A stretch of DNA of 64,000 bases from Deuterostichococcus epilithicus. Lineage: Eukaryota; Chlorophyta; Trebouxiophyceae; Prasiolales; Stichococcaceae. The translations under genes were made by a program, and so were the position numbers. The stretch's first letter is position 1. Every line of letters starts with the position of its first letter. The stretch spans positions 2,666,001 through 2,730,000 of the forward strand of contig JAVTLE010000013.1 in NCBI GenBank assembly GCA_033439295.1, written 5' to 3'. Positions 1-64,000 of the stretch are shown here, one piece after another. The notes beneath the pieces are model-generated. The model worked only from the letters and a program-made list of their open reading frames with translations. It ran no database searches and was not told where the DNA came from.

Positions 1-3000
1 TCCCCCGGGCTCGAAAACACGTAACCATCATCGTCATTGTGAAATGTGTTCATCGAGCAAAGCGACCCCCACCTCAATGCGCTGGCACTCCTTCTGCAAG
101 GCGGCCGGGTCGGGGGGCCCCCCCATCGCCGCCGGGTCCAGGTAGCCCCGCTTGACGGCGTCAAGGTCACGCTCCGCGGCGCGCACTGCGTCCCTCTTCG
201 TGCGCAGCTGCGCCGCCAGCCGCGCCATTTCCCGCTCGTACCTGGGGCAGTATTTAGGGTTTAGGGTGAGCCAACGCTTCAGCCTGCAAAGTCACCTGCT
301 GAGGAAGGTGGCTGGCAGATGGTCGTGTCCTCAGGAAGACGTTCGAGAGGAGGCTTCACACTGTAATGATGGCCAGTCAGTCAGTATCAATCGCAACAAG
401 AGGAAGCGGGTTTCGAGCAGCAGCTGCGCGGCAGCAACGACTGGGGCGCTGTCGCGCTGTTGAATCTGTCTGCTGTTGCAGCACTCGCACGGCTGAGCAG
501 TATCGAGTAGGCAGTGAGGTCCGCAGTGGCAACTGTGGCAGTGTTGGCTGGGGAACGCACGACTCGGAGGGCACATGGATGTCGTAGAGCGACAGGCTCC
601 AGAAGGTGGTGTACAGCTCCACAGAAATGGAGTCCCACACGGGCGCCGGCAGCAGCGCCCGCACGCTGGCCGCCAGCGCCGGCCACGCCTCGTGCCCTGC
701 GTCCGCCGCCGAGGGCACCTCCCCTGCAGTGCAAATGCCACAGGTTTTCTTGGCAGGGGACGGACGCTACAAGGTCTTCCATCGTCAGATTGGGTTCAGG
801 TATGCAATCAGGACACTTCACTGGGCTGTCAAGCCGAGGGCAGGATAGGGCATGGTAGGCGATGCCGCAGCGGCCGGGATGCTGCCAACCCCAAGGGCAG
901 CGGACTGCTTCTGGGTGCAACCCCTGTGCTGCAGCTGCCATGCGCCCGTCTCACCTGGCTCCTGCGTGGCTGGTGGCGCCACCGCGCCCTCGATCTCGCC
1001 CTCCTCCGCGGCCACCTCCCCCTCCTCCGGCTTGGTGTCCGCCGACTTGACAGCGGCGGGCGGCGCTGGTGCCGGCGGCGCCACTCCCGCAATGAGCGAC
1101 CGGTACAGGTGGAATGCAAACTCCTGCAGGGCGGGGCTTACGATACGTGGCGCAACAACCACCTTGCTGATGCCCTGCTGGCATCAGTCACCCACAGCGA
1201 CATAATCAAAAGCAAAGGAGCCAAGACCGGCCAGCGCCTTCCACTCCAACTACAACTACAAGCAGGCAGCCCGCTGGGTCAGTGCTCATCTGTGCAGCCC
1301 CTCGCTACGGCAGGAGCAGAAGTCGTTCTACATCCGACCAGCGGGCTGGCTCATGCTTGTTTTGGCCACAGCAGGCGCTGGCTGCCAGCTTGCGCTGTAT
1401 GCTGCGATGCAAGCGAACTCTGGCAGTGACAGGGCGGAGCACCCAGAAGGTAACAAACAGCAGCTTCAACACGGCAGACCAACGCAGGTGTCGAAAATGA
1501 CGCACCGGGTCGAAGCCGTAGTCCACGACCAGGGACTCCAGCGGCGGCAGCAGCCGCGCGTAGTCCCCCGGCAACATTGCCTTCTGCAGGAACTCGCCAA
1601 ACTGCGCGGCACCGACAACACACCCCGGTTGCTCTCGAGAACCTAGCCTTACAGCCGCAGAGATGCAGGTGTGTACGAAGGAGCGTACAAAGGCACCCAG
1701 TGCAGTGCGTGCGATCAAAACAAAGTCCAGTGGGCAGCCGGCAGGCAAACAGCACAGGACGACCGACCGAGGCACCAAGCAGACGGCAGGCTACCAACCC
1801 TACATCCATGCGGTGAAACCCTAGATCCTAACCCACCATGCCCTGGGAATGCTGCAAAAATTGAAAGTCACGCACCTGCAGCAGCGTCTGTTCCGCCTTG
1901 TCGTACAGCTCGGCGACCAGCTTGAGATGTGGCGACTCCGTCTGCAGCGCGATCAGCCGCAGCTGCTGTCCCAGCAGCACCAGCAGCGGCAGCGCCAGCT
2001 GCTGCTCCTCCGGCCCCTGCGCACGAGTTTCCTCTCAATGGAACAGAGACAGCGTTCGCGGGTGCATGTGTAGACCAATTGCAGGTCGTGGTGATGCGCT
2101 GTGCTGTCGTGCGCCGTGCTGTGGGCCGCCACCGGCGCCGCGCCGTGCATGTCGCGTCCGACAGAAGGCGGAAGGTGGAAGGGACACTGATGCTGCAATC
2201 CTGCGCCAGCAGCAAACTCGCTGCCGAAACGGCCGAACGGAGTCGTGAGCCTGGTGTGCTGTCGACACCTCCGTTTCACAAGCGCCGCACCTGCTGCAGC
2301 GCGGCCAGCAGGCGTGCGGCGCCCTTGGCCAGCTGCTTGCTGTTGCGCACGGCCCCAAAGGCCAGCGTCTGCGCCCTGAGCGCCTCACCGCCAGCCATGC
2401 CGTCCACCTGCTCCTGGCTGAGGTCCGTCACCGTCACCACACCCTGCACAAGCATGTCATCACTGGTTATGAGATCATCACGGTTTAATTCGAGAGTCCA
2501 GGGTTTTGCGGGTAGGAGAACCCTGCCCCGCCGCACGGTCCACCTGCTCCATGCTCAAGTTCGTCACCATCACTTCGCCCTGCGCACCGTCAAGGAGCGA
2601 TCGGCAGGGCGGCAGCATCATCAGGGGAGCTGGGCGGTCTGGCAACCCAAACTGGAACCTTGACGAGGCCAGCCCAACCTGCTCGACATCCTGGCCGCAT
2701 CAGATCAGAAGTCAGCACTGGAACCAAACCCTGTCAGGGGCTGCGACCCGTCAGTCAGGGCCACATGGGGAATGGCTCCTTGATGTTGTGCGCGCAAGAG
2801 GTGTTCGCTCCACCACGCAGCTCGCAATGCCTGAGTCCGCACCGCCATGGCCGCCACCAGCTGCGACTCCCTAAACCCTCAACCCTTCAGCCCGCACCGT
2901 CATAACGGCCACCAGCTCCTTGAGCACCAGCAGGTCGAAGGCCTGGCCGGCGCGCAGCTGGTTGACCAGGTACTGCGCCAGCGCTGCGATGTCCACGCCC

Positions 3001-6000
3001 GGGTGCTGCTTCGCGGCGTGCCCCGTGAAAGACGCCAGCGCCATCAGCCAGTCCGCGATGTTGACGCCGTCCTGCTTCAGCTTCTGGCGGCCTGCAGCGT
3101 GTTACAAAAAAAATGTATAGTTTGTTTACAACTGTACAACTGTACTTATTGACACGAAAATTTACAAGTACAGTTGTGTTTGTTGGGAGCAAAGGCATCC
3201 AATGGGTGAGGCGTGTAATGTGAGCCTGGGTAGGATGCTGCTGAGCTGCAGCTCGGGCGGTGATTCTGCTGGGCGCCCCGAGCACTGCGCTGCGTCTGCG
3301 CACCGGAGCCAGCGAGGCGGTCGATGATGACGAAGGTGAGGACGTCGAAGCCGAGCGGCGTGAGGTAGCGCAGCGCCTCAACGTACGGCTCCACCATGTT
3401 GGTGTACGCCTCCACCTGCGCGCGAACATGAGTGAACTCAAAAAGGATCTGTTCTATCGTTAATACACCTGTCTGTACCAACCATGTTGGTGTATCCCTC
3501 CACCTGCGCACACAAATGAATCCAAGTAATGAAGCGTGGAGGGTGTCACAAGTATGTAGACGAAATTTCGCTGTCAACACCCGCAAGTGGCTCCAACTGT
3601 GCGTCTACATTTCAGGGAATTCCCCGACTTTGTGTCCTTTGGTAGTGCGCTGACCAACGCCTGCAGGTTAAGAGTCGAGTTGGTGTGCTGCCAAGGCCTG
3701 TGCAGCACGGTGGAGCGTGCGGCGCACCGCTGCCGCCTAGCCACGCTGACAGTTGTTGCCAGAAACTGCGACAAGAGACTGGTCCATGTGCCAGCTGTGT
3801 TGGGCGCTGCTCACCTGCGCGATCATCGTCTCGGCGACTGCGAGCGGGTTTGCCGCCGCCACCTTGGCGAGCATGCGGCCAAAGGGCTTGAGCTTCTCCT
3901 TGTTGTCTTTCTTGTTCTGCGGCACGTGCACCCGCCGCAGCACCTTTTTGAGCTCCACAGACGCCAGCTTGGCGGCCGCCGCCAGCAGCGGCGTCGCCTT
4001 GGTCGCCTCCTGCCGCAGGGTCGAGCACAGCAGAACCCTCAGCTGGGTTGCGCTGCGTCAGTGCTGTTCACACTCGCGCAGCGGGCAGCATCGGGAAGCG
4101 GTCGTGGTGTCTGCTCCGGTGAGCAAAGGCATACGGTCCAGCGGTTCGAACTGCACATGAGCATCGTGCTGTCCATGTGGCGGCTCATGATGCCGTTCCG
4201 CTCTACACGGACCTGCGATCGACATCTGCTATCTTCAGCGCACTTCTGCACAGAGGGACATGGGCGCACCCGCAGCTGGGTGTACAGGCGGTAGCGGGTG
4301 GTGTAAGGCAGCGCCCCCAGGACGCCGTAGATCTCGGACGCGACCGCGGGCACCGCCGGCGTCAGCATCATGCCCGGCAGCAGCACGCTCGCCAGCACCT
4401 CCTCAACCTGCGCCAATGCCTGGTTCTATCAAATTTGAATTTTATATCGATGGAGCAGATCTAGTCACACAAGCGAGCTGGTTGACCATGTCGTGACACG
4501 GCGGGCCACAATCAGACAGCGGGAGGTTGGCACCGGCATCGGCACGACCTCTCGAGGCTCCTCAGTGGTTGCGCCACGTGAGCAGGAGCTGACTCGTCAA
4601 GCAGCTGCGGCGCGGCGGCAGTACCGACCACAGAAGCGACCGTTCAACGTGACCGCTGTGCAGGTGCCCCAGTTGCCCGCTAAAAAGCGCGCCTTGGCCA
4701 GCTCTGCGGCCGCAGCGGCGCGCCCAGCCTCAGGCGCGTCCGGGCCGGCTGCTGGAAGGTGGAAGTCCAGGACGAACCGCAGGCCGCGCGACAGCCGCGC
4801 CATGAGCCCCACGTCGCCGCTGATGTGCAGCCCCAGCGTCTGCAGCCGGCCCAGCAGCGCCGCATCCAGCACAGGGGGGGCCGCCGGCCTCGAGCCCTGT
4901 CCGGGGCAGCAGACCGCCTTCTTGTCTGGACAAATACTCGCACGCTTGGGATGGGGATGCAGCCGAGGGCAGGGTGCCGGATCGCGTACGGATATCAGCT
5001 GGTTTGTGCTGTGCCGATGTGCCGCAGGAAGACGGCCCACGGCGGGCTGCCAGGGGCGTGCCTGCAGGACTCCCGCCACCGAGGCTGGTGGGGCGAACCG
5101 GGTGGGCACGTGCTGGCACGCACCGCCTAACTCAGCACGGGTGAAGGAGGGGAAACCTGCCTTGGGATCGAGCGCGTAGCGCCCGGCCAGGCCCTGCGGG
5201 TAGGCGGCCGCCAGCAGCGGCGCGAGCAGCGCGTGCGCGTCGGCCNCCAGCGCCGCCGCGACCGGCGGGTGCGCCGCCGGCGCGACACCCAGCGCCGCCA
5301 GCCAGCCCGACAGCCTCTCCGCCTGCTCCCACTCGCCAGCCTGCCCGCGTAGGACGCAGAGTCACGACTGGACCGCACGTGCGGAGGCGCGGCACCGACA
5401 TGGGCACGTGTCACCAGCGGCGCTGCGAGGCCACGCCGGCAAGCGCAGGCCGCGGCGCTGCCACAAGGGGATAGCAGGGCTCGGGCAGCGCAGTGCACCG
5501 ACGGGTGGTGTGCGATGCACATTCTCGACACTTTTGTTCGGCAAGCCGCTGTCACCCGCATGAGCGCCGCCAGCAGGCCCAGCTTCTGGTTGCCAGCGGC
5601 CAGGGGGGCCCGCGCCGTCTCCGCCATGGGCCGCACGTCCAGCCGCAGCGTCGCGCTGGTGAGCACTGCAGGGCCGCGCGGCTGCCCCGCGGCGGCGTCC
5701 TGCTGCGCCTGCGCCGCCAGCACAGATTGTTGCTCCTTTGTGGGTGCACGCGGAGTCAGCGAGTGATCTGTCGGGAACAGGAACGCTGCCGGACCTGTGA
5801 GACCCTCCATCAGCACCACTGCAGCTGCGGCCTGCGGGCACCGGGTGCGCGGTGCCACGCGGTGTCCGGCCGGTCACATACTGTTGGGACCGGACCATGG
5901 CGACTGGTGAATGGCACCTCCCGCGGCCGGTCAATGTCTGCAGCTGGGAGCCATCTTGTGCTGCAGCTGAGAGCCATTGTGGATCCCAAAGTCTAGCTGG

Positions 6001-8343
6001 TGCTCGGGGTCCCAATGGCGCCGCACCGGCTCGGCTGCCGTCGACGCGAGGCTGATGACGCCGATGCCGCGGATCTCCTTCGCCAGCGCGGCCGCGGCGT
6101 CCTTTGCTGCCGCCGCCATCGCCTCGTCGCCCGGCGCCAGGTGCCCCATCACCGCCTCAAGGCTCACGATCCCCGCCTGCCCGGATTCACACTCTCTGCA
6201 GTTCACACCTTCATGCCAGGCTGTTGCGGCAGCAGCCTCACGCGTATGCAAGGTGTCCCAATGGCTCCAGACTCACTGTCTACGTGTAATCAGGGTCCAT
6301 TCCTGGCCCCAAATGGGAGCGCAGGCATGTGTCGCTCCTCGCTGGACTTTTTGCGGCTGCAGCATCAGCTGCACGACGGCAGGCCGACAGCAGGCCTGCA
6401 GGAGCGCCGAGCGCAGGACTGGACAACGATCGAGAGGCAGTCTGGCAGGACCGCGCCACAGGATGCTGCAGTCCGAGGCAGAGTGTCCACCTCCTCGCAC
6501 GGGCGCCCCTGCCGCACCTTCATGAGGGCCACCGCCACAGCGAAAAGGCTGTCCGGCGTCTCGCCGCCGCCCGCGGCGGCGTGCTGGAACAGGAAGCCCA
6601 GCATCTGCGCCACCGAATCGGGCACGAAGAGCCGGAAGAGGGCCACGTAGGCGCCGTTGCCGGGCTGCGCCGCAAAGGCCTGCAGCGCCAACGCGATGGC
6701 GCGGTTCGGGTCCAGGTCGAAGTACCCGATGAGCGCCTTCGTCTCCAGCACCTGTGCAGGAGGGTCAACACGTTATAGGGCCTGTCGACGGTTCGGAGCT
6801 TGAGAGAGCAGCGACCCTGGAGCTGGATGCGGTGTGGGTCAAGGTTAAGGTTACCCAATGAAAGAAAAACCCTGGAGGCAGACCTGCTGACAGCCTGTTT
6901 CGAACATTGACCCCTAGTGGACAGTCCCCAACCAGCACCAGCGATTTCAGATTCCCAGCACCTGTCTGCAGGAGGGGCACGCAGTCAGCTCCTCCTCATC
7001 GCAGCTCTCGAGCTCTAAAGATGCACAGCCTTATGCGCGAGCTGCAGCTGGTGTGCATTATATAAGATGCAGCCAGGCATGCATCAACCGCCTCAGAGGG
7101 AGGTCCAGCACATCGAAGCTGGTGTCACGCTGGCTGCACCTCCCGCAACCTCAGCAGGACACCAGAAAGACACGACGCACTCGCCATGCTGGCGGGCGGC
7201 AGCCTGGCGCTGCCAAAGCGGCCACGGCGCCGCCCAAAGAACCCCTTGCGTCCCCCGGCACTCCCTCTTCCCCCTCCCTTCCGCCCACTGACACATGCAA
7301 TCCGCACCAGGCCGGGCACGCTGGAGGGCGCCAGCGATGCGCCGCCGAAGCGATTGAGAGCGCCCAGCAGCTTCGCAAAGCCCTCGCCCTCCTCCCGCAG
7401 CAGGTTGAACTTCTGCTGCGTGTACACCGCCTTGGTGTTGACGCGGATGCCCTTGCGGTGCCACAGGGTGGCCGACACAACGACGCCGGCCGCCTCCAGG
7501 AAGTCGTCATCCGCCGTCTCCATCACCTCCCGCTTCGTGACCTGGAGGCATGTCACGCAACACAAATGGCGGTCGGGGTATGGACATGGGGAGAGACTGG
7601 GTCTGGAGGGATGCAGGAGCAGTCTCCATCATCTCCCGCTGGTGCTCTGTGGCGCCAGGCCACGAGTGACAGACGAGGGGCAGCTTGTCGATTGGACGAG
7701 CGTGACCTCGGCCTGAGCTTGCCTCCATCCTTCCGCCTCGCATGTCTCAAGCTGGGACAACCAGCGAATCTGAGTGCGACTTCGTGCAGCATGTACGAAA
7801 GGGCAAGCAGAATGGTGGCACGGGAGCTGCTGCAGCTGGCGCAGCTCCTGCACCAGCGCGTGACACTGCGACATCGACAAGCCAGCAGAGCGGGCCACTT
7901 ACGAGCTGCTGCTTGAGCAGCTCCTGCAGCAGCGCCACAAGGCGCTCCCGCGGGCCGTCCTTGCCGGCGGCAGGCGCGGCGGCCGGCGCCCCGCCGACCG
8001 CCGCCTGCAGCCAGCCCATCCACAGGACGTCCACCAGCGCGGGGCCGCAGCCCGAGGCCACCGGCCCTGCGCACCGCACGCCCACCACGAACTTGTCCGG
8101 CGCGAGCTCCCCCTGCAGCGGCACAGTGAACATGAGGATGCACACTCATAGTGCTCAACGTAAAAGAAGTGGCATTGCTCGTAATACGGGCAAGTTGGAT
8201 GTCTCAAAGGGAGGTTGAACCCTCGCGTCTCGACAGCAGCAGGTGCCCACCTGTGCGACCGCCTGGCATAGCTCGTACAGATACTGCTGCAGGGTGGCCG
8301 CGGTGACGCCTGTGATGGTCGGCCCCGAGTCGCTCGCCACGAG
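1..8343 (-). CDS. THO2: THO complex subunit 2 (THO2/THOC2), partial
   Basis: Largest subunit of the nuclear THO/TREX complex, which couples transcription to mRNA export. Eighteen exons join in phase (1005 codons): 8251-8343, 7903-8112, 7308-7541, 6518-6751, 6027-6176, 5556-5735, 5161-5340, 4693-4896, 4270-4407, 3815-4009, 3304-3415, 2898-3091, 2291-2443, 1876-2016, 1506-1601, 955-1123, 561-723, 73-241. Family signatures in order: LYELC, YTQQKFNLLREEGEGFAKLL, LIGYFDLDPNRA, YTTRYRLY, EAYTNMVEPYVEALRYLTPL, DGVNIADWL, QEQVDGMAGGEALRAQTLAF, and WDSISVELYTTFWSLSLYDI. This order matches plant THO2. The C-terminus lies beyond base 1. The first exon, with the start codon, was not found; it must lie above 8343, and an ATG-led open stretch at 9076 is a weak candidate. 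Two introns (after 5161 and after 4693) appear to use GC donors. One ambiguous base (n) sits in exon 5161-5340. Four intronic exon-edge echoes are listed separately. Confidence 0.93.
248..270. repeat. Interstitial telomere-like motif
   Basis: The plus strand contains about two units of the plant/green-algal telomere heptamer TTTAGGG, just outside the acceptor of THO2 exon 73-241. Shorter CCCTAAA-type fragments occur at about 2871, 30365, 40003, 53366, 55764 and 60219, mostly near exon borders. Confidence 0.6.
2527..2579 (-). repeat. Echo of a THO2 exon start
   Basis: On the minus strand this intronic stretch has an AG acceptor followed by codons reading GEVMVTNLSMEQVD, a diverged copy of the start of exon 2291-2443, which reads GVVTVTDLSQEQVD. 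The copy lies about 136 bases upstream of the real exon start. It soon loses similarity and is not needed for the reading frame. Confidence 0.8.
2834..2870 (-). repeat. Echo of a THO2 exon end with donor
   Basis: The minus strand reads SQLVAAMA followed by a GTGCGG donor. It copies the end of exon 2898-3091, which reads KELVAVMT followed by GTGCGG. The copy lies in the following intron, about 56 bases further on. The donor hexamer is retained exactly. Confidence 0.8.
3479..3510 (-). repeat. Echo of a THO2 exon start
   Basis: The minus strand shows an acceptor CGCAG followed by VEGYTNMV, matching the start of exon 3304-3415 (CGCAG then VEAYTNMV). It lies in the preceding intron, 88 bases upstream of the real acceptor. 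Confidence 0.85.
7617..7650 (-). repeat. Echo of a THO2 exon start
   Basis: The minus strand reads HQREMMETAPAS, resembling TKREVMETADDD at the start of exon 7308-7541. It lies about 100 bases upstream of that exon's acceptor, inside the preceding intron. Similarity covers about 30 bases. Confidence 0.65.
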
Positions 8344-9274
8344 CTGCACATCGCAGCACGAGATGAACACACCGGCTCCAAGGTCTGTTTGACAGCAGAG
8401 CTGCGGCACCCTGCTAGGGTGCAATTGTGGCGTCTCGTCTGAAAATGCCCGGCGAATGGAAAATGCCAGGATTTGCGGATGGCTCTACTCTGCGTTGCAA
8501 GCCATTTGATACTTTGCCACCCTGCAGCCGCGCGTCTCTTACTGGCAGCCGTCACAAGACTGTGAATCTAATTTGCCGCTGACGGCATGAGGCCATCCTT
8601 GCACTGACGCACTGACCGCCGTTCAGGGCGTGCCGTTGTGCTGTGCCCTGCCAATCTCGTCATAACCGACAGGATAACAAGAGCAACACGCTTACCTTGC
8701 CCTCGTTGATAGAAACAATTTGCTGTGAGCTCACAACACCGACTGCAGGTGCTGCATGAGCAGGCGCGTCTCCGGCCAGCGCCATTGCACTGAGTGATTC
8801 CGCAACTAGCCACTGCTATCCACCATGCTGAGGGCAGTCCCTCAAACCAGCACGGTCCGCCATCAGGACATAGTGGTGTTTGAGTGTCACCACCTCCCAG
8901 GCCCAACAAAGTCGCTGGTGCCTTGCGACCCTGTGCACACCCTTTAGCAGCGATTTTCCGTCAGCAAACCAGCGAATACGCTTTGCCCGATCTACTTGTG
9001 CTCTTGTCGTGCTGCACTGCTGCTTCCAACATGCACGGTGTGCTGCTTTAACTTCAATTCGCAGAGTTGCGGTCATTTGTGATTTCTGCAGCGTACTGTC
9101 TGCGTTCTAACTGAAAGCCTAGTCGGATCAGCACCGATCGCTCGCCGTTTGCAATTTCAAGCATACGGCCATAAGTATCTGCTTCCACTCACCAGCAGCG
9201 CACCGACACGGCAGAGCAACGAAAATTTCTCCACTGAAGCCGCTTACTGTCTGAATACACGGGCCTCGCCCGAC
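8344..9274. promoter_or_regulatory. Divergent intergenic region THO2 / Maf-like gene
   Basis: The region lies between the first identified THO2 exon (minus) and the Maf-like start codon at 9275 (plus). It should hold both promoters and the missing first THO2 exon. No TATA box or convincing motif could be singled out. A minus-strand ATG at 9076 opens a 46-codon stretch ending before a GTGTGC donor; this is a candidate first exon without homology support. Confidence 0.4.
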
Positions 9275-10417
9275 ATGCTGGTGCAGTACCTGCCGCAGTT
9301 GGCGCACCACCGCATCGTGCTGGCGTCGGCGTCGCCACGGCGGCAGGAGCTGCTTTCGCTGCTGGGCCTCAAGTTTGAGGTGATGCCCTCCACCTTTGCG
9401 GAGGACCTGCCGCACGAGGGGCACAGCCCGGCCAGCTACGTGCAGGAGACGGCGCGGCACAAAACTCTAGAGGTGGCGCGCCGGCTTGCGGGCGACGGCG
9501 GGCGGCAGCCTGCACTCATCATCGGCGCAGACACGGTGGGGGAGACGTCAGATCTGTGGCCATGTGAAGGTTCATTTCGTTCCTGTGCATAAGCTTGAAT
9601 CGACTTGTCTCCCAAGGTGACAGACAAAAACCGCCACATGCCTGCGCTGCAGGTGGTGGAGATTGACGGCGACATTTTGGAAAAGCCCGATGATGCTGAC
9701 GACGCGATCCGAATGCTGACCAGGTGCTGCACCAACTTTATGGTACTGCCGATCGAATTGATAGCCAACAGCCACATGCAAAGCACTGCTGTGAGCTAAG
9801 CATGCGTCCATCGCACAGGCTCAGCGGGAGGGAGCATATCGTGCACACAGGCGTGGTTCTCTTTACACCGCAACCCACTGGAGGTTCGTGTGCTTCGAAT
9901 ACGCTTGCTGCTGATCGGTGGGTGCTTCGAGCCGCAGTGCCACCTCAGCCCATGACAGCAATCCTCCGGCCTGCCAGATTTGTGAGTGTACTCGACACCT
10001 GCGGCTGCATGCATGTGCAGGAGCGGAGGCTAGCGAGAGCAATGAGGCCACGGAGAGCATTTTCTCAGAGACGACCACTGTGCAATTCGACCAGCTCACG
10101 GATGCAGACATCCGCGCCTATGTGGAGACAGGTGACGCTCAATTGACCTGCCGCATGTTCAACACATGCTGGGCAGCACGCATAGTTGCATGATGTTGTG
10201 ATCATCGAGCGGCTACAGGTAAATCAGACTTGATCGATTTGCCTGCTGTGTCGCAGGAGAGTGCTTCGGGAAGGCGGGGGCGTACGGTATACAGACACCC
10301 GCCATGCAGTTTGTCCGTCGCGTCGACGGCTGCTACTTCAACGTGATGGGCTTCCCTGTGAATCACTTCTCAAGGAGAATGGGCGAACTCATTGAGGCCG
10401 GGACACTTGCGTTGTAG
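9275..10417 (+). CDS. Maf-like nucleoside triphosphate pyrophosphatase
   Basis: Complete five-exon gene (9275-9535, 9653-9723, 9819-9883, 10021-10131, 10257-10417) encoding 222 residues, all in phase. Family known to hydrolyse non-canonical or modified NTPs to the monophosphate. Signatures: IVLASASPRRQELLSLLGL near the N-terminus (phosphate-binding S-R-R-E/Q motif), IGADTV, DGDILEKPDDADDAIRMLTR, LSGREHIVHTGV, and the C-terminal GKAGAYGIQ and FNVMGFPVNHF motifs. The length is close to animal and plant Maf domains, with no methyltransferase fusion. The ATG at 9275 is chosen because it immediately precedes the conserved HHRIVLASASPRR core; no clear transit peptide is present. The first donor is GTGGGG, an unusual site. 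Confidence 0.95.
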
Positions 10418-10691
10418 CGGCCAGGCTGGGCCTCCTAGAAGACCGCAGACCACTACCTGCAGATGCGCCACATCCGACCAACTCTGTGATAGCAATTTTG
10501 CACAGAACGGCAGAGTGATCGTACGCCTGCAAATGCCGATGTTGGCGAAGAAAGCACCCGCGGCTTTTGCCGCTGCTCCTGGGCGGGCAGCTGTAGGGTT
10601 TTCATACATTCAAACCGGTGATCGACATGCACGAGTTTCACGTCAGCTTGCAACATTCGTCCGGCCACTGCACGCTGCAGAGACCTGCCAA

Positions 10692-13600
10692 ATGGCTGTT
10701 GCAAGCATGCCCAACCGCCGTAGCCGCCGTTCTAGCATGCGCAAGTCTATCGGCAACGTGCCTCCGACACCCGGCACAGTGATCCCGAGCACCCCCGGCA
10801 CAGCCCAGGGCGCCCAGCCGGATGTGGCGTCGCCCAAGATCAACCGTAAGGTGGCCTCCTTCTATGGTGGCGGCCTGCCGCGGCCGGGTCTGATGGCCGA
10901 TCCGGACCAGGCCGCGAGGCAGGTCGTCAAGTCGCAGAGGGGCCGCGTTGAGTTCGTCTCGCCCGTGCAGCCTCTCATGGGTGAGCAAGTACCAGTTACT
11001 GAATCGCTCTAGCCTTTCATTGCCCTCACGGCACGCGTCTCGGGCTGTGCATAGCAGCTTAGCTGACGCGAGCTTGAAGGGTCATGCATTTCAAATGCAT
11101 GTTGTGGCGTGGGCTGCTGCCCGACAACCGACGACAGGCGCTCTGCAACAATAGCTTCGGAAGTTGTATACCGGAACGCATGCGATGCATGCCAGCATCG
11201 TGACTGGCTTCAACTTTGCACCCAATATAGCTGCTATGATCATGCCTCTTGTCTTCCTGAGCTGATTTTGCCTCCAGCTGCGGATGCTTATGCGAAATCG
11301 AGGCAGGCTGACTTGATTGATGCACTTTGCCGGCCGGCCGTCAGGCTGCGATTTCATGTCTGCAACATGCGTCACGCCGCAGAATGGGCGGTTTCGGTGG
11401 CGCCCAAGGACGGCGGCGTCGCGCCGCAGTGGGTGGGCAAGCCGCCCCGCAAGGCGCTGACGCCGCAGCGAGCGTTCCTAGAGGACCGCCGTGCAGCGCT
11501 GCTGGCGAACAACCCCGACCTGCGCCTGCTCACATGTGAGCGGTCTCTCCTGCCTTTCCAGAAAAACACTGGACTCCGCTGTCTGCTTCGTATCGACCGG
11601 CATGGCTTGCAAGAGTGAGGCAGATAAGCAGCGAGGCCTTGAGCAGTGTGCCCTGTTGCGGCCGATGGTTTGAAGGTGTGTCCTGCAAGATGACAGCAGT
11701 ACGGCACCAGGCAGGCGTCGTCCAGCAGAAGGTCGCACGGCAGCATAGAAGAGTTCGCTCATTTGGTCCCGTGCAAGTGCCTCAACCTGGGTGGTTTGTC
11801 GCGCAGACCCGGAGCAGATCCGGCTGGCGACGCGGGAAGGCGGCCGCATCTTCGAGAACCTGCCCAGCTGGGAACAGGAGAAGTATCGCCAGTATGCCAC
11901 GGGTACAGTTCTAGCAGGCACTTGCAGCAGTGCCCGGTGGCTGCATTTGGCTGTCGCTTGCCCATGTGTGAGATCTCATGTATGCCACAGCGCCGCATCG
12001 TTCGAATGCGCCTCTAGGCGGCGACTGGCAACCCATCTTGGAGCATCAATTCAGCAACGCGTCTAATCAGAGGCCTGACAAGGCTTGATGCTTGCCTCTT
12101 GAACAAGGGTTCTGAGTCCTGGTCAGCTCACGTACGCCCCCCTGCTGTCCTTCCGCAGCTGACGAGCAAAGGTACGAGGCGGAGTGCAATGCGTACGAGG
12201 CTGCCAACCCGGGGTGGAAGGCGTACGAGGCGCGCCGCGCGGCGGCCAAGGCTGCGCAGCAGGCTGCGCGGCTGCCGCCGGCGCCGCCGTCGACCGCCGA
12301 GCAGCTGTTCGTCGAGGCCTGGTGCGCACGCTGTCGACCTGCACCCCGTTGTTGTGCCCTGTCCTGCAGCTGGCACAGCCATGCCAGGAAGCGGGGGCCG
12401 CCCCTCCCCTTGGGCGGGCCAAACGGCTCAAAGGACCCGGAACGCGGCAGCAAGATGGGGGCCATTGGGGACAGGTGCAGCTCCAGGTGCTCCTCCTGTG
12501 CACGGTTTGAAGCGCCTGATCGTGCGGCGCAAGCAGCTTGAAGCGCATGTGCAGCAGCACTGTTCTCAGGTCGCCCATGCCCACCCTGTCTGGCTTTCCC
12601 CGTAAGCGCGAGTGTGCATGGGCGGCGCAGGCTGCAGCAGCGGGACCCGGAGGCCGCAGGCGCCGGCGGCGAGGCGCTGGAGGCGGCGCAGGAGGCGGCA
12701 GAGGACGCCTGGGGACAGGCCAGCAACGGCGAGCGCGCCGTCTTCGAGCAGCAGGCGCAGGGTGAGTGTGCTGCGGCAAGCACACCGCGGACGGCCGCCA
12801 AGTGTCGGACTGCTAGATACGGGACTGCCAGCTGTTCTTTGAGGCGACACAACTCCGGGCACCAGTGCTGGCTTGCTCTGCTTGCGGCCGGCCGACGCCG
12901 CTGGGCGTTGACACGAGGCCACGACAGCCCCAGCCTCACGGGTTGGAATTGGAAATGAGCAGAGGCGCACGAGCGGTATGAGGCGGCGCTGACGCAATGG
13001 CGGGAGCGGCGTGAGGCCCAGCGCAAGGCGCGGGCCGCGATGCGCACTGCTGGCCGCAGCGCCGCCGACGACGCTGGCGGCGAGCCGTCTTCAGACGAAG
13101 AAGATGGCGCCGCAGCGGAGGCCGCCTTCGAGGCGGCGGCGGCAGCGCAGGGGGCGCCAGCAGCGCATGGCAGCGCCGGCAGAGCGGCCGCTGCCGGACG
13201 GTCGGCGCAAGACGCGGCCGCGCAGGCTGCCGCGCCCGCCTCAAGGGCCTCCAAGGCCTCCAGGGCCTCTGCCGCCGCCGCCACTGCCGCCGCCGCCGCC
13301 GCGAGGAAGGCGGCACCCGGCTCGGGCGAGGCGAAGGCGTCGTCAGCGGCTGGCACGACGGCAACGCGGGCAGCGGCGCCGGTGGGGGCAAAGGCAGCAG
13401 CGGCGCTGAAGTCGCCTGCCGGCAAGCGCAAGCAGGGTGCGCTCCGCTAGCCCAGATGTCTGGCAATGTCTCAGGTCGTACTTCTGAGAGCCAGTCCATG
13501 CCTCACAGTGGCTTCTGAGAGTTGCAGCTTGACCACGGAGCAGCCACACGCGCTCGTTGCTTGCCACGTCGAATGCGTCGTTAAACGAGCTGTCCTCTGC

Positions 13601-14783
13601 CTCCCCAGGCGAGAAGACACCGGCAAAAACGCCGGCCAAGCGCACCAAATCGGCAACGCCAAAGCGGGCGCAGTCGAAGGCGGAGGCCATTGCCATGGCC
13701 GAGGCGCGCGCTTTGACAGATCAGAAGGTGATAAATTCTTTGTTTGCTCCCAAGCAGTGATAGCGCACGGACTCGTGCACAGACTGGGCAATCTGAAGCT
13801 GGAGTTCCTGGGACATTGGTGAGATGTACGGCAAGGAGCTGTCCCTGTGGATCGTTGACACTGCGTGCAGCTGTGTTGCCAGGTCTGACACGAGCCTGTT
13901 GGGTGTGTGGATGTTATGATTATATCGCAAGAGGCGTCTCGTAAGGCAGCAGAGTTTGCTGGGTAGCAATAGCCACAGTGTGGCAAAGCATGCCATGCGC
14001 CACAGCAACTGAGACCACTGCACCAATACGCACCCCAAACGTACTGACTGGACCTCACATGCATCGTGCAGGAGTATGGCGGCCGGCCGGGCGCCTTCCC
14101 GTCGCATCCCGCAAAGCTAGTTGGCGCGGAGGTGGTCAACACCTTCACAACAGATGATGGCGGCACCGTGCGCTTTTGCACAACTGACCGTATGACGACA
14201 TCACATGCTGTAATGCCGCAAGCTGATGGTGTCTGGTCACCTCTGGTTGGACCCGGCCAGAGGCGCACTCAGCGCAGCAGGACCAGCCGAAAGCTCGAGC
14301 TCTGAGGAAGCCCTGGTGTCATCTGGCGCAGGAGACATTCAAGGGGCGCGTCATGGAACACCTGTATGCACGCATCACTGGGCAGGGCATCACGCCACTG
14401 TGCGCTCCCCGCCTCTGCTCTCTGATCACACTCATCCTCTCTGAAAGCTCCTGATCGACACGGAGTTGAAACCCCCCCTGGACGATACATCTTGCTTCCT
14501 GAGTGACGAGTTGAAAGGCGCTGCCGGTGGCCTGCATCGGCGAGCACGCGAGGTCGGGCGGCCCATGCCTTTGGACCTCCCTTGGAGCCAATGCGCATGG
14601 CCCAGCAGCGGCGCTCACGGAAAAGGCTGCCTCCACCATCTGCAGACCGGCGTGCCTTTGTGGCTCACAAATCGGTGCTGACACCGCAGGTGGACGGTCG
14701 AGTACGAGGATGGTGACTCAGGCGAGGCGGAGTGGTTTGAGCTGAAGGAGCTGCTGATAAAGTGGCCGCCCGCCGGGCTCTGA
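10692..14783 (+). CDS. Protein with two HMG-like boxes and a Tudor-like C-terminal domain
   Basis: Ten exons in phase (10692-10980, 11383-11535, 11807-11902, 12159-12321, 12631-12761, 12963-13436, 13609-13727, 14072-14167, 14332-14363, 14690-14783), 548 residues. The N-terminus is basic and Ser/Pro-rich. Residues about 110-185 form an HMG-like box (WVGKPPRKALTPQRAFLEDR ... NLPSWEQEKYRQYATADEQR YEAE). About 205-290 is a weaker second box (AEQLFVEAW ... NGERAVFEQQAQEAHERYEA). An Ala-rich linker with an acidic patch (SSDEEDG) and a Lys/Pro tail (TPAKTPAKRTKSATPKRAQS) follow. The C-terminus (AKLVGAEVVNTF ... FKGRV ... WTVEYEDGDSGEAEWFELKE) looks like a Tudor/chromo-barrel fold that could read modified histones. 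A nuclear chromatin role is inferred. The short exon 14332-14363 is the least certain join. A second in-frame Met lies at 10707. Confidence 0.82.
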
Positions 14784-15941
14784 GGCCGCGGGGCCACCTG
14801 CAGCCGCTCCTCCTCTGCTGCAGGTCATGAAGCCTTTCCACCTCGCCTGCTACCGGTGGCAACGGAGCCCGACCCCTGCAACGAACGTCCCTGCGTGCTG
14901 ACAGCAGCCGCAGCACGCTGGCAGTGAAGTGCTGCTGGTCGGCAGGCCCGCAACGGATGGACACCACCACATTACTTGTTTCTCCGATGAAGAACACAGT
15001 TAATTTTCGCAAACAACCTACTTACTGCCCTCGTAATGCAAGGTGGTTTGAGGCAGATAATTGCAATGACATGACTTTAGCAATGCCCCGGGGGGCACAT
15101 GTCATTGCAGCACCGTGAAATCAAAATCAGCTGCAGTCAAAAGCACAACAAACCAGGTTGCTCTCACGCAGAGCTGTTCAGAGATGCGTGTCAGTTCTGA
15201 CAGTCTCAAGTAATTTGAGCCCTCTACGGTCACACCACACGCGCGTGCGGTTCAGGAGCTGGCTTGCGCTGCAACTGATGGCCGACAAAGTAGTGTCACA
15301 GTGACTCATCCCGCTCGTGGCCGGCGCGCCCCTCTGCCACAAGCTGTCGCAGTGCCGGCGAGCGGAGGCCTGCACACAGATCCGCCTTTCAGCCCGTCGC
15401 GACTGCAAATGCAGCTGCAGCTGCCTCCCCACCTGAACAGCAGAGGTTCACATGACGATGCAAGGCTGCCTCACATGCGCCACCACTGGCGAGCACTGGT
15501 CGCAGCAGGCAACAACGAGTCGATTCGAGGTGTTGTCGGCGCTGCCTCACAGCAGGCCGCACCGATGTTCCCCACAGAGACGTTCACCTGACAGCAGATG
15601 TGCGCCGTCTGCTGCCTCTGAGTCGGAGTCCGGCCCGGCGGCCCATCCAGACGCCAGGCCTGACAGCCCCAGCCCTCGCCTCGCCTGCTAGGAATCGGGA
15701 AGGGTCAGCATGACACCTCTGCCAGCAACATGCACACTAGCCGGCTGCGGACGGCAGACCTGCAGAAGGCGCCAGACCATGGCTGGCTATGCCTGCTGAT
15801 TCCCAGGCTGACGCACTGAATGGGGCAGGGTCATCGTGCTAGGGCACAAGGCAGTCAGGGACAGTGGGCTGGCAGGCGCCATGCCCAGTTCCTGTCCCTC
15901 AACCGCTGACGTCATCGCCTTTTACTCTCTGCGCCAGCAGT
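14784..15941. other. Intergenic region between convergent 3' ends
   Basis: This 1.16 kb lies between the stop of the HMG/Tudor-like gene and the stop of the DUF177 gene. It should carry both 3' UTRs. No convincing exon, repeat or RNA gene was seen in it. Confidence 0.5.
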
Positions 15942-17244
15942 CTATGGCGAGCAGTCGACAAATTCGTCTGATCCCAAGAAACTCCTGCAACCCGGGGCAA
16001 AGCGGACCTGGGCCGTGGCGCAGTCGGGCCGGCCGCACAGCGCGGCGGCAGGTGCGGCGCTACCTAATGCTTCCCGCACAAAGTCGCTCAAATCTGCCAC
16101 CTGCCGGTGCAACCAGAGAAGTCGTCGTGGTTCTCACCCCAAATACCAGAAATCGCTTAGGTCGGCCACCTGTCGTACACCAAGCGCCTTTCACACACAT
16201 TATTCAGGAATTTTTATCGCCACGTTAAGAGGCTGTACCCATGCTTGCTCTGGCAGTTGACGCCCCGGCAAGACAGGAGCGCAGCAGGGCATGCTTCCGC
16301 AAGGCTGGCTAGATGTGTGACAGAATGGAGACCGGGGGCCAGAGAGAGGCTCGCCTTGATGCCATGATGGAAGGGCAACTCAGATGGGTCAGTGCAGTCG
16401 GCGCTCGCGTCGCGCGACGCGTTCAGCCACACCTGTGCCGCCGCCGACACGACTCCAACATGTTGCTCAGCAAAGCTGCTGCTGCGTCAGACGCATCCGT
16501 GACGGTGCAGCCGCCGGCAGCGAGTGCAGTGCAGGATGCGGCATTGAAAATGGTGCCTTGCAAGAGGCCGAAATACCCGCGATGCTGCAAGAAGGGTCCT
16601 GCCGTGCCACATTCGTCGACATGAGGCTGCGACGGCACCACGGCGCACCTGGAAGCTAGTCTGCACCGGGTGCTCGAAGGTGGCCAGGCAGCAGTCGCAG
16701 GACAGCGCCAGCCGCGTCTCCACGTCGGCACGCACGAAGTATCCCGCGCCCACCGTCTGGACTGTCATGTCCACCCGCACGTCCTTGTCTGCGCAGGACG
16801 AGGCAAGCCCTGTGAATGCGGACCAGACCCTGGCCAATGTGCTGCGTCGCATCCCTGCGCAATCGCAGCAACACGGATCCGTTTTGTATCTCAGGACTGC
16901 GCAGCGGCCGCGCTTGTGCTGCTGCTACAACAGCGACAGGATTCTTCAGCATGCCTGTTGCTCCGGTGCTTCGCGCCGGTCATGCGCCAGCCAGGAATCA
17001 GATCCCCCAAGGGCGCTCTTTGCTGCGTTGCTGGCTGGAAAAACAGAGAAACAGAGCATCTTCGTCGCCACGACGATCTGGGCCTGACATGCAACCCATG
17101 CGCAGCGTCCGGGTTGCTGCACACCTCGCGATGCCTCCTCGTCGAGGGAGTGCACATAGCGAGCCATGCCCAGCTGGCCCAGTGAGGCAGTCTCCCACAG
17201 CTGCGCCTCGGAACGTATCGCCGCGATGTCGCTCCGCCGCAGTC
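15942..17244 (-). CDS. DUF177/YceD-like protein, 5' end incomplete
   Basis: Exons 17125-17244 (start approximate), 16649-16788, 16355-16432 and 15942-16100 join in phase. The DUF177 core is clear: DVRVDMTVQTVGAGYFVRAD, ETRLALSCDCCLATFEHPVQ, then VWLNASRD ... ELPFHHGIK, then VADLSDFVREALGSAAPAAA LCGRPDC. The two Cys clusters (CDCC and CGRPDC) are the family's putative metal-binding pair. Bacterial YceD is linked to 23S rRNA accumulation, and plant homologues are plastidic; a plastid role here is inferred. The transit-peptide exon(s) upstream of about 17244 were not identified. The intron after 16355 has a GC donor (AAG then GCGAGC), supported by exact protein continuity HHGIK-VADLSDFV. The stop at 15944-15942 follows 25 residues past the last Cys motif, so another splice near 16020 is possible. 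Confidence 0.85.
16150..16178 (-). repeat. Echo of the last DUF177 exon start
   Basis: The minus strand shows an AG acceptor followed by VADLSDFW, copying the start of exon 15942-16100 (VADLSDFV), 70 bases upstream of the real acceptor. Similarity ends within about ten codons. Confidence 0.8.
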
Positions 17245-18535
17245 CTGGCACCGCAGCCGCTCAGGCTCAGGCTCAGCGCCTCAAATGCGCCCCGCATGCA
17301 CCGGTCTTGCTCAGAAGCAGTGGGCAGACTGCTGCCACGTGCTTGCCGCAATACAGCAAGTAGAGCCGATGTGAACACCAACGATGATGCTAAAGATGGC
17401 ACATACCGATGGCGGGGCGCTCCCTGTTCGGCTGCCGAGGCTGGCGCTGCTGGCGATGCTCCCGTGGCGGCAGCATGTCACGCTGCGGCGTCCGCCCATG
17501 CCGCTTGTGACGCGGCGCCTTGGGCTTTGCCGACACTAGGCCGCCGCTCTTGCGCCGGCTCTGTGCAGCGACCGTTGTGCAGCCGTTGCTGCGGGCATGG
17601 CTGCCGTGTGCTACATATATGTTCCACCTGGCTGACAGGGCGTCCCGCCCGGTCACCGCATGCTGGCCTAAAGGCTGGCGTCTGCACGCAGATCCACCTG
17701 CCGGCATGTCCACGAATGCGACACAGCTGCTCGTCAAGCTCGGCTTTTAAGGACGCCCTTCCAAGCAGCGTCGAGGAAAGGTTGGCACTGTGAGGATTCC
17801 TCGCCTTGCAAAGATTTTGCAAGCGACGTCCTTGGCTACAAAACAATCTTTAGGGGATATGTAAATGGCGTTTTTATCGTGCAACTAGCGTCTGACAGTG
17901 CTGCACCTGACATAGAGTTTTGACGTCGCTGCACGTGGGCATCAGTCATGCAAAGGAAACAGGTCGGGGGGTGGTCTGTCTTACGCAGATGCTGTCCAAC
18001 ATCCAGATTCCAAACCTGAACAAAGGTCAAGGGCTGCCTCGCCGCCAAGGCGTCTCGTTTGTTCGTCCTTGGCAGCGGTCTGCTCATTTTGCTTACGCGT
18101 TACGCCGGGTGAATGTCAGTTTGGAACAGCCCACGATGATGTCTGCATGCAATTTGGCGTCAGACCGCACCATGCGACTCCTCCGCTAGTAAGCCTTAAG
18201 ACTCTCGGAGGCTCCTTAAGACTGCCGCACATGTGGCCACTGCAGTTGCAGCGCTGGGGCGGCAAGTCCTTGCAGGGCCTGCGCTGCAGGGACTGCAGCC
18301 AGCTGCTGTCGCCTCCTCCTCTGGCGAAGGGGAGGAGGGGGGGGGTACATACATTATCTCCTATCCGCATCCACCCTCCATCCTTTGCATGACTGGCGGC
18401 AAGGGCTGCAGGGCCACTTTGCAGGGGCAGCCAGCTGCTGTCGCCAGCGGAGGAGGCGATAGCAGCACCCCCCGCACCCACCAGCCAAGACCACACAGCC
18501 GAGCAACGACGGGAATAAGGTGCTGGGGATCTCAA
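17245..18535. other. Region upstream of the DUF177 gene, no gene resolved
   Basis: It probably contains the missing 5' exon(s) of the minus-strand DUF177 gene and its promoter. The long plus-strand open frame at 16816-17793 is largely antisense to that gene and lacks homology. An imperfect duplication of about 50 bases, rich in CAGCTGCTG/CTGCAGG, occurs around 18275-18320 and 18405-18450. Confidence 0.4.
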
Positions 18536-18562
18536 CTTGCCTGGTGTCGCTACAAAGTGGCG

Positions 18563-18990
18563 GCGCCGTCCTGGCGGCGGCCAACCGACTGCGGATGTAA
18601 GGCGCCATCCCAGCGGCGGCCGGCCGGGACTTTGACCTCCCGGACATTGTCATCCACAACAGCTGGAAAGTAGTGAAGCAGAAAAAACAGCCACTCAGCA
18701 AGAGGCGGGCGACGTTCTGGCTACGGCCAACTGCCTGGAGTGGTGGGTGAGCTCATCCCAACGGCAGCCGTCAGGCTGCAGGTTGATGGAGCCGCCTTGG
18801 CGCGGCCAGATGGCTGCAGACTTGAGGCGCCGTCCCGGCGCCAATTTGCCGACAGCGGGTTGGCAGCGCCGTCCCAGCGTCAGCCGGCCGGCTGCGGATT
18901 TTCGGCGGCGTCCCAACAGCCGCCGGCCGGCTGAGAATCTGCGACGCCGTCCCAGCGGCAACTGCTGACTGAGAATCTGTGGGAGTAAGG
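18563..18990. repeat. 39-bp minisatellite
   Basis: GC-rich units with the core CCGTCCCAGCG...GCCGGCCGGCTG recur with an exact 39-base period (unit starts at 18831, 18870, 18909 and 18948). A second patch of at least two units lies at about 18566 and 18605. The 39-base period is 13 codons, so all frames stay open in places, but no gene context was found. Confidence 0.8.
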
Positions 18991-19318
18991 CCAGTTGCTA
19001 CTTCCCGCTGGCTGACACCAATGTACACCCATTGGGAGGGGGTCGTACCGGATCAGCACCGGGTGGAACGACCGGGCTCATGAGAAGTGTATGTAGATAA
19101 GCCAATGCTGCACCTTGCAAGCGCTGCAACCTTTACAGACCAAGTCAAATCAAAGCAACCTGAGCTGCACAGAATCTCAGAACAGCGATGTAGCAGTAAA
19201 TACTTCGTTTCGGTGGACAACCGAGCTGAATTACTGACGCGGCGGGACGGTCCTGATACGGAAATTGACTAGTGTGAGAGCCCTGCATCGACAACCAGGG
19301 CGATTTGAGCACCATCAT

Positions 19319-21635
19319 TCAATCAGCCTTTGCCTTCGCGTCTCGCCACCTCAGCAGCGGCGCGCTGAGCTGCTTGCCCGTCTTAAACAGCAGGAAGAAG
19401 AGGATGTTTGATGCCGCCGCCACCGCCAGGAAACCCTGCATGGCAGTGCAAACAGGTCCGACATCCACATGCACGAGAGAAAAGGCTCGCAGCCACGTCT
19501 GTCAAGCGAAGACGATACACGTTGCCAAATTGTCGCAAAGCCGCGCCTGTGGCCAGGGCATCTTGTTGAGAAAGGGGTATGGGAACACGCCGTTGAAGTG
19601 GCTGCACACCACGATCCACACCTGCGCAGCAGCGTGGGTTTCAAAATGACATCGCATTGGCACTGGCTTGCCTTCGGCAGCCTCCATCCGCGTCATTGTT
19701 CATCGCGGGCAATCTGCAAGATCACATTGTTTCAGCAGCAAACTCTCGCCGAAGCATCTCCGTGGTTTCGTCCTCACCAGGTAAAAGCTGGCGATGCACA
19801 GGCAGATTCGGGACGAGCGCTTGCTAAACGTCCGCGGGTGTCCCATCTGCGCGACGCAGGACGCATGCGGTCAGGGAGCAATTGGGTCAAAAGCGCCGAG
19901 CTGGAGGGCAAGTGCGATGCTGTCAGGAAGAAGGGCGGATGCTTCTGCGACCACAGCACTCGTACGGATCGCACGCAATGCGCCACGGATTTGCGTGGCC
20001 GTAGTGCCAAGCTGCAGCTGAACCCCGCAGTCACGAGCTGGAGCTGGACAGAGCCAGGTGTGGCGCAGGAGCCGCACCGCAAGGTCGCTCCAGGCGACGA
20101 CGCTGTTGAAGACATGCACCGCCGGACCCAGCCACGGCGGCCGCACGATGCCCTTGCCCTCCACATCCCCCTGTGCCCGGATGATAATGCGGCTGTCAGG
20201 CGGGCCGCGGGCGGCAGAAGCGGTGCGCTGTCCATCTGCCCTGATCTGCTGGCAGCTATGACCCGAGTGCCGTGCGAGCCGCCCCAGGCCCAAGACGCAG
20301 TCTGCCCAGGGCTGGGACGCAGTCTGCGGCCCAAGAGCTGTGCTGGCCGTCCACGGAGACACAGGGTGGACTGCCCACCCCTCGGCTTCCCTCTGGTTCG
20401 GAGATCCGAAAACATGGGGCCCCCACGCTACGAGGGCGGCCATTCAGAGGAACTGCTGCTTGCAGTGCCTTCAGGGGTTCACGGTTTTGGGTCGCAGGGC
20501 CTTCACCAAGCCTGCGACTCGTGTCCCTCCCTCAGTATTGCATGTGTGGAGCGCCCGACACGCGCCTTCGTGCGAGGTGTTCACTGTCTTGTTCACACAC
20601 ACCCTAGTGCGGCACAATGGCTGTCGCCAAATGTCTGCGATGCGCTCCCACACACACCCTAGTGCGGCGCAATGACTGTCGCCAAACGTCTGCAACGCGC
20701 CCAACACGCGCACCTTGGTGGAGGTGTCCACGATGTAGTACATGATGGTGACCACGTTGGCGAGCGCAAAGATGGCGCACGACAGGTCGTCCGCCAGCGC
20801 GTCCAGGCCGCCCTTCCACGGGTTGTCCTGCGGTCACAACGCTGCAATCACAGCAGCGCTCCCCCCATAGTCCCTGTGATGTCCGCGCTGCGCTTCTGCG
20901 GGCTGTGCTGCGGTAACATGACCGCAGCCTCATGCAGCGCCAGATGCCAGCGGGCAGAGGTCACGGGCCATGTCGATGGCTTCCGGCAGCAGCTGTCCGC
21001 CCAGGCGCTGCTGCGGGCGATCCTGGCGCAGGCACGCTGCTGTGCGGGCTGGCTGGCGCCACGGCGGGGAGAGTTAGGGCGCTGATGCGCGAGCAAGCTG
21101 GCGGCGCCCAGCCCCCTTTCAGGACGCCAGTCGCCCTGTTTGGTGTTTCGCAACAGCATCTGGACCACAGTGGCCACCATGCTGCAGCCGTTCCGGCATC
21201 CCTCAGACACGACATGCTGTTGTGACTCACCACACTGGTGACGTCCGCCAGCGCTGAAAGCCCCAGCGTGACTGCTTGCAGGCTGAAGGAGTAGAAGGTC
21301 AGGTACCGGAAGAACCAGCCGAAGCCTGAGGAGCCCGGGTGCGCCGCCGCCTGCGGCGTTAGGTGCCACCCCCAAACCTGTGGGTTGTGCACGTGAAAGG
21401 TGTGCAGGGACAGACAGCCGCACGAGCGTGAGATTTTCGCGAGCATGTGTGAGCATGTCAGCAAGCTGATTCCGTGAGGAGATATGGCACAAGTTTATGC
21501 TGCTCGGGTGCCGCTGGCAAGGAGCAAACAACAGGCATCGCGATTCACCTTTGCATAGATCATGAACGCCAGGGCATGGAACGCAAAGGCGGCATCCGCA
21601 CTGGACAGTGCCCTGCATGGGTCACACTTGCCCAT
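19319..21635 (-). CDS. AIG1/FAR-17a family membrane hydrolase
   Basis: Complete seven-exon model (21549-21635, 21231-21377, 20714-20827, 20078-20170, 19778-19846, 19547-19621, 19319-19435), every junction in phase 0, 233 residues, close to animal AIG1. Animal AIG1 and ADTRP are multi-pass membrane threonine hydrolases of fatty-acid esters of hydroxy fatty acids. Matching segments: FGWFFRYLTFYSFSLQAVTL (holds the catalytic Thr), LANVVTIMYYIV, RPPWLGPAVHVFNSVVAWSD (holds the catalytic His), RTFSKRSSRICLCIASFYL, VVCSHFNGVFPYPFLNKMPW, and LAVAAASNILFFLLFKTGKQ. At least five hydrophobic segments are visible. The intron after 19547 uses a GC donor (CAG then GCGCGG), needed to give PWPQ-GFLAV. The start ATG at 21635 gives a short MGKCDPC N-terminus. 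Confidence 0.9.
20551..20703 (-). repeat. Echo array of an AIG1-like exon end
   Basis: Downstream (minus sense) of exon 20714-20827 the intron holds diverged copies of the exon/intron border. The real border reads VDTSTK then GTGCGCGTGTTGGGCGCG; the copy at about 20551-20585 reads VNTSHE then GGCGCGTGTCGGGCGC. Between them a tandem repeat of about 56 bases (about 20592-20647 and 20648-20703) carries the motif CACACACCCTAGTGCGGC. Confidence 0.75.
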
Positions 21636-21835
21636 TGAGATGTAGTGTAGGGAGGATGCTGTACGATACATTAGCTTCCTGGCAAGCATGCTCCGCGGCT
21701 GGGTTTGTGCAGCCGTCTGACGCGCATGCTCCTGCTGCTAAACGGACGTCCACGCCAGATCGCAGTGGCATTCATGATGGCGGCGATGATTGCAGGCCAT
21801 GAAGCACACTCGGTACCGACCTTCGCTTCGGAGTG

Positions 21836-21961
21836 ATGACAACCTTCTTCGGCAGTGGCGGCAGCTGCGTGCGCTGGGGCTTGCTGTCAGGCGCGCTGGT
21901 CTCCGCCGTCTCCACAGCGGCGGCGGTGGCCGGTGGCGCCATCGCGGCGCGGCTAGGCTAA
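21836..21961 (+). CDS. Small hydrophobic ORF, doubtful
   Basis: An open frame from the ATG at 21836 to TAA at 21961 encodes 41 residues with a Gly-rich start and the hydrophobic stretch LLSGALVSAVSTAAAVAGGA. Third-position GC is high, as in real exons here. No homologue is recognised and no upstream exon was found. It lies 200 bases upstream of the AIG1-like gene on the opposite strand, so it could equally be promoter sequence. Confidence 0.2.
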   Translation: MTTFFGSGGSCVRWGLLSGALVSAVSTAAAVAGGAIAARLG

Positions 21962-23546
21962 GCCCGCTCGGCCAGCGACACCCCTCTTGGTGGTTTGCAG
22001 AGCTGCGGCTGCCTTGCCGCCGCTGACTTACTTCCTCAGAGACTGGACCAGCGGGAGGCTGGCACGATGCGGCAGCGCACGCCCTGCGCACACTACAGCA
22101 GTTGGTCTGACAGGGCACATGCTGGTCTGCCACGAACACGCTGGTCCAAGACTTCAAAACGGAGCCGTGGGTGGATGTCCCGGACTGGCCATGCTGCTGC
22201 AGCAGACTGCAGCAGACAGCTGGCCATACTGCCGCGATGCTGCGGAGGCGGTCTGACGCGCACGAGGCGCCGTCCAATGTGACAGACTTCCAGCGGACTA
22301 TGCCACAAGACGGTCGCCCTTGGCCATGGCGGTGGTGAAATTGCAAAGTGAGCTCAGCGGGCCCGTGGGCCTACTGTGTGAGGGTGTTTGAACTTTCGAT
22401 CACCTTCGAGCCGCCGACGCGAGTGCCGACCGTGCGATCGGGCCTTGTTAGCTGCTCTAGAACACCTGCTGATTGGATGTTGCTTCTGCGACGCTGCCAG
22501 CGGCAGGTGCAGCTGCCACTACTGCCGGTGCAGGCTCCCGGCCACTAACTCGCGTTGCTCAGGCGATGTGTGTCCCTCTGCCGTCGCAGGCTGCGGTGTG
22601 CGCTTCGACAATGGTAACAAGGTGTCGTGACGGAGCGGCAAGTCCGCGCCGGTAGCATTCTGCACTGCTCGGCGCGCTGGCTCTGTACCTTTGCGTGTTC
22701 CAGCTCGCAAAACCCTGCCGACCAAACGGCGGGATCTTGCAATCAGATCTAATCTCCTGTGCCCGAAGATGTACTCGGTAAAGCATTCCGGTAAAGTCCG
22801 TTGTTGGTGCCACTTGCGAGTTGTCGAGTCCTCATACCCAGCCACCGAAGCGAGATGCTTCGGCTGGACGCGTGTTCTCCCCCGCTTAGTTTGCTGGAAA
22901 TTGGACAGTGCACGTGAAATCTTGCAGCCAGCGTACAGTTCCAGGCCACAACATAAAGCTGTTGTGGCTGGGGGACTGGGTATCACTGACGTCCTTGCGC
23001 TTGCTTATCGACTGAGGCAGCCATGCCAAATTGATGTGCTGCAAATGCGACACGGCATGGCGCTGTGAACCCTTCCTTGGCGAGGGTGTCGCACAATAGG
23101 GGTGCAGCAGCTTGAATATCGACGCATGCAGCAGCGCAAAATTCTCGACACGAAGATGCTCGCTGGACCAGCGGCGCAGAGGCTGTCAAAACCGGCCAGC
23201 TTGCTGGCGGATGTGCAGCACCTGCCGCGGTGCAACCTGCCTGCGGCATGTGGCCGCACCAGGAAGCACTGCAGCAGGTCTGCCTTGGCAGCGGCGCAGC
23301 GCACAGGAGTTGATGTGACGCCCCGCCAGCTGCACTCCTTGCCAGAGGTGCGCCTGGCTGCAGGGTCCTTCTCCCGAAACTCTGGAGGTCCAGAAGTCTC
23401 TTCGCTAATAATCTTACATGGAGGCAGTGTAAAACAGGCTTGAACCATGTACATCGCGCCGCGCCGGCTTGCGTGTTTGGTGTCGTGCATGATGTTGCAA
23501 ACAGGAACCACCGTTCTCAGGTTGCAGCTCTGACCCGGCCTGACAG
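21962..23546. other. Region upstream of the SET gene, no gene resolved
   Basis: About 1.6 kb precede the first recognised exon of the SET-domain gene and must contain its promoter and missing first exon(s). Short open frames occur on both strands, but none has recognisable protein features. Confidence 0.4.
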
Positions 23547-25668
23547 GGGGAACGGCTGGCAGACTGGGTACGCAGCAACGGAGGCTACGTACACCCCTCG
23601 CTGGAGCTCAGCGACGCTACTGACTGTGGCGCCAGGTGCGGGGACGGCAGGCGCAGCCACATGCCCAGTGCGTTGGACCCCACCGGGTGGCACTCGGGGC
23701 AGGTGTCGGACCACCACACGAGTTGGACATCCGTGCTGACTTCGTCAGCGCTGCCGAAGAGAGCCATCGATGCATGAGGCATGAACGTCAACCGCGCAGG
23801 GGCATCATCACGCGGGAGCCGATCCGGGATGACGAGGCACAGCTGCCACTAGTGCTGGTTCCGGAGACCCTGTACCTGACAGCGGCCGCGGCCGACAGCC
23901 TGCTGAGCCCAGCGCTGGAGGACGCCGGCCGGCCGCCGCTGCGTGACATGCTGAATGCGGGGCTCGCACTCGCGGCGCTGCTGGCGCAGCAGCGGTGATC
24001 TAGACTGTCATGCAGTCCAGCTTTTGAACTCGAGGCCATGACGGTTGCCATGAATGCTGGCAGAAGTCATGCGAGCAGCCGTGCCGGTGCTTGCGCTGCC
24101 TAGGTCTCCCCGCAGAACAGCGTCCTGAGTCGTCAATCGTGGCCAGCCTGCAAAAATGCGTTGCTTGACAGCGCAGTGGCATCTGCAGGCGAGCAGGACC
24201 GGACGCCTTCTTCGCGCCGTACATGGCGGCCCTGCCGACGCAGCCGCCGTGTCCGTGGCTGCTGTCCGCAAACCAGCTGAATTCTGCCGTGCAAGGCCTC
24301 CGTGAGCCAGATTTCTCTGCAATCCTGTTATCGCTCCAGGCAAATTGCTTGTTGTCGCCGCCTCGATACCCCTCTCAGCCCTCCATCTCCGCACGGTCTT
24401 TGCGACATCGTGGCATGGCCGATTTAGCCCCAGAGCCGTGAGGACTACATAGTTGAGATATCCCCCCGCAGGGCTGGGGTGGCTGCAGAGGCGGCGGTGG
24501 GCAGCGGAGGCCCGCGACGCCGCGGACCATGCCCGACAGCAGTCCCAGGCCGCAGCAGCGGCGCTGGCGCCCATCTATGATTTGGACCCCGACGACATTG
24601 CCTGGGGTGGGCCTGCAAGCAGTTGCTTGATTGTCTATGCGCACTTTGAAGAACAGCGGCACAAGTGGCGGATCTCCAGCTGCTGTCTGCGGCATGCTCT
24701 GGGTGCCGGACTGTGGTCTGTCCCTGCAGACAGCACAGCATGCAGGCCCCGAGTTGCTGTGGGACCCTGCTGCAGGCATGGGGCAGATAGCATCGCGCGC
24801 ATTTGGCGGGTTTGAGGACCCGGGCCTGGCTCCTTTCATAGACCTGATGAACCACGCCGACGAGGCGCAGCACCCTCTTGGGTGAGCCGCAGTTCCATCA
24901 CGGAACTGCTTCCAGTAACGACTGGTGCTCCCCAAGTACCGAACGCCTCCTCTTGTTGTCAGACGCGGAGTGACTCTTTCATGGCGATGGACCGCTGGGA
25001 GCATTGCTGCTGTGCAGGCTGCTTTCCCGCTGATTGTGAGTGCACATGGGCATGCCGCAGGGTCCAGGATGATGCCAATCTGCCTGCGGGCGGGGTGCAC
25101 TACGCCATCTTTTCTCTGTGGGAAGGTGGGGCTCTCTGCCGGTGGAGCTGGCAAGTAATGCGTGTGACGCATCGCACCGCTGTTCGCCGTCAGCGGCCGC
25201 TGCACCTTGTACTGCGATCGCTCCTGTATCATTGCTGCAGCTTGCCAGGGCACGAGTGGTCTCGAGATCGATTCGTTCGAACCTGCAAATGACAGGCGCT
25301 TGGCATGTGGCGCAGGCCGGCCCAGGGAGCTGAAGGCGGGCCAGGAACTGTACATCTCCTACCAAGTACGAGATACCGCCTCGCCGTGACGGTTTTTGGG
25401 ATTGAACAAAATGGCAGGATTCGATGGTGGCCATGCACGCAGATCTGCCGAGTGGACTCTGCAGCTTCGCCACCAATCTGGAATCCGCCAATGCGGAGTC
25501 TGGATGAAACCACTCAGTGCCTCGTTGTCAGATGCGATGGACCCGTACTGCTCACGCTCACGCACATGGTCGGTGCTGCAGGTGCTGGAGCACGGGATGA
25601 GCGCGCTGAACGTGTGGCTCAACTTCGGCCTGGCGAGCTCCACAGCAGACGCGAGCTCCGCCGCGACT
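23547..25668 (+). CDS. SET-domain protein methyltransferase (Rubisco LSMT/SETD3-like), ends unresolved
   Basis: Eight exons join in phase (23547-23635, 23800-23994, 24189-24301, 24472-24606, 24776-24881, 25061-25141, 25326-25365, 25582-25668), 282 codons. The order is typical of the split-SET lysine/histidine methyltransferases: LADWVRSNGGYVHPSLEL, RGIITREPIR, VPETLYLT, FFAPYMAALP, WAAEARD-rich iSET region, MGQIASRAFGGFEDPG, FIDLMNHADEA (the NH substrate/SAM motif), ELKAGQELYISYQ (GEE/SYG motif, with Gln for Gly), and ALNVWLNFGLAS. Exon 25061-25141 was chosen because it restores the expected spacing between the NH and SYG motifs. The first exon and the region after 25668 were not identified; no Rubisco-substrate-binding domain was seen. 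Plant members act in chloroplast stroma or cytosol. Confidence 0.85.
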
Positions 25669-26828
25669 GTGCGGGTAGGGGGGTTTTGTCATGCATGATG
25701 GTGCTCAGAGCCTCCTGCACTCAATTCAGCGACAGCGACACCGCGCTGCCGTTTCAAAGCAGTGTTCACATGCATGCGCAGATGTATGCCCACCACCAGC
25801 TGTGCAGACCACGCCCATCTATGCACAGCCCTTCAGCAGGCCCACCTAGAGTCGATCCCACTCAAGCGGTCCGGCCTGGGTTTGTGCATTCTCTAGTGAG
25901 AAATGCAGGTGGCATCCAAAGCCCTTCTGCTGGACGAAACTCCAGACGGGAAGCCACCAGGACGGCATGCGCCGCTGCTGCCAGGCTGGGACCGCTGGAG
26001 CCGGCATGTGCGCCGGGTGTTGCGCTGATGGCACAGCGTGCTGGTACAAGGAACAATTTCGTGGCTGCTGTGGGTTTTCTTTTTTTTGGGAGTTTCGTGG
26101 GTCGAGCAAGTTTTTAGTCTTGACACGATTGCAATATTTGTGAGGCCGCATGGTTCAGCAGTGTTTTTTCGAATTTCTGGAGGGATTATGTTCGCCAACA
26201 AGCTGCATGGCTATTTTTTGGGCGGCGGCGCACATGCCGTATGCAAGCTTCAGTACAATCCTGGTCGAATTTAGCCTTCGCTACACAGTTGCACTCATTC
26301 AAAAGTTTGATGGCAGGTGCTGGCAAGTGGAGCATCTTTTATGCATGCGGATCATCGTCTTGCTGTCACATTCTGGCGCTTGTAAAATGTCACCAAAACA
26401 ACCCAACGCTGCTGTCCTGAGCAACATCAAGTGCAGCAAGCTTCCAAACCAACACAAGCACGAGATACATCCTCTGCAGTCAACTGCATGCTGCCTCAGA
26501 TTGACGGTCAACCTCCACTGCACGTCGTCATCGCTTCCGCTCAACACTCCCTGCATATGCAGCCGCCCTGTGCGCGAGCCTCCCAGACGGACGGTGCCTC
26601 AACTGCGCCTGAGCTGGGGCTGTGCCACGTCTGCAGCGCACGCTGCCGTCCACGGGCATCGTGTGTCCTCCAAGACGCTTTCTGGCGCCCTGTACTGCAA
26701 CCACAGCAGCTGAGCAGCAGCGGCGACGCAGTAGGGCCAGCTGCCGCCAGGGCGCCTCCTCCCGCTATGCACAGCCGCAGCCGTTATTGGCAGCCGGAAG
26801 TAGCGCCGCAGCCGTAGAAATTCCTGCC
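25669..26828. other. Convergent intergenic region
   Basis: It lies between the last recognised SET-gene exon and the stop of the minus-strand membrane-protein gene. It may hold further SET-gene exons and both 3' UTRs. It is less GC-rich around 26040-26480, with an 8-T run near 26070-26090. Nothing else was supported. Confidence 0.4.
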
Positions 26829-27601
26829 TCACTCGTCGCCAGACACACCAGCCTTGATGTACAGCAGCAGCGCTGCGGCGGCCCACGGCCAGATGCCGAC
26901 GTCCAGCAGCGCGCCCAGCAGCCAGGCCAGCCTGTCGTCCGCCGTGCGCAGCGCCAGGTTGACGACTGCGGGCCATGGCAGCAGCATCAGGATAGTTAGG
27001 TGATCTGAAACTTCAGCTCGTCGCCCACCGTGCGCAGCGCCATGTTGGTCACTGCCCGTCAGAAGTGCGGCAACACTGTGGACTGGTCGCTCCGCACCAG
27101 ATAGAGGCTTTCTTCATTCTGTGTTTGCATAAAGTTTCAACGATTCATGACACTTCTGAATGATGACCGCCACGCTCGGAAAAGAAGAACCCCACATTGC
27201 AAACACCTAATTGCCAACTTCAAGCGCAAATCATGCGGTGTCTGGGGTCTGAGACTGCCATGTGCAGCAGCTGAGTGCAGAAGCAGCATATGCGAACAAA
27301 GACATCATGACGTTGAGGCACTCAAGCAGTCAGTGCACCTGACATCGAAGTCAGCAATGCTGTGTTTTTTTCTGGACTAATGAAGCAGTGGCACTGCACT
27401 GCCGCGAGATGTCTGCAAGAGCGCGCCCACTGCTTTTGAATTGAGCGAGTGCATTAGCGAGTGCAACTTGGTATGATTAGTGGGCAGGGCGGGTGAATGG
27501 CGCACCCGGCAGACTGTCGATGATTTTGTAGATGAGGTAGAGGTAGCAGCGTAGTACACTGAATAGAAGCCCAGCAGCAGCAGCCACAGCCGGCCACCGA
27601 T
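26829..27601 (-). CDS. Unknown multi-pass membrane protein, C-terminal exons
   Basis: Two exons join in phase: 27506-27601 and 26829-26965 (stop). They encode (R)WPAVAAAAGLLFSVLRCY, LYLIYKIIDSLP, then VVNLALRTADDRLAWLLGAL, LDVGIWPWAAAALLLYIKAG and a short tail ending in DE. At least two strong transmembrane helices flank a conserved-looking charged LRTADDRLAW loop. I do not recognise the family. Earlier exons probably lie at 27.8-28.1 kb, where the minus strand reads GLISRLNDSLGARPLRDLAQ, but that stretch also has an open plus-strand frame and could not be joined. Confidence 0.6.
27005..27056 (-). repeat. Echo of the membrane-protein last exon start
   Basis: The minus strand has an AG acceptor followed by VTNMALRTVGDEL-type codons, copying the start of exon 26829-26965 (VVNLALRTADDRL). 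The copy starts at 27051, 86 bases upstream of the real acceptor. It could also be an alternative exon start, but its frame ends shortly after. Confidence 0.8.
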
Positions 27602-28962
27602 CTCACGCTACGCAGCACTGTCTTTATCAGCAGCACTGTCTTCATCATTGCTCAACTAATTGACAACATCTAGTTGCCAGTTGGCGCCACCAGGCAACAT
27701 GCTTTGGAGACCGCTCGTTCCATCATCTTCGAGAGGAATGCCTGCTGACCACTGCCGAAATGTTACCATGCTGCTGTGCAACTAGCAGGTGCCTGCCAAG
27801 CCAGCCGTGCTGCCTGGCAGGGTGCTTCCAAGCACGGTATTTTTCGATCAAGCTTATAAAGCTGAAACGTGTGCAACGGCCTCGCCTCCTTGACGCGGCG
27901 GACTTGGGCCAGGTCGCGCAGAGGGCGCGCGCCCAGCGAGTCGTTGAGTCTGGAGATCAAGCCCAGTGGGCGGCGGGCAGCGTGCGGCGTTTGCTGGCCG
28001 CCGGCTTCGTGGTCGTCATGACCGGGTCGCTCATTGCCGCCGGGCCCGCCCTGCGCGCAGCGCACCGCCTGCAGCGCGCCCCTGCGGCAAGTCAGGAGCA
28101 CTGCAGGTGGGGTATCAGCAGGAGCTGCTGCATGACAAGGACACAGCCGTAGGATCTCAAGTGAGGGACCACAAGAAAGTGCTTTGTAATCGACTGTGCT
28201 GATGCTGCAGGAAGGGCGCATTGGCCGCTACATACATGCACTGCCGCCAGGAGCTGCAGGCATGCGCAATTTTTTTACACGAGCGTGTGGGGTGTAGCTG
28301 ACTTGGTGCCTCATGCATGATGACGACCCGAGTGCGGATTGTACATTTTGCGAGGTTGGAGGCCATTCAACAGATTCATAGGACATGCAACAATGTCGTT
28401 ACCACGGGCAGAGGCTCCCGATAGCCTGAGGGGAAAGAGAGTGACACGCTGTCGATCCGCTAAGCGTCTCTTGGAGCTGCATTCAAGCTCAACACATTAC
28501 CTGCTGGTCGGTCGATGCTTCAAGGCTGAGCTGACCGGCAGCCTTAGTGGCTTGGCACCTGCTGCTAGCGGCAGGGCCGCTAGTCGCAGCGATGTTGCGC
28601 AGAAGAGCATGGTGCAACTGTTGCGAACCTCAAAGGTTTGCCCGTGGAGGGATATAGTTGCTGAGCCCTCATAGGTGTGCCCTCAATCAGCAGCTTCGTC
28701 GAGAGGTCCGCCGATTACTCGCATGGCGGTCATTACGCGGCAGAACTTCACTCAGGCGAGGCTCGGACAGAGAGCAACACGACATCCAATTCAATGTCCA
28801 AGGGGCAGGTCTGAAAGTGCAACATGGGGCTGGTCTCACTGCCTGGAGTTGGGGCAGAACTTTGTACTGAACAGCTAGCAATAATACTGCAATGCTGCAG
28901 TTGTTTGTACACACGCAAGCAGTCCTGCAGGCTTGCTAGACCAGTGGCATCACAGGCCATCG
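27602..28962. other. Region with unresolved 5' exons
   Basis: It should contain the missing 5' exons and promoter of the membrane-protein gene and the 3' UTR of the alpha/beta-hydrolase gene. At 27870-28100 both strands are open with high third-position GC; the plus-strand reading includes a hydrophobic run (LLAAGFVVVMTGSLIAAG). No choice between strands could be made. Confidence 0.35.
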
Positions 28963-31833
28963 TCAGACGCGCGTGACCTTCGACACTGCAGGGATGCCGC
29001 TCAACACGAAGTCCCGCACCAGTGCATTGAATGTCGCAGCCTCCTCCAGGTACAGCCAGTGGTTGCAGCCCTCAAACACCACCTGCACGTATGCAGCGGG
29101 CGGCTTTGTTACACATGACCTGAGCCAGCATGCCGACAGCCCAAGGAATTCGGCGTGTTTTGTTCACGTGCGAGAGCGGAACGAGCAGCAGCCGTCATGA
29201 AATGGCTCCCACCGCTGCGCTCAGCCGAAGGGTCGCACCGTGTGGCAGTTGGGGATGAGCTCGCCGACGGCGCGGCAACCGGCCTCCGGGAAGACCCCCG
29301 ACTGCTCGCCGATGAGGTTTAAGCAAGGCACCCGTATGTGCGGCAGCAGCGGCCGCCAGTCCAGCTGCGACACACAGACAGCAGTCGTCATGAGCACTGC
29401 ATGTGGTGCAGCAGCGCAGCGCAGTATGCGTCTCTCAGTGCCGCATCATGGCTGCTGAGTACGAACTCAGGGCTGGACAGCACAGGTGCAAGGCTTCAAT
29501 AAAGTGCACATTTGACAAGATTGCTCAGATCGAGCACGAGTCCTTGTGCTGGACGCCAGGCTGCTCGTCTGCGTGTGGTCGGCTATGAGGTGCGCCAGCA
29601 TGCTGGGGTCAAATGAATCAGACAGTACAAAACCCAACAAAACCGCCTCTTTCATCGGCGCCTCACCTGCGTGTGGTCCGCCATGAGGCGCGCCAGCGCT
29701 GCGGGATCTGCCTTGAGCGTCTCCCGCACCAGCACCTCTCCCACCTCCTGCCCCAGCGGCTTGCTCACGCATCCTGTCAGGTTGCCCTGTGGCAGAATGC
29801 ATCCAGGTAATGGAGCGCGCGCCAGCGCAGCAGGACAGTGTCCGGCTTTGCTGTGTTGTGCCATGTAAACCGTGCACAACTCGGCTTGAGCCGGCGTGCC
29901 GAGCGCTTTCGGCCGGTCAGGCCTCTTTGATTCCAGTAGAAAGCTCGAAAGATTACCCTACAAAGGCCTGTAGCCAACACCGCCATGCCCTGCATCTGCT
30001 CAGATGGCAGTCCAAGGGGCATTGTAGCTAATTTCGCTCAGGGTTGTTGCTCACCTCGGCAACGCTCTGGAAGTCGTAGTGCAGCTGCATCTGTAGCCGC
30101 GTGAGCGACACCGCATCGAAGCAGCCTCTCGATCCCAGGCTCCAGTCCTCTGCCCTGTTCTGTGGGATTGACATTTTGCCGCGTGTCAGACTGAGAAGAA
30201 GTATGGCACCTCACGAAATCCACTGCGCGGTGCGAGATACAGGTTCAGTTTCGATTGGGCGACCTCACGAGACCTCAGGGTAATGGTGCACTGTGGGACT
30301 GTGTGAGCACCAAGTTTCTAACAGCACCGTAATGTGGGACGGGCTTGCAGGGCTCCCCAACCAACCCTAAACCATTCAAGTGTCCACCTGCAGAGGGACC
30401 TGGTCCACGTAGACCGCCTTTGAGATGCGGGCGTCACCAAACAGCTCCATGTAGTTCCATATGAGCGACGCGCCCATGGAACAACCCACGAGGGTGACAA
30501 GCTGTCCAAAGCACAAAGCGAGCGTCCTCAGCCAGTGTCGCCAGTCAGGTGAGTGCCGCGGCCGTGGCACGGCCACGAGGGTTGCCAGCTGTCCTCAGCA
30601 GACAGAACGTCATCAGCTGTTGGCGGCTTAGTCAGGCAGCCCTCGTTCGGTCCTCAGTCAGTGCCGCGTGGCCGGGCATCACGGCTGCTGCCTTCTGACA
30701 GCTGGCGCGCTCTGACATGCACAGCTCCTCTCAACTCCTCAACAGCTGCCACGACGGCTGGACAGACAGGTGCGGAGGCCCTACAGCATTTGCATGGCAG
30801 CCGGTGTTCACTCACACACACCGATCTAAACTGACCTGCAGGTCTAGGGCCTCCAGGAAGTCGCGCAGGTCTGCTGCCAGCCGAGCCACATGGTATCCCT
30901 GCATGTTGGCATCATTGAGCGCCCAGTTTGCTCAGACGGAAGATGATGATGGGAGGCAATAGCCTTGCACAGAGTGGGAACGTCCGTCGCAGCATGCGAG
31001 CACAGCAGTGCAGGACCTGCAGTGTCAGCTTGGACATGCAACCAATTCATCAAGACAGTCCGGGGCCGAATATGAATGCCGGCAGCAGTGGTCGTGAGAC
31101 ACTCACATATGTCGGGCGGCCAGAGTCGCCGTGAAAGCGCAGGTCCAGGCAGTACACCCTGCAGCTCCGTCCCAGCGCCTGCGCGACGCCATCACAGCTC
31201 GCTTCCGTCTCTAGGGCTGCTATCAATCCTAGCCAGTTGTGCGCCGAAGCGCATTTGCTCTCAGGTGTGCACGCGGTCTGTGCTGCTCATGGGGGCAGGC
31301 AGATGCAACCTTACTTGTGCATTGCGCTCAAAGTAGTGGCGGCTGCCGCTCCATCCTGCATGGGATATGCAGTGTATTGGCCGCGCAAACTGGGCTGCGA
31401 CCTCTGATGCAGGCCCGGTGCATGCACTGGCCAAAAAGGATTCGCTACTTCGTGAAAGAGGAAGAGCTGCAACGCAAATAATAAGGTCAGCAAGTCGTTA
31501 GTGATAAACACTGACTCATGCACACCGTGGATGAGGACGATTACGGGCCCTGCCTTGCCGAAGACATCGTACGCCTGCCCAGCCAGCACAACACATTTTC
31601 AGTGCGTTCTGACGACTCGGTCATGCTCTGGAAACCCTTTCCATGTGCCTACAGGAGCACCCTTGACTACAGCATGCTCGCACCAGCTGCACTCCGTCGT
31701 TGGACGTGATGAACTGTGTTTCGGTGACAAGAGCACGCGCCGCCGCCGCCAGATCCGTTGGCGGCAGGCCCAGCGATGCCGTCGATTCAGCTGACCGCAG
31801 CGTGCCGCCGCCCTGTGATCGGCATATCGGCAT
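28963..31833 (-). CDS. Alpha/beta-hydrolase fold protein
   Basis: Complete ten-exon model (31684-31833, 31526-31574, 31315-31355, 31107-31178, 30836-30898, 30388-30501, 30055-30159, 29667-29786, 29239-29364, 28963-29082), 319 residues, all in phase. Seen in order: FITSNDGVQL strand, FGKAGPVIVLIHGWSGSRHY oxyanion-hole HG motif, VYCLDLRFHGDSGRP, nucleophile elbow GCSMGAS (Ser), lid region, VPCLNLIGEQSGVFP, and catalytic His in FEGCNHWLYLEEAATFN. The fold and order match epoxide hydrolase/haloperoxidase-like enzymes; the substrate is unknown. The usual acidic residue after the sixth strand is not obvious (GEQSG rather than a GxxD pattern). The ATG at 31833 is used; residues 1-35 are Ser/Ala-rich and may include a targeting signal. 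Confidence 0.92.
29573..29620 (-). repeat. Echo of a hydrolase exon end
   Basis: The minus strand reads DPSMLAHLIADHTQ, copying the end of exon 29667-29786 (DPAALARLMADHTQ followed by a GTGAGG donor). The copy lies in the following intron, about 85 bases on, and has lost the donor (ACGAGC follows). Confidence 0.88.
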
Positions 31834-32779
31834 TCTGAGTCGTTGAGGCAACGGGATCCCGCATGCAATTCATTCCACCGACATGGGCACTGAGGCAAAG
31901 GTAGCAGGTGCGGCAGAGAGTATGGTCCACAGACGCAATCGCGTAGCTGTGAAGAGATGTTCGTTTTGCATGTGTGTGCAAGCCAGACTTGAGTGTCGTG
32001 TCCATCAACCTGACGAGACCCTTCTCAAGGTGAAGACGCTGAGCTGCAGTGCACAGTCGAGGCAAGCACCTGAGAATACGCAGTGCCCATCGGCCGCTGA
32101 GGCATACCAGTCGCCTTTGTATCGCCTGTGAGTGTTATTGATGGCTTTCAGGTATCCCAGACAAAGCTGGATCGTCAGCCGGACGTGCTGCCCCAGCAGA
32201 TAGTGTGGCTACTGGGATCCACGGAACTGCCTGTCCCGGGCAGGTCACGCCCACAGCGCGTTGCAGGAAGGACAAAACGCAGTGGTGAAGGTGGTCAAAG
32301 GAAACGTGCGGTGCTCAGCGATCACAGCAGAGAGTGGGCTCAGCTACTATGCATGCATTTGAATGGTGCAGTCTGATCAGGGTTTACAGCGGCGCTGAAG
32401 CAGTGTCCTGCTCTAGGAAAGTAGGTAGTTCATACGCGAAAGCTGCCCGATTCATCACGTGGCTTCTGCAAGACCCAGCGATGCAATTCCATGCTTCCAC
32501 GCGTTAGAAGCTCGTGACGAAAGCCTGGCAGGCGGCATGCAATTGCTCTGGCGGCACCAGCGTTCTGCAGTGATTTCCCCACACCGGCTGCAGAGCTACG
32601 AATACCAGCACCAGGTTCTCGCAGCTCGTCAGCCTACGCTCCGGATGCTTACTAGCCACTTAACATGGCAGCTCATTCGTAAGCCTGCATCCCACAGATA
32701 AGTGCAGTCAGCATGATGGCCAGCTTTCAACTCCAGACCCACGACGCTCCAAACCGAATGCAGCGGAAACCAGCAAACC
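31834..32779. other. Intergenic region: hydrolase promoter and FUS-like gene 3' UTR
   Basis: Both flanking genes are on the minus strand. Short open frames are present on both strands. No exon, RNA gene or repeat was supported. Confidence 0.4.
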
Positions 32780-33819
32780 TTAGTATCTGCCGCCGCCACC
32801 ACCGCCACCGCCGTATGAGCCGCCGCCGCCCCCGCCATACGAGCCACCGCCACCGTACGAGCCGCCGCCGCCGCCTGACCTGCCGCCTCCCCCATATCCA
32901 CCGCCGCCACCGCCATAACCGCCGCCGCCGCCGCCGCGGTCGTCTCTCCTGCCGCCGCCGCCGCCATAGCTGCCGCCGCCGCCGCCGCCGTAGCCGCCTC
33001 CCCTATCATATCCACCGCCGCCACCGCCGCCTCGGTCGTAGCGGCCGCCACCCCTGCCGCCACCACGGCCGCCGCGGCCGCCACCATAGCCTCCGCCACC
33101 GCGGGCGTATGGATCCTCGTCCTTCTTCTCGGCTAGGCTGACTTTGATGGTGTTGCCTGTTCGAACGATTCAATGCGGACGTCACCACTGTTCGTGTGAC
33201 AGCAGGGAGGTGGAATGTTCAGTTTGCACAGCTTGCGCGGTCCGATTAAAGTGAGCTGCACGTGCGCATGCAGCTCGTGCTGCAGTTGACCTCTGGGGAC
33301 ACGCAATATGTGACTGAAGCACACAGTGCTCAGCCTGCAGGCAATGTGAGTGAAGGCACCTTTGAACTCCTTGCCGTCAAACCACTGCACGGCAGAGGCC
33401 GCAGAGAAGGGGTCCTCGTACGTCACGGTGCCATCGCCCTTCAGCTGGCCGGTGGCCTTGTCCTTGTAGAGCCAAACCTGCAGGACCATGCCAGGATTTG
33501 CCGCAAGGAAAACATCATGGCAGGCTCATGCGGCGTGCAACAACGTGCGGCGTACGAGAACGCTGCTCAATGCGGTGCACTGCTGGTGCGCTCTGGATGC
33601 CTGCCCTTGCTTGTAACTCTGGCCGTTTCAACGCATAGGGATTGAGGGAGGGAGGGAGGACACCTTTTTCTGGTTCTTCTTCTTGTCAAACTTGACAACG
33701 CCAATGGAGCCAAAGTGCTCAGCCACCTCCTCAATCGTGACGTTCGTCGGCAGACCGGTCACATACACCATGTCCGTGTCCGGCAGCTCGAACGACAGGG
33801 TATCAGGGTTGTACGCCAT
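32780..33819 (-). CDS. FUS/TAF15-like RRM and glycine-rich RNA-binding protein
   Basis: Complete three-exon gene (33664-33819, 33360-33477, 32780-33156), 216 residues. One RRM (about residues 18-103) has the FET-family form: [20 protein letters not shown] (RNP2 side), then [39 protein letters not shown], and [13 protein letters not shown]. This matches the FUS/EWS/TAF15 RRM, including the KxLKG(E/D)xTV(S/T)(F/Y) core. The rest is a Gly/Tyr/Arg tail of [12 protein letters not shown] and RGG/RDDRGG units ending in GRY. RGG/YG tails bind RNA and drive condensation in known members; nuclear RNA processing or stress granules are inferred. Unlike animal FET and plant TAF15 proteins, no RanBP2 zinc finger is present. 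Confidence 0.93.
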
Positions 33820-34535
33820 GGCGCCTGCCGCCCGCCCGTGCGCCCCGCGCGGGTTACCTACAGTACCCTGGCTACCTGAGCGACTGCCTGGCGGCCGTCA
33901 CTGCCAGCACGTGATCTGCTAACGCGCTTGAGCTGGTGATGGGGCCGTGTGCCGGCAGCCTTTGAAAGACTATTTTTGAGTTGCCCAGGAGAGCCGATCC
34001 AGCAGATGCTTGTCAGCAGTCTGGTGCCGCGCCCGGCCCCGGCTTTGCTGCTGTGAGAGGAAAGAGACGTGTGCCGTGTGCCGGCGTGCAGCGCAAATCG
34101 GGTGTCAAATGGCGTTGAAACTGCCCCTTGTCAGCGGGGAAACCCTGTTCCTGGAGCCTCCACCTCAGCTCCTCAGGCGAAGAGAAGCGAGCAAACGACT
34201 GTTGGCATACCGACTTTGCATGTCTGTGTTGTCAATCAGCAATGCAGCATCAGAGGCGCAATAGAGCTTGCACTCCAGGCGTGACGAACCTGCAGCATTT
34301 CACTGGCGCGCTCCAAGGTTCTGAGGCAGCGCAACCGTAGTATAGCTGGCAAACAGCATTGGTCCACCCTTCAGTGCTCTAGCGATTCCTCGTGTTGGCA
34401 TTTCCGCCGCGCTATCCGAAGGCAGACTCAGCGGCATTGGATTCGGAAGCAGTCCCCGCCTTGCTTCCAGTGACCTGGGGTCCCCGTGTGTAATAGAAAG
34501 GCTCCAGAAGCAACGCATAAGCGTGGCCCTTCGCT
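33820..34535. promoter_or_regulatory. Divergent promoter region FUS-like / Rab
   Basis: This 716-base region separates the start codons of two divergent complete genes and so must carry both promoters and 5' UTRs. No TATA box or repeated element was identified. Confidence 0.5.
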
Positions 34536-35941
34536 ATGGGCTGCGCGGGCAGCAAAGGTGCGGGTGCATGAAGCGTCTGTGCGCATTCTGGGCAGCGGAG
34601 CTACGAGTGTGCTCAGCCCACGACAACATCGGCTTGCACTGCAGGGCCGGCAGAGCCTTCAGGCAATCTGAGGGGAGTGGTGCCGCAGAATGAGGGCGCC
34701 AACGGCATACCCCGCGTGAAGCTCGTCCTGCTCGGCGACTCGGTGAGCTGGCATGCAGCGGGTGCATCTGCATTTGATCGCCAAGCTTCCTTAGAGCCGG
34801 CAGAGCTGCACTGCGAACCCCTTGTCTGTGGCGCAGGGCGTGGGCAAGTCTTGCCTTGTGCTGCGGTATGTGCGTGGCGCCTTTGACCCGTCCTCAAAAG
34901 TGACAATCGGGGCGGCCTTCATGTCACACTCGACGCGGGTGCCCGGCGGCGACACTGTCAAATTTGAGATCTGGTGCGATGCATGACGTGGCTTTGCCAG
35001 CAGGTTCCATGGCCTTGATGCAGCAACATGGAAATTCCCGCAATCTCTGCAGCCTATACGACAGCCGCAAAGGCGCCGCAGAAGTATGCAGCGCCTGGCT
35101 CCTCTCGAGCAGTGATGCTGCTGACGGCGTGGACATTTGAACGAAGGCATGCAAGCCAGGATCACTGAGCGGTCCAACATTGCCATGTCGCAGGGACACG
35201 GCAGGGCAGGAGAGGTACCGGTCGCTGGCGCCGCTGTACTATCGCGGCGCGGCAGCGGCGGCCGTGGTGTACGACATCACCTCCTCGGAGACCTTCGCCA
35301 AGGCCAAGTACTGGGTGTCGGAGCTGCAGAAAAATGCCAGCGGAGACATCGGTGAGTGCTGCTGTTCCTGCAGCCATGTCTTCTCACAGCGAGACAGTCG
35401 TGCATCATAAAGCACATGGCAATCCGCCACTGGCGCCCTGCACTAGCTTCCATTAGTAATGTTTCTGTGCTCCGGGGTCCCTGGCATCCATCGCCCAGCA
35501 TGGTCACGAATTTACGTCCGACTGTCCGACGACGCTCTTTGTGGAGTGCAGTCATCGTGCTGGTGGGCAACAAGTCGGACCTGACTGCTGAGCGGCAGGT
35601 CTCCACGGAGGACGGGCAGGCTTACGCTGACAGGTGCGCCAATGTCGCTGCCATCCTTGCGAACGATGACTGCAAACCGCTTGCACAGCGTGTGGCCCGC
35701 CAGCAGCAACCCGCTGTCAGCACTGGCAGGGTGGACGGCTAGCTTCTGGAGGCGCCCGACCGTGATTTGGTGCGTGCACTGCAGCAACGGCATGCTATTT
35801 GTGGAGTCGTCGGCTAAGACGGCAGACAATGTGGCGAGCGTCTTTGAGACGGTGGCTCAGAAATTGACGTCGCCACAGCTGCCTGCCTCTTCGACGCCAG
35901 CCAGTGACTCGGATTTTGAGTCGGAGCGTGCAGCGGCATAG
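34536..35941 (+). CDS. ARA6/RABF1-type Rab5 GTPase
   Basis: Complete six-exon gene (34536-34557, 34663-34742, 34837-34973, 35194-35351, 35552-35633, 35785-35941), 211 residues. G motifs: GDSGVGKSC (P-loop), TIGAAF (switch I Thr), [20 protein letters not shown] (switch II), NKSD, and ESSAKT. The tiny first exon encodes MGCAGSK, an N-myristoylation Gly2 plus palmitoylation Cys3 signal, and the C-terminus ([12 protein letters not shown]) has no prenylatable cysteine. That combination is known from plant ARA6/RABF1, which acts on endosomes and in endosome-to-plasma-membrane traffic. Exon 2 was joined at a CTTCAG acceptor; another AG at 34672 would also be in phase, so residues 8-12 are uncertain. 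Confidence 0.95.
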
Positions 35942-36402
35942 CACTTGATTGATTCTGGACTTGTTTGGATGGTCGTTGCTGACGCTGTTCCGCAGCTGCC
36001 GCACTCTGGACCGCGCATGTGTGGGGCTTTCTGTTTGTACATCATCATGAACTCCTGGTTTTGCCCGTCCGTTGCAGCTGCTGTGGTTTGCCTCGTCCGT
36101 GACCGAAGTAGGGTTGTCAGTGTTGCAATTGAAGCAATCGCAAGGCGCTCTGCCGATCAGAGCTGATGGGGCACAGCCAGCTGGCACAGCATCAGCAAGA
36201 TCAGCATGTCCAACACGCAGCACGCACAGCACTGACTGCCAGCAAATTGCATATGACAGAACGCCCTTGCGCGCCCCGCGATGCCCGCAATCTAGGTCAT
36301 CTCTGACGGTCATAACGATCGCGAAGAGTTTGCGTCAGATCCGGCTCGCGGCGAGGGGGCTTCCCCAGCCTTGACAGTGAAGCCAGCAGGGGGCCAGCAC
36401 CC
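35942..36402. other. Intergenic region between Rab and F-box/LRR genes
   Basis: The region of 461 bases contains the Rab 3' UTR and F-box/LRR promoter. The minus-strand open frame at 36297-36584 overlaps the F-box exon antisense and is rejected. Nothing else was seen. Confidence 0.45.
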
Positions 36403-39400
36403 ATGTCGGAGGGCTTGTTGTCGGAGGCCCGAAGCTGCAGGTCGACCATGAACATCTGCAGCCTGCCGAGCGAGTGCTTGGCCCGCATCTTCAGCTTCCT
36501 TCCCGACGAGTTCGCCAGGCATGCTTTCCGAAATGCACCAGGTTCCGAGGGCGAAACCGCAGCTGCTGCCTGGTAGCAGCTCATTGTTCAATCATTGCTG
36601 TCATGCTGTTGCATCGGCTGATTTCAAGCTGGGTTCTTGCCGCGCATATATCGAACCCTTGGGATGGGCATGAGCCAGTCCTGAGTCCGACAAGTAGCCA
36701 CACGCATGCGATGCAGCCGAGCTATTCAGCTTGTGACATGTTTGTGATTCACCGTGGCTACTGATCAACATCGCTAGAATTACCGTGTCGACCGTGCCTC
36801 GCACATGTCGTGTCAGCGCTGCGCCTTCCTGGGACAGTATACCGCATGCCAGCAGCATTCAGCAGGTCTCAGGCTCTGCGCCTGCTTCTTTCAGGCGGGA
36901 GCATCTGCCGCTCACATGCCCGGCCTTTGCCACGGCGTGCGACAACATCATCTGGGACTGGGTGCGCATCGACCCGCGGCAGTACCGTGAGCAAACGTAC
37001 GCGGACATGTCCTGGGAGCGCGTCCGCCCGTGGCTGATGAAGCGCGCCGGAAACATCTCCGGCATCGAGCTCAGGTTCGTTGCCGCTGCTTCTTCTGCAT
37101 CCTGGTCGGCTGCTGAAGTCCCTACCCTTCGGGACGTGCGGGGGCATGCATGCATACATGCATGCATGCATGTGTGCATGCACGCAGTCCACCCAGGTGC
37201 GACCCAGCAAGCACCCGGTACAGATGCGATCAATTTTTTTGATGCTCCACACAGACTGAGCGACATCAGGGACAGCAAGAAGCAGTCGGTCCCGTTGGGT
37301 GGCGTAGCGCCCTTGCTGGCCGCTCTGCCGCACCTCCAGGACCTCACCATCTACATGCACAAGCCGCCCGAGGTGCACAAGCTTGACTGTGGACGGTTTC
37401 ATGGAAGATTGCCGTCTTACAGCTGGGTCGTTCCACATGTGGTGCATGCGGTGCATGCAAAATCTGGCAGCTGGCGAGCTTCCAATGCAGCCTTTGAATG
37501 CAGGCATTGAAATGACTCCTGTCCTATCTAGTGCAAAACTCTTGTTATCTGGACGCTGGGATCTAAGAACGGCAGTCCTGACGCCAGATGCAAGCACTGG
37601 ACCCTGCAGAAACAGATCATTCCGCAAGATGCATGCCAATGACGAAGCTGCAACTCACTCAAGCCACTGCCCTTGTTGATCCCCCGCAGCGGTATGACGC
37701 CACAGTGCCGGAGGGCGAGTCCAACTTCGTAGCTGAGGCGCTGGCCGGCGCGGCGCCGCCGAGCCCGCAAGTGGCGGCTGGCGGCGGTCACCCTGGCGGC
37801 GGCTTCCAACACTTCGGGATGCAGGAGCACATGATGATGGGTCACGATGATGACGAGGAGATGTCTGACGACGAGGAGCCCGAGGGTGGCTGGCCAGTGG
37901 TGAGGTTTCAGATGGCCACGATGAGATGTGGTAGTTTGCTGACTGTGTGGGAAGCGCCAAGGCAGCCCGGCAGCGCTCTGGTGGCGCAGCCATCCAAGTT
38001 GGGCACTGGACTTTTGGAGCTTTTGTGAATGTCACAGCATTTCGAAGCATGTGCTTACAGGCTTCCGACATGCTCACAAGGATGCGCAGGTCCATACTGT
38101 GCCTTTGACAGTCAGACTGTCATGCCACGGTGAGCGTGCTGTACTGCTGACCGACCTGGGCTGACATCTGCACGGTTACGCGCAGGACCCGGATGTGGTG
38201 CAGCACCCTGACGCAGGGTCTGGCGAGTCCGGCAGCGAGTCTGGCAGCGACGGCGGCAGCGATGAGGACGAGGACATGCTCGACGGCGATGGCGATGGCA
38301 ATGGCGATGGCGATGGCGATGGCGCCGGCGCTGCTGGCGCCGATGCTGCAGCGGCGGCAGCGCCGCAGCAAGACCACGAAATGGCAGCGCAGGACGAGGC
38401 GGCTGGCGAGATGCCGCAGGCGGATGCGGCCGCAGAGGTCGGCGCGGCGGGCGAGCAGCCAGGTGCCGCCCTGCAGCACGCGGCGGTTGCCGAGCAGGGT
38501 GCGGGTGCAGCCGCGGCGCAGCAGGATGCAGAGGGAACCGATGGGGTAGCTTCCGGCGCTGTTGGCCAGCAGCAGCCGGAGGCAGCCGCACAGGCGCAGC
38601 AAGCAGCCCAGGGAGCGGCGCCCGCGCCGGTGGCCATGCAGGCCTCGGCGGCGCAGGCTGAGGCGGGTGGTGCAGCACTGCCGCATCCGGATGCTGGCGC
38701 CAGTGGCGTCCCTGCAGACGCACCAGCAGCCTTCGATGGCAAGCCAGCTGGCGGTGCCGCAGAAGTCGCAGATGGGCCTGCTCTGGTCGCAGATGCCGGC
38801 CAGGGCGGGGCTGACGCTCCGCAGCCCGATGCCGCCGCCGGCGACGGCGGCGAAGCGGCACAGCTCGAGCGTGAGGCGGCCATGCAGGCGGATGCTGACG
38901 AGCTTGCAGCCGAGGCTGCAGCAGCCGAGCTGGCTGAAGGGCCCTTTGCGGCCGGTCAGGCGGCGCAAGATGCGGAACCGGCAGAGGATGCCGGACCAGC
39001 TGATCAGGATGACGCCCAGATGCACGCTGGTGCCGACCTGATAGGCGAAGGTGACGCGCAGGATGCTGCAGGGCCACCGCAGGCGGTGGGGCCGCCGCCC
39101 GACGTGGGGCCGCCGCCTGATGCTCAAGCGCCGCAAGCGGCCGCACCTCTGCACCACCACCACCAGTGAGTCGTGCTGCTACGTCGCTGAGCTGCATACC
39201 TGCTCCCGGCACAGCTGTGCCCAGACGTCAGCAGGCCGACCTTGTTCCGGCAGCCTCCCGCCTCAGGTGCACCATTCACGCCGAGCCCAGCAGCGTATCT
39301 CTGTGCTGCAAACTGATGCAAGCGCCGTTCCGCTGAGACCCAGCCATGACGGCGGACTGCGGCGCTGCATGCAAGGGTTGATCGCTGACATCCTGACGCA

Positions 39401-42400
39401 CTTCTGAGATCTTGCTGTCGTAAGTCGCAGCGGGTACCCGCCCATCACGGAGCTGCCACCGCCGCTGGGCCTGGACACCCTGGGGCCTGCGGAGTTCCGA
39501 GCCATTGGCGCCCTGCGCGGTCTGCGGCGTCTGAGCCTGGACGTCAGCCTGCGCTCCTCCGCTCTGGCCGTCGCTGCCGTGCAAGCGCTGGGCGCCCTGA
39601 CCCTGCTCCAGGTGCGGCTGTTGTTCCTGCCGAAGATCCAAGCTGACATTTGCATGTCTGAGCTGAAACCGGATTGAGACACCAAGAGATGGGCTGGTAC
39701 GGTTCTGCCCGCAAGTGCATGCGTGGCTCACAACCTGGTGTGCAACCGGCTGTGCAGAGGTATCTGCCCATGCATTGGGACGCATTGCGGTCTCACCCCT
39801 CTGTACCAGCTTCGCAATGATTGCTGTTCTCTGTGATGTTGAGTGTTGAAGTAATGCACAACGTCTCCACCAAGAGTGCTTGCACAGTCGCTGCTTATCC
39901 ACGTGCAAACCGCCGCACCGTCCTTGGGGAGCCATGAAGCTCCGTCATGAGGGCTACCACCGCCGCAGCTGCCGCGTTTTCTTGCTTCCGCGGGGTCGCG
40001 GTAAACCCTAAACTCACCAAAAAATTTGAACCTAGTGCAGGAGCTGTATGTGGAGGCCACGGTGCTGGCGCGCGACTACTCCCGCGTCAAGCTGCCCTTC
40101 CCGGACGCGGTGCTGGGCCTGACCCGCCTCCGCGCGCTGTCCCTGCAGATCCCCTGCACGGTGCGCAGCGTGCCAGGCTTGGTACATATCGGATCCAGCT
40201 TGCTCAGAGCCATTTGGCGGCTGTCTCTGTGGCTCTCGGCAGCATTGCCTGCCGACATGATGACACTGATGCAGGCGCACATCAGTTCCGGAGTGCAGCT
40301 GTATACAACCTGGACGCGGTGCGACTCAGAACCTGTGCTTTCCTTTATCTGCCAGGCATTGTCAGGCTGGCCAAATCGGACCTCGCCTGAAGGCACTGTA
40401 TTCTTGGCTACATCCTTGCGCTTGCAGCGCATCAAATGCGGTGCAACAGCTTGTCATATGCAAAGCTCAGAACTGTTGATGTATTGCCCACTGTATCACG
40501 AGCAGCCAGAGTACCATGCCGCCCGGCATGGAGCTCCATGCCCGGCGGCATGGTGCTGCTGGCATCTCATGCTGGAGCTGGCGTGCTCCATCGTCGTTGC
40601 GGCCCCCATGGGCAGGCTCCATGCCAAATGGCACTGTCATGCCGACACATCTCAGCTGCGTTCGTGGCCAGTGTGCTCATGAGCGAACCTACTGCAGGCC
40701 CTTTACCGCATCGGCTGCGACGATACCCGCTAGCGGGCTGCAGGGCGGACGACATCCTCCCTGTGCTGCAAAATGCTCATGGTGTCCTGCATCCACTTAC
40801 TGGCACGCCTTCGCTGCAGGCGGGCTCCATGCCGGACGGCATCGTCAAGCTGACCAAGCTGTCGTCGCTGGACCTCAACACGCCGTTTGCGCCCAAGCGC
40901 GCCCTGCCCCCCGGCTTCGGCGGCCTGCCGCTGGCGCGCCTGACGCTGTGGGGCGGCCACCTCAGCGGCGACAAGGCCGTCGACGAGCTCGCTGGGCTGA
41001 CCGACCTGGAGGTGACGCACAGCTCAGAAATGTCCTGCGAACCGTTTTGCAGAGACTGCTGTTTCAAGAAGCAGACATCTTCGGCGCCAGGCTGCAAGCA
41101 CGCGCGGCTGTGTCCGCGCCTCTTGACACAAGGACAGGGGCATTGCGCTTTCGTCCGGCGGCCTCTGGCTGTCCTTGCAGCCATGTCACGTACATCGGAA
41201 TCGGCATCGAACCTGACGCAACCCTGCGTGCTGCATGAGCTCACAAAGACTTTTGCAGAGCCAGGGCAAAATTCCCCTCTATCTAGCAGCTCGAGCTGCT
41301 CCCCAACTCAAATTTATGACTTTTGACTCTATTGACATCGTTCACATAAAATGAGCGCCTGCAGATCCTGAGTTTGGGCAACTGCGGGCTGGCGGAGTTC
41401 CCGACCGCCATCCAGGGCCTCTCCAAGCTGCAGTATGTCGACCTGGGTGAGCCGTCCTCGCCTGCTGCTGAATCTGACTGCTGCACACTGTTCCCACACT
41501 TGCTGTCCATCCCAGCCTCGCTCCCAGCCTGCATGACGACCTGCTGCTCATGTGGAGCACGCGTCTGCTGGCCACGTTGAAAGAAATCTGGTGATGTCTG
41601 CGAAGCCTGCAAAGTCCCGAGAAAGGGCTAGTAGGGGCTGTGCGCACAGCCGCTTCTGTACATTGTAAAGGCGCAGAGCACCACCAACGATGTTCTGAAT
41701 GCAGGTCACAACTATGCCATGGGCGCCTCACTGGTGGCGCAGCCGGCGACGCTGCTGACGCGCCTCACTCAGCTGGCCACGCTGCAGATCCGCCGCTCCG
41801 GCCACTTCCAGGAGGTGACGCTCTCGGCCTGGCTTGCCTTGACTTGCCCGGCCGTGGTGCCAAACTTCAGCGCCACAGGCCTCTTTGCAGGTGGCGAGAA
41901 CTTTCGCCACTGGCAAAGACGCCCAGTACTGCTGAAGTTCGCGAGCACTCGCAACCTTCTCTGAAAGCAACCATCTCACGCGACAGCACCTCTAAGGCCT
42001 GCATTCACCCTTTCGGCCGATGCTTCTGACCGACTGTCATGACCTGACGCCCGCAGGAGCCCGTGTGCATCGCAGCGATGCCGCTGCTGCGCGGCAGCAC
42101 CGGCTGCCCGCTGCCGGCCGAGTTTGCGGTCGAGGACATGGCCGCTGCCGAGGAGGAGATCGCGGCCGCCATCGCCGCCGCCAGCGTCCAGGCCGCCGCC
42201 GACGGTGCGGACTGTGCTACGAACTGTGAGTGGCCTGCGAGACCGCACCACTCGGGTGCCATGGCCCCAACAGGATCGCCGCGCCTTGTTTGCAGCACCC
42301 TCGTTTCCGGTGTTTCTGTGCATGAGTGCTTTGCGACCAGTCGGTGCCGAGGTGTGCAGGTGCGGCGGGCCAGCAGGCGGGCGGTGCAGGCGCAGCGCCG

Positions 42401-42796
42401 CACGGCGCGCCCGTTGGTGGGCAGGCGGTCGACGACGCGGAGGCGCAGATGCTGGCTGCGGTGGTCGCTGCGTCCCTCGAGCAGCACCAACAGCAGCAGC
42501 TGCAGCAGCAGCAGCAGGAGGAGGGGGAGGAGGAGGCTGGCCAGGAGGCGGCCGCCGCCGATGCGGCTGAGGTCGCAGCGGGCGTCGGCGGCTATGCTGC
42601 TGTCGCCGCGTCCATGGAAGAGCAGCAGGAGCAGCTGCAGCAGCAGGAGCAGGATGAGGCCGGCCGGGAGGCGGCCGCCGCCGATGCGGCTGAGGTCGCA
42701 GCAGACGTCAGCGGCCATGTTGCTGCGGCAGGCGGCGGCGGCGGCGGCATCATTCCGGCAGATGACGAAGAGGACGCCGCCATGGCAGACGCGTGA
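36403..42796 (+). CDS. F-box/leucine-rich-repeat protein with large acidic low-complexity insert
   Basis: Twelve exons in phase, 964 residues: 36403-36518, 36895-37074, 37255-37372, 37690-37899, 38186-39165, 39431-39611, 40041-40160, 40820-41011, 41365-41446, 41705-41814, 42057-42225, 42360-42796. The F-box is split by the first intron: SLPSECLARIFSFLPDEFAR, then REHLPLTCPAFATA. That intron has a GC donor (CCAG then GCATGC). Next come an LRR-like segment (LLAALPHLQDLTIY), an acidic Met/His/Asp stretch, and a roughly 330-residue Ala/Asp/Gln/Gly insert coded by one 980-base exon. LRRs resume (LRGLRRLSLDVSL, LTRLRALSLQI, LTKLSSLDLN, ILSLGNCGLAEFPTAIQGLS, LTQLATLQIRR). The C-terminus is Ala/Gln/Glu-rich with helical segments such as AEAQMLAAVVAASLEQH, and a repeated EAAAADAAEVAA unit. 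A substrate-receptor role in an SCF ubiquitin ligase is inferred. Confidence 0.88.
37141..37186. repeat. CATG/ATGC microsatellite
   Basis: Imperfect run of the self-complementary tetramer CATG/ATGC (46 bases) inside the second intron of the F-box/LRR gene. Confidence 0.85.
38285..38330 (+). repeat. GGCGAT hexanucleotide repeat in coding sequence
   Basis: Seven or so units of GGCGAT (one GGCAAT) encode a GD/GN dipeptide run at the start of the acidic insert of the F-box/LRR protein. It is in frame, so length changes in six-base steps would be tolerated. Confidence 0.85.
40511..40645 (+). repeat. Three echoes of an LRR exon start
   Basis: The intron before exon 40820-41011 contains three decayed copies of that exon's start (AGSMPDGIVKLT): STMPPGME at about 40511-40532, SSMPGGMVLL at about 40531-40560, and AGSMPNGTVM at about 40611-40640, the last after an AG. 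They occur in varying frames and lack donors. Confidence 0.78.
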
Positions 42797-44170
42797 GGCG
42801 CTGTGGGCATGTTGGCAGCCAGCATGGTGGGGCTCCTGATGCAGGGCTGCCATTCACAGAGTGGCAGCGCTACAATGCGCTGGTAAGGGGAACAGGCAAT
42901 TATGTCAGCACTCACACCCTGAAGATGGTGCCGGCAAGGCGGGCTGAAGGCTGATGTCCCACATGCCTGGCGTGCTGTTCAGGCTGATCCGACAACTTCG
43001 TTTGCACGAGCGCAGAGGGCAATGCATGGTGAAACTCGTTTGAAAGATTGACAGCTGCAGGCAGGCCACGTTCGAGGTCACAGAGGTGTTTGTGCATTGC
43101 GGCAGTCAGGTAGTGAGCGGCAGTTCGGCGTTTGGCTCAAAAGCCCGCACAGACGGTCCTTTGATATTTCGATGCATGGACCCTTTGTTTGTACTGTTCA
43201 GGCCAATCTGAATTGCAGCCCAGTTTTTAAATGTATAGTGTGCTGTGTGGCTTCGCTGTCGCCCGCAGACCTGTTCCAAATACACATGCGGGCAATGCAC
43301 TGGCGGCAACAGCTGTATCTGTAATTGCTTGCGTCTATGTCGCGTATATCCCTAGTGTGGACCCTACTCTAGACACCGTTCGATGGCAGCAAAGCGGGCA
43401 AACCAAATCCACATCGCAAGTTTAATTATTGTCAAGCCAATCACAACCAACAACCAATGTCTCCATCCAACAAATGAGAAAATGGTTCCTTGAGAGAACT
43501 GTCACTATGTTTCTATGCATTACACCCTGGCAAGCTCGTGAACATCCATCTGGCACAAGTGGTTGCACACAGCAAACGAAAAATGGGAGGCGATGCTGCC
43601 GGTTGTTCGTACACCGGCCACCGCCACCTCCTTTACTTGTCACACAAAAATCCCTCATGCCATTTGCAGCACGTCTCGCTTGCGTGGGAGCTGGCTTATT
43701 GCGGGGGTTCAGCAATCGACAAGAAACCGATCAGACGTGCATGCCCTGTGCAGTAACTCCCTTACACACGGCAGCTTGCAACGAACCCTGTGCACAGCGC
43801 CCAGCGTCCCAACAGTTGCTGCCGGCATGTGGGCGGAAGGATGCGCAGCACGTCAGTCGTCGTGGCATCCTGCCGCAGCAGCTCCTTCAAGTGGCTGGGT
43901 GCTCCGCGCAAGACAAATGCCCTCGAGAGAGTTACCTGCGGGTGGCAAAGTCGGTGCAATGGCAATCAGAGCAGCTGACATGGGGTTTCTGGCAGACGAC
44001 CCCCAGTTGTAGAGTGTTGCCGGTGGACTACGAGCCTGGGACGCGCATGCGCGCGCCTACCGTCTCGTTGATGGATGTGCAACCAGCTGGAGATCGTGCA
44101 GCGGCAGCGTTGGGGGCGACAAAGCGCCGTGATGCAGTGCCACGAGTCTGGCAATAGGGCGCAGGTTGGC
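42797..44170. other. Convergent intergenic region
   Basis: This 1.37 kb lies between the stops of the F-box/LRR gene (plus) and bestrophin gene (minus). It should hold both 3' UTRs. TGTAA, the usual green-algal polyadenylation signal, occurs at about 43318 (plus) and, on the minus strand, at about 43766. A 242-codon plus-strand open frame (43429-44157) has no recognisable features. Confidence 0.45.
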
Positions 44171-47100
44171 TCACTCTGGTGTCCTGGCGGGTGGTGGCCT
44201 GGTAGTGTCCTCGTGGATGGTGTAGCTGCTGATCCGCGTCTCGATTTTGGACTTGCTGTCGTGCATCTCCGCGCAGTCGTGCGTGATTGTTGCGCACAGA
44301 CTCTCTGCACAGAACAAAGGCACACTTGCTGTAGACACCAGAGCCGTGCAGCGAGCCGGTTGCAAGTGTGCAGGCGCAGCCGTCAGGCGCCATGAGCAGT
44401 ATGCAGTGCGCCGTGCGGTCTTCTGAATCTGCTGCGCCACGTAAGCAGCAGTGCGAAAACACTGCTGCCTCACAAAGGAGTGTCGGATCAAGCAAGTTGA
44501 CGGTTCGCACCCAGAGGCATGATGGCGAACTGCAGCGAACGAGAACACACACGCAAGTCAGCCACGGCGTTCGACACATCTCTGCGCACTGCAAGCCTGG
44601 AGGAGCACTCTGAGCCCCCGTCACAGGTTCTGTTCTCTCGAACGCCCGCACTGCAAGGACGTTTCAGAGACGGGGCGCGGGAAAGGCGCGCAGCTGGTTC
44701 CTCGATGTTGACCCCGATTTCCTCGATGCCCAGCAGCAGGAAGGCGATGGCGACGCTGGCAGGCAACGTGGCCCACCCCGCGGCGTGCCACAGCGTGAAG
44801 GGCATAAAGGTCAGCCAGATGACCAGGAAGCGGGAGGTGTGCCTGCGCGTGCGAGGGGGCGTGTGACCCGCGCGGCAGTGGCCCACAGAAGACGGAGCAG
44901 CGCACAGGCATGCAGCTGACTCTGCAACGCAGCACGGCTCGCCTGCCGTGGGTGCACCGCTTCTGGGCACTGCCATGCGCCGGAACATGCCGGAACGTGC
45001 CGACCATGCCGAACGAGTCCCGAGGTGGAGGCGGGAGGTGCAGCCACCAGTCTGTGCACCAATGGAAGCAGGCAGCAGCAGGGGGCAACACACGGATGAC
45101 AGCTTCACCTGGTGTAGACCAAGGGGATGGGCTGGTTGATGATGCGCTCGCAGGTGCCCAGTGCGTCCGCGAGGTACGACACATTGTCGTCCATACGCAC
45201 GTTTGCAGCCTGTGGGACCTTCGCCGCCTGCGGAAGGGAGAACAAGGGTTTGACAGTATCCCGGGCGTCACTGTTCTGGAGCAGCTGGCCCATATTGCAG
45301 AGATCGTGTAGGTAAATAGGATCGCGATGTCATACTTCCAGGTTCACCGCAGGGCTCATCCAGCGACCAGCCAGCACTTCCGGGAGTCTGGCACCGCGCG
45401 CCTCGGTGACACCTTGCCGCAATGCCGCGAGCCCGGTTGGCCATGCGGCGTCATGTCACCTTCCGAGCCACAGCTTCCACCCCTGTTGCTCTGTGTGCCG
45501 AGCCGCACCTGGATGGCGTGCGCCAGCACTGCCAGCACGTAATTGGGGCGGTGTTCCGCCTCCAACATCTCCGCCAGCTCAGCCTCCAACAGGATGCCCT
45601 GCAGCGAAAAGGCTGTGGGCGTCAGGGCGAAAGTGCAAGCCATTCGTTGCCGCCTGCCGGCAGCTGCAGCGCGCGGCACGCAGCGGCACACCGTGACGCT
45701 GGTCTTCTCCGCGATGCACTGCGCGCAGGCATGCGCAGGCACACGCTGTGTCGGCGGCCCCCGGCCCGTGGAGTGCAGCAAGATCCCCGGGCCTTGATCT
45801 CGAACACCCATGGACCTGCTCTCTTGTGATTGGTTGTATTGTACTAGTTGTTTTGTCTTGGCTCTTGTCGGCTCTCTCGAGTCGTAGTTCGTCTTCGGAA
45901 GGGACCTTCAGGGCCTCGGCCAGGTTGCCGTGTCCTCCCATTAAATGGTTCTTCTGAACAGTGGTCAATGTGTGGAAAGTGACCTTCAGGTCGTCGGCCA
46001 GGTTGTGGTCCTCCCGCAGGTGCGCCTGCAGCGTGTGGCTGTAGGCGACAGTCCACCGCCGCATCGCCGCCAGCAGCTCGCCCTGCTGCGGCGGCAGGCT
46101 CGCCTCCGCCTGCGCCCGGGGGGTTTCAAGCCGTCTGCTTTGCTGTCGGCGCCGTCCGGGAACGTGATGCAGGAGATGCCTCAGGATCCTTGGGGACAGC
46201 TGGGCAGTCTCCAGGATTGGGGCCTCTACAGCCTCGAACGGTGCGCATCTGGCCAAGTGCAGGCACTAAGACTCATGATGGAGGCTCCAGCCACGACAAG
46301 GAGCATGCGCGGTTCTGCGCAGCTGCGCCTGCACAGTGGAGCAGGCGAGTGAGGGGTGTGCCGCAGCACCGCAGGCGCTTGAAGGCACAGCTCATGCACA
46401 GGGTTTAGCAGGCAAGCCCCTGCCTGGCGGACGAGGTTGCGAGACTTGTTGACGACGCCGCCCCACGTCTTGCGGGCCTCATCCCAGCGTGCGTAGCTCT
46501 CGTTGGTGCGGAACACCTGCCCGCCGGACAGCAGGCGGCATTCAGACGAGGTGCGGCACAGCTCCCGTGGCATGAGGCCAGGATCACAGGCTTTGCATGG
46601 CACAGCAGGAGCATCTGCCGCAGGGCCCTGTGCAGCAGCGCATACGGCGGGCGAGGGCAATGAAGCTTCCCCATTGGCTGCCTGCAAACTGTCGCGCGCC
46701 GTACGCATCGGCGGGCGCACCAGGAGCAGCGACAAAGCAAAGGTGCTGAGGTTGAACGGCTCGGTGTCGGCGATGCTGATCGAGCGGAACGCTGCCGGCA
46801 GCAGCCCCATCTCCTGTACGGTCTCGTACACGCACACCGTCGCCGCCAGGGCGCCCACCAGCCGCAGCGGCAGGGCCAGCCCGCGCACGATGCGCGACCT
46901 GTGGGGCAGTTTAGGGGTCGGGTCGCGTCTGGCGGGCAGAAACAAAGGGGGTTTGCGGTGCCGCTGTAGGGCGAGCTCCCGAGCAGCCAGGGCCGTGCAC
47001 GGCGCAGGGCTCCAGAACTGGCACGGCGGGCAGACCTTCGCATCTTCTTGCTCCGCCTGCACCCTGATGGGCAGCCCAGCTCAGGAGACGAAGCCTCGTT

Positions 47101-47597
47101 CTCTACCGGCAATTGATGAGGCGGGAATGCAGCAGCAGTGCAGCGAGCCTGCAGCGCTGCACCCTTCCGCACGCAAGCACAGGCTGCTGGCATCGCCAGT
47201 GCGGGACACCGAAAGCACGAAGCGTGCGTGCCATGACGAAGGCGCAGCAGAGAGTTTTGTCAGCGCACCCCAGGATGCCGCCCATGTGGCGTGACCAGCG
47301 TTCGGCGCTCCTGTGCTCCTTCCAGCGCTGGAAGTCGAAGACCTGTCGGCAGGGCAAACGACAGGCATCGTGCATGGCATGACAAAATGGTACCAGCGCA
47401 CCTGCAGGAAAAGTTTGTGACGCTGTCAAAACCCCGAGCGTCTGCAAACGCAGACGCCGGCGCAGACTTGTCGGGCGCTCCCAAGTTTCAGGACAGAGTG
47501 CGGACGTTCCAACCATGGATGCGCAGTAGCCCCTGGCGGAGCGGCGCACCGTGCGGCGGTACCTGCTGCTGTCCTCCCTCTCTGGCAACACCTCCAT
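44171..47597 (-). CDS. Bestrophin-like anion channel (VCCN1/RFP-TM type), transit peptide not resolved
   Basis: Ten exons in phase from ATG 47597: 47550-47597, 47269-47342, 46721-46898, 46424-46516, 45984-46109, 45509-45598, 45109-45227, 44695-44842, 44511-44529, 44171-44304; 342 residues. Matches plant voltage-dependent chloride channel VCCN1: YRRTVFDFQRWKEHRSAERW, VFRTNESYARWDEARKTWGG, NLVRQ, AMRRWTVAYSHTLQAHLRED, AEMLEAEHRPNYVLAVLAHA, GTCERIINQPIPLVYTRHTS, RFLVIWLTFMPFTLW, and GIEEIGVNIEEP. Plant members are thylakoid or envelope channels tuning the proton motive force. A 19-nt microexon supplies FAIMPL between EEP and ESLCATITHDCAEMH. Introns after 46424 and 44695 use GC donors. Sequence upstream of the ATG stays open for about 100 bases (RRRRGARPVFRSSG), so a spliced transit-peptide exon is likely. 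Confidence 0.9.
44511..44529 (-). other. 19-nt microexon of the bestrophin gene
   Basis: Flanked by a TGCAG acceptor and a GTGCGA donor. It encodes FAIMPL plus one base and restores both phase (0 to 1) and the conserved bestrophin block IEEPF-x-(I/L)-(M/L)-P-L-E. Without it the neighbouring exons do not join in frame. Confidence 0.88.
45905..45955 (-). repeat. Echo of a bestrophin exon end
   Basis: The minus strand reads GHGNLAEALK followed by GTCCCT, copying the end of exon 45984-46109 (EDHNLADDLK followed by GTCACT). It lies about 73 bases into the following intron and keeps the AAG/GTC border. Confidence 0.82.
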
Positions 47598-48759
47598 CGC
47601 CGCAAAGTTGTCGCCAGCCTGCGGTGGCGGCGGGCCGCTGCTGCGGAAAACTGGCCTTGCGCCACGGCGGCGTCTGGCGAGCTCAGCTGCGCATCACAGC
47701 CGCCAGATGTGGTCTGACATCCGCTGGTTGTGCCGTAGCTTCAAAGGCTTTTCCAGGGGCAGTGCAAGGTCAGTCTCAGGCAATGGGGCTTGCATAACAT
47801 GCCTGCAGGGGCGATGGGCGGTGAGGTGCCAGGCCGCAGTGCGTTTGCTGGCTCTGCCTGCTGGTGCGGGCAGCTCTGCATCTTGCACGCTGCAGGTAGG
47901 TGATGCCCTCTCGAAGAGAAGCAAGCCTGGCTGCTGCGTGTCAGTAGCGGCCGCCACCGCCTGGCGCCGTAGGCACTGGGCGCCACAGGAGATGTGGGCG
48001 CAATGGCAGGCTTCCGGTGACAGCACGCTGCAGCCCCACTGCATCCAGCACTCTGACCGGCAATCGCGTCCGCCATGGCGCTGGCGATGTACGAAGGGCT
48101 TGCTGATAAGGTTAGGCCCTCACGCAGCTGCACAAGGTCACAGCAGCTATTCATGACCGCTATTCCGATGAGTGAGATGGTAACGAGTTGGGATGGTGCA
48201 TCAACCGGAGAAGGCCGGAAAATGCCTGCTGCTCCGTTCAAAACTTCAGCCAGGCGATGGTGACTCGTGTGCAGTCACAGTAGGAACGGAAATGGCGTAC
48301 TTGGCGCAACCTGCGTTAGTTGTGTGTGGCAAGACGGTGACTGTTGCGTTGAAACACCTTCGCCAGTTTCTTTCCGGTCGAACTGTGGCTCTGGACAGGC
48401 AGCAGCTCGAACTTTGCAACGTGCAGAGCAGCTCGATGTCTCGATGAAATGCTGGAACGACTATGTATGATTGTTCTGGCTTCAACCCAACAACGATCAT
48501 CATCACCTGACCTGAAAATATGTGAGAATGTCCTTCAAAGCCTGGCCGACATGCTCGTACAATTCACGTGACCCGTACGAGCCTGTGATTGAGACGACGT
48601 CCAACGACGGAGAATGTCTCCAACACAGCAAATGAGCAAAAAATGCACTCCTGTGATTGAGGATTTGCAAAAACAATATTTGGGGCCTTTGCCGATGAAT
48701 AGGCCTGTACTGAGCAGCATTCACAGGGCCGAAAATCCTGCTCTTGTTCCTGGTTCCCA
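47598..48759. other. Bestrophin upstream region, no further gene resolved
   Basis: It should contain the bestrophin promoter and possible transit-peptide exon. Open frames on both strands lack recognisable features. Confidence 0.35.
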
Positions 48760-49689
48760 CTAGACCGAATCTACCTGGACCCCCCTCTGCATGTGCCAAC
48801 AGTAGACAACAGTTATGACAGAAATGTCGGCATTGCGTGTGGTCATCGTTCGCCGGGGTTACCAACATATACCATATTCCCAAGCCTGCAGCACCACTGC
48901 ATACCGCCGCCTTCAGGAAGTCGACGTGTTGTAGGTTTGTGTGTTGGTCACACTGCCATAGGAATGCCCACAATTGTTCTCACGGCGACGAAAGCCCAGC
49001 GTGGATACCACAGCGAAAGTCCATCACATGGGAGTAGGCCATGTCTGCATTGCCGACAGACAATGGCCTCCTCTGACCGCAGCTGGAACCAGCTAGTCAC
49101 TGCTAGCATTGGTGTTCTATATGGGCGCCGGCTGCCTGCAGTATGGTCCGAGGCGACCGCCCCACCCACAGGGTTCCACGAAAAGCGCTGCTGGTTGGCC
49201 ACCGCCTCGCCTGCGTCCTTGCAGCGAACGCAGTGGCACGCACTGCACCTGCATTGACGCAAAGCGAGTGCCTCAGACGCACGGCCTGGCCTTCGCCTGC
49301 CCAGGTGGCCAAGGCGACAGCGGTGTGAGCACAGCGCTGCCACATATGGGCCCGCATCAGTCGTCAGTCCGCATGCCATGGTGGTGTCTGTGGTGGCGCC
49401 GGTATGTGCCAGCGCAGCAGGTGTGGCGCCCACCCGTATAACCGCCGCTGCCGGTGTGGAAGAAAAAGGTTGCCGGAACCCACTGCCGAGCGGTTGCGCC
49501 AGCGCCATGACCCACCTGCAAATGAAGCCGCCACCTCAGAGCACAATCCAGGAAAGCTGCCGACATGGCAGGTCAGTAGTCTGCAGCCCCTTGCAGTGCG
49601 GCAACGATACCATTTGAGCACAACCAAGCTTCTGGCAATTGTGGACGGTCAGGCATCACCTACATCATGGCAGCTCTCCGGAGGCAGCG

Positions 49690-49765
49690 CGCGCCTGCCG
49701 TCGCCGCGCATGGTACAGACTCGATGAGACCGATCTGCACGCTCTGCACTCGGTCTTGAGGCCAG
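49690..49765 (-). pseudogene. Diverged copy of the zinc-ribbon half-repeat exon
   Basis: After a CCAG acceptor the minus strand reads NVTGLKTECRACRS, aligned with SMDGLKGECKACEA of exon 51271-51317 and located at the equivalent place in repeat copy A. The conserved Asp-Gly has become Thr-Gly. No matching first half was found beside it. Confidence 0.55.
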
Positions 49766-51270
49766 TCACGTTCCTGGACACATCCAGCAAAACCTTCAGC
49801 ATTGCGGATCAATGACCACACCACAGTTCCCCCGAGTGCATGCCAACAGACAGACGCTGTGCCATCGCCATCTAACTGTTCGAACGGCAGAGTGCAGTTT
49901 GCAGGTCACCTCAGCCAGAGAATAGCTGAACCGAGAGATTCATCCCTGCATCTCGGAGCAGCGCGCCTCGCAGGCGAAGACGTGGAGGGTCGCGTGGCGC
50001 CTGCGGCGCTCCTGTAAACAGCCAGTTCCGTGTCTGTGATCGACGCGGGATGCGCAGCTGGACCTGAAAGTCGTGAAGGATGTTGCTGATGCTGCGCCAG
50101 CTGAAACTTCGTGACGCTGCAGGCTCTGCGTAGGCCGGCAGCTAGCGACCAACAGGATCATGTCTGGGGATCTGCGACCACAGGACGCGGGGATCTTCCG
50201 GTTTTGGCAGGGCCTTGAAACGATTTCTCTGCATTAGCCTGCAACGGTCTTGCTGCTGACTGTAGTGAGCGCAACTCTCAAGATGTGTTAAATGAGCAGC
50301 AATCCAGCTTTTAGGCCACCGCGGCGCCGAAACCCTATCCCTGTTCACTACTGGAGTACTGGTCAAACGCACTAGACCCAATCTCTGCATGCCCTGATAA
50401 CATTGGCAGAAGTTGGCATGGCGTGTTGTCACCATTCGCAGGGGTTACCAACATGTATGTTCCCATGCCTGTAGCATCACCGCCACTCCTCCAATAAGTC
50501 GTTGTGTTGCAGGTTTGTTTGTCGGTCACGTTGCCATAGACACTCTTACCCACGGCAATGAAAGCCCAGCGTCGATACGATGGCGAAGGTCCAAAACATC
50601 GAAACGGCCAAGTCTGCACTGCCTACAGACCAAGGGGCGCTCTGACTGCCGCTGGAGCCGACTGGGCGGCCCTGCTCACACACTCTGCTCAGGCCCAGGC
50701 TTGATGTAGGAGAGACCGTGCCGGCGGCCCTTCGCGAAGCGGTCCCACGCAGAAGCGTTTTAGGCTGGTACAGCGCCGCCAGCCGACCACTGCCTCGCCT
50801 GCTGCCCTGCCATGAACGAAGTGGCGCACATAGCGCACATGAGTTGACGCGACAAGAGTTCCGCCGACAGGCGCCTGACCAGTTGGCGGCACAGCGCCCA
50901 AGGCAGGAGCGAAACGAGCGCAGCACTGCCGCTGATGTGTCCCCAGGCCCCAGTCAGCACACATGCGTTGGCCCATAGTAGGGCGTGGATGGCACGAGCA
51001 GACGCAGCAGTTGACGCGCCCACCTGGACAGCGCCGCTTCCAGTGTGGATGCACGAGCTCACAATTGATTGCCGCACCCACTGCCGGGCGGCTGCGGCAT
51101 GACGACCTGCAGATGCAGCCGCCACCTCAGAGCGCAAACTTGGACAGCTGTCACGTTGGCAGATGGTCGTCTACAGCCACCCACCTTGCAGTCATGGACA
51201 GTCGGACATCACCTACATCATGGCGCCTGTCCGCGGACACCGCCCGCCTGCCGTCGCCTGGAGCTCACAC

Positions 51271-51925
51271 GGAATGCTTCGCACGCTTTGCACTCGCCCT
51301 TGAGGCCATCCATGCTCCTGGACATACATGCAGCACCAAGTTCAGCAGTGCGGACCGATGCCACACCACAGCTCCCCCGAGGGCATGCCAACAGACAGAC
51401 ACTGTGCTATATGGTAGTCCATTCGCTGGCTCGAAGCTGAAAGCTGTCCTGTATGTGGCGCCGACCATCATGAAGCCACCACAGAATGCGCTGCAGCGGC
51501 AAAACCCGACACACCTTCGACCCGTGTAAAAGTCGGTGGCTGGCAGGCTGCGCCCGCAGTTGCTGCACGTCTTTGCGGCCACGGACAAGGTGGTGAGAGG
51601 CCGCTTGCGGCCCTGGGCATACGCACGCTGGCACTGGAGGCAGATGGCATTGAGACCATCGGGAAACTGCCTGTTCCGTGGGAACTGCGCCGCTGGCTGA
51701 GTCCCTCCGCAGCGGCTACACTGCTTGGCCTCCGGGACCACCACAACCTGCCTGCCGTACGCACGCCGTCGCTTGGCTTGGCATGCCCGGCAGTTGTGCT
51801 TTCGGCCGTCGAGCATCTTGATGTCCAGGTGGAAGAAGGCCGCACGCAGAAGCTGTCCGCAGCCGCTGCAAACCTGCGGCTTATCCGTCAACGCATGCTC
51901 GCCGTCTTCGGGCCTGCAGTTGCAA
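51271..51925 (-). CDS. Cys-rich protein with tandem zinc-ribbon-like repeats, incomplete
   Basis: Exon 51515 to about 51925 encodes two and a half repeats of C-x2-C-x(9)-F-x(5-8)-DG-x(3-5)-C-x2-C: VCSGCGQLLRAAFFHLD ... DGRKHNCRACQAKRR; QCSRCGGTQPAAQFPRN ... DGLNAICLQCQRAY; TCSNCGRSLPATDFYTGRR. The second exon, 51271-51317, completes the last repeat in phase: SMDGLKGECKACEAFR. The four Cys per repeat suggest one zinc each; nucleic-acid binding is a guess from similar zinc ribbons in phage and algal proteins. Another, frame-disrupted repeat lies at about 52190-52290. The true start, further exons and end are unresolved, and the gene may be decaying. Confidence 0.6.
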
Positions 51926-52189
51926 TGCAACGGGTCTTGTAACTGTGCGCAAGCTCGCCGGTGGTGCAGCAACTCTGTCGGACACAACCCCTGACACCTC
52001 CAAGCTTGGGAACCTGCCCTGAGGTCGAAAGTATACTGGTCCACTATATCAGTGGTCTGTTGCTTATCGGAGACTCTATGGGCTTTTTCAAAATAAAATG
52101 TTGCAAACGACAGGTTGCTGTTGGCGGAAGCAGCGTCCAAATGGGTTTTGGCATTGCACCTGCATATCGGCTCGGCTATTTGTCGCAGC

Positions 52190-52290
52190 TCCTGCCGGCA
52201 GGCAAAGCAGTGCAATTGGTGCCCGTCCAGCTGCGATGCCAGGCGCGCGGGAAGTAGAACAGCGGGTAGCTCGCATTGCACCGGTCGCAC
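52190..52290 (-). pseudogene. Frameshifted zinc-ribbon repeat
   Basis: The minus strand reads KACDRCNASYPLFYFPRAWH in one frame, then the second half of the same repeat (QLDGHQLHCFACRQELRQ) in another frame. No splice sites separate them. A one- or two-base indel is the simplest reading, either decay or a sequence error. Confidence 0.6.
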
Positions 52291-53487
52291 GCCTTCTCTG
52301 CCGCCGTCTGCTGCCTCTCTGCGTCTGAGCTGGTTTGCTGCACAATCCCTGCGGTACCCTGTCCAGCGCCAAGAGACCATAATGCGCTACACAAATGGCA
52401 GCTCGAAGCGCTGGGCTGAAGCTCTTGTTTCTCAGGTCATCGGCGTTATTGAGCAGCGCGACTTGCCGGCGAGGATGTTCAGAGTGGCTTGGCGCACATG
52501 GCGCTCCTGCAAGTGGCTGGTGGAGCGCTGCTGATGAATGCGACGTGCGCAGCTGCTCCAGACAGCCGTGAAGGGTGCCAGCGATACGGCTACTGTGGCA
52601 GCTGAGCTCAAATGGTGCTGCAGGCTCTGCACAGGCCGGCAGCTGGTGACCAACACGTTCATGACGTAGGTGATCACTGGAGGTGGGGGTCTGCCGGATT
52701 GAATTATTGGCCCCGACACCTTCACTCGACAATTCTGCGACGGTGTAGCTGGTGACTGTCGGTAGCAATGATTTCATTGTGTATGGGATGAGCACTAGAG
52801 CAGCATTCCAGGCAATTCAGCGCGGCGCCGGAAACCCTGTCCCTACTCAATCACCAAAAGAGAGAGACCCTCTCTGCTGCATGCGTCAATCACAGTGACG
52901 GAAGCATGCATGGCGTGTTGTGATCGTTGGTCGGGGCGATCCACATGACAGCATGCCTTCACCACCGCATCAAGGAAGTCACCATGCCGCGTGCTTACTT
53001 GTCTGTCACCCAAGCAATCAACAGCCCAGGGCTGTTCTCAGGGTGACGAAAGCCCAGCCTTGCTACGAAAAGTTACAACATGAGAAATGGTCACAGTTGC
53101 GACGCTGCACAACCTACGAATAGCGTGCTCTATCTGACTGCCGCTGGAGCCGATTTGGCCCTGCCCTAATGTACTGCTTGGACACCGACAGCGAGCCACT
53201 GCCTCGTATGCCTCCATGTCAAAGCGAAGCGGAAGTCGCATGCGCCGCCGCTGCGCCAAATTAGGTGCCAGCCCACCAGCGCCAATGCGTGATGCATCAG
53301 CCGCTTGATATCCCCTGATTAAACAGCTGTGGTCCTGGGCCACAGGCACACTCTAGTTACATGTTAGGGTTTCCTCTGCAGCATTTATTCAGACCCGGCA
53401 CGGAAACCTGCAGACACCCACCGCAACATGATGTCGAATCGGAACAACAGTCGCACCACATGCGCAGAGGTAGGCCATGCATCAGCC

Positions 53488-56400
53488 CTAGAGGTGGATG
53501 CCCCCCAGCAGCCATCGCCACAGGCCCCCAGTGCGCAGTGTCTGCTGGCCATGGCCGGCCTGCCGCCTCGCATCAGCAATGGCGCGCTCAGCTGCCGGCG
53601 CGGGGGGCGACGACGCCGGCGCCGCCGACTGCTGCATCGCCGGCGCGCAGCCACGAGCGCCGCCAGCCCCGTCAGCATCTGCAGCTGCCGCCATGCCCTC
53701 AAGCTGCGCTGCTGGTGGCGCTGCGGCCGTCATCGCCGCGTCTGCCGCCATCGCCACCGCCAGGTGCCGCTTGCGCGCCAGCCGCTGCGCCAGCGACACT
53801 GCGGGCGTGCTGCAGCCGGCCCGGGCGCCGGCTTCTGCCGCGAGGCTGCCGCTGCCTTCTGAGCCGCCGCCACCATGTTGAAAGCCGCCGCCGCCGCCCC
53901 CCAGCGCGCTGATGCTCCAGGACAGCGGCAAGTCCGCATCCAGGCGCCCGGACAGGTCTGCTAGCGCCGCCAGCTTTGCGTCCATGTTGAGCCGAGGTAC
54001 GCTTGGCGGGTGCTGCAAATGAAGCCACGGCAGGAGTGATGAGCACACGACTGTGCACTGACTGCCCGGTGGCGCTAAAATATCTGATCCTACCTCGCAC
54101 CCTGCAACAGTGAAACCTCGCAGGTATTGCGAGCTGGCGGTGTAAAATGGCTGTTAGCGGCGATATTAGTCTCGAAGAGGTGCTGCCGCCTCACCTGGGC
54201 GGCCCTGAGCTGCTCGCTCGCCTGCGGCGTGGCAGCACGCTCGTGCTCCCGCAGGAGCGCGACCGCCGCCTGCAGCGCCGCGCTGACCTGCAGGCACGCC
54301 GGGCCGCCGGCAGCAGCAGGCGCCTCCGCCTCCAACGGTGGCTGGCCGGACGTCGGCGTGGCCCGCGGCGCCGGCGGCCGCTGTGCCGTCGAGTGCGGCC
54401 GCCGGGCCCGGCGCCCTGAGCTGCCGATGGGCGGCCCCGCTGCCAGGCCGCTGGTGCCCGAGATGCTGGCATCGATGCCGGCGCCGGCACTGTGCTGCAG
54501 GCTGATGCTGTGCGCTGGCAGCTCATGACCAGGGAGCGCAGCTAAGCCGCTGCCGGCGCCGCTGCCGGCGCCACTGCCGTCTGATGTGGCAGGTCCTGCC
54601 CGCCAGCCCAGGCGCGCCTCTGCCTGTGCGATGCTGCCTCGCAGGTCCGACGTTCCGGCGGCATCGCCGCCCTGCACCCTCTGCGGTGGAGTGGCCACGC
54701 CGGCTGCGCCGCCGCTCTTGCTCGCGCCACGATCGGCGCTGCCGGCGCCGCTGCCCGGCCTAGCGTGCGCCGCTGCCGCTGCAGCGAGGGTCTGCACATC
54801 GGACTCTGGCAGGAGCGCAGCAGCAAGCCGGGCGGCCACCTCTGTGCCGCCTCCCATTGCAAGGTCGTGTAGCGCCGCCGCCAGCCTTGCCTGCAGCGTC
54901 ATGGGGTGGACACGGGCTCAGGAAAATTTCTTCCTATGTGAGCCCATCTTGCGGGGCCAATTGCAGCAGTTTGTCACTAAACTCTATTGGCCCTCTGCCA
55001 CTACTACCTCCAGCTGCGCTTGCAGCATCACAATGCACACTAACATGCACAGTTCTGGAAACCAAGAAGCAACAACAGCACAAGAGAGATGGTTGGCGGC
55101 CATCGTGGCACTGACAACCGAGCGAGAGAGGACATGTCCACCGCATTTATCAGCAGTCTGAAGAAGCAGACTCGCTTGCCGACCTGTGTGCTGGCCATCT
55201 GGGCGACCGAGGCTCGCCAGTCGCCCAGCACTTCGGTCAGCTTGCGCTCGGCGCGCTTGCCTGCCGTGACGGCTGCCTCCAGCCTCACCTGCAGGCGCAC
55301 GCCGCAGCAGGTATTACTTCCTTACTCAGCAGGGCACCAGAGGTCAGCGCCGGCTTCCGTTTGACCCCTGTCAGCCTTGGCCACTGGCGAATGCATCCAA
55401 CCAGAAGAGGTTGGAGATGTGCCAGCAGCGGCGACGTACCTCCAGGTCAGCGGCGTGTGCCTCGCTGGCCGCCAGCCGCGCCGCCAGCTGCACCTCCCTT
55501 GTGGACTGCACCGCCTGTGCCGAGCCGCCGGGTGAGGCCGTCTGCGTGCCGGCCGACGCGCCGGCGGCGGCGTCAAGCGCGGCACACGACCGGATGCTGT
55601 CCAGGCGGCACTGCAGGTCCTGCGAAGCCACGGAGTGTGTGCTGCGGTTCATGCGCTGCGGCACGGCGCAGTAGCATTACAGGGCTGGGGCTCAGCCAAC
55701 AGGAGCAGTGGGGAGAGGGGACGGCAGGCCCTTTCGTGCAGCAGCCCTGCACAAATTCAGCATTAGGGTTTCGTTGCTGTTTGGCAGCAACCATCAGAAG
55801 GGACGTCTGCAGTCTCTGCACTGCAGAGGTGGGCACCTCCAGTAGCGCCGCCATGCCAGTAACGTCCTGTTGCAACCCCGCAGCCGCCGAGTCCGGCGCC
55901 GCCTCCTGCTGCCGCCTCGTCCTACTACCCGGCAGTGCCTCCTCCGGCGTCGCCAGCATGCGCGCGACCGTGTCGGCAGCGGGCGTCCCGCAACCGCGGC
56001 CGGATGCGGCGGGGCGGGCGCCGGCTGATGCGCCGTGAGCGGTCGCCTGCGGCCCATCGGCATCGGTCTGCACTGCCGCATCCGCCAGCGCGGCGGGCAG
56101 AACGGGCGTGAGGCGGCCGGAGGCGCCGAGCGTAAGCCTGGGCGACTCCGCCGCCCAGCAGCTCTCCTCGTCATCGCCCCGCGCCGCCTGCAAGCGCAAG
56201 AGTGCAAAGTTGGCGGTCATGGCAATTTGTAGCACCGCTGCAAGATTGTTTGGCATTTCAAGGCCGAATGAAGGCTGGAGCCTGGCCGCCCAGCTGGCTT
56301 GCAAGGCAGACACCTCAGAGCGCAAAGAACTGCCATCGAGCCAATTCTGCACGCACCCGCAGGGCCTGCTCAGGCGCCGGCGAGGTGCAGCCGTGCGCCG

Positions 56401-57979
56401 CCGCACCGGCGCACATGATGGATCGCAGCTCCGCCAGGTCTCGCCGCCGCTGCGACGCCAGCGCCGCCTGCTGCCGCTCCAGGGTGTCCGCCGCCGCCAG
56501 CGCCGCCCACGCCTCCGCTTCCTCGCCTTCCTCCGCCGCTGGCCTGCTCCCGACCGGCGGCTGCGGCGGTGCAGTGCCGTCGTCGGCAGCCGCTGAGCTG
56601 GCGTCGCTTGCAGAGGAGGCCCGCCGTCCCTGCTGGCCTGCTGCTGGCACAGCCGTAGTGCACAGGGGGGCATCAGCCGCAGTGGCCGGCCTCGCCGCGG
56701 CATCTGTGCCTGCTGCCGCGCAGGCTGCACCGTCGCCATCGCTGGCCGCCGCGGCACGCTTCCAGTGGTGCTGTGGCTGATGCCGCGGCGTTCCGAGAGC
56801 CTGTGTTGTTTCAATTCGGCCCTCTGTGGCTGGCAGAATCCAATTGCTTGCAGCAGGAGGTGGCACACTTTCGACATAGCCCCAAGGCTCGCCAGCGGCG
56901 GCGGCGGTTGCTGCATCTTCACCGTCAGAAGCAGAGCTCCTTGGGGCAACTGACCCAGTGGCAGCAACGGCTGTCAGGCGCTGCAGCGCGGCCTCCGCCG
57001 CCGCTACAGCGGCTGCCACGTCCGCATCCTCCGCCACGTGCGGCAGGCTGCTGCCGCCGGCCGGTGGTGCACATTCTGCTGCCTGGCTGGCTGCCGAGGC
57101 CGCCTCGCTGCTTGCAGCAGTTTCGGCTGGCTTGGCAGGTTTCGCGCGGACTGCACATGCAGGCTCCAGCGGAGAGCTGTCAAGGCCCGGAACCGCTGAC
57201 CCAGGAGCACAGATGCCGCTGCCACCACCATGCACGCTGCTGCATCCAGGGCTATGCTGGTTTCCGCCGCCCGCCGCCTCGTTGCCACTGCAGCCGTGTG
57301 CGCTGTCCTCTGCGGTGTGCGGCATCTGCCCCCATGCCATTGTGACGCCGCCATCGCCGCTGCTGTCGCCGTCGCTGAAGCTCAGATCAGCTGCAACCTT
57401 TGCTCCTGCCGAAGTGTCGTCCGTGGAGCTGCGCCCGCTGCTCGCGCCCGCCACAGAGCCGTGCTCCGGTGATTCGCTGAGGCGTGGCCGCTTCAATGGC
57501 GACTCCAGCGCCTCAGGGCTTGCTGGCGCTAGCGACGGCGACCTCGACATGGAGCGCTGCATGCCGTGCTGCAGCTGCGAGCTGGGGCCAGCGCCGCCGT
57601 CCAGCGACCAGCACAGCGGGCTGGGTGTGGCTTCTCCGGGAGTGCTGCTGCCGACGCTGAACAGCATCGCGTGCGGCGCCCTGGCTGGCGCCTCCGAGCC
57701 AACCAGGCCTGTGGCGGGCGTGCTTGCAGCAGCTTCCACTGCTCCGGTCCCAAGGTCGACAATGAAGGGCGACTGGCCGGCGGCAGAGGCCCCGGCTGGC
57801 TCTGGTGCTGCCGTGCCGCCGCGGCTGCCTGCTATGCCCTGGCTGTGCCGGCCAGCGATGACCAGGGCCTGCAACGCAGCCTCCAGCGGGCTGAGCGGCA
57901 TCCGGTGCTTGCTCGGCTGCGGCTGCTCGCTGGACTCCCATAGCGGGTTGTCCACGCTGGACCGCACGCACCACGACAT
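53488..57979 (-). CDS. Large low-complexity protein with coiled-coil segments, function unknown
   Basis: Six exons in phase 0 (56357-57979, 55837-56187, 55440-55655, 55184-55288, 54195-54890, 53488-54012) give 1171 residues from ATG 57979, the first in-frame ATG. The sequence is Ala/Ser/Gly/Pro-rich with Ser-Pro clusters (SRSPSLAPASPEALESPLKR). Helical, probably coiled-coil stretches include TLERQQAALASQRRRDLAEL, MNRSTHSVASQDLQCRLDSI, VQLAARLAASEAHAADLE, VRLEAAVTAGKRAERKLTEV LGDWRASVAQMASTQ, and LQVSAALQAAVALLREHERA. A KRPRLSESPE patch could be a nuclear signal. No family is recognised; a centrosomal/scaffold or regulatory role would be guesswork. GC-rich antisense frames of similar length are shadows. 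The short introns carry GTGCGT, GTGCCC, GTACGT, GTCGGC and GTGAGG donors. Confidence 0.7.
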
Positions 57980-59041
57980 TCTGGGGCGCCAATCGGCAGT
58001 CCTGTGCCCGCTGCCCTGCAGCGCAGCATATTGCAAAGCGCGTTGCTGGCAGCTGGGAGGTTTACTAGACGGAAGTCATGCGGTGCACAAAAGCGCCATC
58101 GCATGCTGGGGTAGCATACTAATTAGTGAAGAACCATAGCAGCCTACGTTGTCACCTGCGTCACCACAAAGGGGCCCCTTGTCAGCGAGACTCGTGTGAT
58201 AGACGATTCGGTACCGTCACGATGTTCCAATCGCGGTGGGTGCCGCGTTCGCGGCCGTGCTGCTGACTCAACCGTGCAAACAAGTGCAACTGTTCGTCGC
58301 GTGACACCCTGACGGGGTAAAACTCGTCCAGCCAACGACGCAGTCAATATCAGCTCATCAACGAATGGCCTACGGCACACGCTGGAACGGCACGAATGCG
58401 TGCCTAGCAGCTGACGCAGGCGAAATCAAAGGTTCGCGCGGCTGCGGTTTTGCACGCATCGACGACCCCTGCGAGCTTCCGACAGAGCGAGGGCGCTCAG
58501 CGATGTGCACTTGCTCGCTTGCAGCTCCTCATATTCATCTTCGGTCTGCCTGTGTTGCAATGCGCCGTTTCGGACCAACTCGCTGACGCTGGTTGCAAGT
58601 ACAGATTAACCGATGCGAATCCGAGTTTTGGCATGATCGCCCTCGTATCAGCTGCACGGTTGATTGAATGATCTTGATCAATTTCTGCATCGATCAACAC
58701 CGATGGCGCTGTCACGGGGAACGGCCGGACTGAATTTGCATGTGCGCCTTTGTCCTCAAACCGCGTCAGCGGCGCTGAGCGCTGCACGGTGAGGTTGCAG
58801 CAATGCCGGTGACCAGCTAAGCCAGTAAATCCGCCGCCTGCATCCTTGGGAACGATCATGAACACGGTGGTCTTTAAAGAGGTGAGAGCATTCCGACGGC
58901 CAGCCGCAAGTGGGTGTGCACATTCTCATACTGAGCGATGACAGCCGCTGCATCTCGACACGGCCATGCTCGTATGCACCGTCGACGGGGGTGACGAGCT
59001 GCGACTCGACCCGCACATCAACAGCGAGATGCGCGGAGCAC
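57980..59041. promoter_or_regulatory. Divergent intergenic region, unknown gene / CPSF160
   Basis: The region of 1.06 kb between divergent starts should carry both promoters and possibly a first CPSF160 exon. No motif was singled out. Confidence 0.4.
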
Positions 59042-62000
59042 ATGGCACATTGCGCGCACGGCTCTGCTGGCTCGCAGATCCATGCACCGACGGGCATCAC
59101 CCACGCGGTGGCGGGCGCCTTCACGAGGCCTGCGGCGGCAGACGGCACGCAGCCGGACCTAGTGGTCGCACGCTCCACCCGCCTGGAGCTGTGGCACCCA
59201 AGGTGAGCGCATTCCATCTGCATGTGTGATGCATAATCCGTTCCGGTCGACAGAGCATCCTGTCGCTTCGGCCAGGCGAGGTGCATGCACCCCCCGAACA
59301 CCATGCGGGCATGAAGACGCGGCAAAGTGGCGCGCCAGCAAGGTCAACCCTGCACAATCCTGCACACGCAGCATCGGCGTCTGCATACGCAAGCGTCAGA
59401 ATCGTGGGTGCAGGCCATACGGCGACGGCGGCGTGCGCCTGGAGGCGGGCACTGTCGAGCGCCTGTGGGGCGTCGTGGAATCGCTGGCGGTGCTGCGCAG
59501 CCGGCAGGAGGGCCGCGGGCGCGACGCCCTGGTGCTCACCTTCAGGTGCGCTTCAGCATTGCTTGAAAACTTCCTACTTCGGGAGAAAGACGAGTGATTC
59601 TGATGAGCCAATCAGCAGGCAGTGTCGCTCCTGCGTGACGCGAAAGTAGACTCGACATCGATCTGCCCCTGGGAGCACGACATTTGCCCGCAATCGGGGC
59701 AGCCGGGGTCGGCCTACACAATGCAGCCACAAAGTCTTGGGCGTACGCACAGCAGCACGTCCTGTCAAGCCCACAACTGCAGGCGGCACCGAGCCCAAGC
59801 GACCCCGCACCCCAGGCCACTGTGCACGCTGCCAGTCCCGCATGCTGCATCAGACCTGCAGGCAGGATTGACCTCAGCAGGCGAAGGCTTGCGTACCCCG
59901 TGCCACCTTGTGTTGCGCTCGAACAGCATGCCAATGTGCCTGCTACCGTCCAGGCATCTCCAAGCATAACTTGCGAGCTTTCGGTTCATATGGATCAGTC
60001 CGTACATGTGCTGCGGCGTCTGTGTTGCAGCTCATCACACCGTCGCATGCGCAGTCGAAGGTGAAGGCGAATCCAAGCAGAAGTGCAGCAGTCTTACATT
60101 GTCCGCTCTTTTAACACCTGAATCATGCAGGGACGCCAGGCTGGCGGTGCTGGATTATGACAGCGGCGCGAACTAGTCCTGGCACATCCTAGATCAAAGT
60201 CTTCCGCGCTTTCAACACCTAAACCCTGCACTCCTTACGGCAACGTCAAGCTGGCGGTGGCAGAGTCAGACTACTTCACAAAGACAATGACTATGTGTTG
60301 CTGGCTTCAGAGACGCCAAGCTGGCGGTGCTGGAGTGGGATGATGCGGCGGACCGGTTCCGCACCAGCAGCCTGCACTTCTTTGAGGGCGACGCCGCGCT
60401 GCGCGGCGGGCGGCGCGCTTTTGCGCGTGGACCCAAGGCCGTCTGCGACCCGCAGGCGAGTCTGCCTTGCGGCGGCAGCATTGCTGCATGCATGACCTGT
60501 CCTCAGAGAGAGCCAGAGGGGTAAGAGTACACTCGCAGATGAAATCTATAGAGGGTAACGAGGAGTGCATACAGGGTGACCAGAGATACCTTGTCGATAT
60601 ATCAAGAGACCAAGCACCGGTTGGATTTGCGGCTGGGCGGCGCACAGGGTGCCTGCGGCTGCCGTTGCACAACTTCCTGCTGTCGGCGAGCAGCTGTGCG
60701 ATCAATGTGCTGCAGCAGTGCTCGCCGCGCCGCGCAGCAGACACTGAACTCTCAATCTCGCCGCAGGGCCGCTGCGCGGCGGTACTATTCTACGGGCATC
60801 AGCTGGCGGTGCTGCCGGCGGTGGGCTCCGACACGCCTGAGCTCGGCGACGAGCTGGATGGCGGTGGGGGTGCTGGACCCGACAGCGGCAGCAGCGGCGG
60901 CGCCGCAGCCGGGGTTGCCACCAGCTACATCGTTGACTTGTCAGCGCAGGGCATCCGCGAGGTGCGGCACCAGCAGCTGTGTCATGCGCAGCTGCTTGTG
61001 TGCAGCGAAGGAAGGGCAGGCCGTTCTGCCGCAAGCAGTGCTTTGCTGCGTGGATACACATGAATGCCCGCAGATGGCGGCAGACAGGCATGCATCATGT
61101 GCACAGCTCGGTCGAAGCCTCAATGCTACGGCCAGCAGCATGGGTCGTCCTCCCGGCTGGCACGTGATGACATCCAGCTGTTCAGCCATTTGTGATGCAG
61201 TGATATGGCGGCAAGCCATATCTGCGCAAACCATTACACATGAAACATGTCCAGTGCAACCTGCAACGCTTTCACAGAATGGCCGGGCCATACAGCTCAC
61301 CACCGCTCCGAGATGCAGAGCATGCGCTGAGCCAGTCGGTGGCTCATTCCCGAGCAGCAGGTGTCGCACCAGAGCTCGTAAGCCAATGCAGCATCTCGTC
61401 AGATTGTTTACTTTTGTTTCTTTATAGTGCGCATGAGCATTGCATTGCATTTTCTGCAGGTGCGGGACCTGGTGTTCCTGCACCGGTACAACGAGCCGAC
61501 ACTGCTGCTCCTACACGAGGTGCACAACTCGCCTCCAGACACCATCCTGACGCAGCAGCGTGCCGCCGCTGCTTTTGGTCGTCCCGGTCTGCCACACCCA
61601 GCAACATTAGCGCCCTGTCCTGAGGGACATGCCTGTCCAGCAAGGTCGCTGTCACCTTGCCGAGTTTTCGCGAAGCTGGTACATTGCCTATCGCCCAGTG
61701 ACCAAATGCTTTTCACTTTGTATGCCGGGTTTAAAGGAGCAATCCGGATGTCACTGGGCTGCCCCCCCGCGCAGGGAGGCCAGCCGACGTGGGCGGGGCT
61801 GCTCGCCGAGCGGCGAGACACCTGCGCGCTCGCGGCGCTGTCGCTGGACGTCGCAGGGCGGCGGCAGCCGCGCATCTGGGGCGCCGCAGGGCTGCCCGCT
61901 GACGCGCACGGCCTGGCGGCGGTGCCCGGCGGCGGCGCGCTGGTGCTGGCGCACAACCTGCTGCTGTACCACACCCAGGTGTGTCTTTGGCACACATCCT

Positions 62001-64000
62001 GCTGCTGTACCACACCCACTCTTGTTATCATCGTCATCATGCATCTTGATTCTCGATGCGAACTGCTAGGACTGCGCTGGCTGCGAACAGCAGTGGCGCA
62101 ACCCTGCTGTTGTACCACACTCAGGTGCGTGGGGTGCAGTTAGGGCCTCCCAGTTTCCCACAGGTGGACAGGTAGGAGGTAGGTTGTGCCGGTCCTGGCG
62201 CACAGATTGTTGATGTAATTGATGCGGGTGCGCCCCAGGCGTGGCTCCAGCGCCTGATTGCGACTTGCTGCTGCATGGGCTGTTGTGTTGTTGTTCTGCT
62301 CGTGGATTTAGCTCCTGCAGAGTTCGCCTGAGCACTGTGCATCGCTGCAGCCTGCTGAGCAGAATGACATTGGCTGCACCGTGCCTGAGTCATTTGCTTG
62401 ATGCTGGCAGGCGCGCTTGCAATGCTTGGTTTTGGTGTTTGGCACGTTGACAGCGGGCTTGTGTGAAATAGAGAGCTTGACGCATGCATTGTTGACACAG
62501 ATGTTCCAGTGCTTGGAATGGCAATGCAAAGGTCAGGCCTCCATTTCAAGCAGGCTCAAAGCCCATTGGCGCGTCTCAGTTCACAACCATGTGCACATTG
62601 GCACTCGAACCCACTGACAGCATCCGCTCAAGAAAACTTGAGCTCGACGGTCCTACAGGGCTCATCCTGCGCGCTGGCAGTCAATGGCCACGCGGCGGCG
62701 GGCGTCGCGCCGCCGGCGGTCGAAATGAATGAGATGGTGGAGCCGCCGGCCGCCACGGCAGCGCGCCACGCAGCCCGCTACTTTGACAACGTGCACCCGG
62801 TGAGCACCACATGTCTCGCGCATGCTTGTCACTGGCATTTTATAAACAGCGCTGATGGAGCTGCTGGCGGCCACCGCAGCATGCCGAGCCGTGATGCCCG
62901 CTGACAATGTGCAACCTGTAAGATGCATGACCCAGCTAGCTCGACGCCTCACAGATAGCGCTAGCGCACGGTCCGCACTGCCTGCCGCCGCTGGGGATGT
63001 CTCCAGACGTCCCATGTGCATGGTTCAAGTCATCAGCTGCGCAGCCCGGACATGCCAATGCAGGCGTCTGCTGGGCCATGACCATGAGCCTGCTGAACGC
63101 CGTCAAACAAAACTTGACGTCCCACAAACAGGCAGCAGCGCCCGCAGCCGCAAAGAACGCGCCGCGTGCCGAGGGCGTGGACGTCGAACTGGACGCCTGT
63201 CGCGTCGGCTGGCTGGACGCGCGCACGGCGGTGATAGGCGCCAAGTCGGGGCAGCTTCTGGCGGCGACGCTGGTGGCCGAGGGCGGCAGCATGCGCCGCA
63301 TCCAGGTGCCTTTTCTTGTCGTGCCCTTGTGATGTCGTGGCCCTGATTGGCTGGGTTGAGGAACAAGACCCAGCACACTGCACATGGGCAACACGCACAC
63401 ACCATGCCAATGTGCAGTCGGTGCAGCGCTCGGCTGGCTGCAAATGCTTGACCCCGAGGCGGCATGCAACAGCGTGTTTGATGTTCTCTTTGAGGCACTT
63501 GTGACAGTCTCTGGCGCCTCCTGACCAATTCGACTGCGGCAGGAGCCATGCGTGCAGTGTGCTCGTGCATCATCAGCAAACTCATATGAATCGTCATGTC
63601 ATATTCGTGTTACAATTCGAACCTCGCAGCTGTCTAAGGCGAGCGTGGGGTCGCCAGTGTCAGCGCTGGCGTCCCTGGGAGCGGGCAACTTGTTCCTGGC
63701 ATCCTGGGTCGCAGACTCTCTGCTGGTCTCCGCCGTCAAGCAGCAGCCGAAGGTGCAGCGCTTCACCGGCAAGATGCTGCTCGAAATTGCAGTACTGCAG
63801 GCAGTGGCAGCAGCAGCCCTGGCAGCAGCTGTTAGCTTATATTGCTGAGGCTTCGCGCTAGACTTATTTGCTGCCGCTTCTCCCAACGAGGTATTGCTCT
63901 TTCTGAATGCAAAACCTAGCGAGGGTGCATACCTGCCTTCAATGGCCCCTTGCAAAACCGTCTCATCTCCTTGCGGGGCACTGCAAACGAGTACCGCTGG
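59042..64000 (+). CDS. CPSF160: Cleavage and polyadenylation specificity factor 160 kDa subunit (CPSF160/CFT1), 5' part
   Basis: Scaffold of the mRNA 3'-processing complex, built of beta-propellers. Exons: 59042-59202, 59414-59545, 60311-60455, 60767-60961, 61460-61519, 61775-61978, 62659-62799, 63132-63305, 63630-63752, all in phase; the gene continues past 64000. Matching blocks in order: HAPTGITH, PDLVVARSTRLELW, GRDALVLTFR-DAKLAVLEWD, SSLHFFEG, DPQ-GRCAAVLFYGHQLAVLP, TSYIVDLS, VRDLVFLHRYNEPTLLLLHE, PTWAGLLAERRDTCALAALS, VLAHNLLLYHTQ, GSSCALAVNGHA, VELDACRVGWLDARTAVIGA KSGQLL, LSKASVGSPVSALASLGAGN, and LASWVADSLLV. The ATG at 59042 is plausible, but an acceptor at 59082 would allow an upstream first exon. 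The intron after 60455 has a GC donor (CAG then GCGAGT). The last block has SWVAD where the family has SRLGD. Confidence 0.93.
60085..60275 (+). repeat. Two tandem echoes of a CPSF160 exon start
   Basis: The intron before exon 60311-60455 holds two diverged copies of its acceptor region and start. Copy 1 has GCAG then RDARLAVLDYDSGAN (about 60130-60170); copy 2 reads NVKLAVAESDY (about 60240-60270). The real exon reads RDAKLAVLEWDDA. Upstream flanks also match (AGTCTT...CGCT.TT.AACACCT at about 60089 and 60200), so the unit is about 110 bases long and was tandemly duplicated. Confidence 0.88.
61990..62130 (+). repeat. Two echoes of a CPSF160 exon end
   Basis: After exon 61775-61978 (ending NLLLYHTQ then GTGTGT) the intron contains ILLLYHTH at about 61996-62022 without a donor, and TLLLYHTQ followed by a GTGCGT donor at about 62099-62130. 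The second copy's donor fits the local consensus better than the real one. Confidence 0.88.
63753..64000 (+). other. CPSF160 intron at the window edge
   Basis: After the GTGCAG donor at 63753 the frame could also read on to a stop at 63848, giving a hydrophobic Ala-rich tail. Since the family continues for about 1000 more residues, an intron is preferred. Confidence 0.5.

What the first reader, a model, noticed from the sequence alone, without database searches (positions are those of the whole stretch)
2527..62130. Splice-junction 'echoes': diverged partial copies of exon edges sit in adjacent introns of many genes
At least 12 exon borders in 8 unrelated genes (THO2 x4, DUF177, AIG1-like, membrane protein, hydrolase, F-box/LRR, bestrophin, CPSF160 x2) have one to three diverged copies of 25-60 bases of the exon edge in the neighbouring intron, mostly 55-140 bases away. 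Acceptor-side copies lie upstream and donor-side copies lie downstream, and many keep the AG or GTGCGN site. Seen in sequence at nucleotide and codon level. I infer recurrent small tandem duplications spanning splice sites, with selection keeping one copy. This resembles the known idea that tandem duplication of AG/GT-bearing exon segments can create or slide introns, but its density here looks unusual. Functional roles such as decoy sites or alternative exon ends are possible.
Basis: partly seen in the sequence, partly recalled or inferred. Interest (0 to 1): 0.88.

Follow-up and report, generated by a model that had tools for sequence, protein, structure and literature searches.

The report
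Exon-edge copies stranded in neighbouring introns
In this green-alga genome many of the longer introns carry a decayed copy of the edge of the exon next door, about 100 bases away; the copies look like neutral scars of small DNA duplications across splice junctions, and they give a readable record of how introns grow longer.

Summary
With a self-trained gene finder on 264 kb (window plus 200 kb of another contig), 51 of 1,059 exon edges match their adjacent intron at z>4, against 4 of 566 far-edge controls. They lie in 47 of 603 introns and 21 of 38 predicted gene units. Copies are almost only direct: 43 edges at z>5 against 2 inverted. Homology mostly reaches the splice junction. Copies start 80-140 nt apart in 34 of 51; 37 of 173 introns of 300 nt or more carry one. 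Echoes drift: substitutions fall 105/96/118 on codon positions, and two THO2 echoes are absent from six orthologues. Plain contiguous tandem duplication explains only part: the intron side is repeated in 8 of 40 cases where 21-25 were expected, and very young echoes are few. Best reading: junction-spanning direct duplications from error-prone local repair, filtered by splicing and kept visible by exon conservation. No evidence of function; no transcripts were available. Whether the density is unusual could not be tested.

The parts
2527..2586 (-). THO2 acceptor-side echo of exon edge 2391-2450; called as mini-exon 2544-2579 by the gene finder
   Evidence: 75% over 60 nt; mini-exon; peptide absent from six THO2 orthologues
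3481..3519 (-). THO2 acceptor-side echo of exon edge 3393-3431; called as mini-exon 3483-3503
   Evidence: 85% over 39 nt; peptide absent from six THO2 orthologues
6829..6861 (-). THO2 acceptor-side echo of exon edge 6701-6732
   Evidence: z 4.3
7185..7220 (-). THO2 donor-side echo of exon edge 7317-7352, in the same intron as the previous one
   Evidence: z 5.8
7619..7640 (-). THO2 acceptor-side echo of exon edge 7513-7534
   Evidence: z 5.4
7829..7859 (-). THO2 donor-side echo of exon edge 7905-7935, in the same intron as the previous one
   Evidence: z 6.8; 87% over 31 nt
20881..20918 (-). Borderline: AIG1-like gene, partner of 20801-20838 at 80 nt
   Evidence: 76% over 38 nt, score 15.5; AIG1 family hit
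27014..27047 (-).
   Evidence: z 7.5; 81% over 42 nt
29569..29608 (-). Hydrolase gene, donor-side echo of exon edge 29667-29704
   Evidence: z 11.4; alpha/beta hydrolase hit
30550..30582 (-). Hydrolase gene, acceptor-side echo of exon edge 30462-30495; the intron side is repeated too (contiguous duplication)
   Evidence: z 6.0; tail z 5.8; unmatched spacer 0
40611..40646 (+). Borderline: LRR gene, partner of 40819-40854
   Evidence: 78% over 36 nt; score 16
45906..45939 (-). Bestrophin gene, donor-side echo of exon edge 45984-46015
   Evidence: z 7.1; bestrophin hit
60132..60168 (+). CPSF160-like gene, acceptor-side echo of exon edge 60312-60350; a further weaker copy at 60243-60266
   Evidence: z 8.2; 60243-60266, a second echo only z 3.6
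61988..62018 (+). CPSF160-like gene, donor-side echo of exon edge 61947-61977, start-to-start distance 41 nt
   Evidence: z 8.3; 94% over 31 nt; RSE1/DDB1/CPSF1 propeller hit
62094..62124 (+). Second donor-side copy of the same edge, followed by GTGCGT
   Evidence: read; 61998-62018 matches 105 nt on; second echo z 6.0
62858..62916 (+). CPSF160-like gene, donor-side echo of exon edge 62740-62798
   Evidence: z 5.7

Best explanation
The echoes are relics of small, local, same-orientation DNA duplications whose copied piece reached an exon-intron junction. The copy joined to the exon body stays in the mRNA and is conserved; the other copy is stranded roughly 80-140 nt inside the intron, is spliced out and drifts. 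Shown: that the copies are real, direct, anchored at the junction, spaced about 107 nt, drifting without codon constraint, and found mostly in longer introns. Inferred: that they arose by error-prone repair of staggered breaks or by slippage, sometimes with filler between the copies; that splicing decides which events survive, because a copy wholly inside an exon would break the frame; that exon conservation keeps survivors visible longer than intron-intron copies; and that the rate was higher in the past.
For: Edges against controls; direct 43 versus inverted 2 at z>5; 21 of 26 whole-exon hits end within 9 nt of the edge and none starts 40 nt or more away, no control hit; spacing against uniform placement, KS p 4e-14; codon positions 105/96/118 and in-frame stops in 3 of 24 ungapped echoes; 0 of 148 introns of 120-200 nt but 37 of 173 of 300 nt or more; some clearly contiguous cases; acceptor-side intron flank weakly similar as a pool, mean z 0.94, n 20.
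Against: Intron-side homology in 8 of 40 where contiguous duplication predicts 21-25; among 12 cases with estimated identity 0.83 or more, 2 have a strong repeated tail; few young echoes, 3 of 44 at 0.90 or more, where a constant rate gives many. Filler and staggered breaks were not observed directly: no relative shows the empty site. Part of the length association is built in, since the insert itself lengthens the intron and short introns cannot hold one.
Confidence: 0.55

Rival explanations
1. Only ordinary contiguous tandem duplications at a constant rate; those across junctions merely outlast the others because the exon copy is conserved.
For: Five young contiguous intron-intron tandem repeats exist; contiguous junction-spanning cases exist; among repeats of 90% or more, intron-intron and exon-intron pairs are equally common, 6 and 6, while at 82-90% they are 1 and 8.
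Against: Tail homology too rare (8 of 40 versus 21-25); about 4 old junction-spanning echoes expected from the young ones, a rough figure resting on five events, against about 40 seen; periods of the young repeats are 32-77 nt, echoes mostly 80-140.
Confidence: 0.18
2. Insertion of a mobile intron-like element (introner) with a long duplicated target: the spacer is the element and the echo the target copy.
For: The spacer is usually unrelated to the sequence beyond the echo; the second CPSF160 copy is followed by a canonical GTGCGT.
Against: Spacers share no sequence with each other beyond control introns (39 spacers); by my reading, spacers do not run from GT to AG; two 801-nt regions match only themselves.
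Confidence: 0.07
3. The echoes work as alternative exons, alternative splice sites or decoys, and are kept for it.
For: Several echoes keep good splice-site scores; two THO2 echoes are open in frame and called as mini-exons; the C1 phosphatase-like echo differs mostly at third positions, 2/1/6.
Against: Codon positions 105/96/118 and stops in 3 of 24; spacing modulo 3 is 13/21/17; THO2 echo peptides absent from six orthologues; median donor score -3.2 at echoes against 5.2 at current sites, acceptors 1.3 against 4.9.
Confidence: 0.06

Closest known systems
Tandem genomic duplication model of intron gain (AGGT duplication; passages of PMC3443670 and PMC2891723)
   Same: Local duplication of exon sequence that ends up inside an intron, protein unchanged.
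   Different: There a new intron arises between two copies of AGGT within an exon. Here an existing intron carries the copy, in mid-intron, next to the edge it copies.
Staggered double-strand-break repair in Daphnia neointrons (passages of PMC4202315)
   Same: Direct repeats of terminal exon bases within introns, attributed to staggered breaks; said to add intron length.
   Different: Those exon repeats are 4-12 bp at the opposite end of new introns; here they are mostly 25-60 nt and about 100 nt from the edge copied, in long introns.
Repair-mediated duplications in vertebrates (abstract, passages and breakpoint section of PMC2671141)
   Same: Nearby copies including exon parts and splice sites, left in introns, not tandem.
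   Different: That set requires copies more than 50 bp apart and includes an opposite-orientation exon copy; here inverted copies are nearly absent.
Small tandem duplications by end joining of staggered breaks (passages of PMC8355091)
   Same: Direct, under 100 bp, made at break ends by fill-in synthesis.
   Different: Contiguous duplications in mouse cells; most echoes here lack a repeated spacer.

Membership tests
Contiguous tandem duplication across a splice junction | Same orientation | tested here: met
   43 direct against 2 inverted edges at z>5
Contiguous tandem duplication across a splice junction | Whole unit repeated, including the intron part | tested here: inconclusive
   8 of 40 cases, 21-25 expected; 6 of 44 with spacer of 10 nt or less; weak pooled signal on the acceptor side
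AGGT tandem-duplication intron gain | Downstream-exon echo at the intron's 5' end and upstream-exon echo at its 3' end | tested here: not met
   Echoes lie near the edge they copy, median 107 nt
Introner insertion | Inserted sequences related to each other | tested here: not met
   39 spacers, all against all, no better than control introns; very diverged families could be missed
Staggered-break repair (Daphnia type) | Short exon-end repeat at the opposite end of a new intron | tested here: not met
   Repeats mostly 25-60 nt and in mid-intron; mechanism as such not excluded
Staggered-break repair (Daphnia type) | Empty site in a relative | not testable with these tools
   No related algal DNA was available
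Duplicated alternative exons | Coding constraint on the copy | tested here: not met
   105/96/118 substitutions by codon position; stops in 3 of 24; one possible exception (2/1/6)
Duplicated alternative exons | Use in transcripts | not testable with these tools
   No RNA-seq available

The most novel reading that the evidence does not exclude
A distinct process, different from background tandem duplication, copied exon edges bounded by splice junctions, always in the same orientation, into the flanking intron about 100 nt away. It ran as a burst in this lineage's past and supplied much of the length of its long introns.
Probability: 0.22. Interest if true: 0.8.

Novelty: new variant of a known kind. 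Interest (0 to 1): 0.5.

Why it matters
How introns grow after they are born is thinly documented. Here one genome carries many scars of growth, each with its own built-in reference (the conserved exon edge), so sizes, ages and rates of intron-lengthening events could be measured directly. It also shows one source of spare splice sites near exons.

Tried and rejected
mRNA or cDNA origin: sequence beyond the echo does not continue into the partner exon in 41 of 43 tests; the other two are one intron that holds both a donor-side and an acceptor-side echo. Capture in either orientation: inverted copies nearly absent. Introner family: spacers unrelated. Dispersed repeat: two 801-nt regions match only themselves. 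Alternative coding exons: neutral pattern, spacing not in frame, THO2 orthologues lack the inserts. Assembly or haplotype artefact: the middle 80% of cases are 13-26% diverged, which I take to exclude it. The first edge test dropped introns without enough length-matched controls (463 and 460 edges kept) and was replaced. One search was a faulty alignment of a stretch with itself and was discarded. Searches were script errors. The identity profile exaggerates the drop at the junction, because it is anchored on the echo and ungapped; I rest instead.

Literature: nine searches (open-licence library; one search returned nothing). In the titles and abstract openings listed I saw no report of this pattern in an alga. 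The Chlorella NC64A genome paper, which I recalled as worth checking, is not held, so absence from print is not established. Seen: PMC2671141 abstract, passages and one section; PMC4202315, PMC8355091, PMC3443670 and PMC2891723 passages only; all others as listings.
Full report
Setting. The window is G000:C11:2666001-2730000 of a 46.8 Mb assembly in 21 contigs, 59-67% G+C by 4-kb block. A polyprenyl synthase predicted in the C1 sample (hand-edited before the search) matches green algae best: an MMETSP transcriptome entry at 82%, then, among named records, Coccomyxa viridis, Symbiochloris and Elliptochloris at 71-72% (best 120 of 7,820 listed).

Gene models. No annotation or transcripts were available, so I wrote a two-strand hidden-Markov gene finder and trained it on the window plus 200 kb of contig C1. 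It converged on 38 gene units and 625 introns, donor consensus CAG|GTG(C/A)G, acceptor GCAG|G, median exon 113.5 nt, median intron 223 nt. Some units merge neighbouring genes: the 26829-33819 unit has both an RRM and a hydrolase hit. That hardly matters for intron edges. Models are predictions; at least one GC donor was probably missed.

Is it real? Each exon edge (up to 60 nt) was aligned to its own intron and scored against 300 same-length slices of other genes' introns. Donor side 23 of 526 and acceptor side 28 of 533 exceed z 4; far edges of long exons against the same intron give 2 of 285 and 2 of 281. At the smallest p (1/301) the counts are 25 and 27, where about 2 each are expected, and 3 and 3 for the far edges. 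The 51 edges lie in 47 of 603 introns (9 of 133 in the window) and in 21 of 38 gene units. A scan without gene models gives 69 local direct repeats against 2 in one shuffled version and 10 inverted pairs. The pattern is real, present in both sampled regions, and not special to the window.

The window list. Thirteen strong edges lie in five genes: THO2 six, the 26829 membrane-protein gene one, hydrolase two, bestrophin one, CPSF160-like three. F-box/LRR and AIG1-like pairs are borderline. The DUF177 region gives z 2.5.

Anatomy. (1) Orientation: inverted edge matches at z>5 are 2 of 1,059 against 43 direct. (2) Junction anchoring: tiling whole exons (up to 400 nt from the edge) finds 26 hits and none in the control; 13 end within 1 nt of the exon edge, 21 within 9 nt, 5 at 10-39 nt, none further, although 856 edges have 80 nt of exon or more. 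(3) Spacing: copies start a median 107 nt apart; 34 of 51 lie at 80-140 nt against about 10 under uniform placement. (4) Intron length: echoes in 2 of 80 introns of 49-120 nt, 0 of 148 of 120-200, 8 of 202 of 200-300, 15 of 83 of 300-400, 16 of 61 of 400-600, 6 of 29 longer. Introns of the 44 cases at z>4.5 have median 389 nt, others 217. Part of this is built in. (5) A second echo is found in 6 of 44 cases.

Fate. Echo and exon differ at 105, 96 and 118 sites of about 600 each at codon positions 1, 2 and 3; transitions 162, transversions 157; 3 of 24 ungapped echoes have an in-frame stop. Spacing modulo 3 is 13/21/17. Echo G+C (0.67) lies between exon edges (0.69) and introns (0.59). Two THO2 echoes read as in-frame mini-exons by the gene finder (2544-2579, 3483-3503) are absent from all six orthologues aligned. 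One echo in a C1 phosphatase-like gene differs mainly at third positions (2/1/6) and may be an exception. On the whole the echoes drift.

Mechanism. If the events were contiguous tandem duplications, the intron part of the unit should be repeated too, diverging about twice as fast. Clear cases exist (C1 sample 155823 and 25121, window 30502), and the acceptor side shows a weak pooled signal (mean z 0.94, n 20; donor side 0.65, n 13, median 0.04). But 8 of 40 cases are significant where age-matched simulations predict 21-25, and of 12 cases with estimated identity of 0.83 or more only 2 have a strong repeated tail. In the C1 polyprenyl synthase gene a 60-nt, 92% echo stops at 'CAGGCA' with nothing similar beyond. 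I take that point as a missed GC donor, because the predicted protein carries seven extra residues just there; no alignment was made to prove it. Young echoes are few: 3 of 44 at 0.90 or more, while simulated constant-rate duplications have a 75th percentile of 0.95-0.97 against 0.85 observed. Background intron tandem repeats are young and shorter (five; periods 32-77 nt; 90-98%); from them I estimate about 4 old junction-spanning echoes (rough), near the number that look contiguous and far below the total. So I see two layers: ordinary tandem duplication, and a larger, older class of junction-anchored copies with a spacer that is not repeated. Staggered-break fill-in with filler, or faster loss of intron-side similarity, could each explain the second; I cannot separate them without a relative.

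What it is not. No exon-exon continuation. No shared spacer sequence. No dispersed copies of the two regions tried.

Relation to known work. Tandem duplication and staggered-break repair are proposed routes of intron gain and early lengthening (passages of PMC3443670, PMC2891723, PMC4202315). Local repair duplications in vertebrates include exon parts and splice sites (PMC2671141, abstract, passages, one section). What differs here is the scale (about 8% of tested introns, 21% of those of 300 nt or more), the length of the exon-edge repeats, their place in mid-intron and the junction anchoring. Nine searches showed me no such report in algae, but the library is partial and one paper I wanted was not held.

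Verdict. Observation confirmed, with the gene count trimmed; interpretation partly supported; a new variant of a known kind, of moderate interest, and of more if a relative shows exon-bounded copying.

Noticed in passing
20594-20700: A young contiguous tandem repeat inside an intron (55-nt period, 90% over 52 nt), an example of the background duplication process.
   Followed up: partly
L012:3734-4021: One 288-nt intron holds both a donor-side and an acceptor-side echo about 41 nt apart, as if a short ancestral intron with both exon edges were nested inside it.
   Followed up: partly
L017:6869-6934: Echo in a phosphatase-like gene whose differences from the exon are mostly at third codon positions (2/1/6): possibly a constrained or recently active copy.
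   Followed up: no
61947-62124: Three copies of the same 31-nt CPSF160 exon end; the outermost copy is followed by a canonical GTGCGT, the current donor is GTGTGT.
   Followed up: partly
L018:589-648: A 60-nt, 92% echo in a polyprenyl synthase gene beside a probable GC-AG intron missed by the gene finder.
   Followed up: partly
32799-33100: Low-complexity repeat region in a glycine-rich RRM protein, unrelated to the echoes.
   Followed up: no
42483-42725: A 105-nt repeat with copies 123 nt apart, 86% identical, in the coding part of the LRR gene unit.
   Followed up: no
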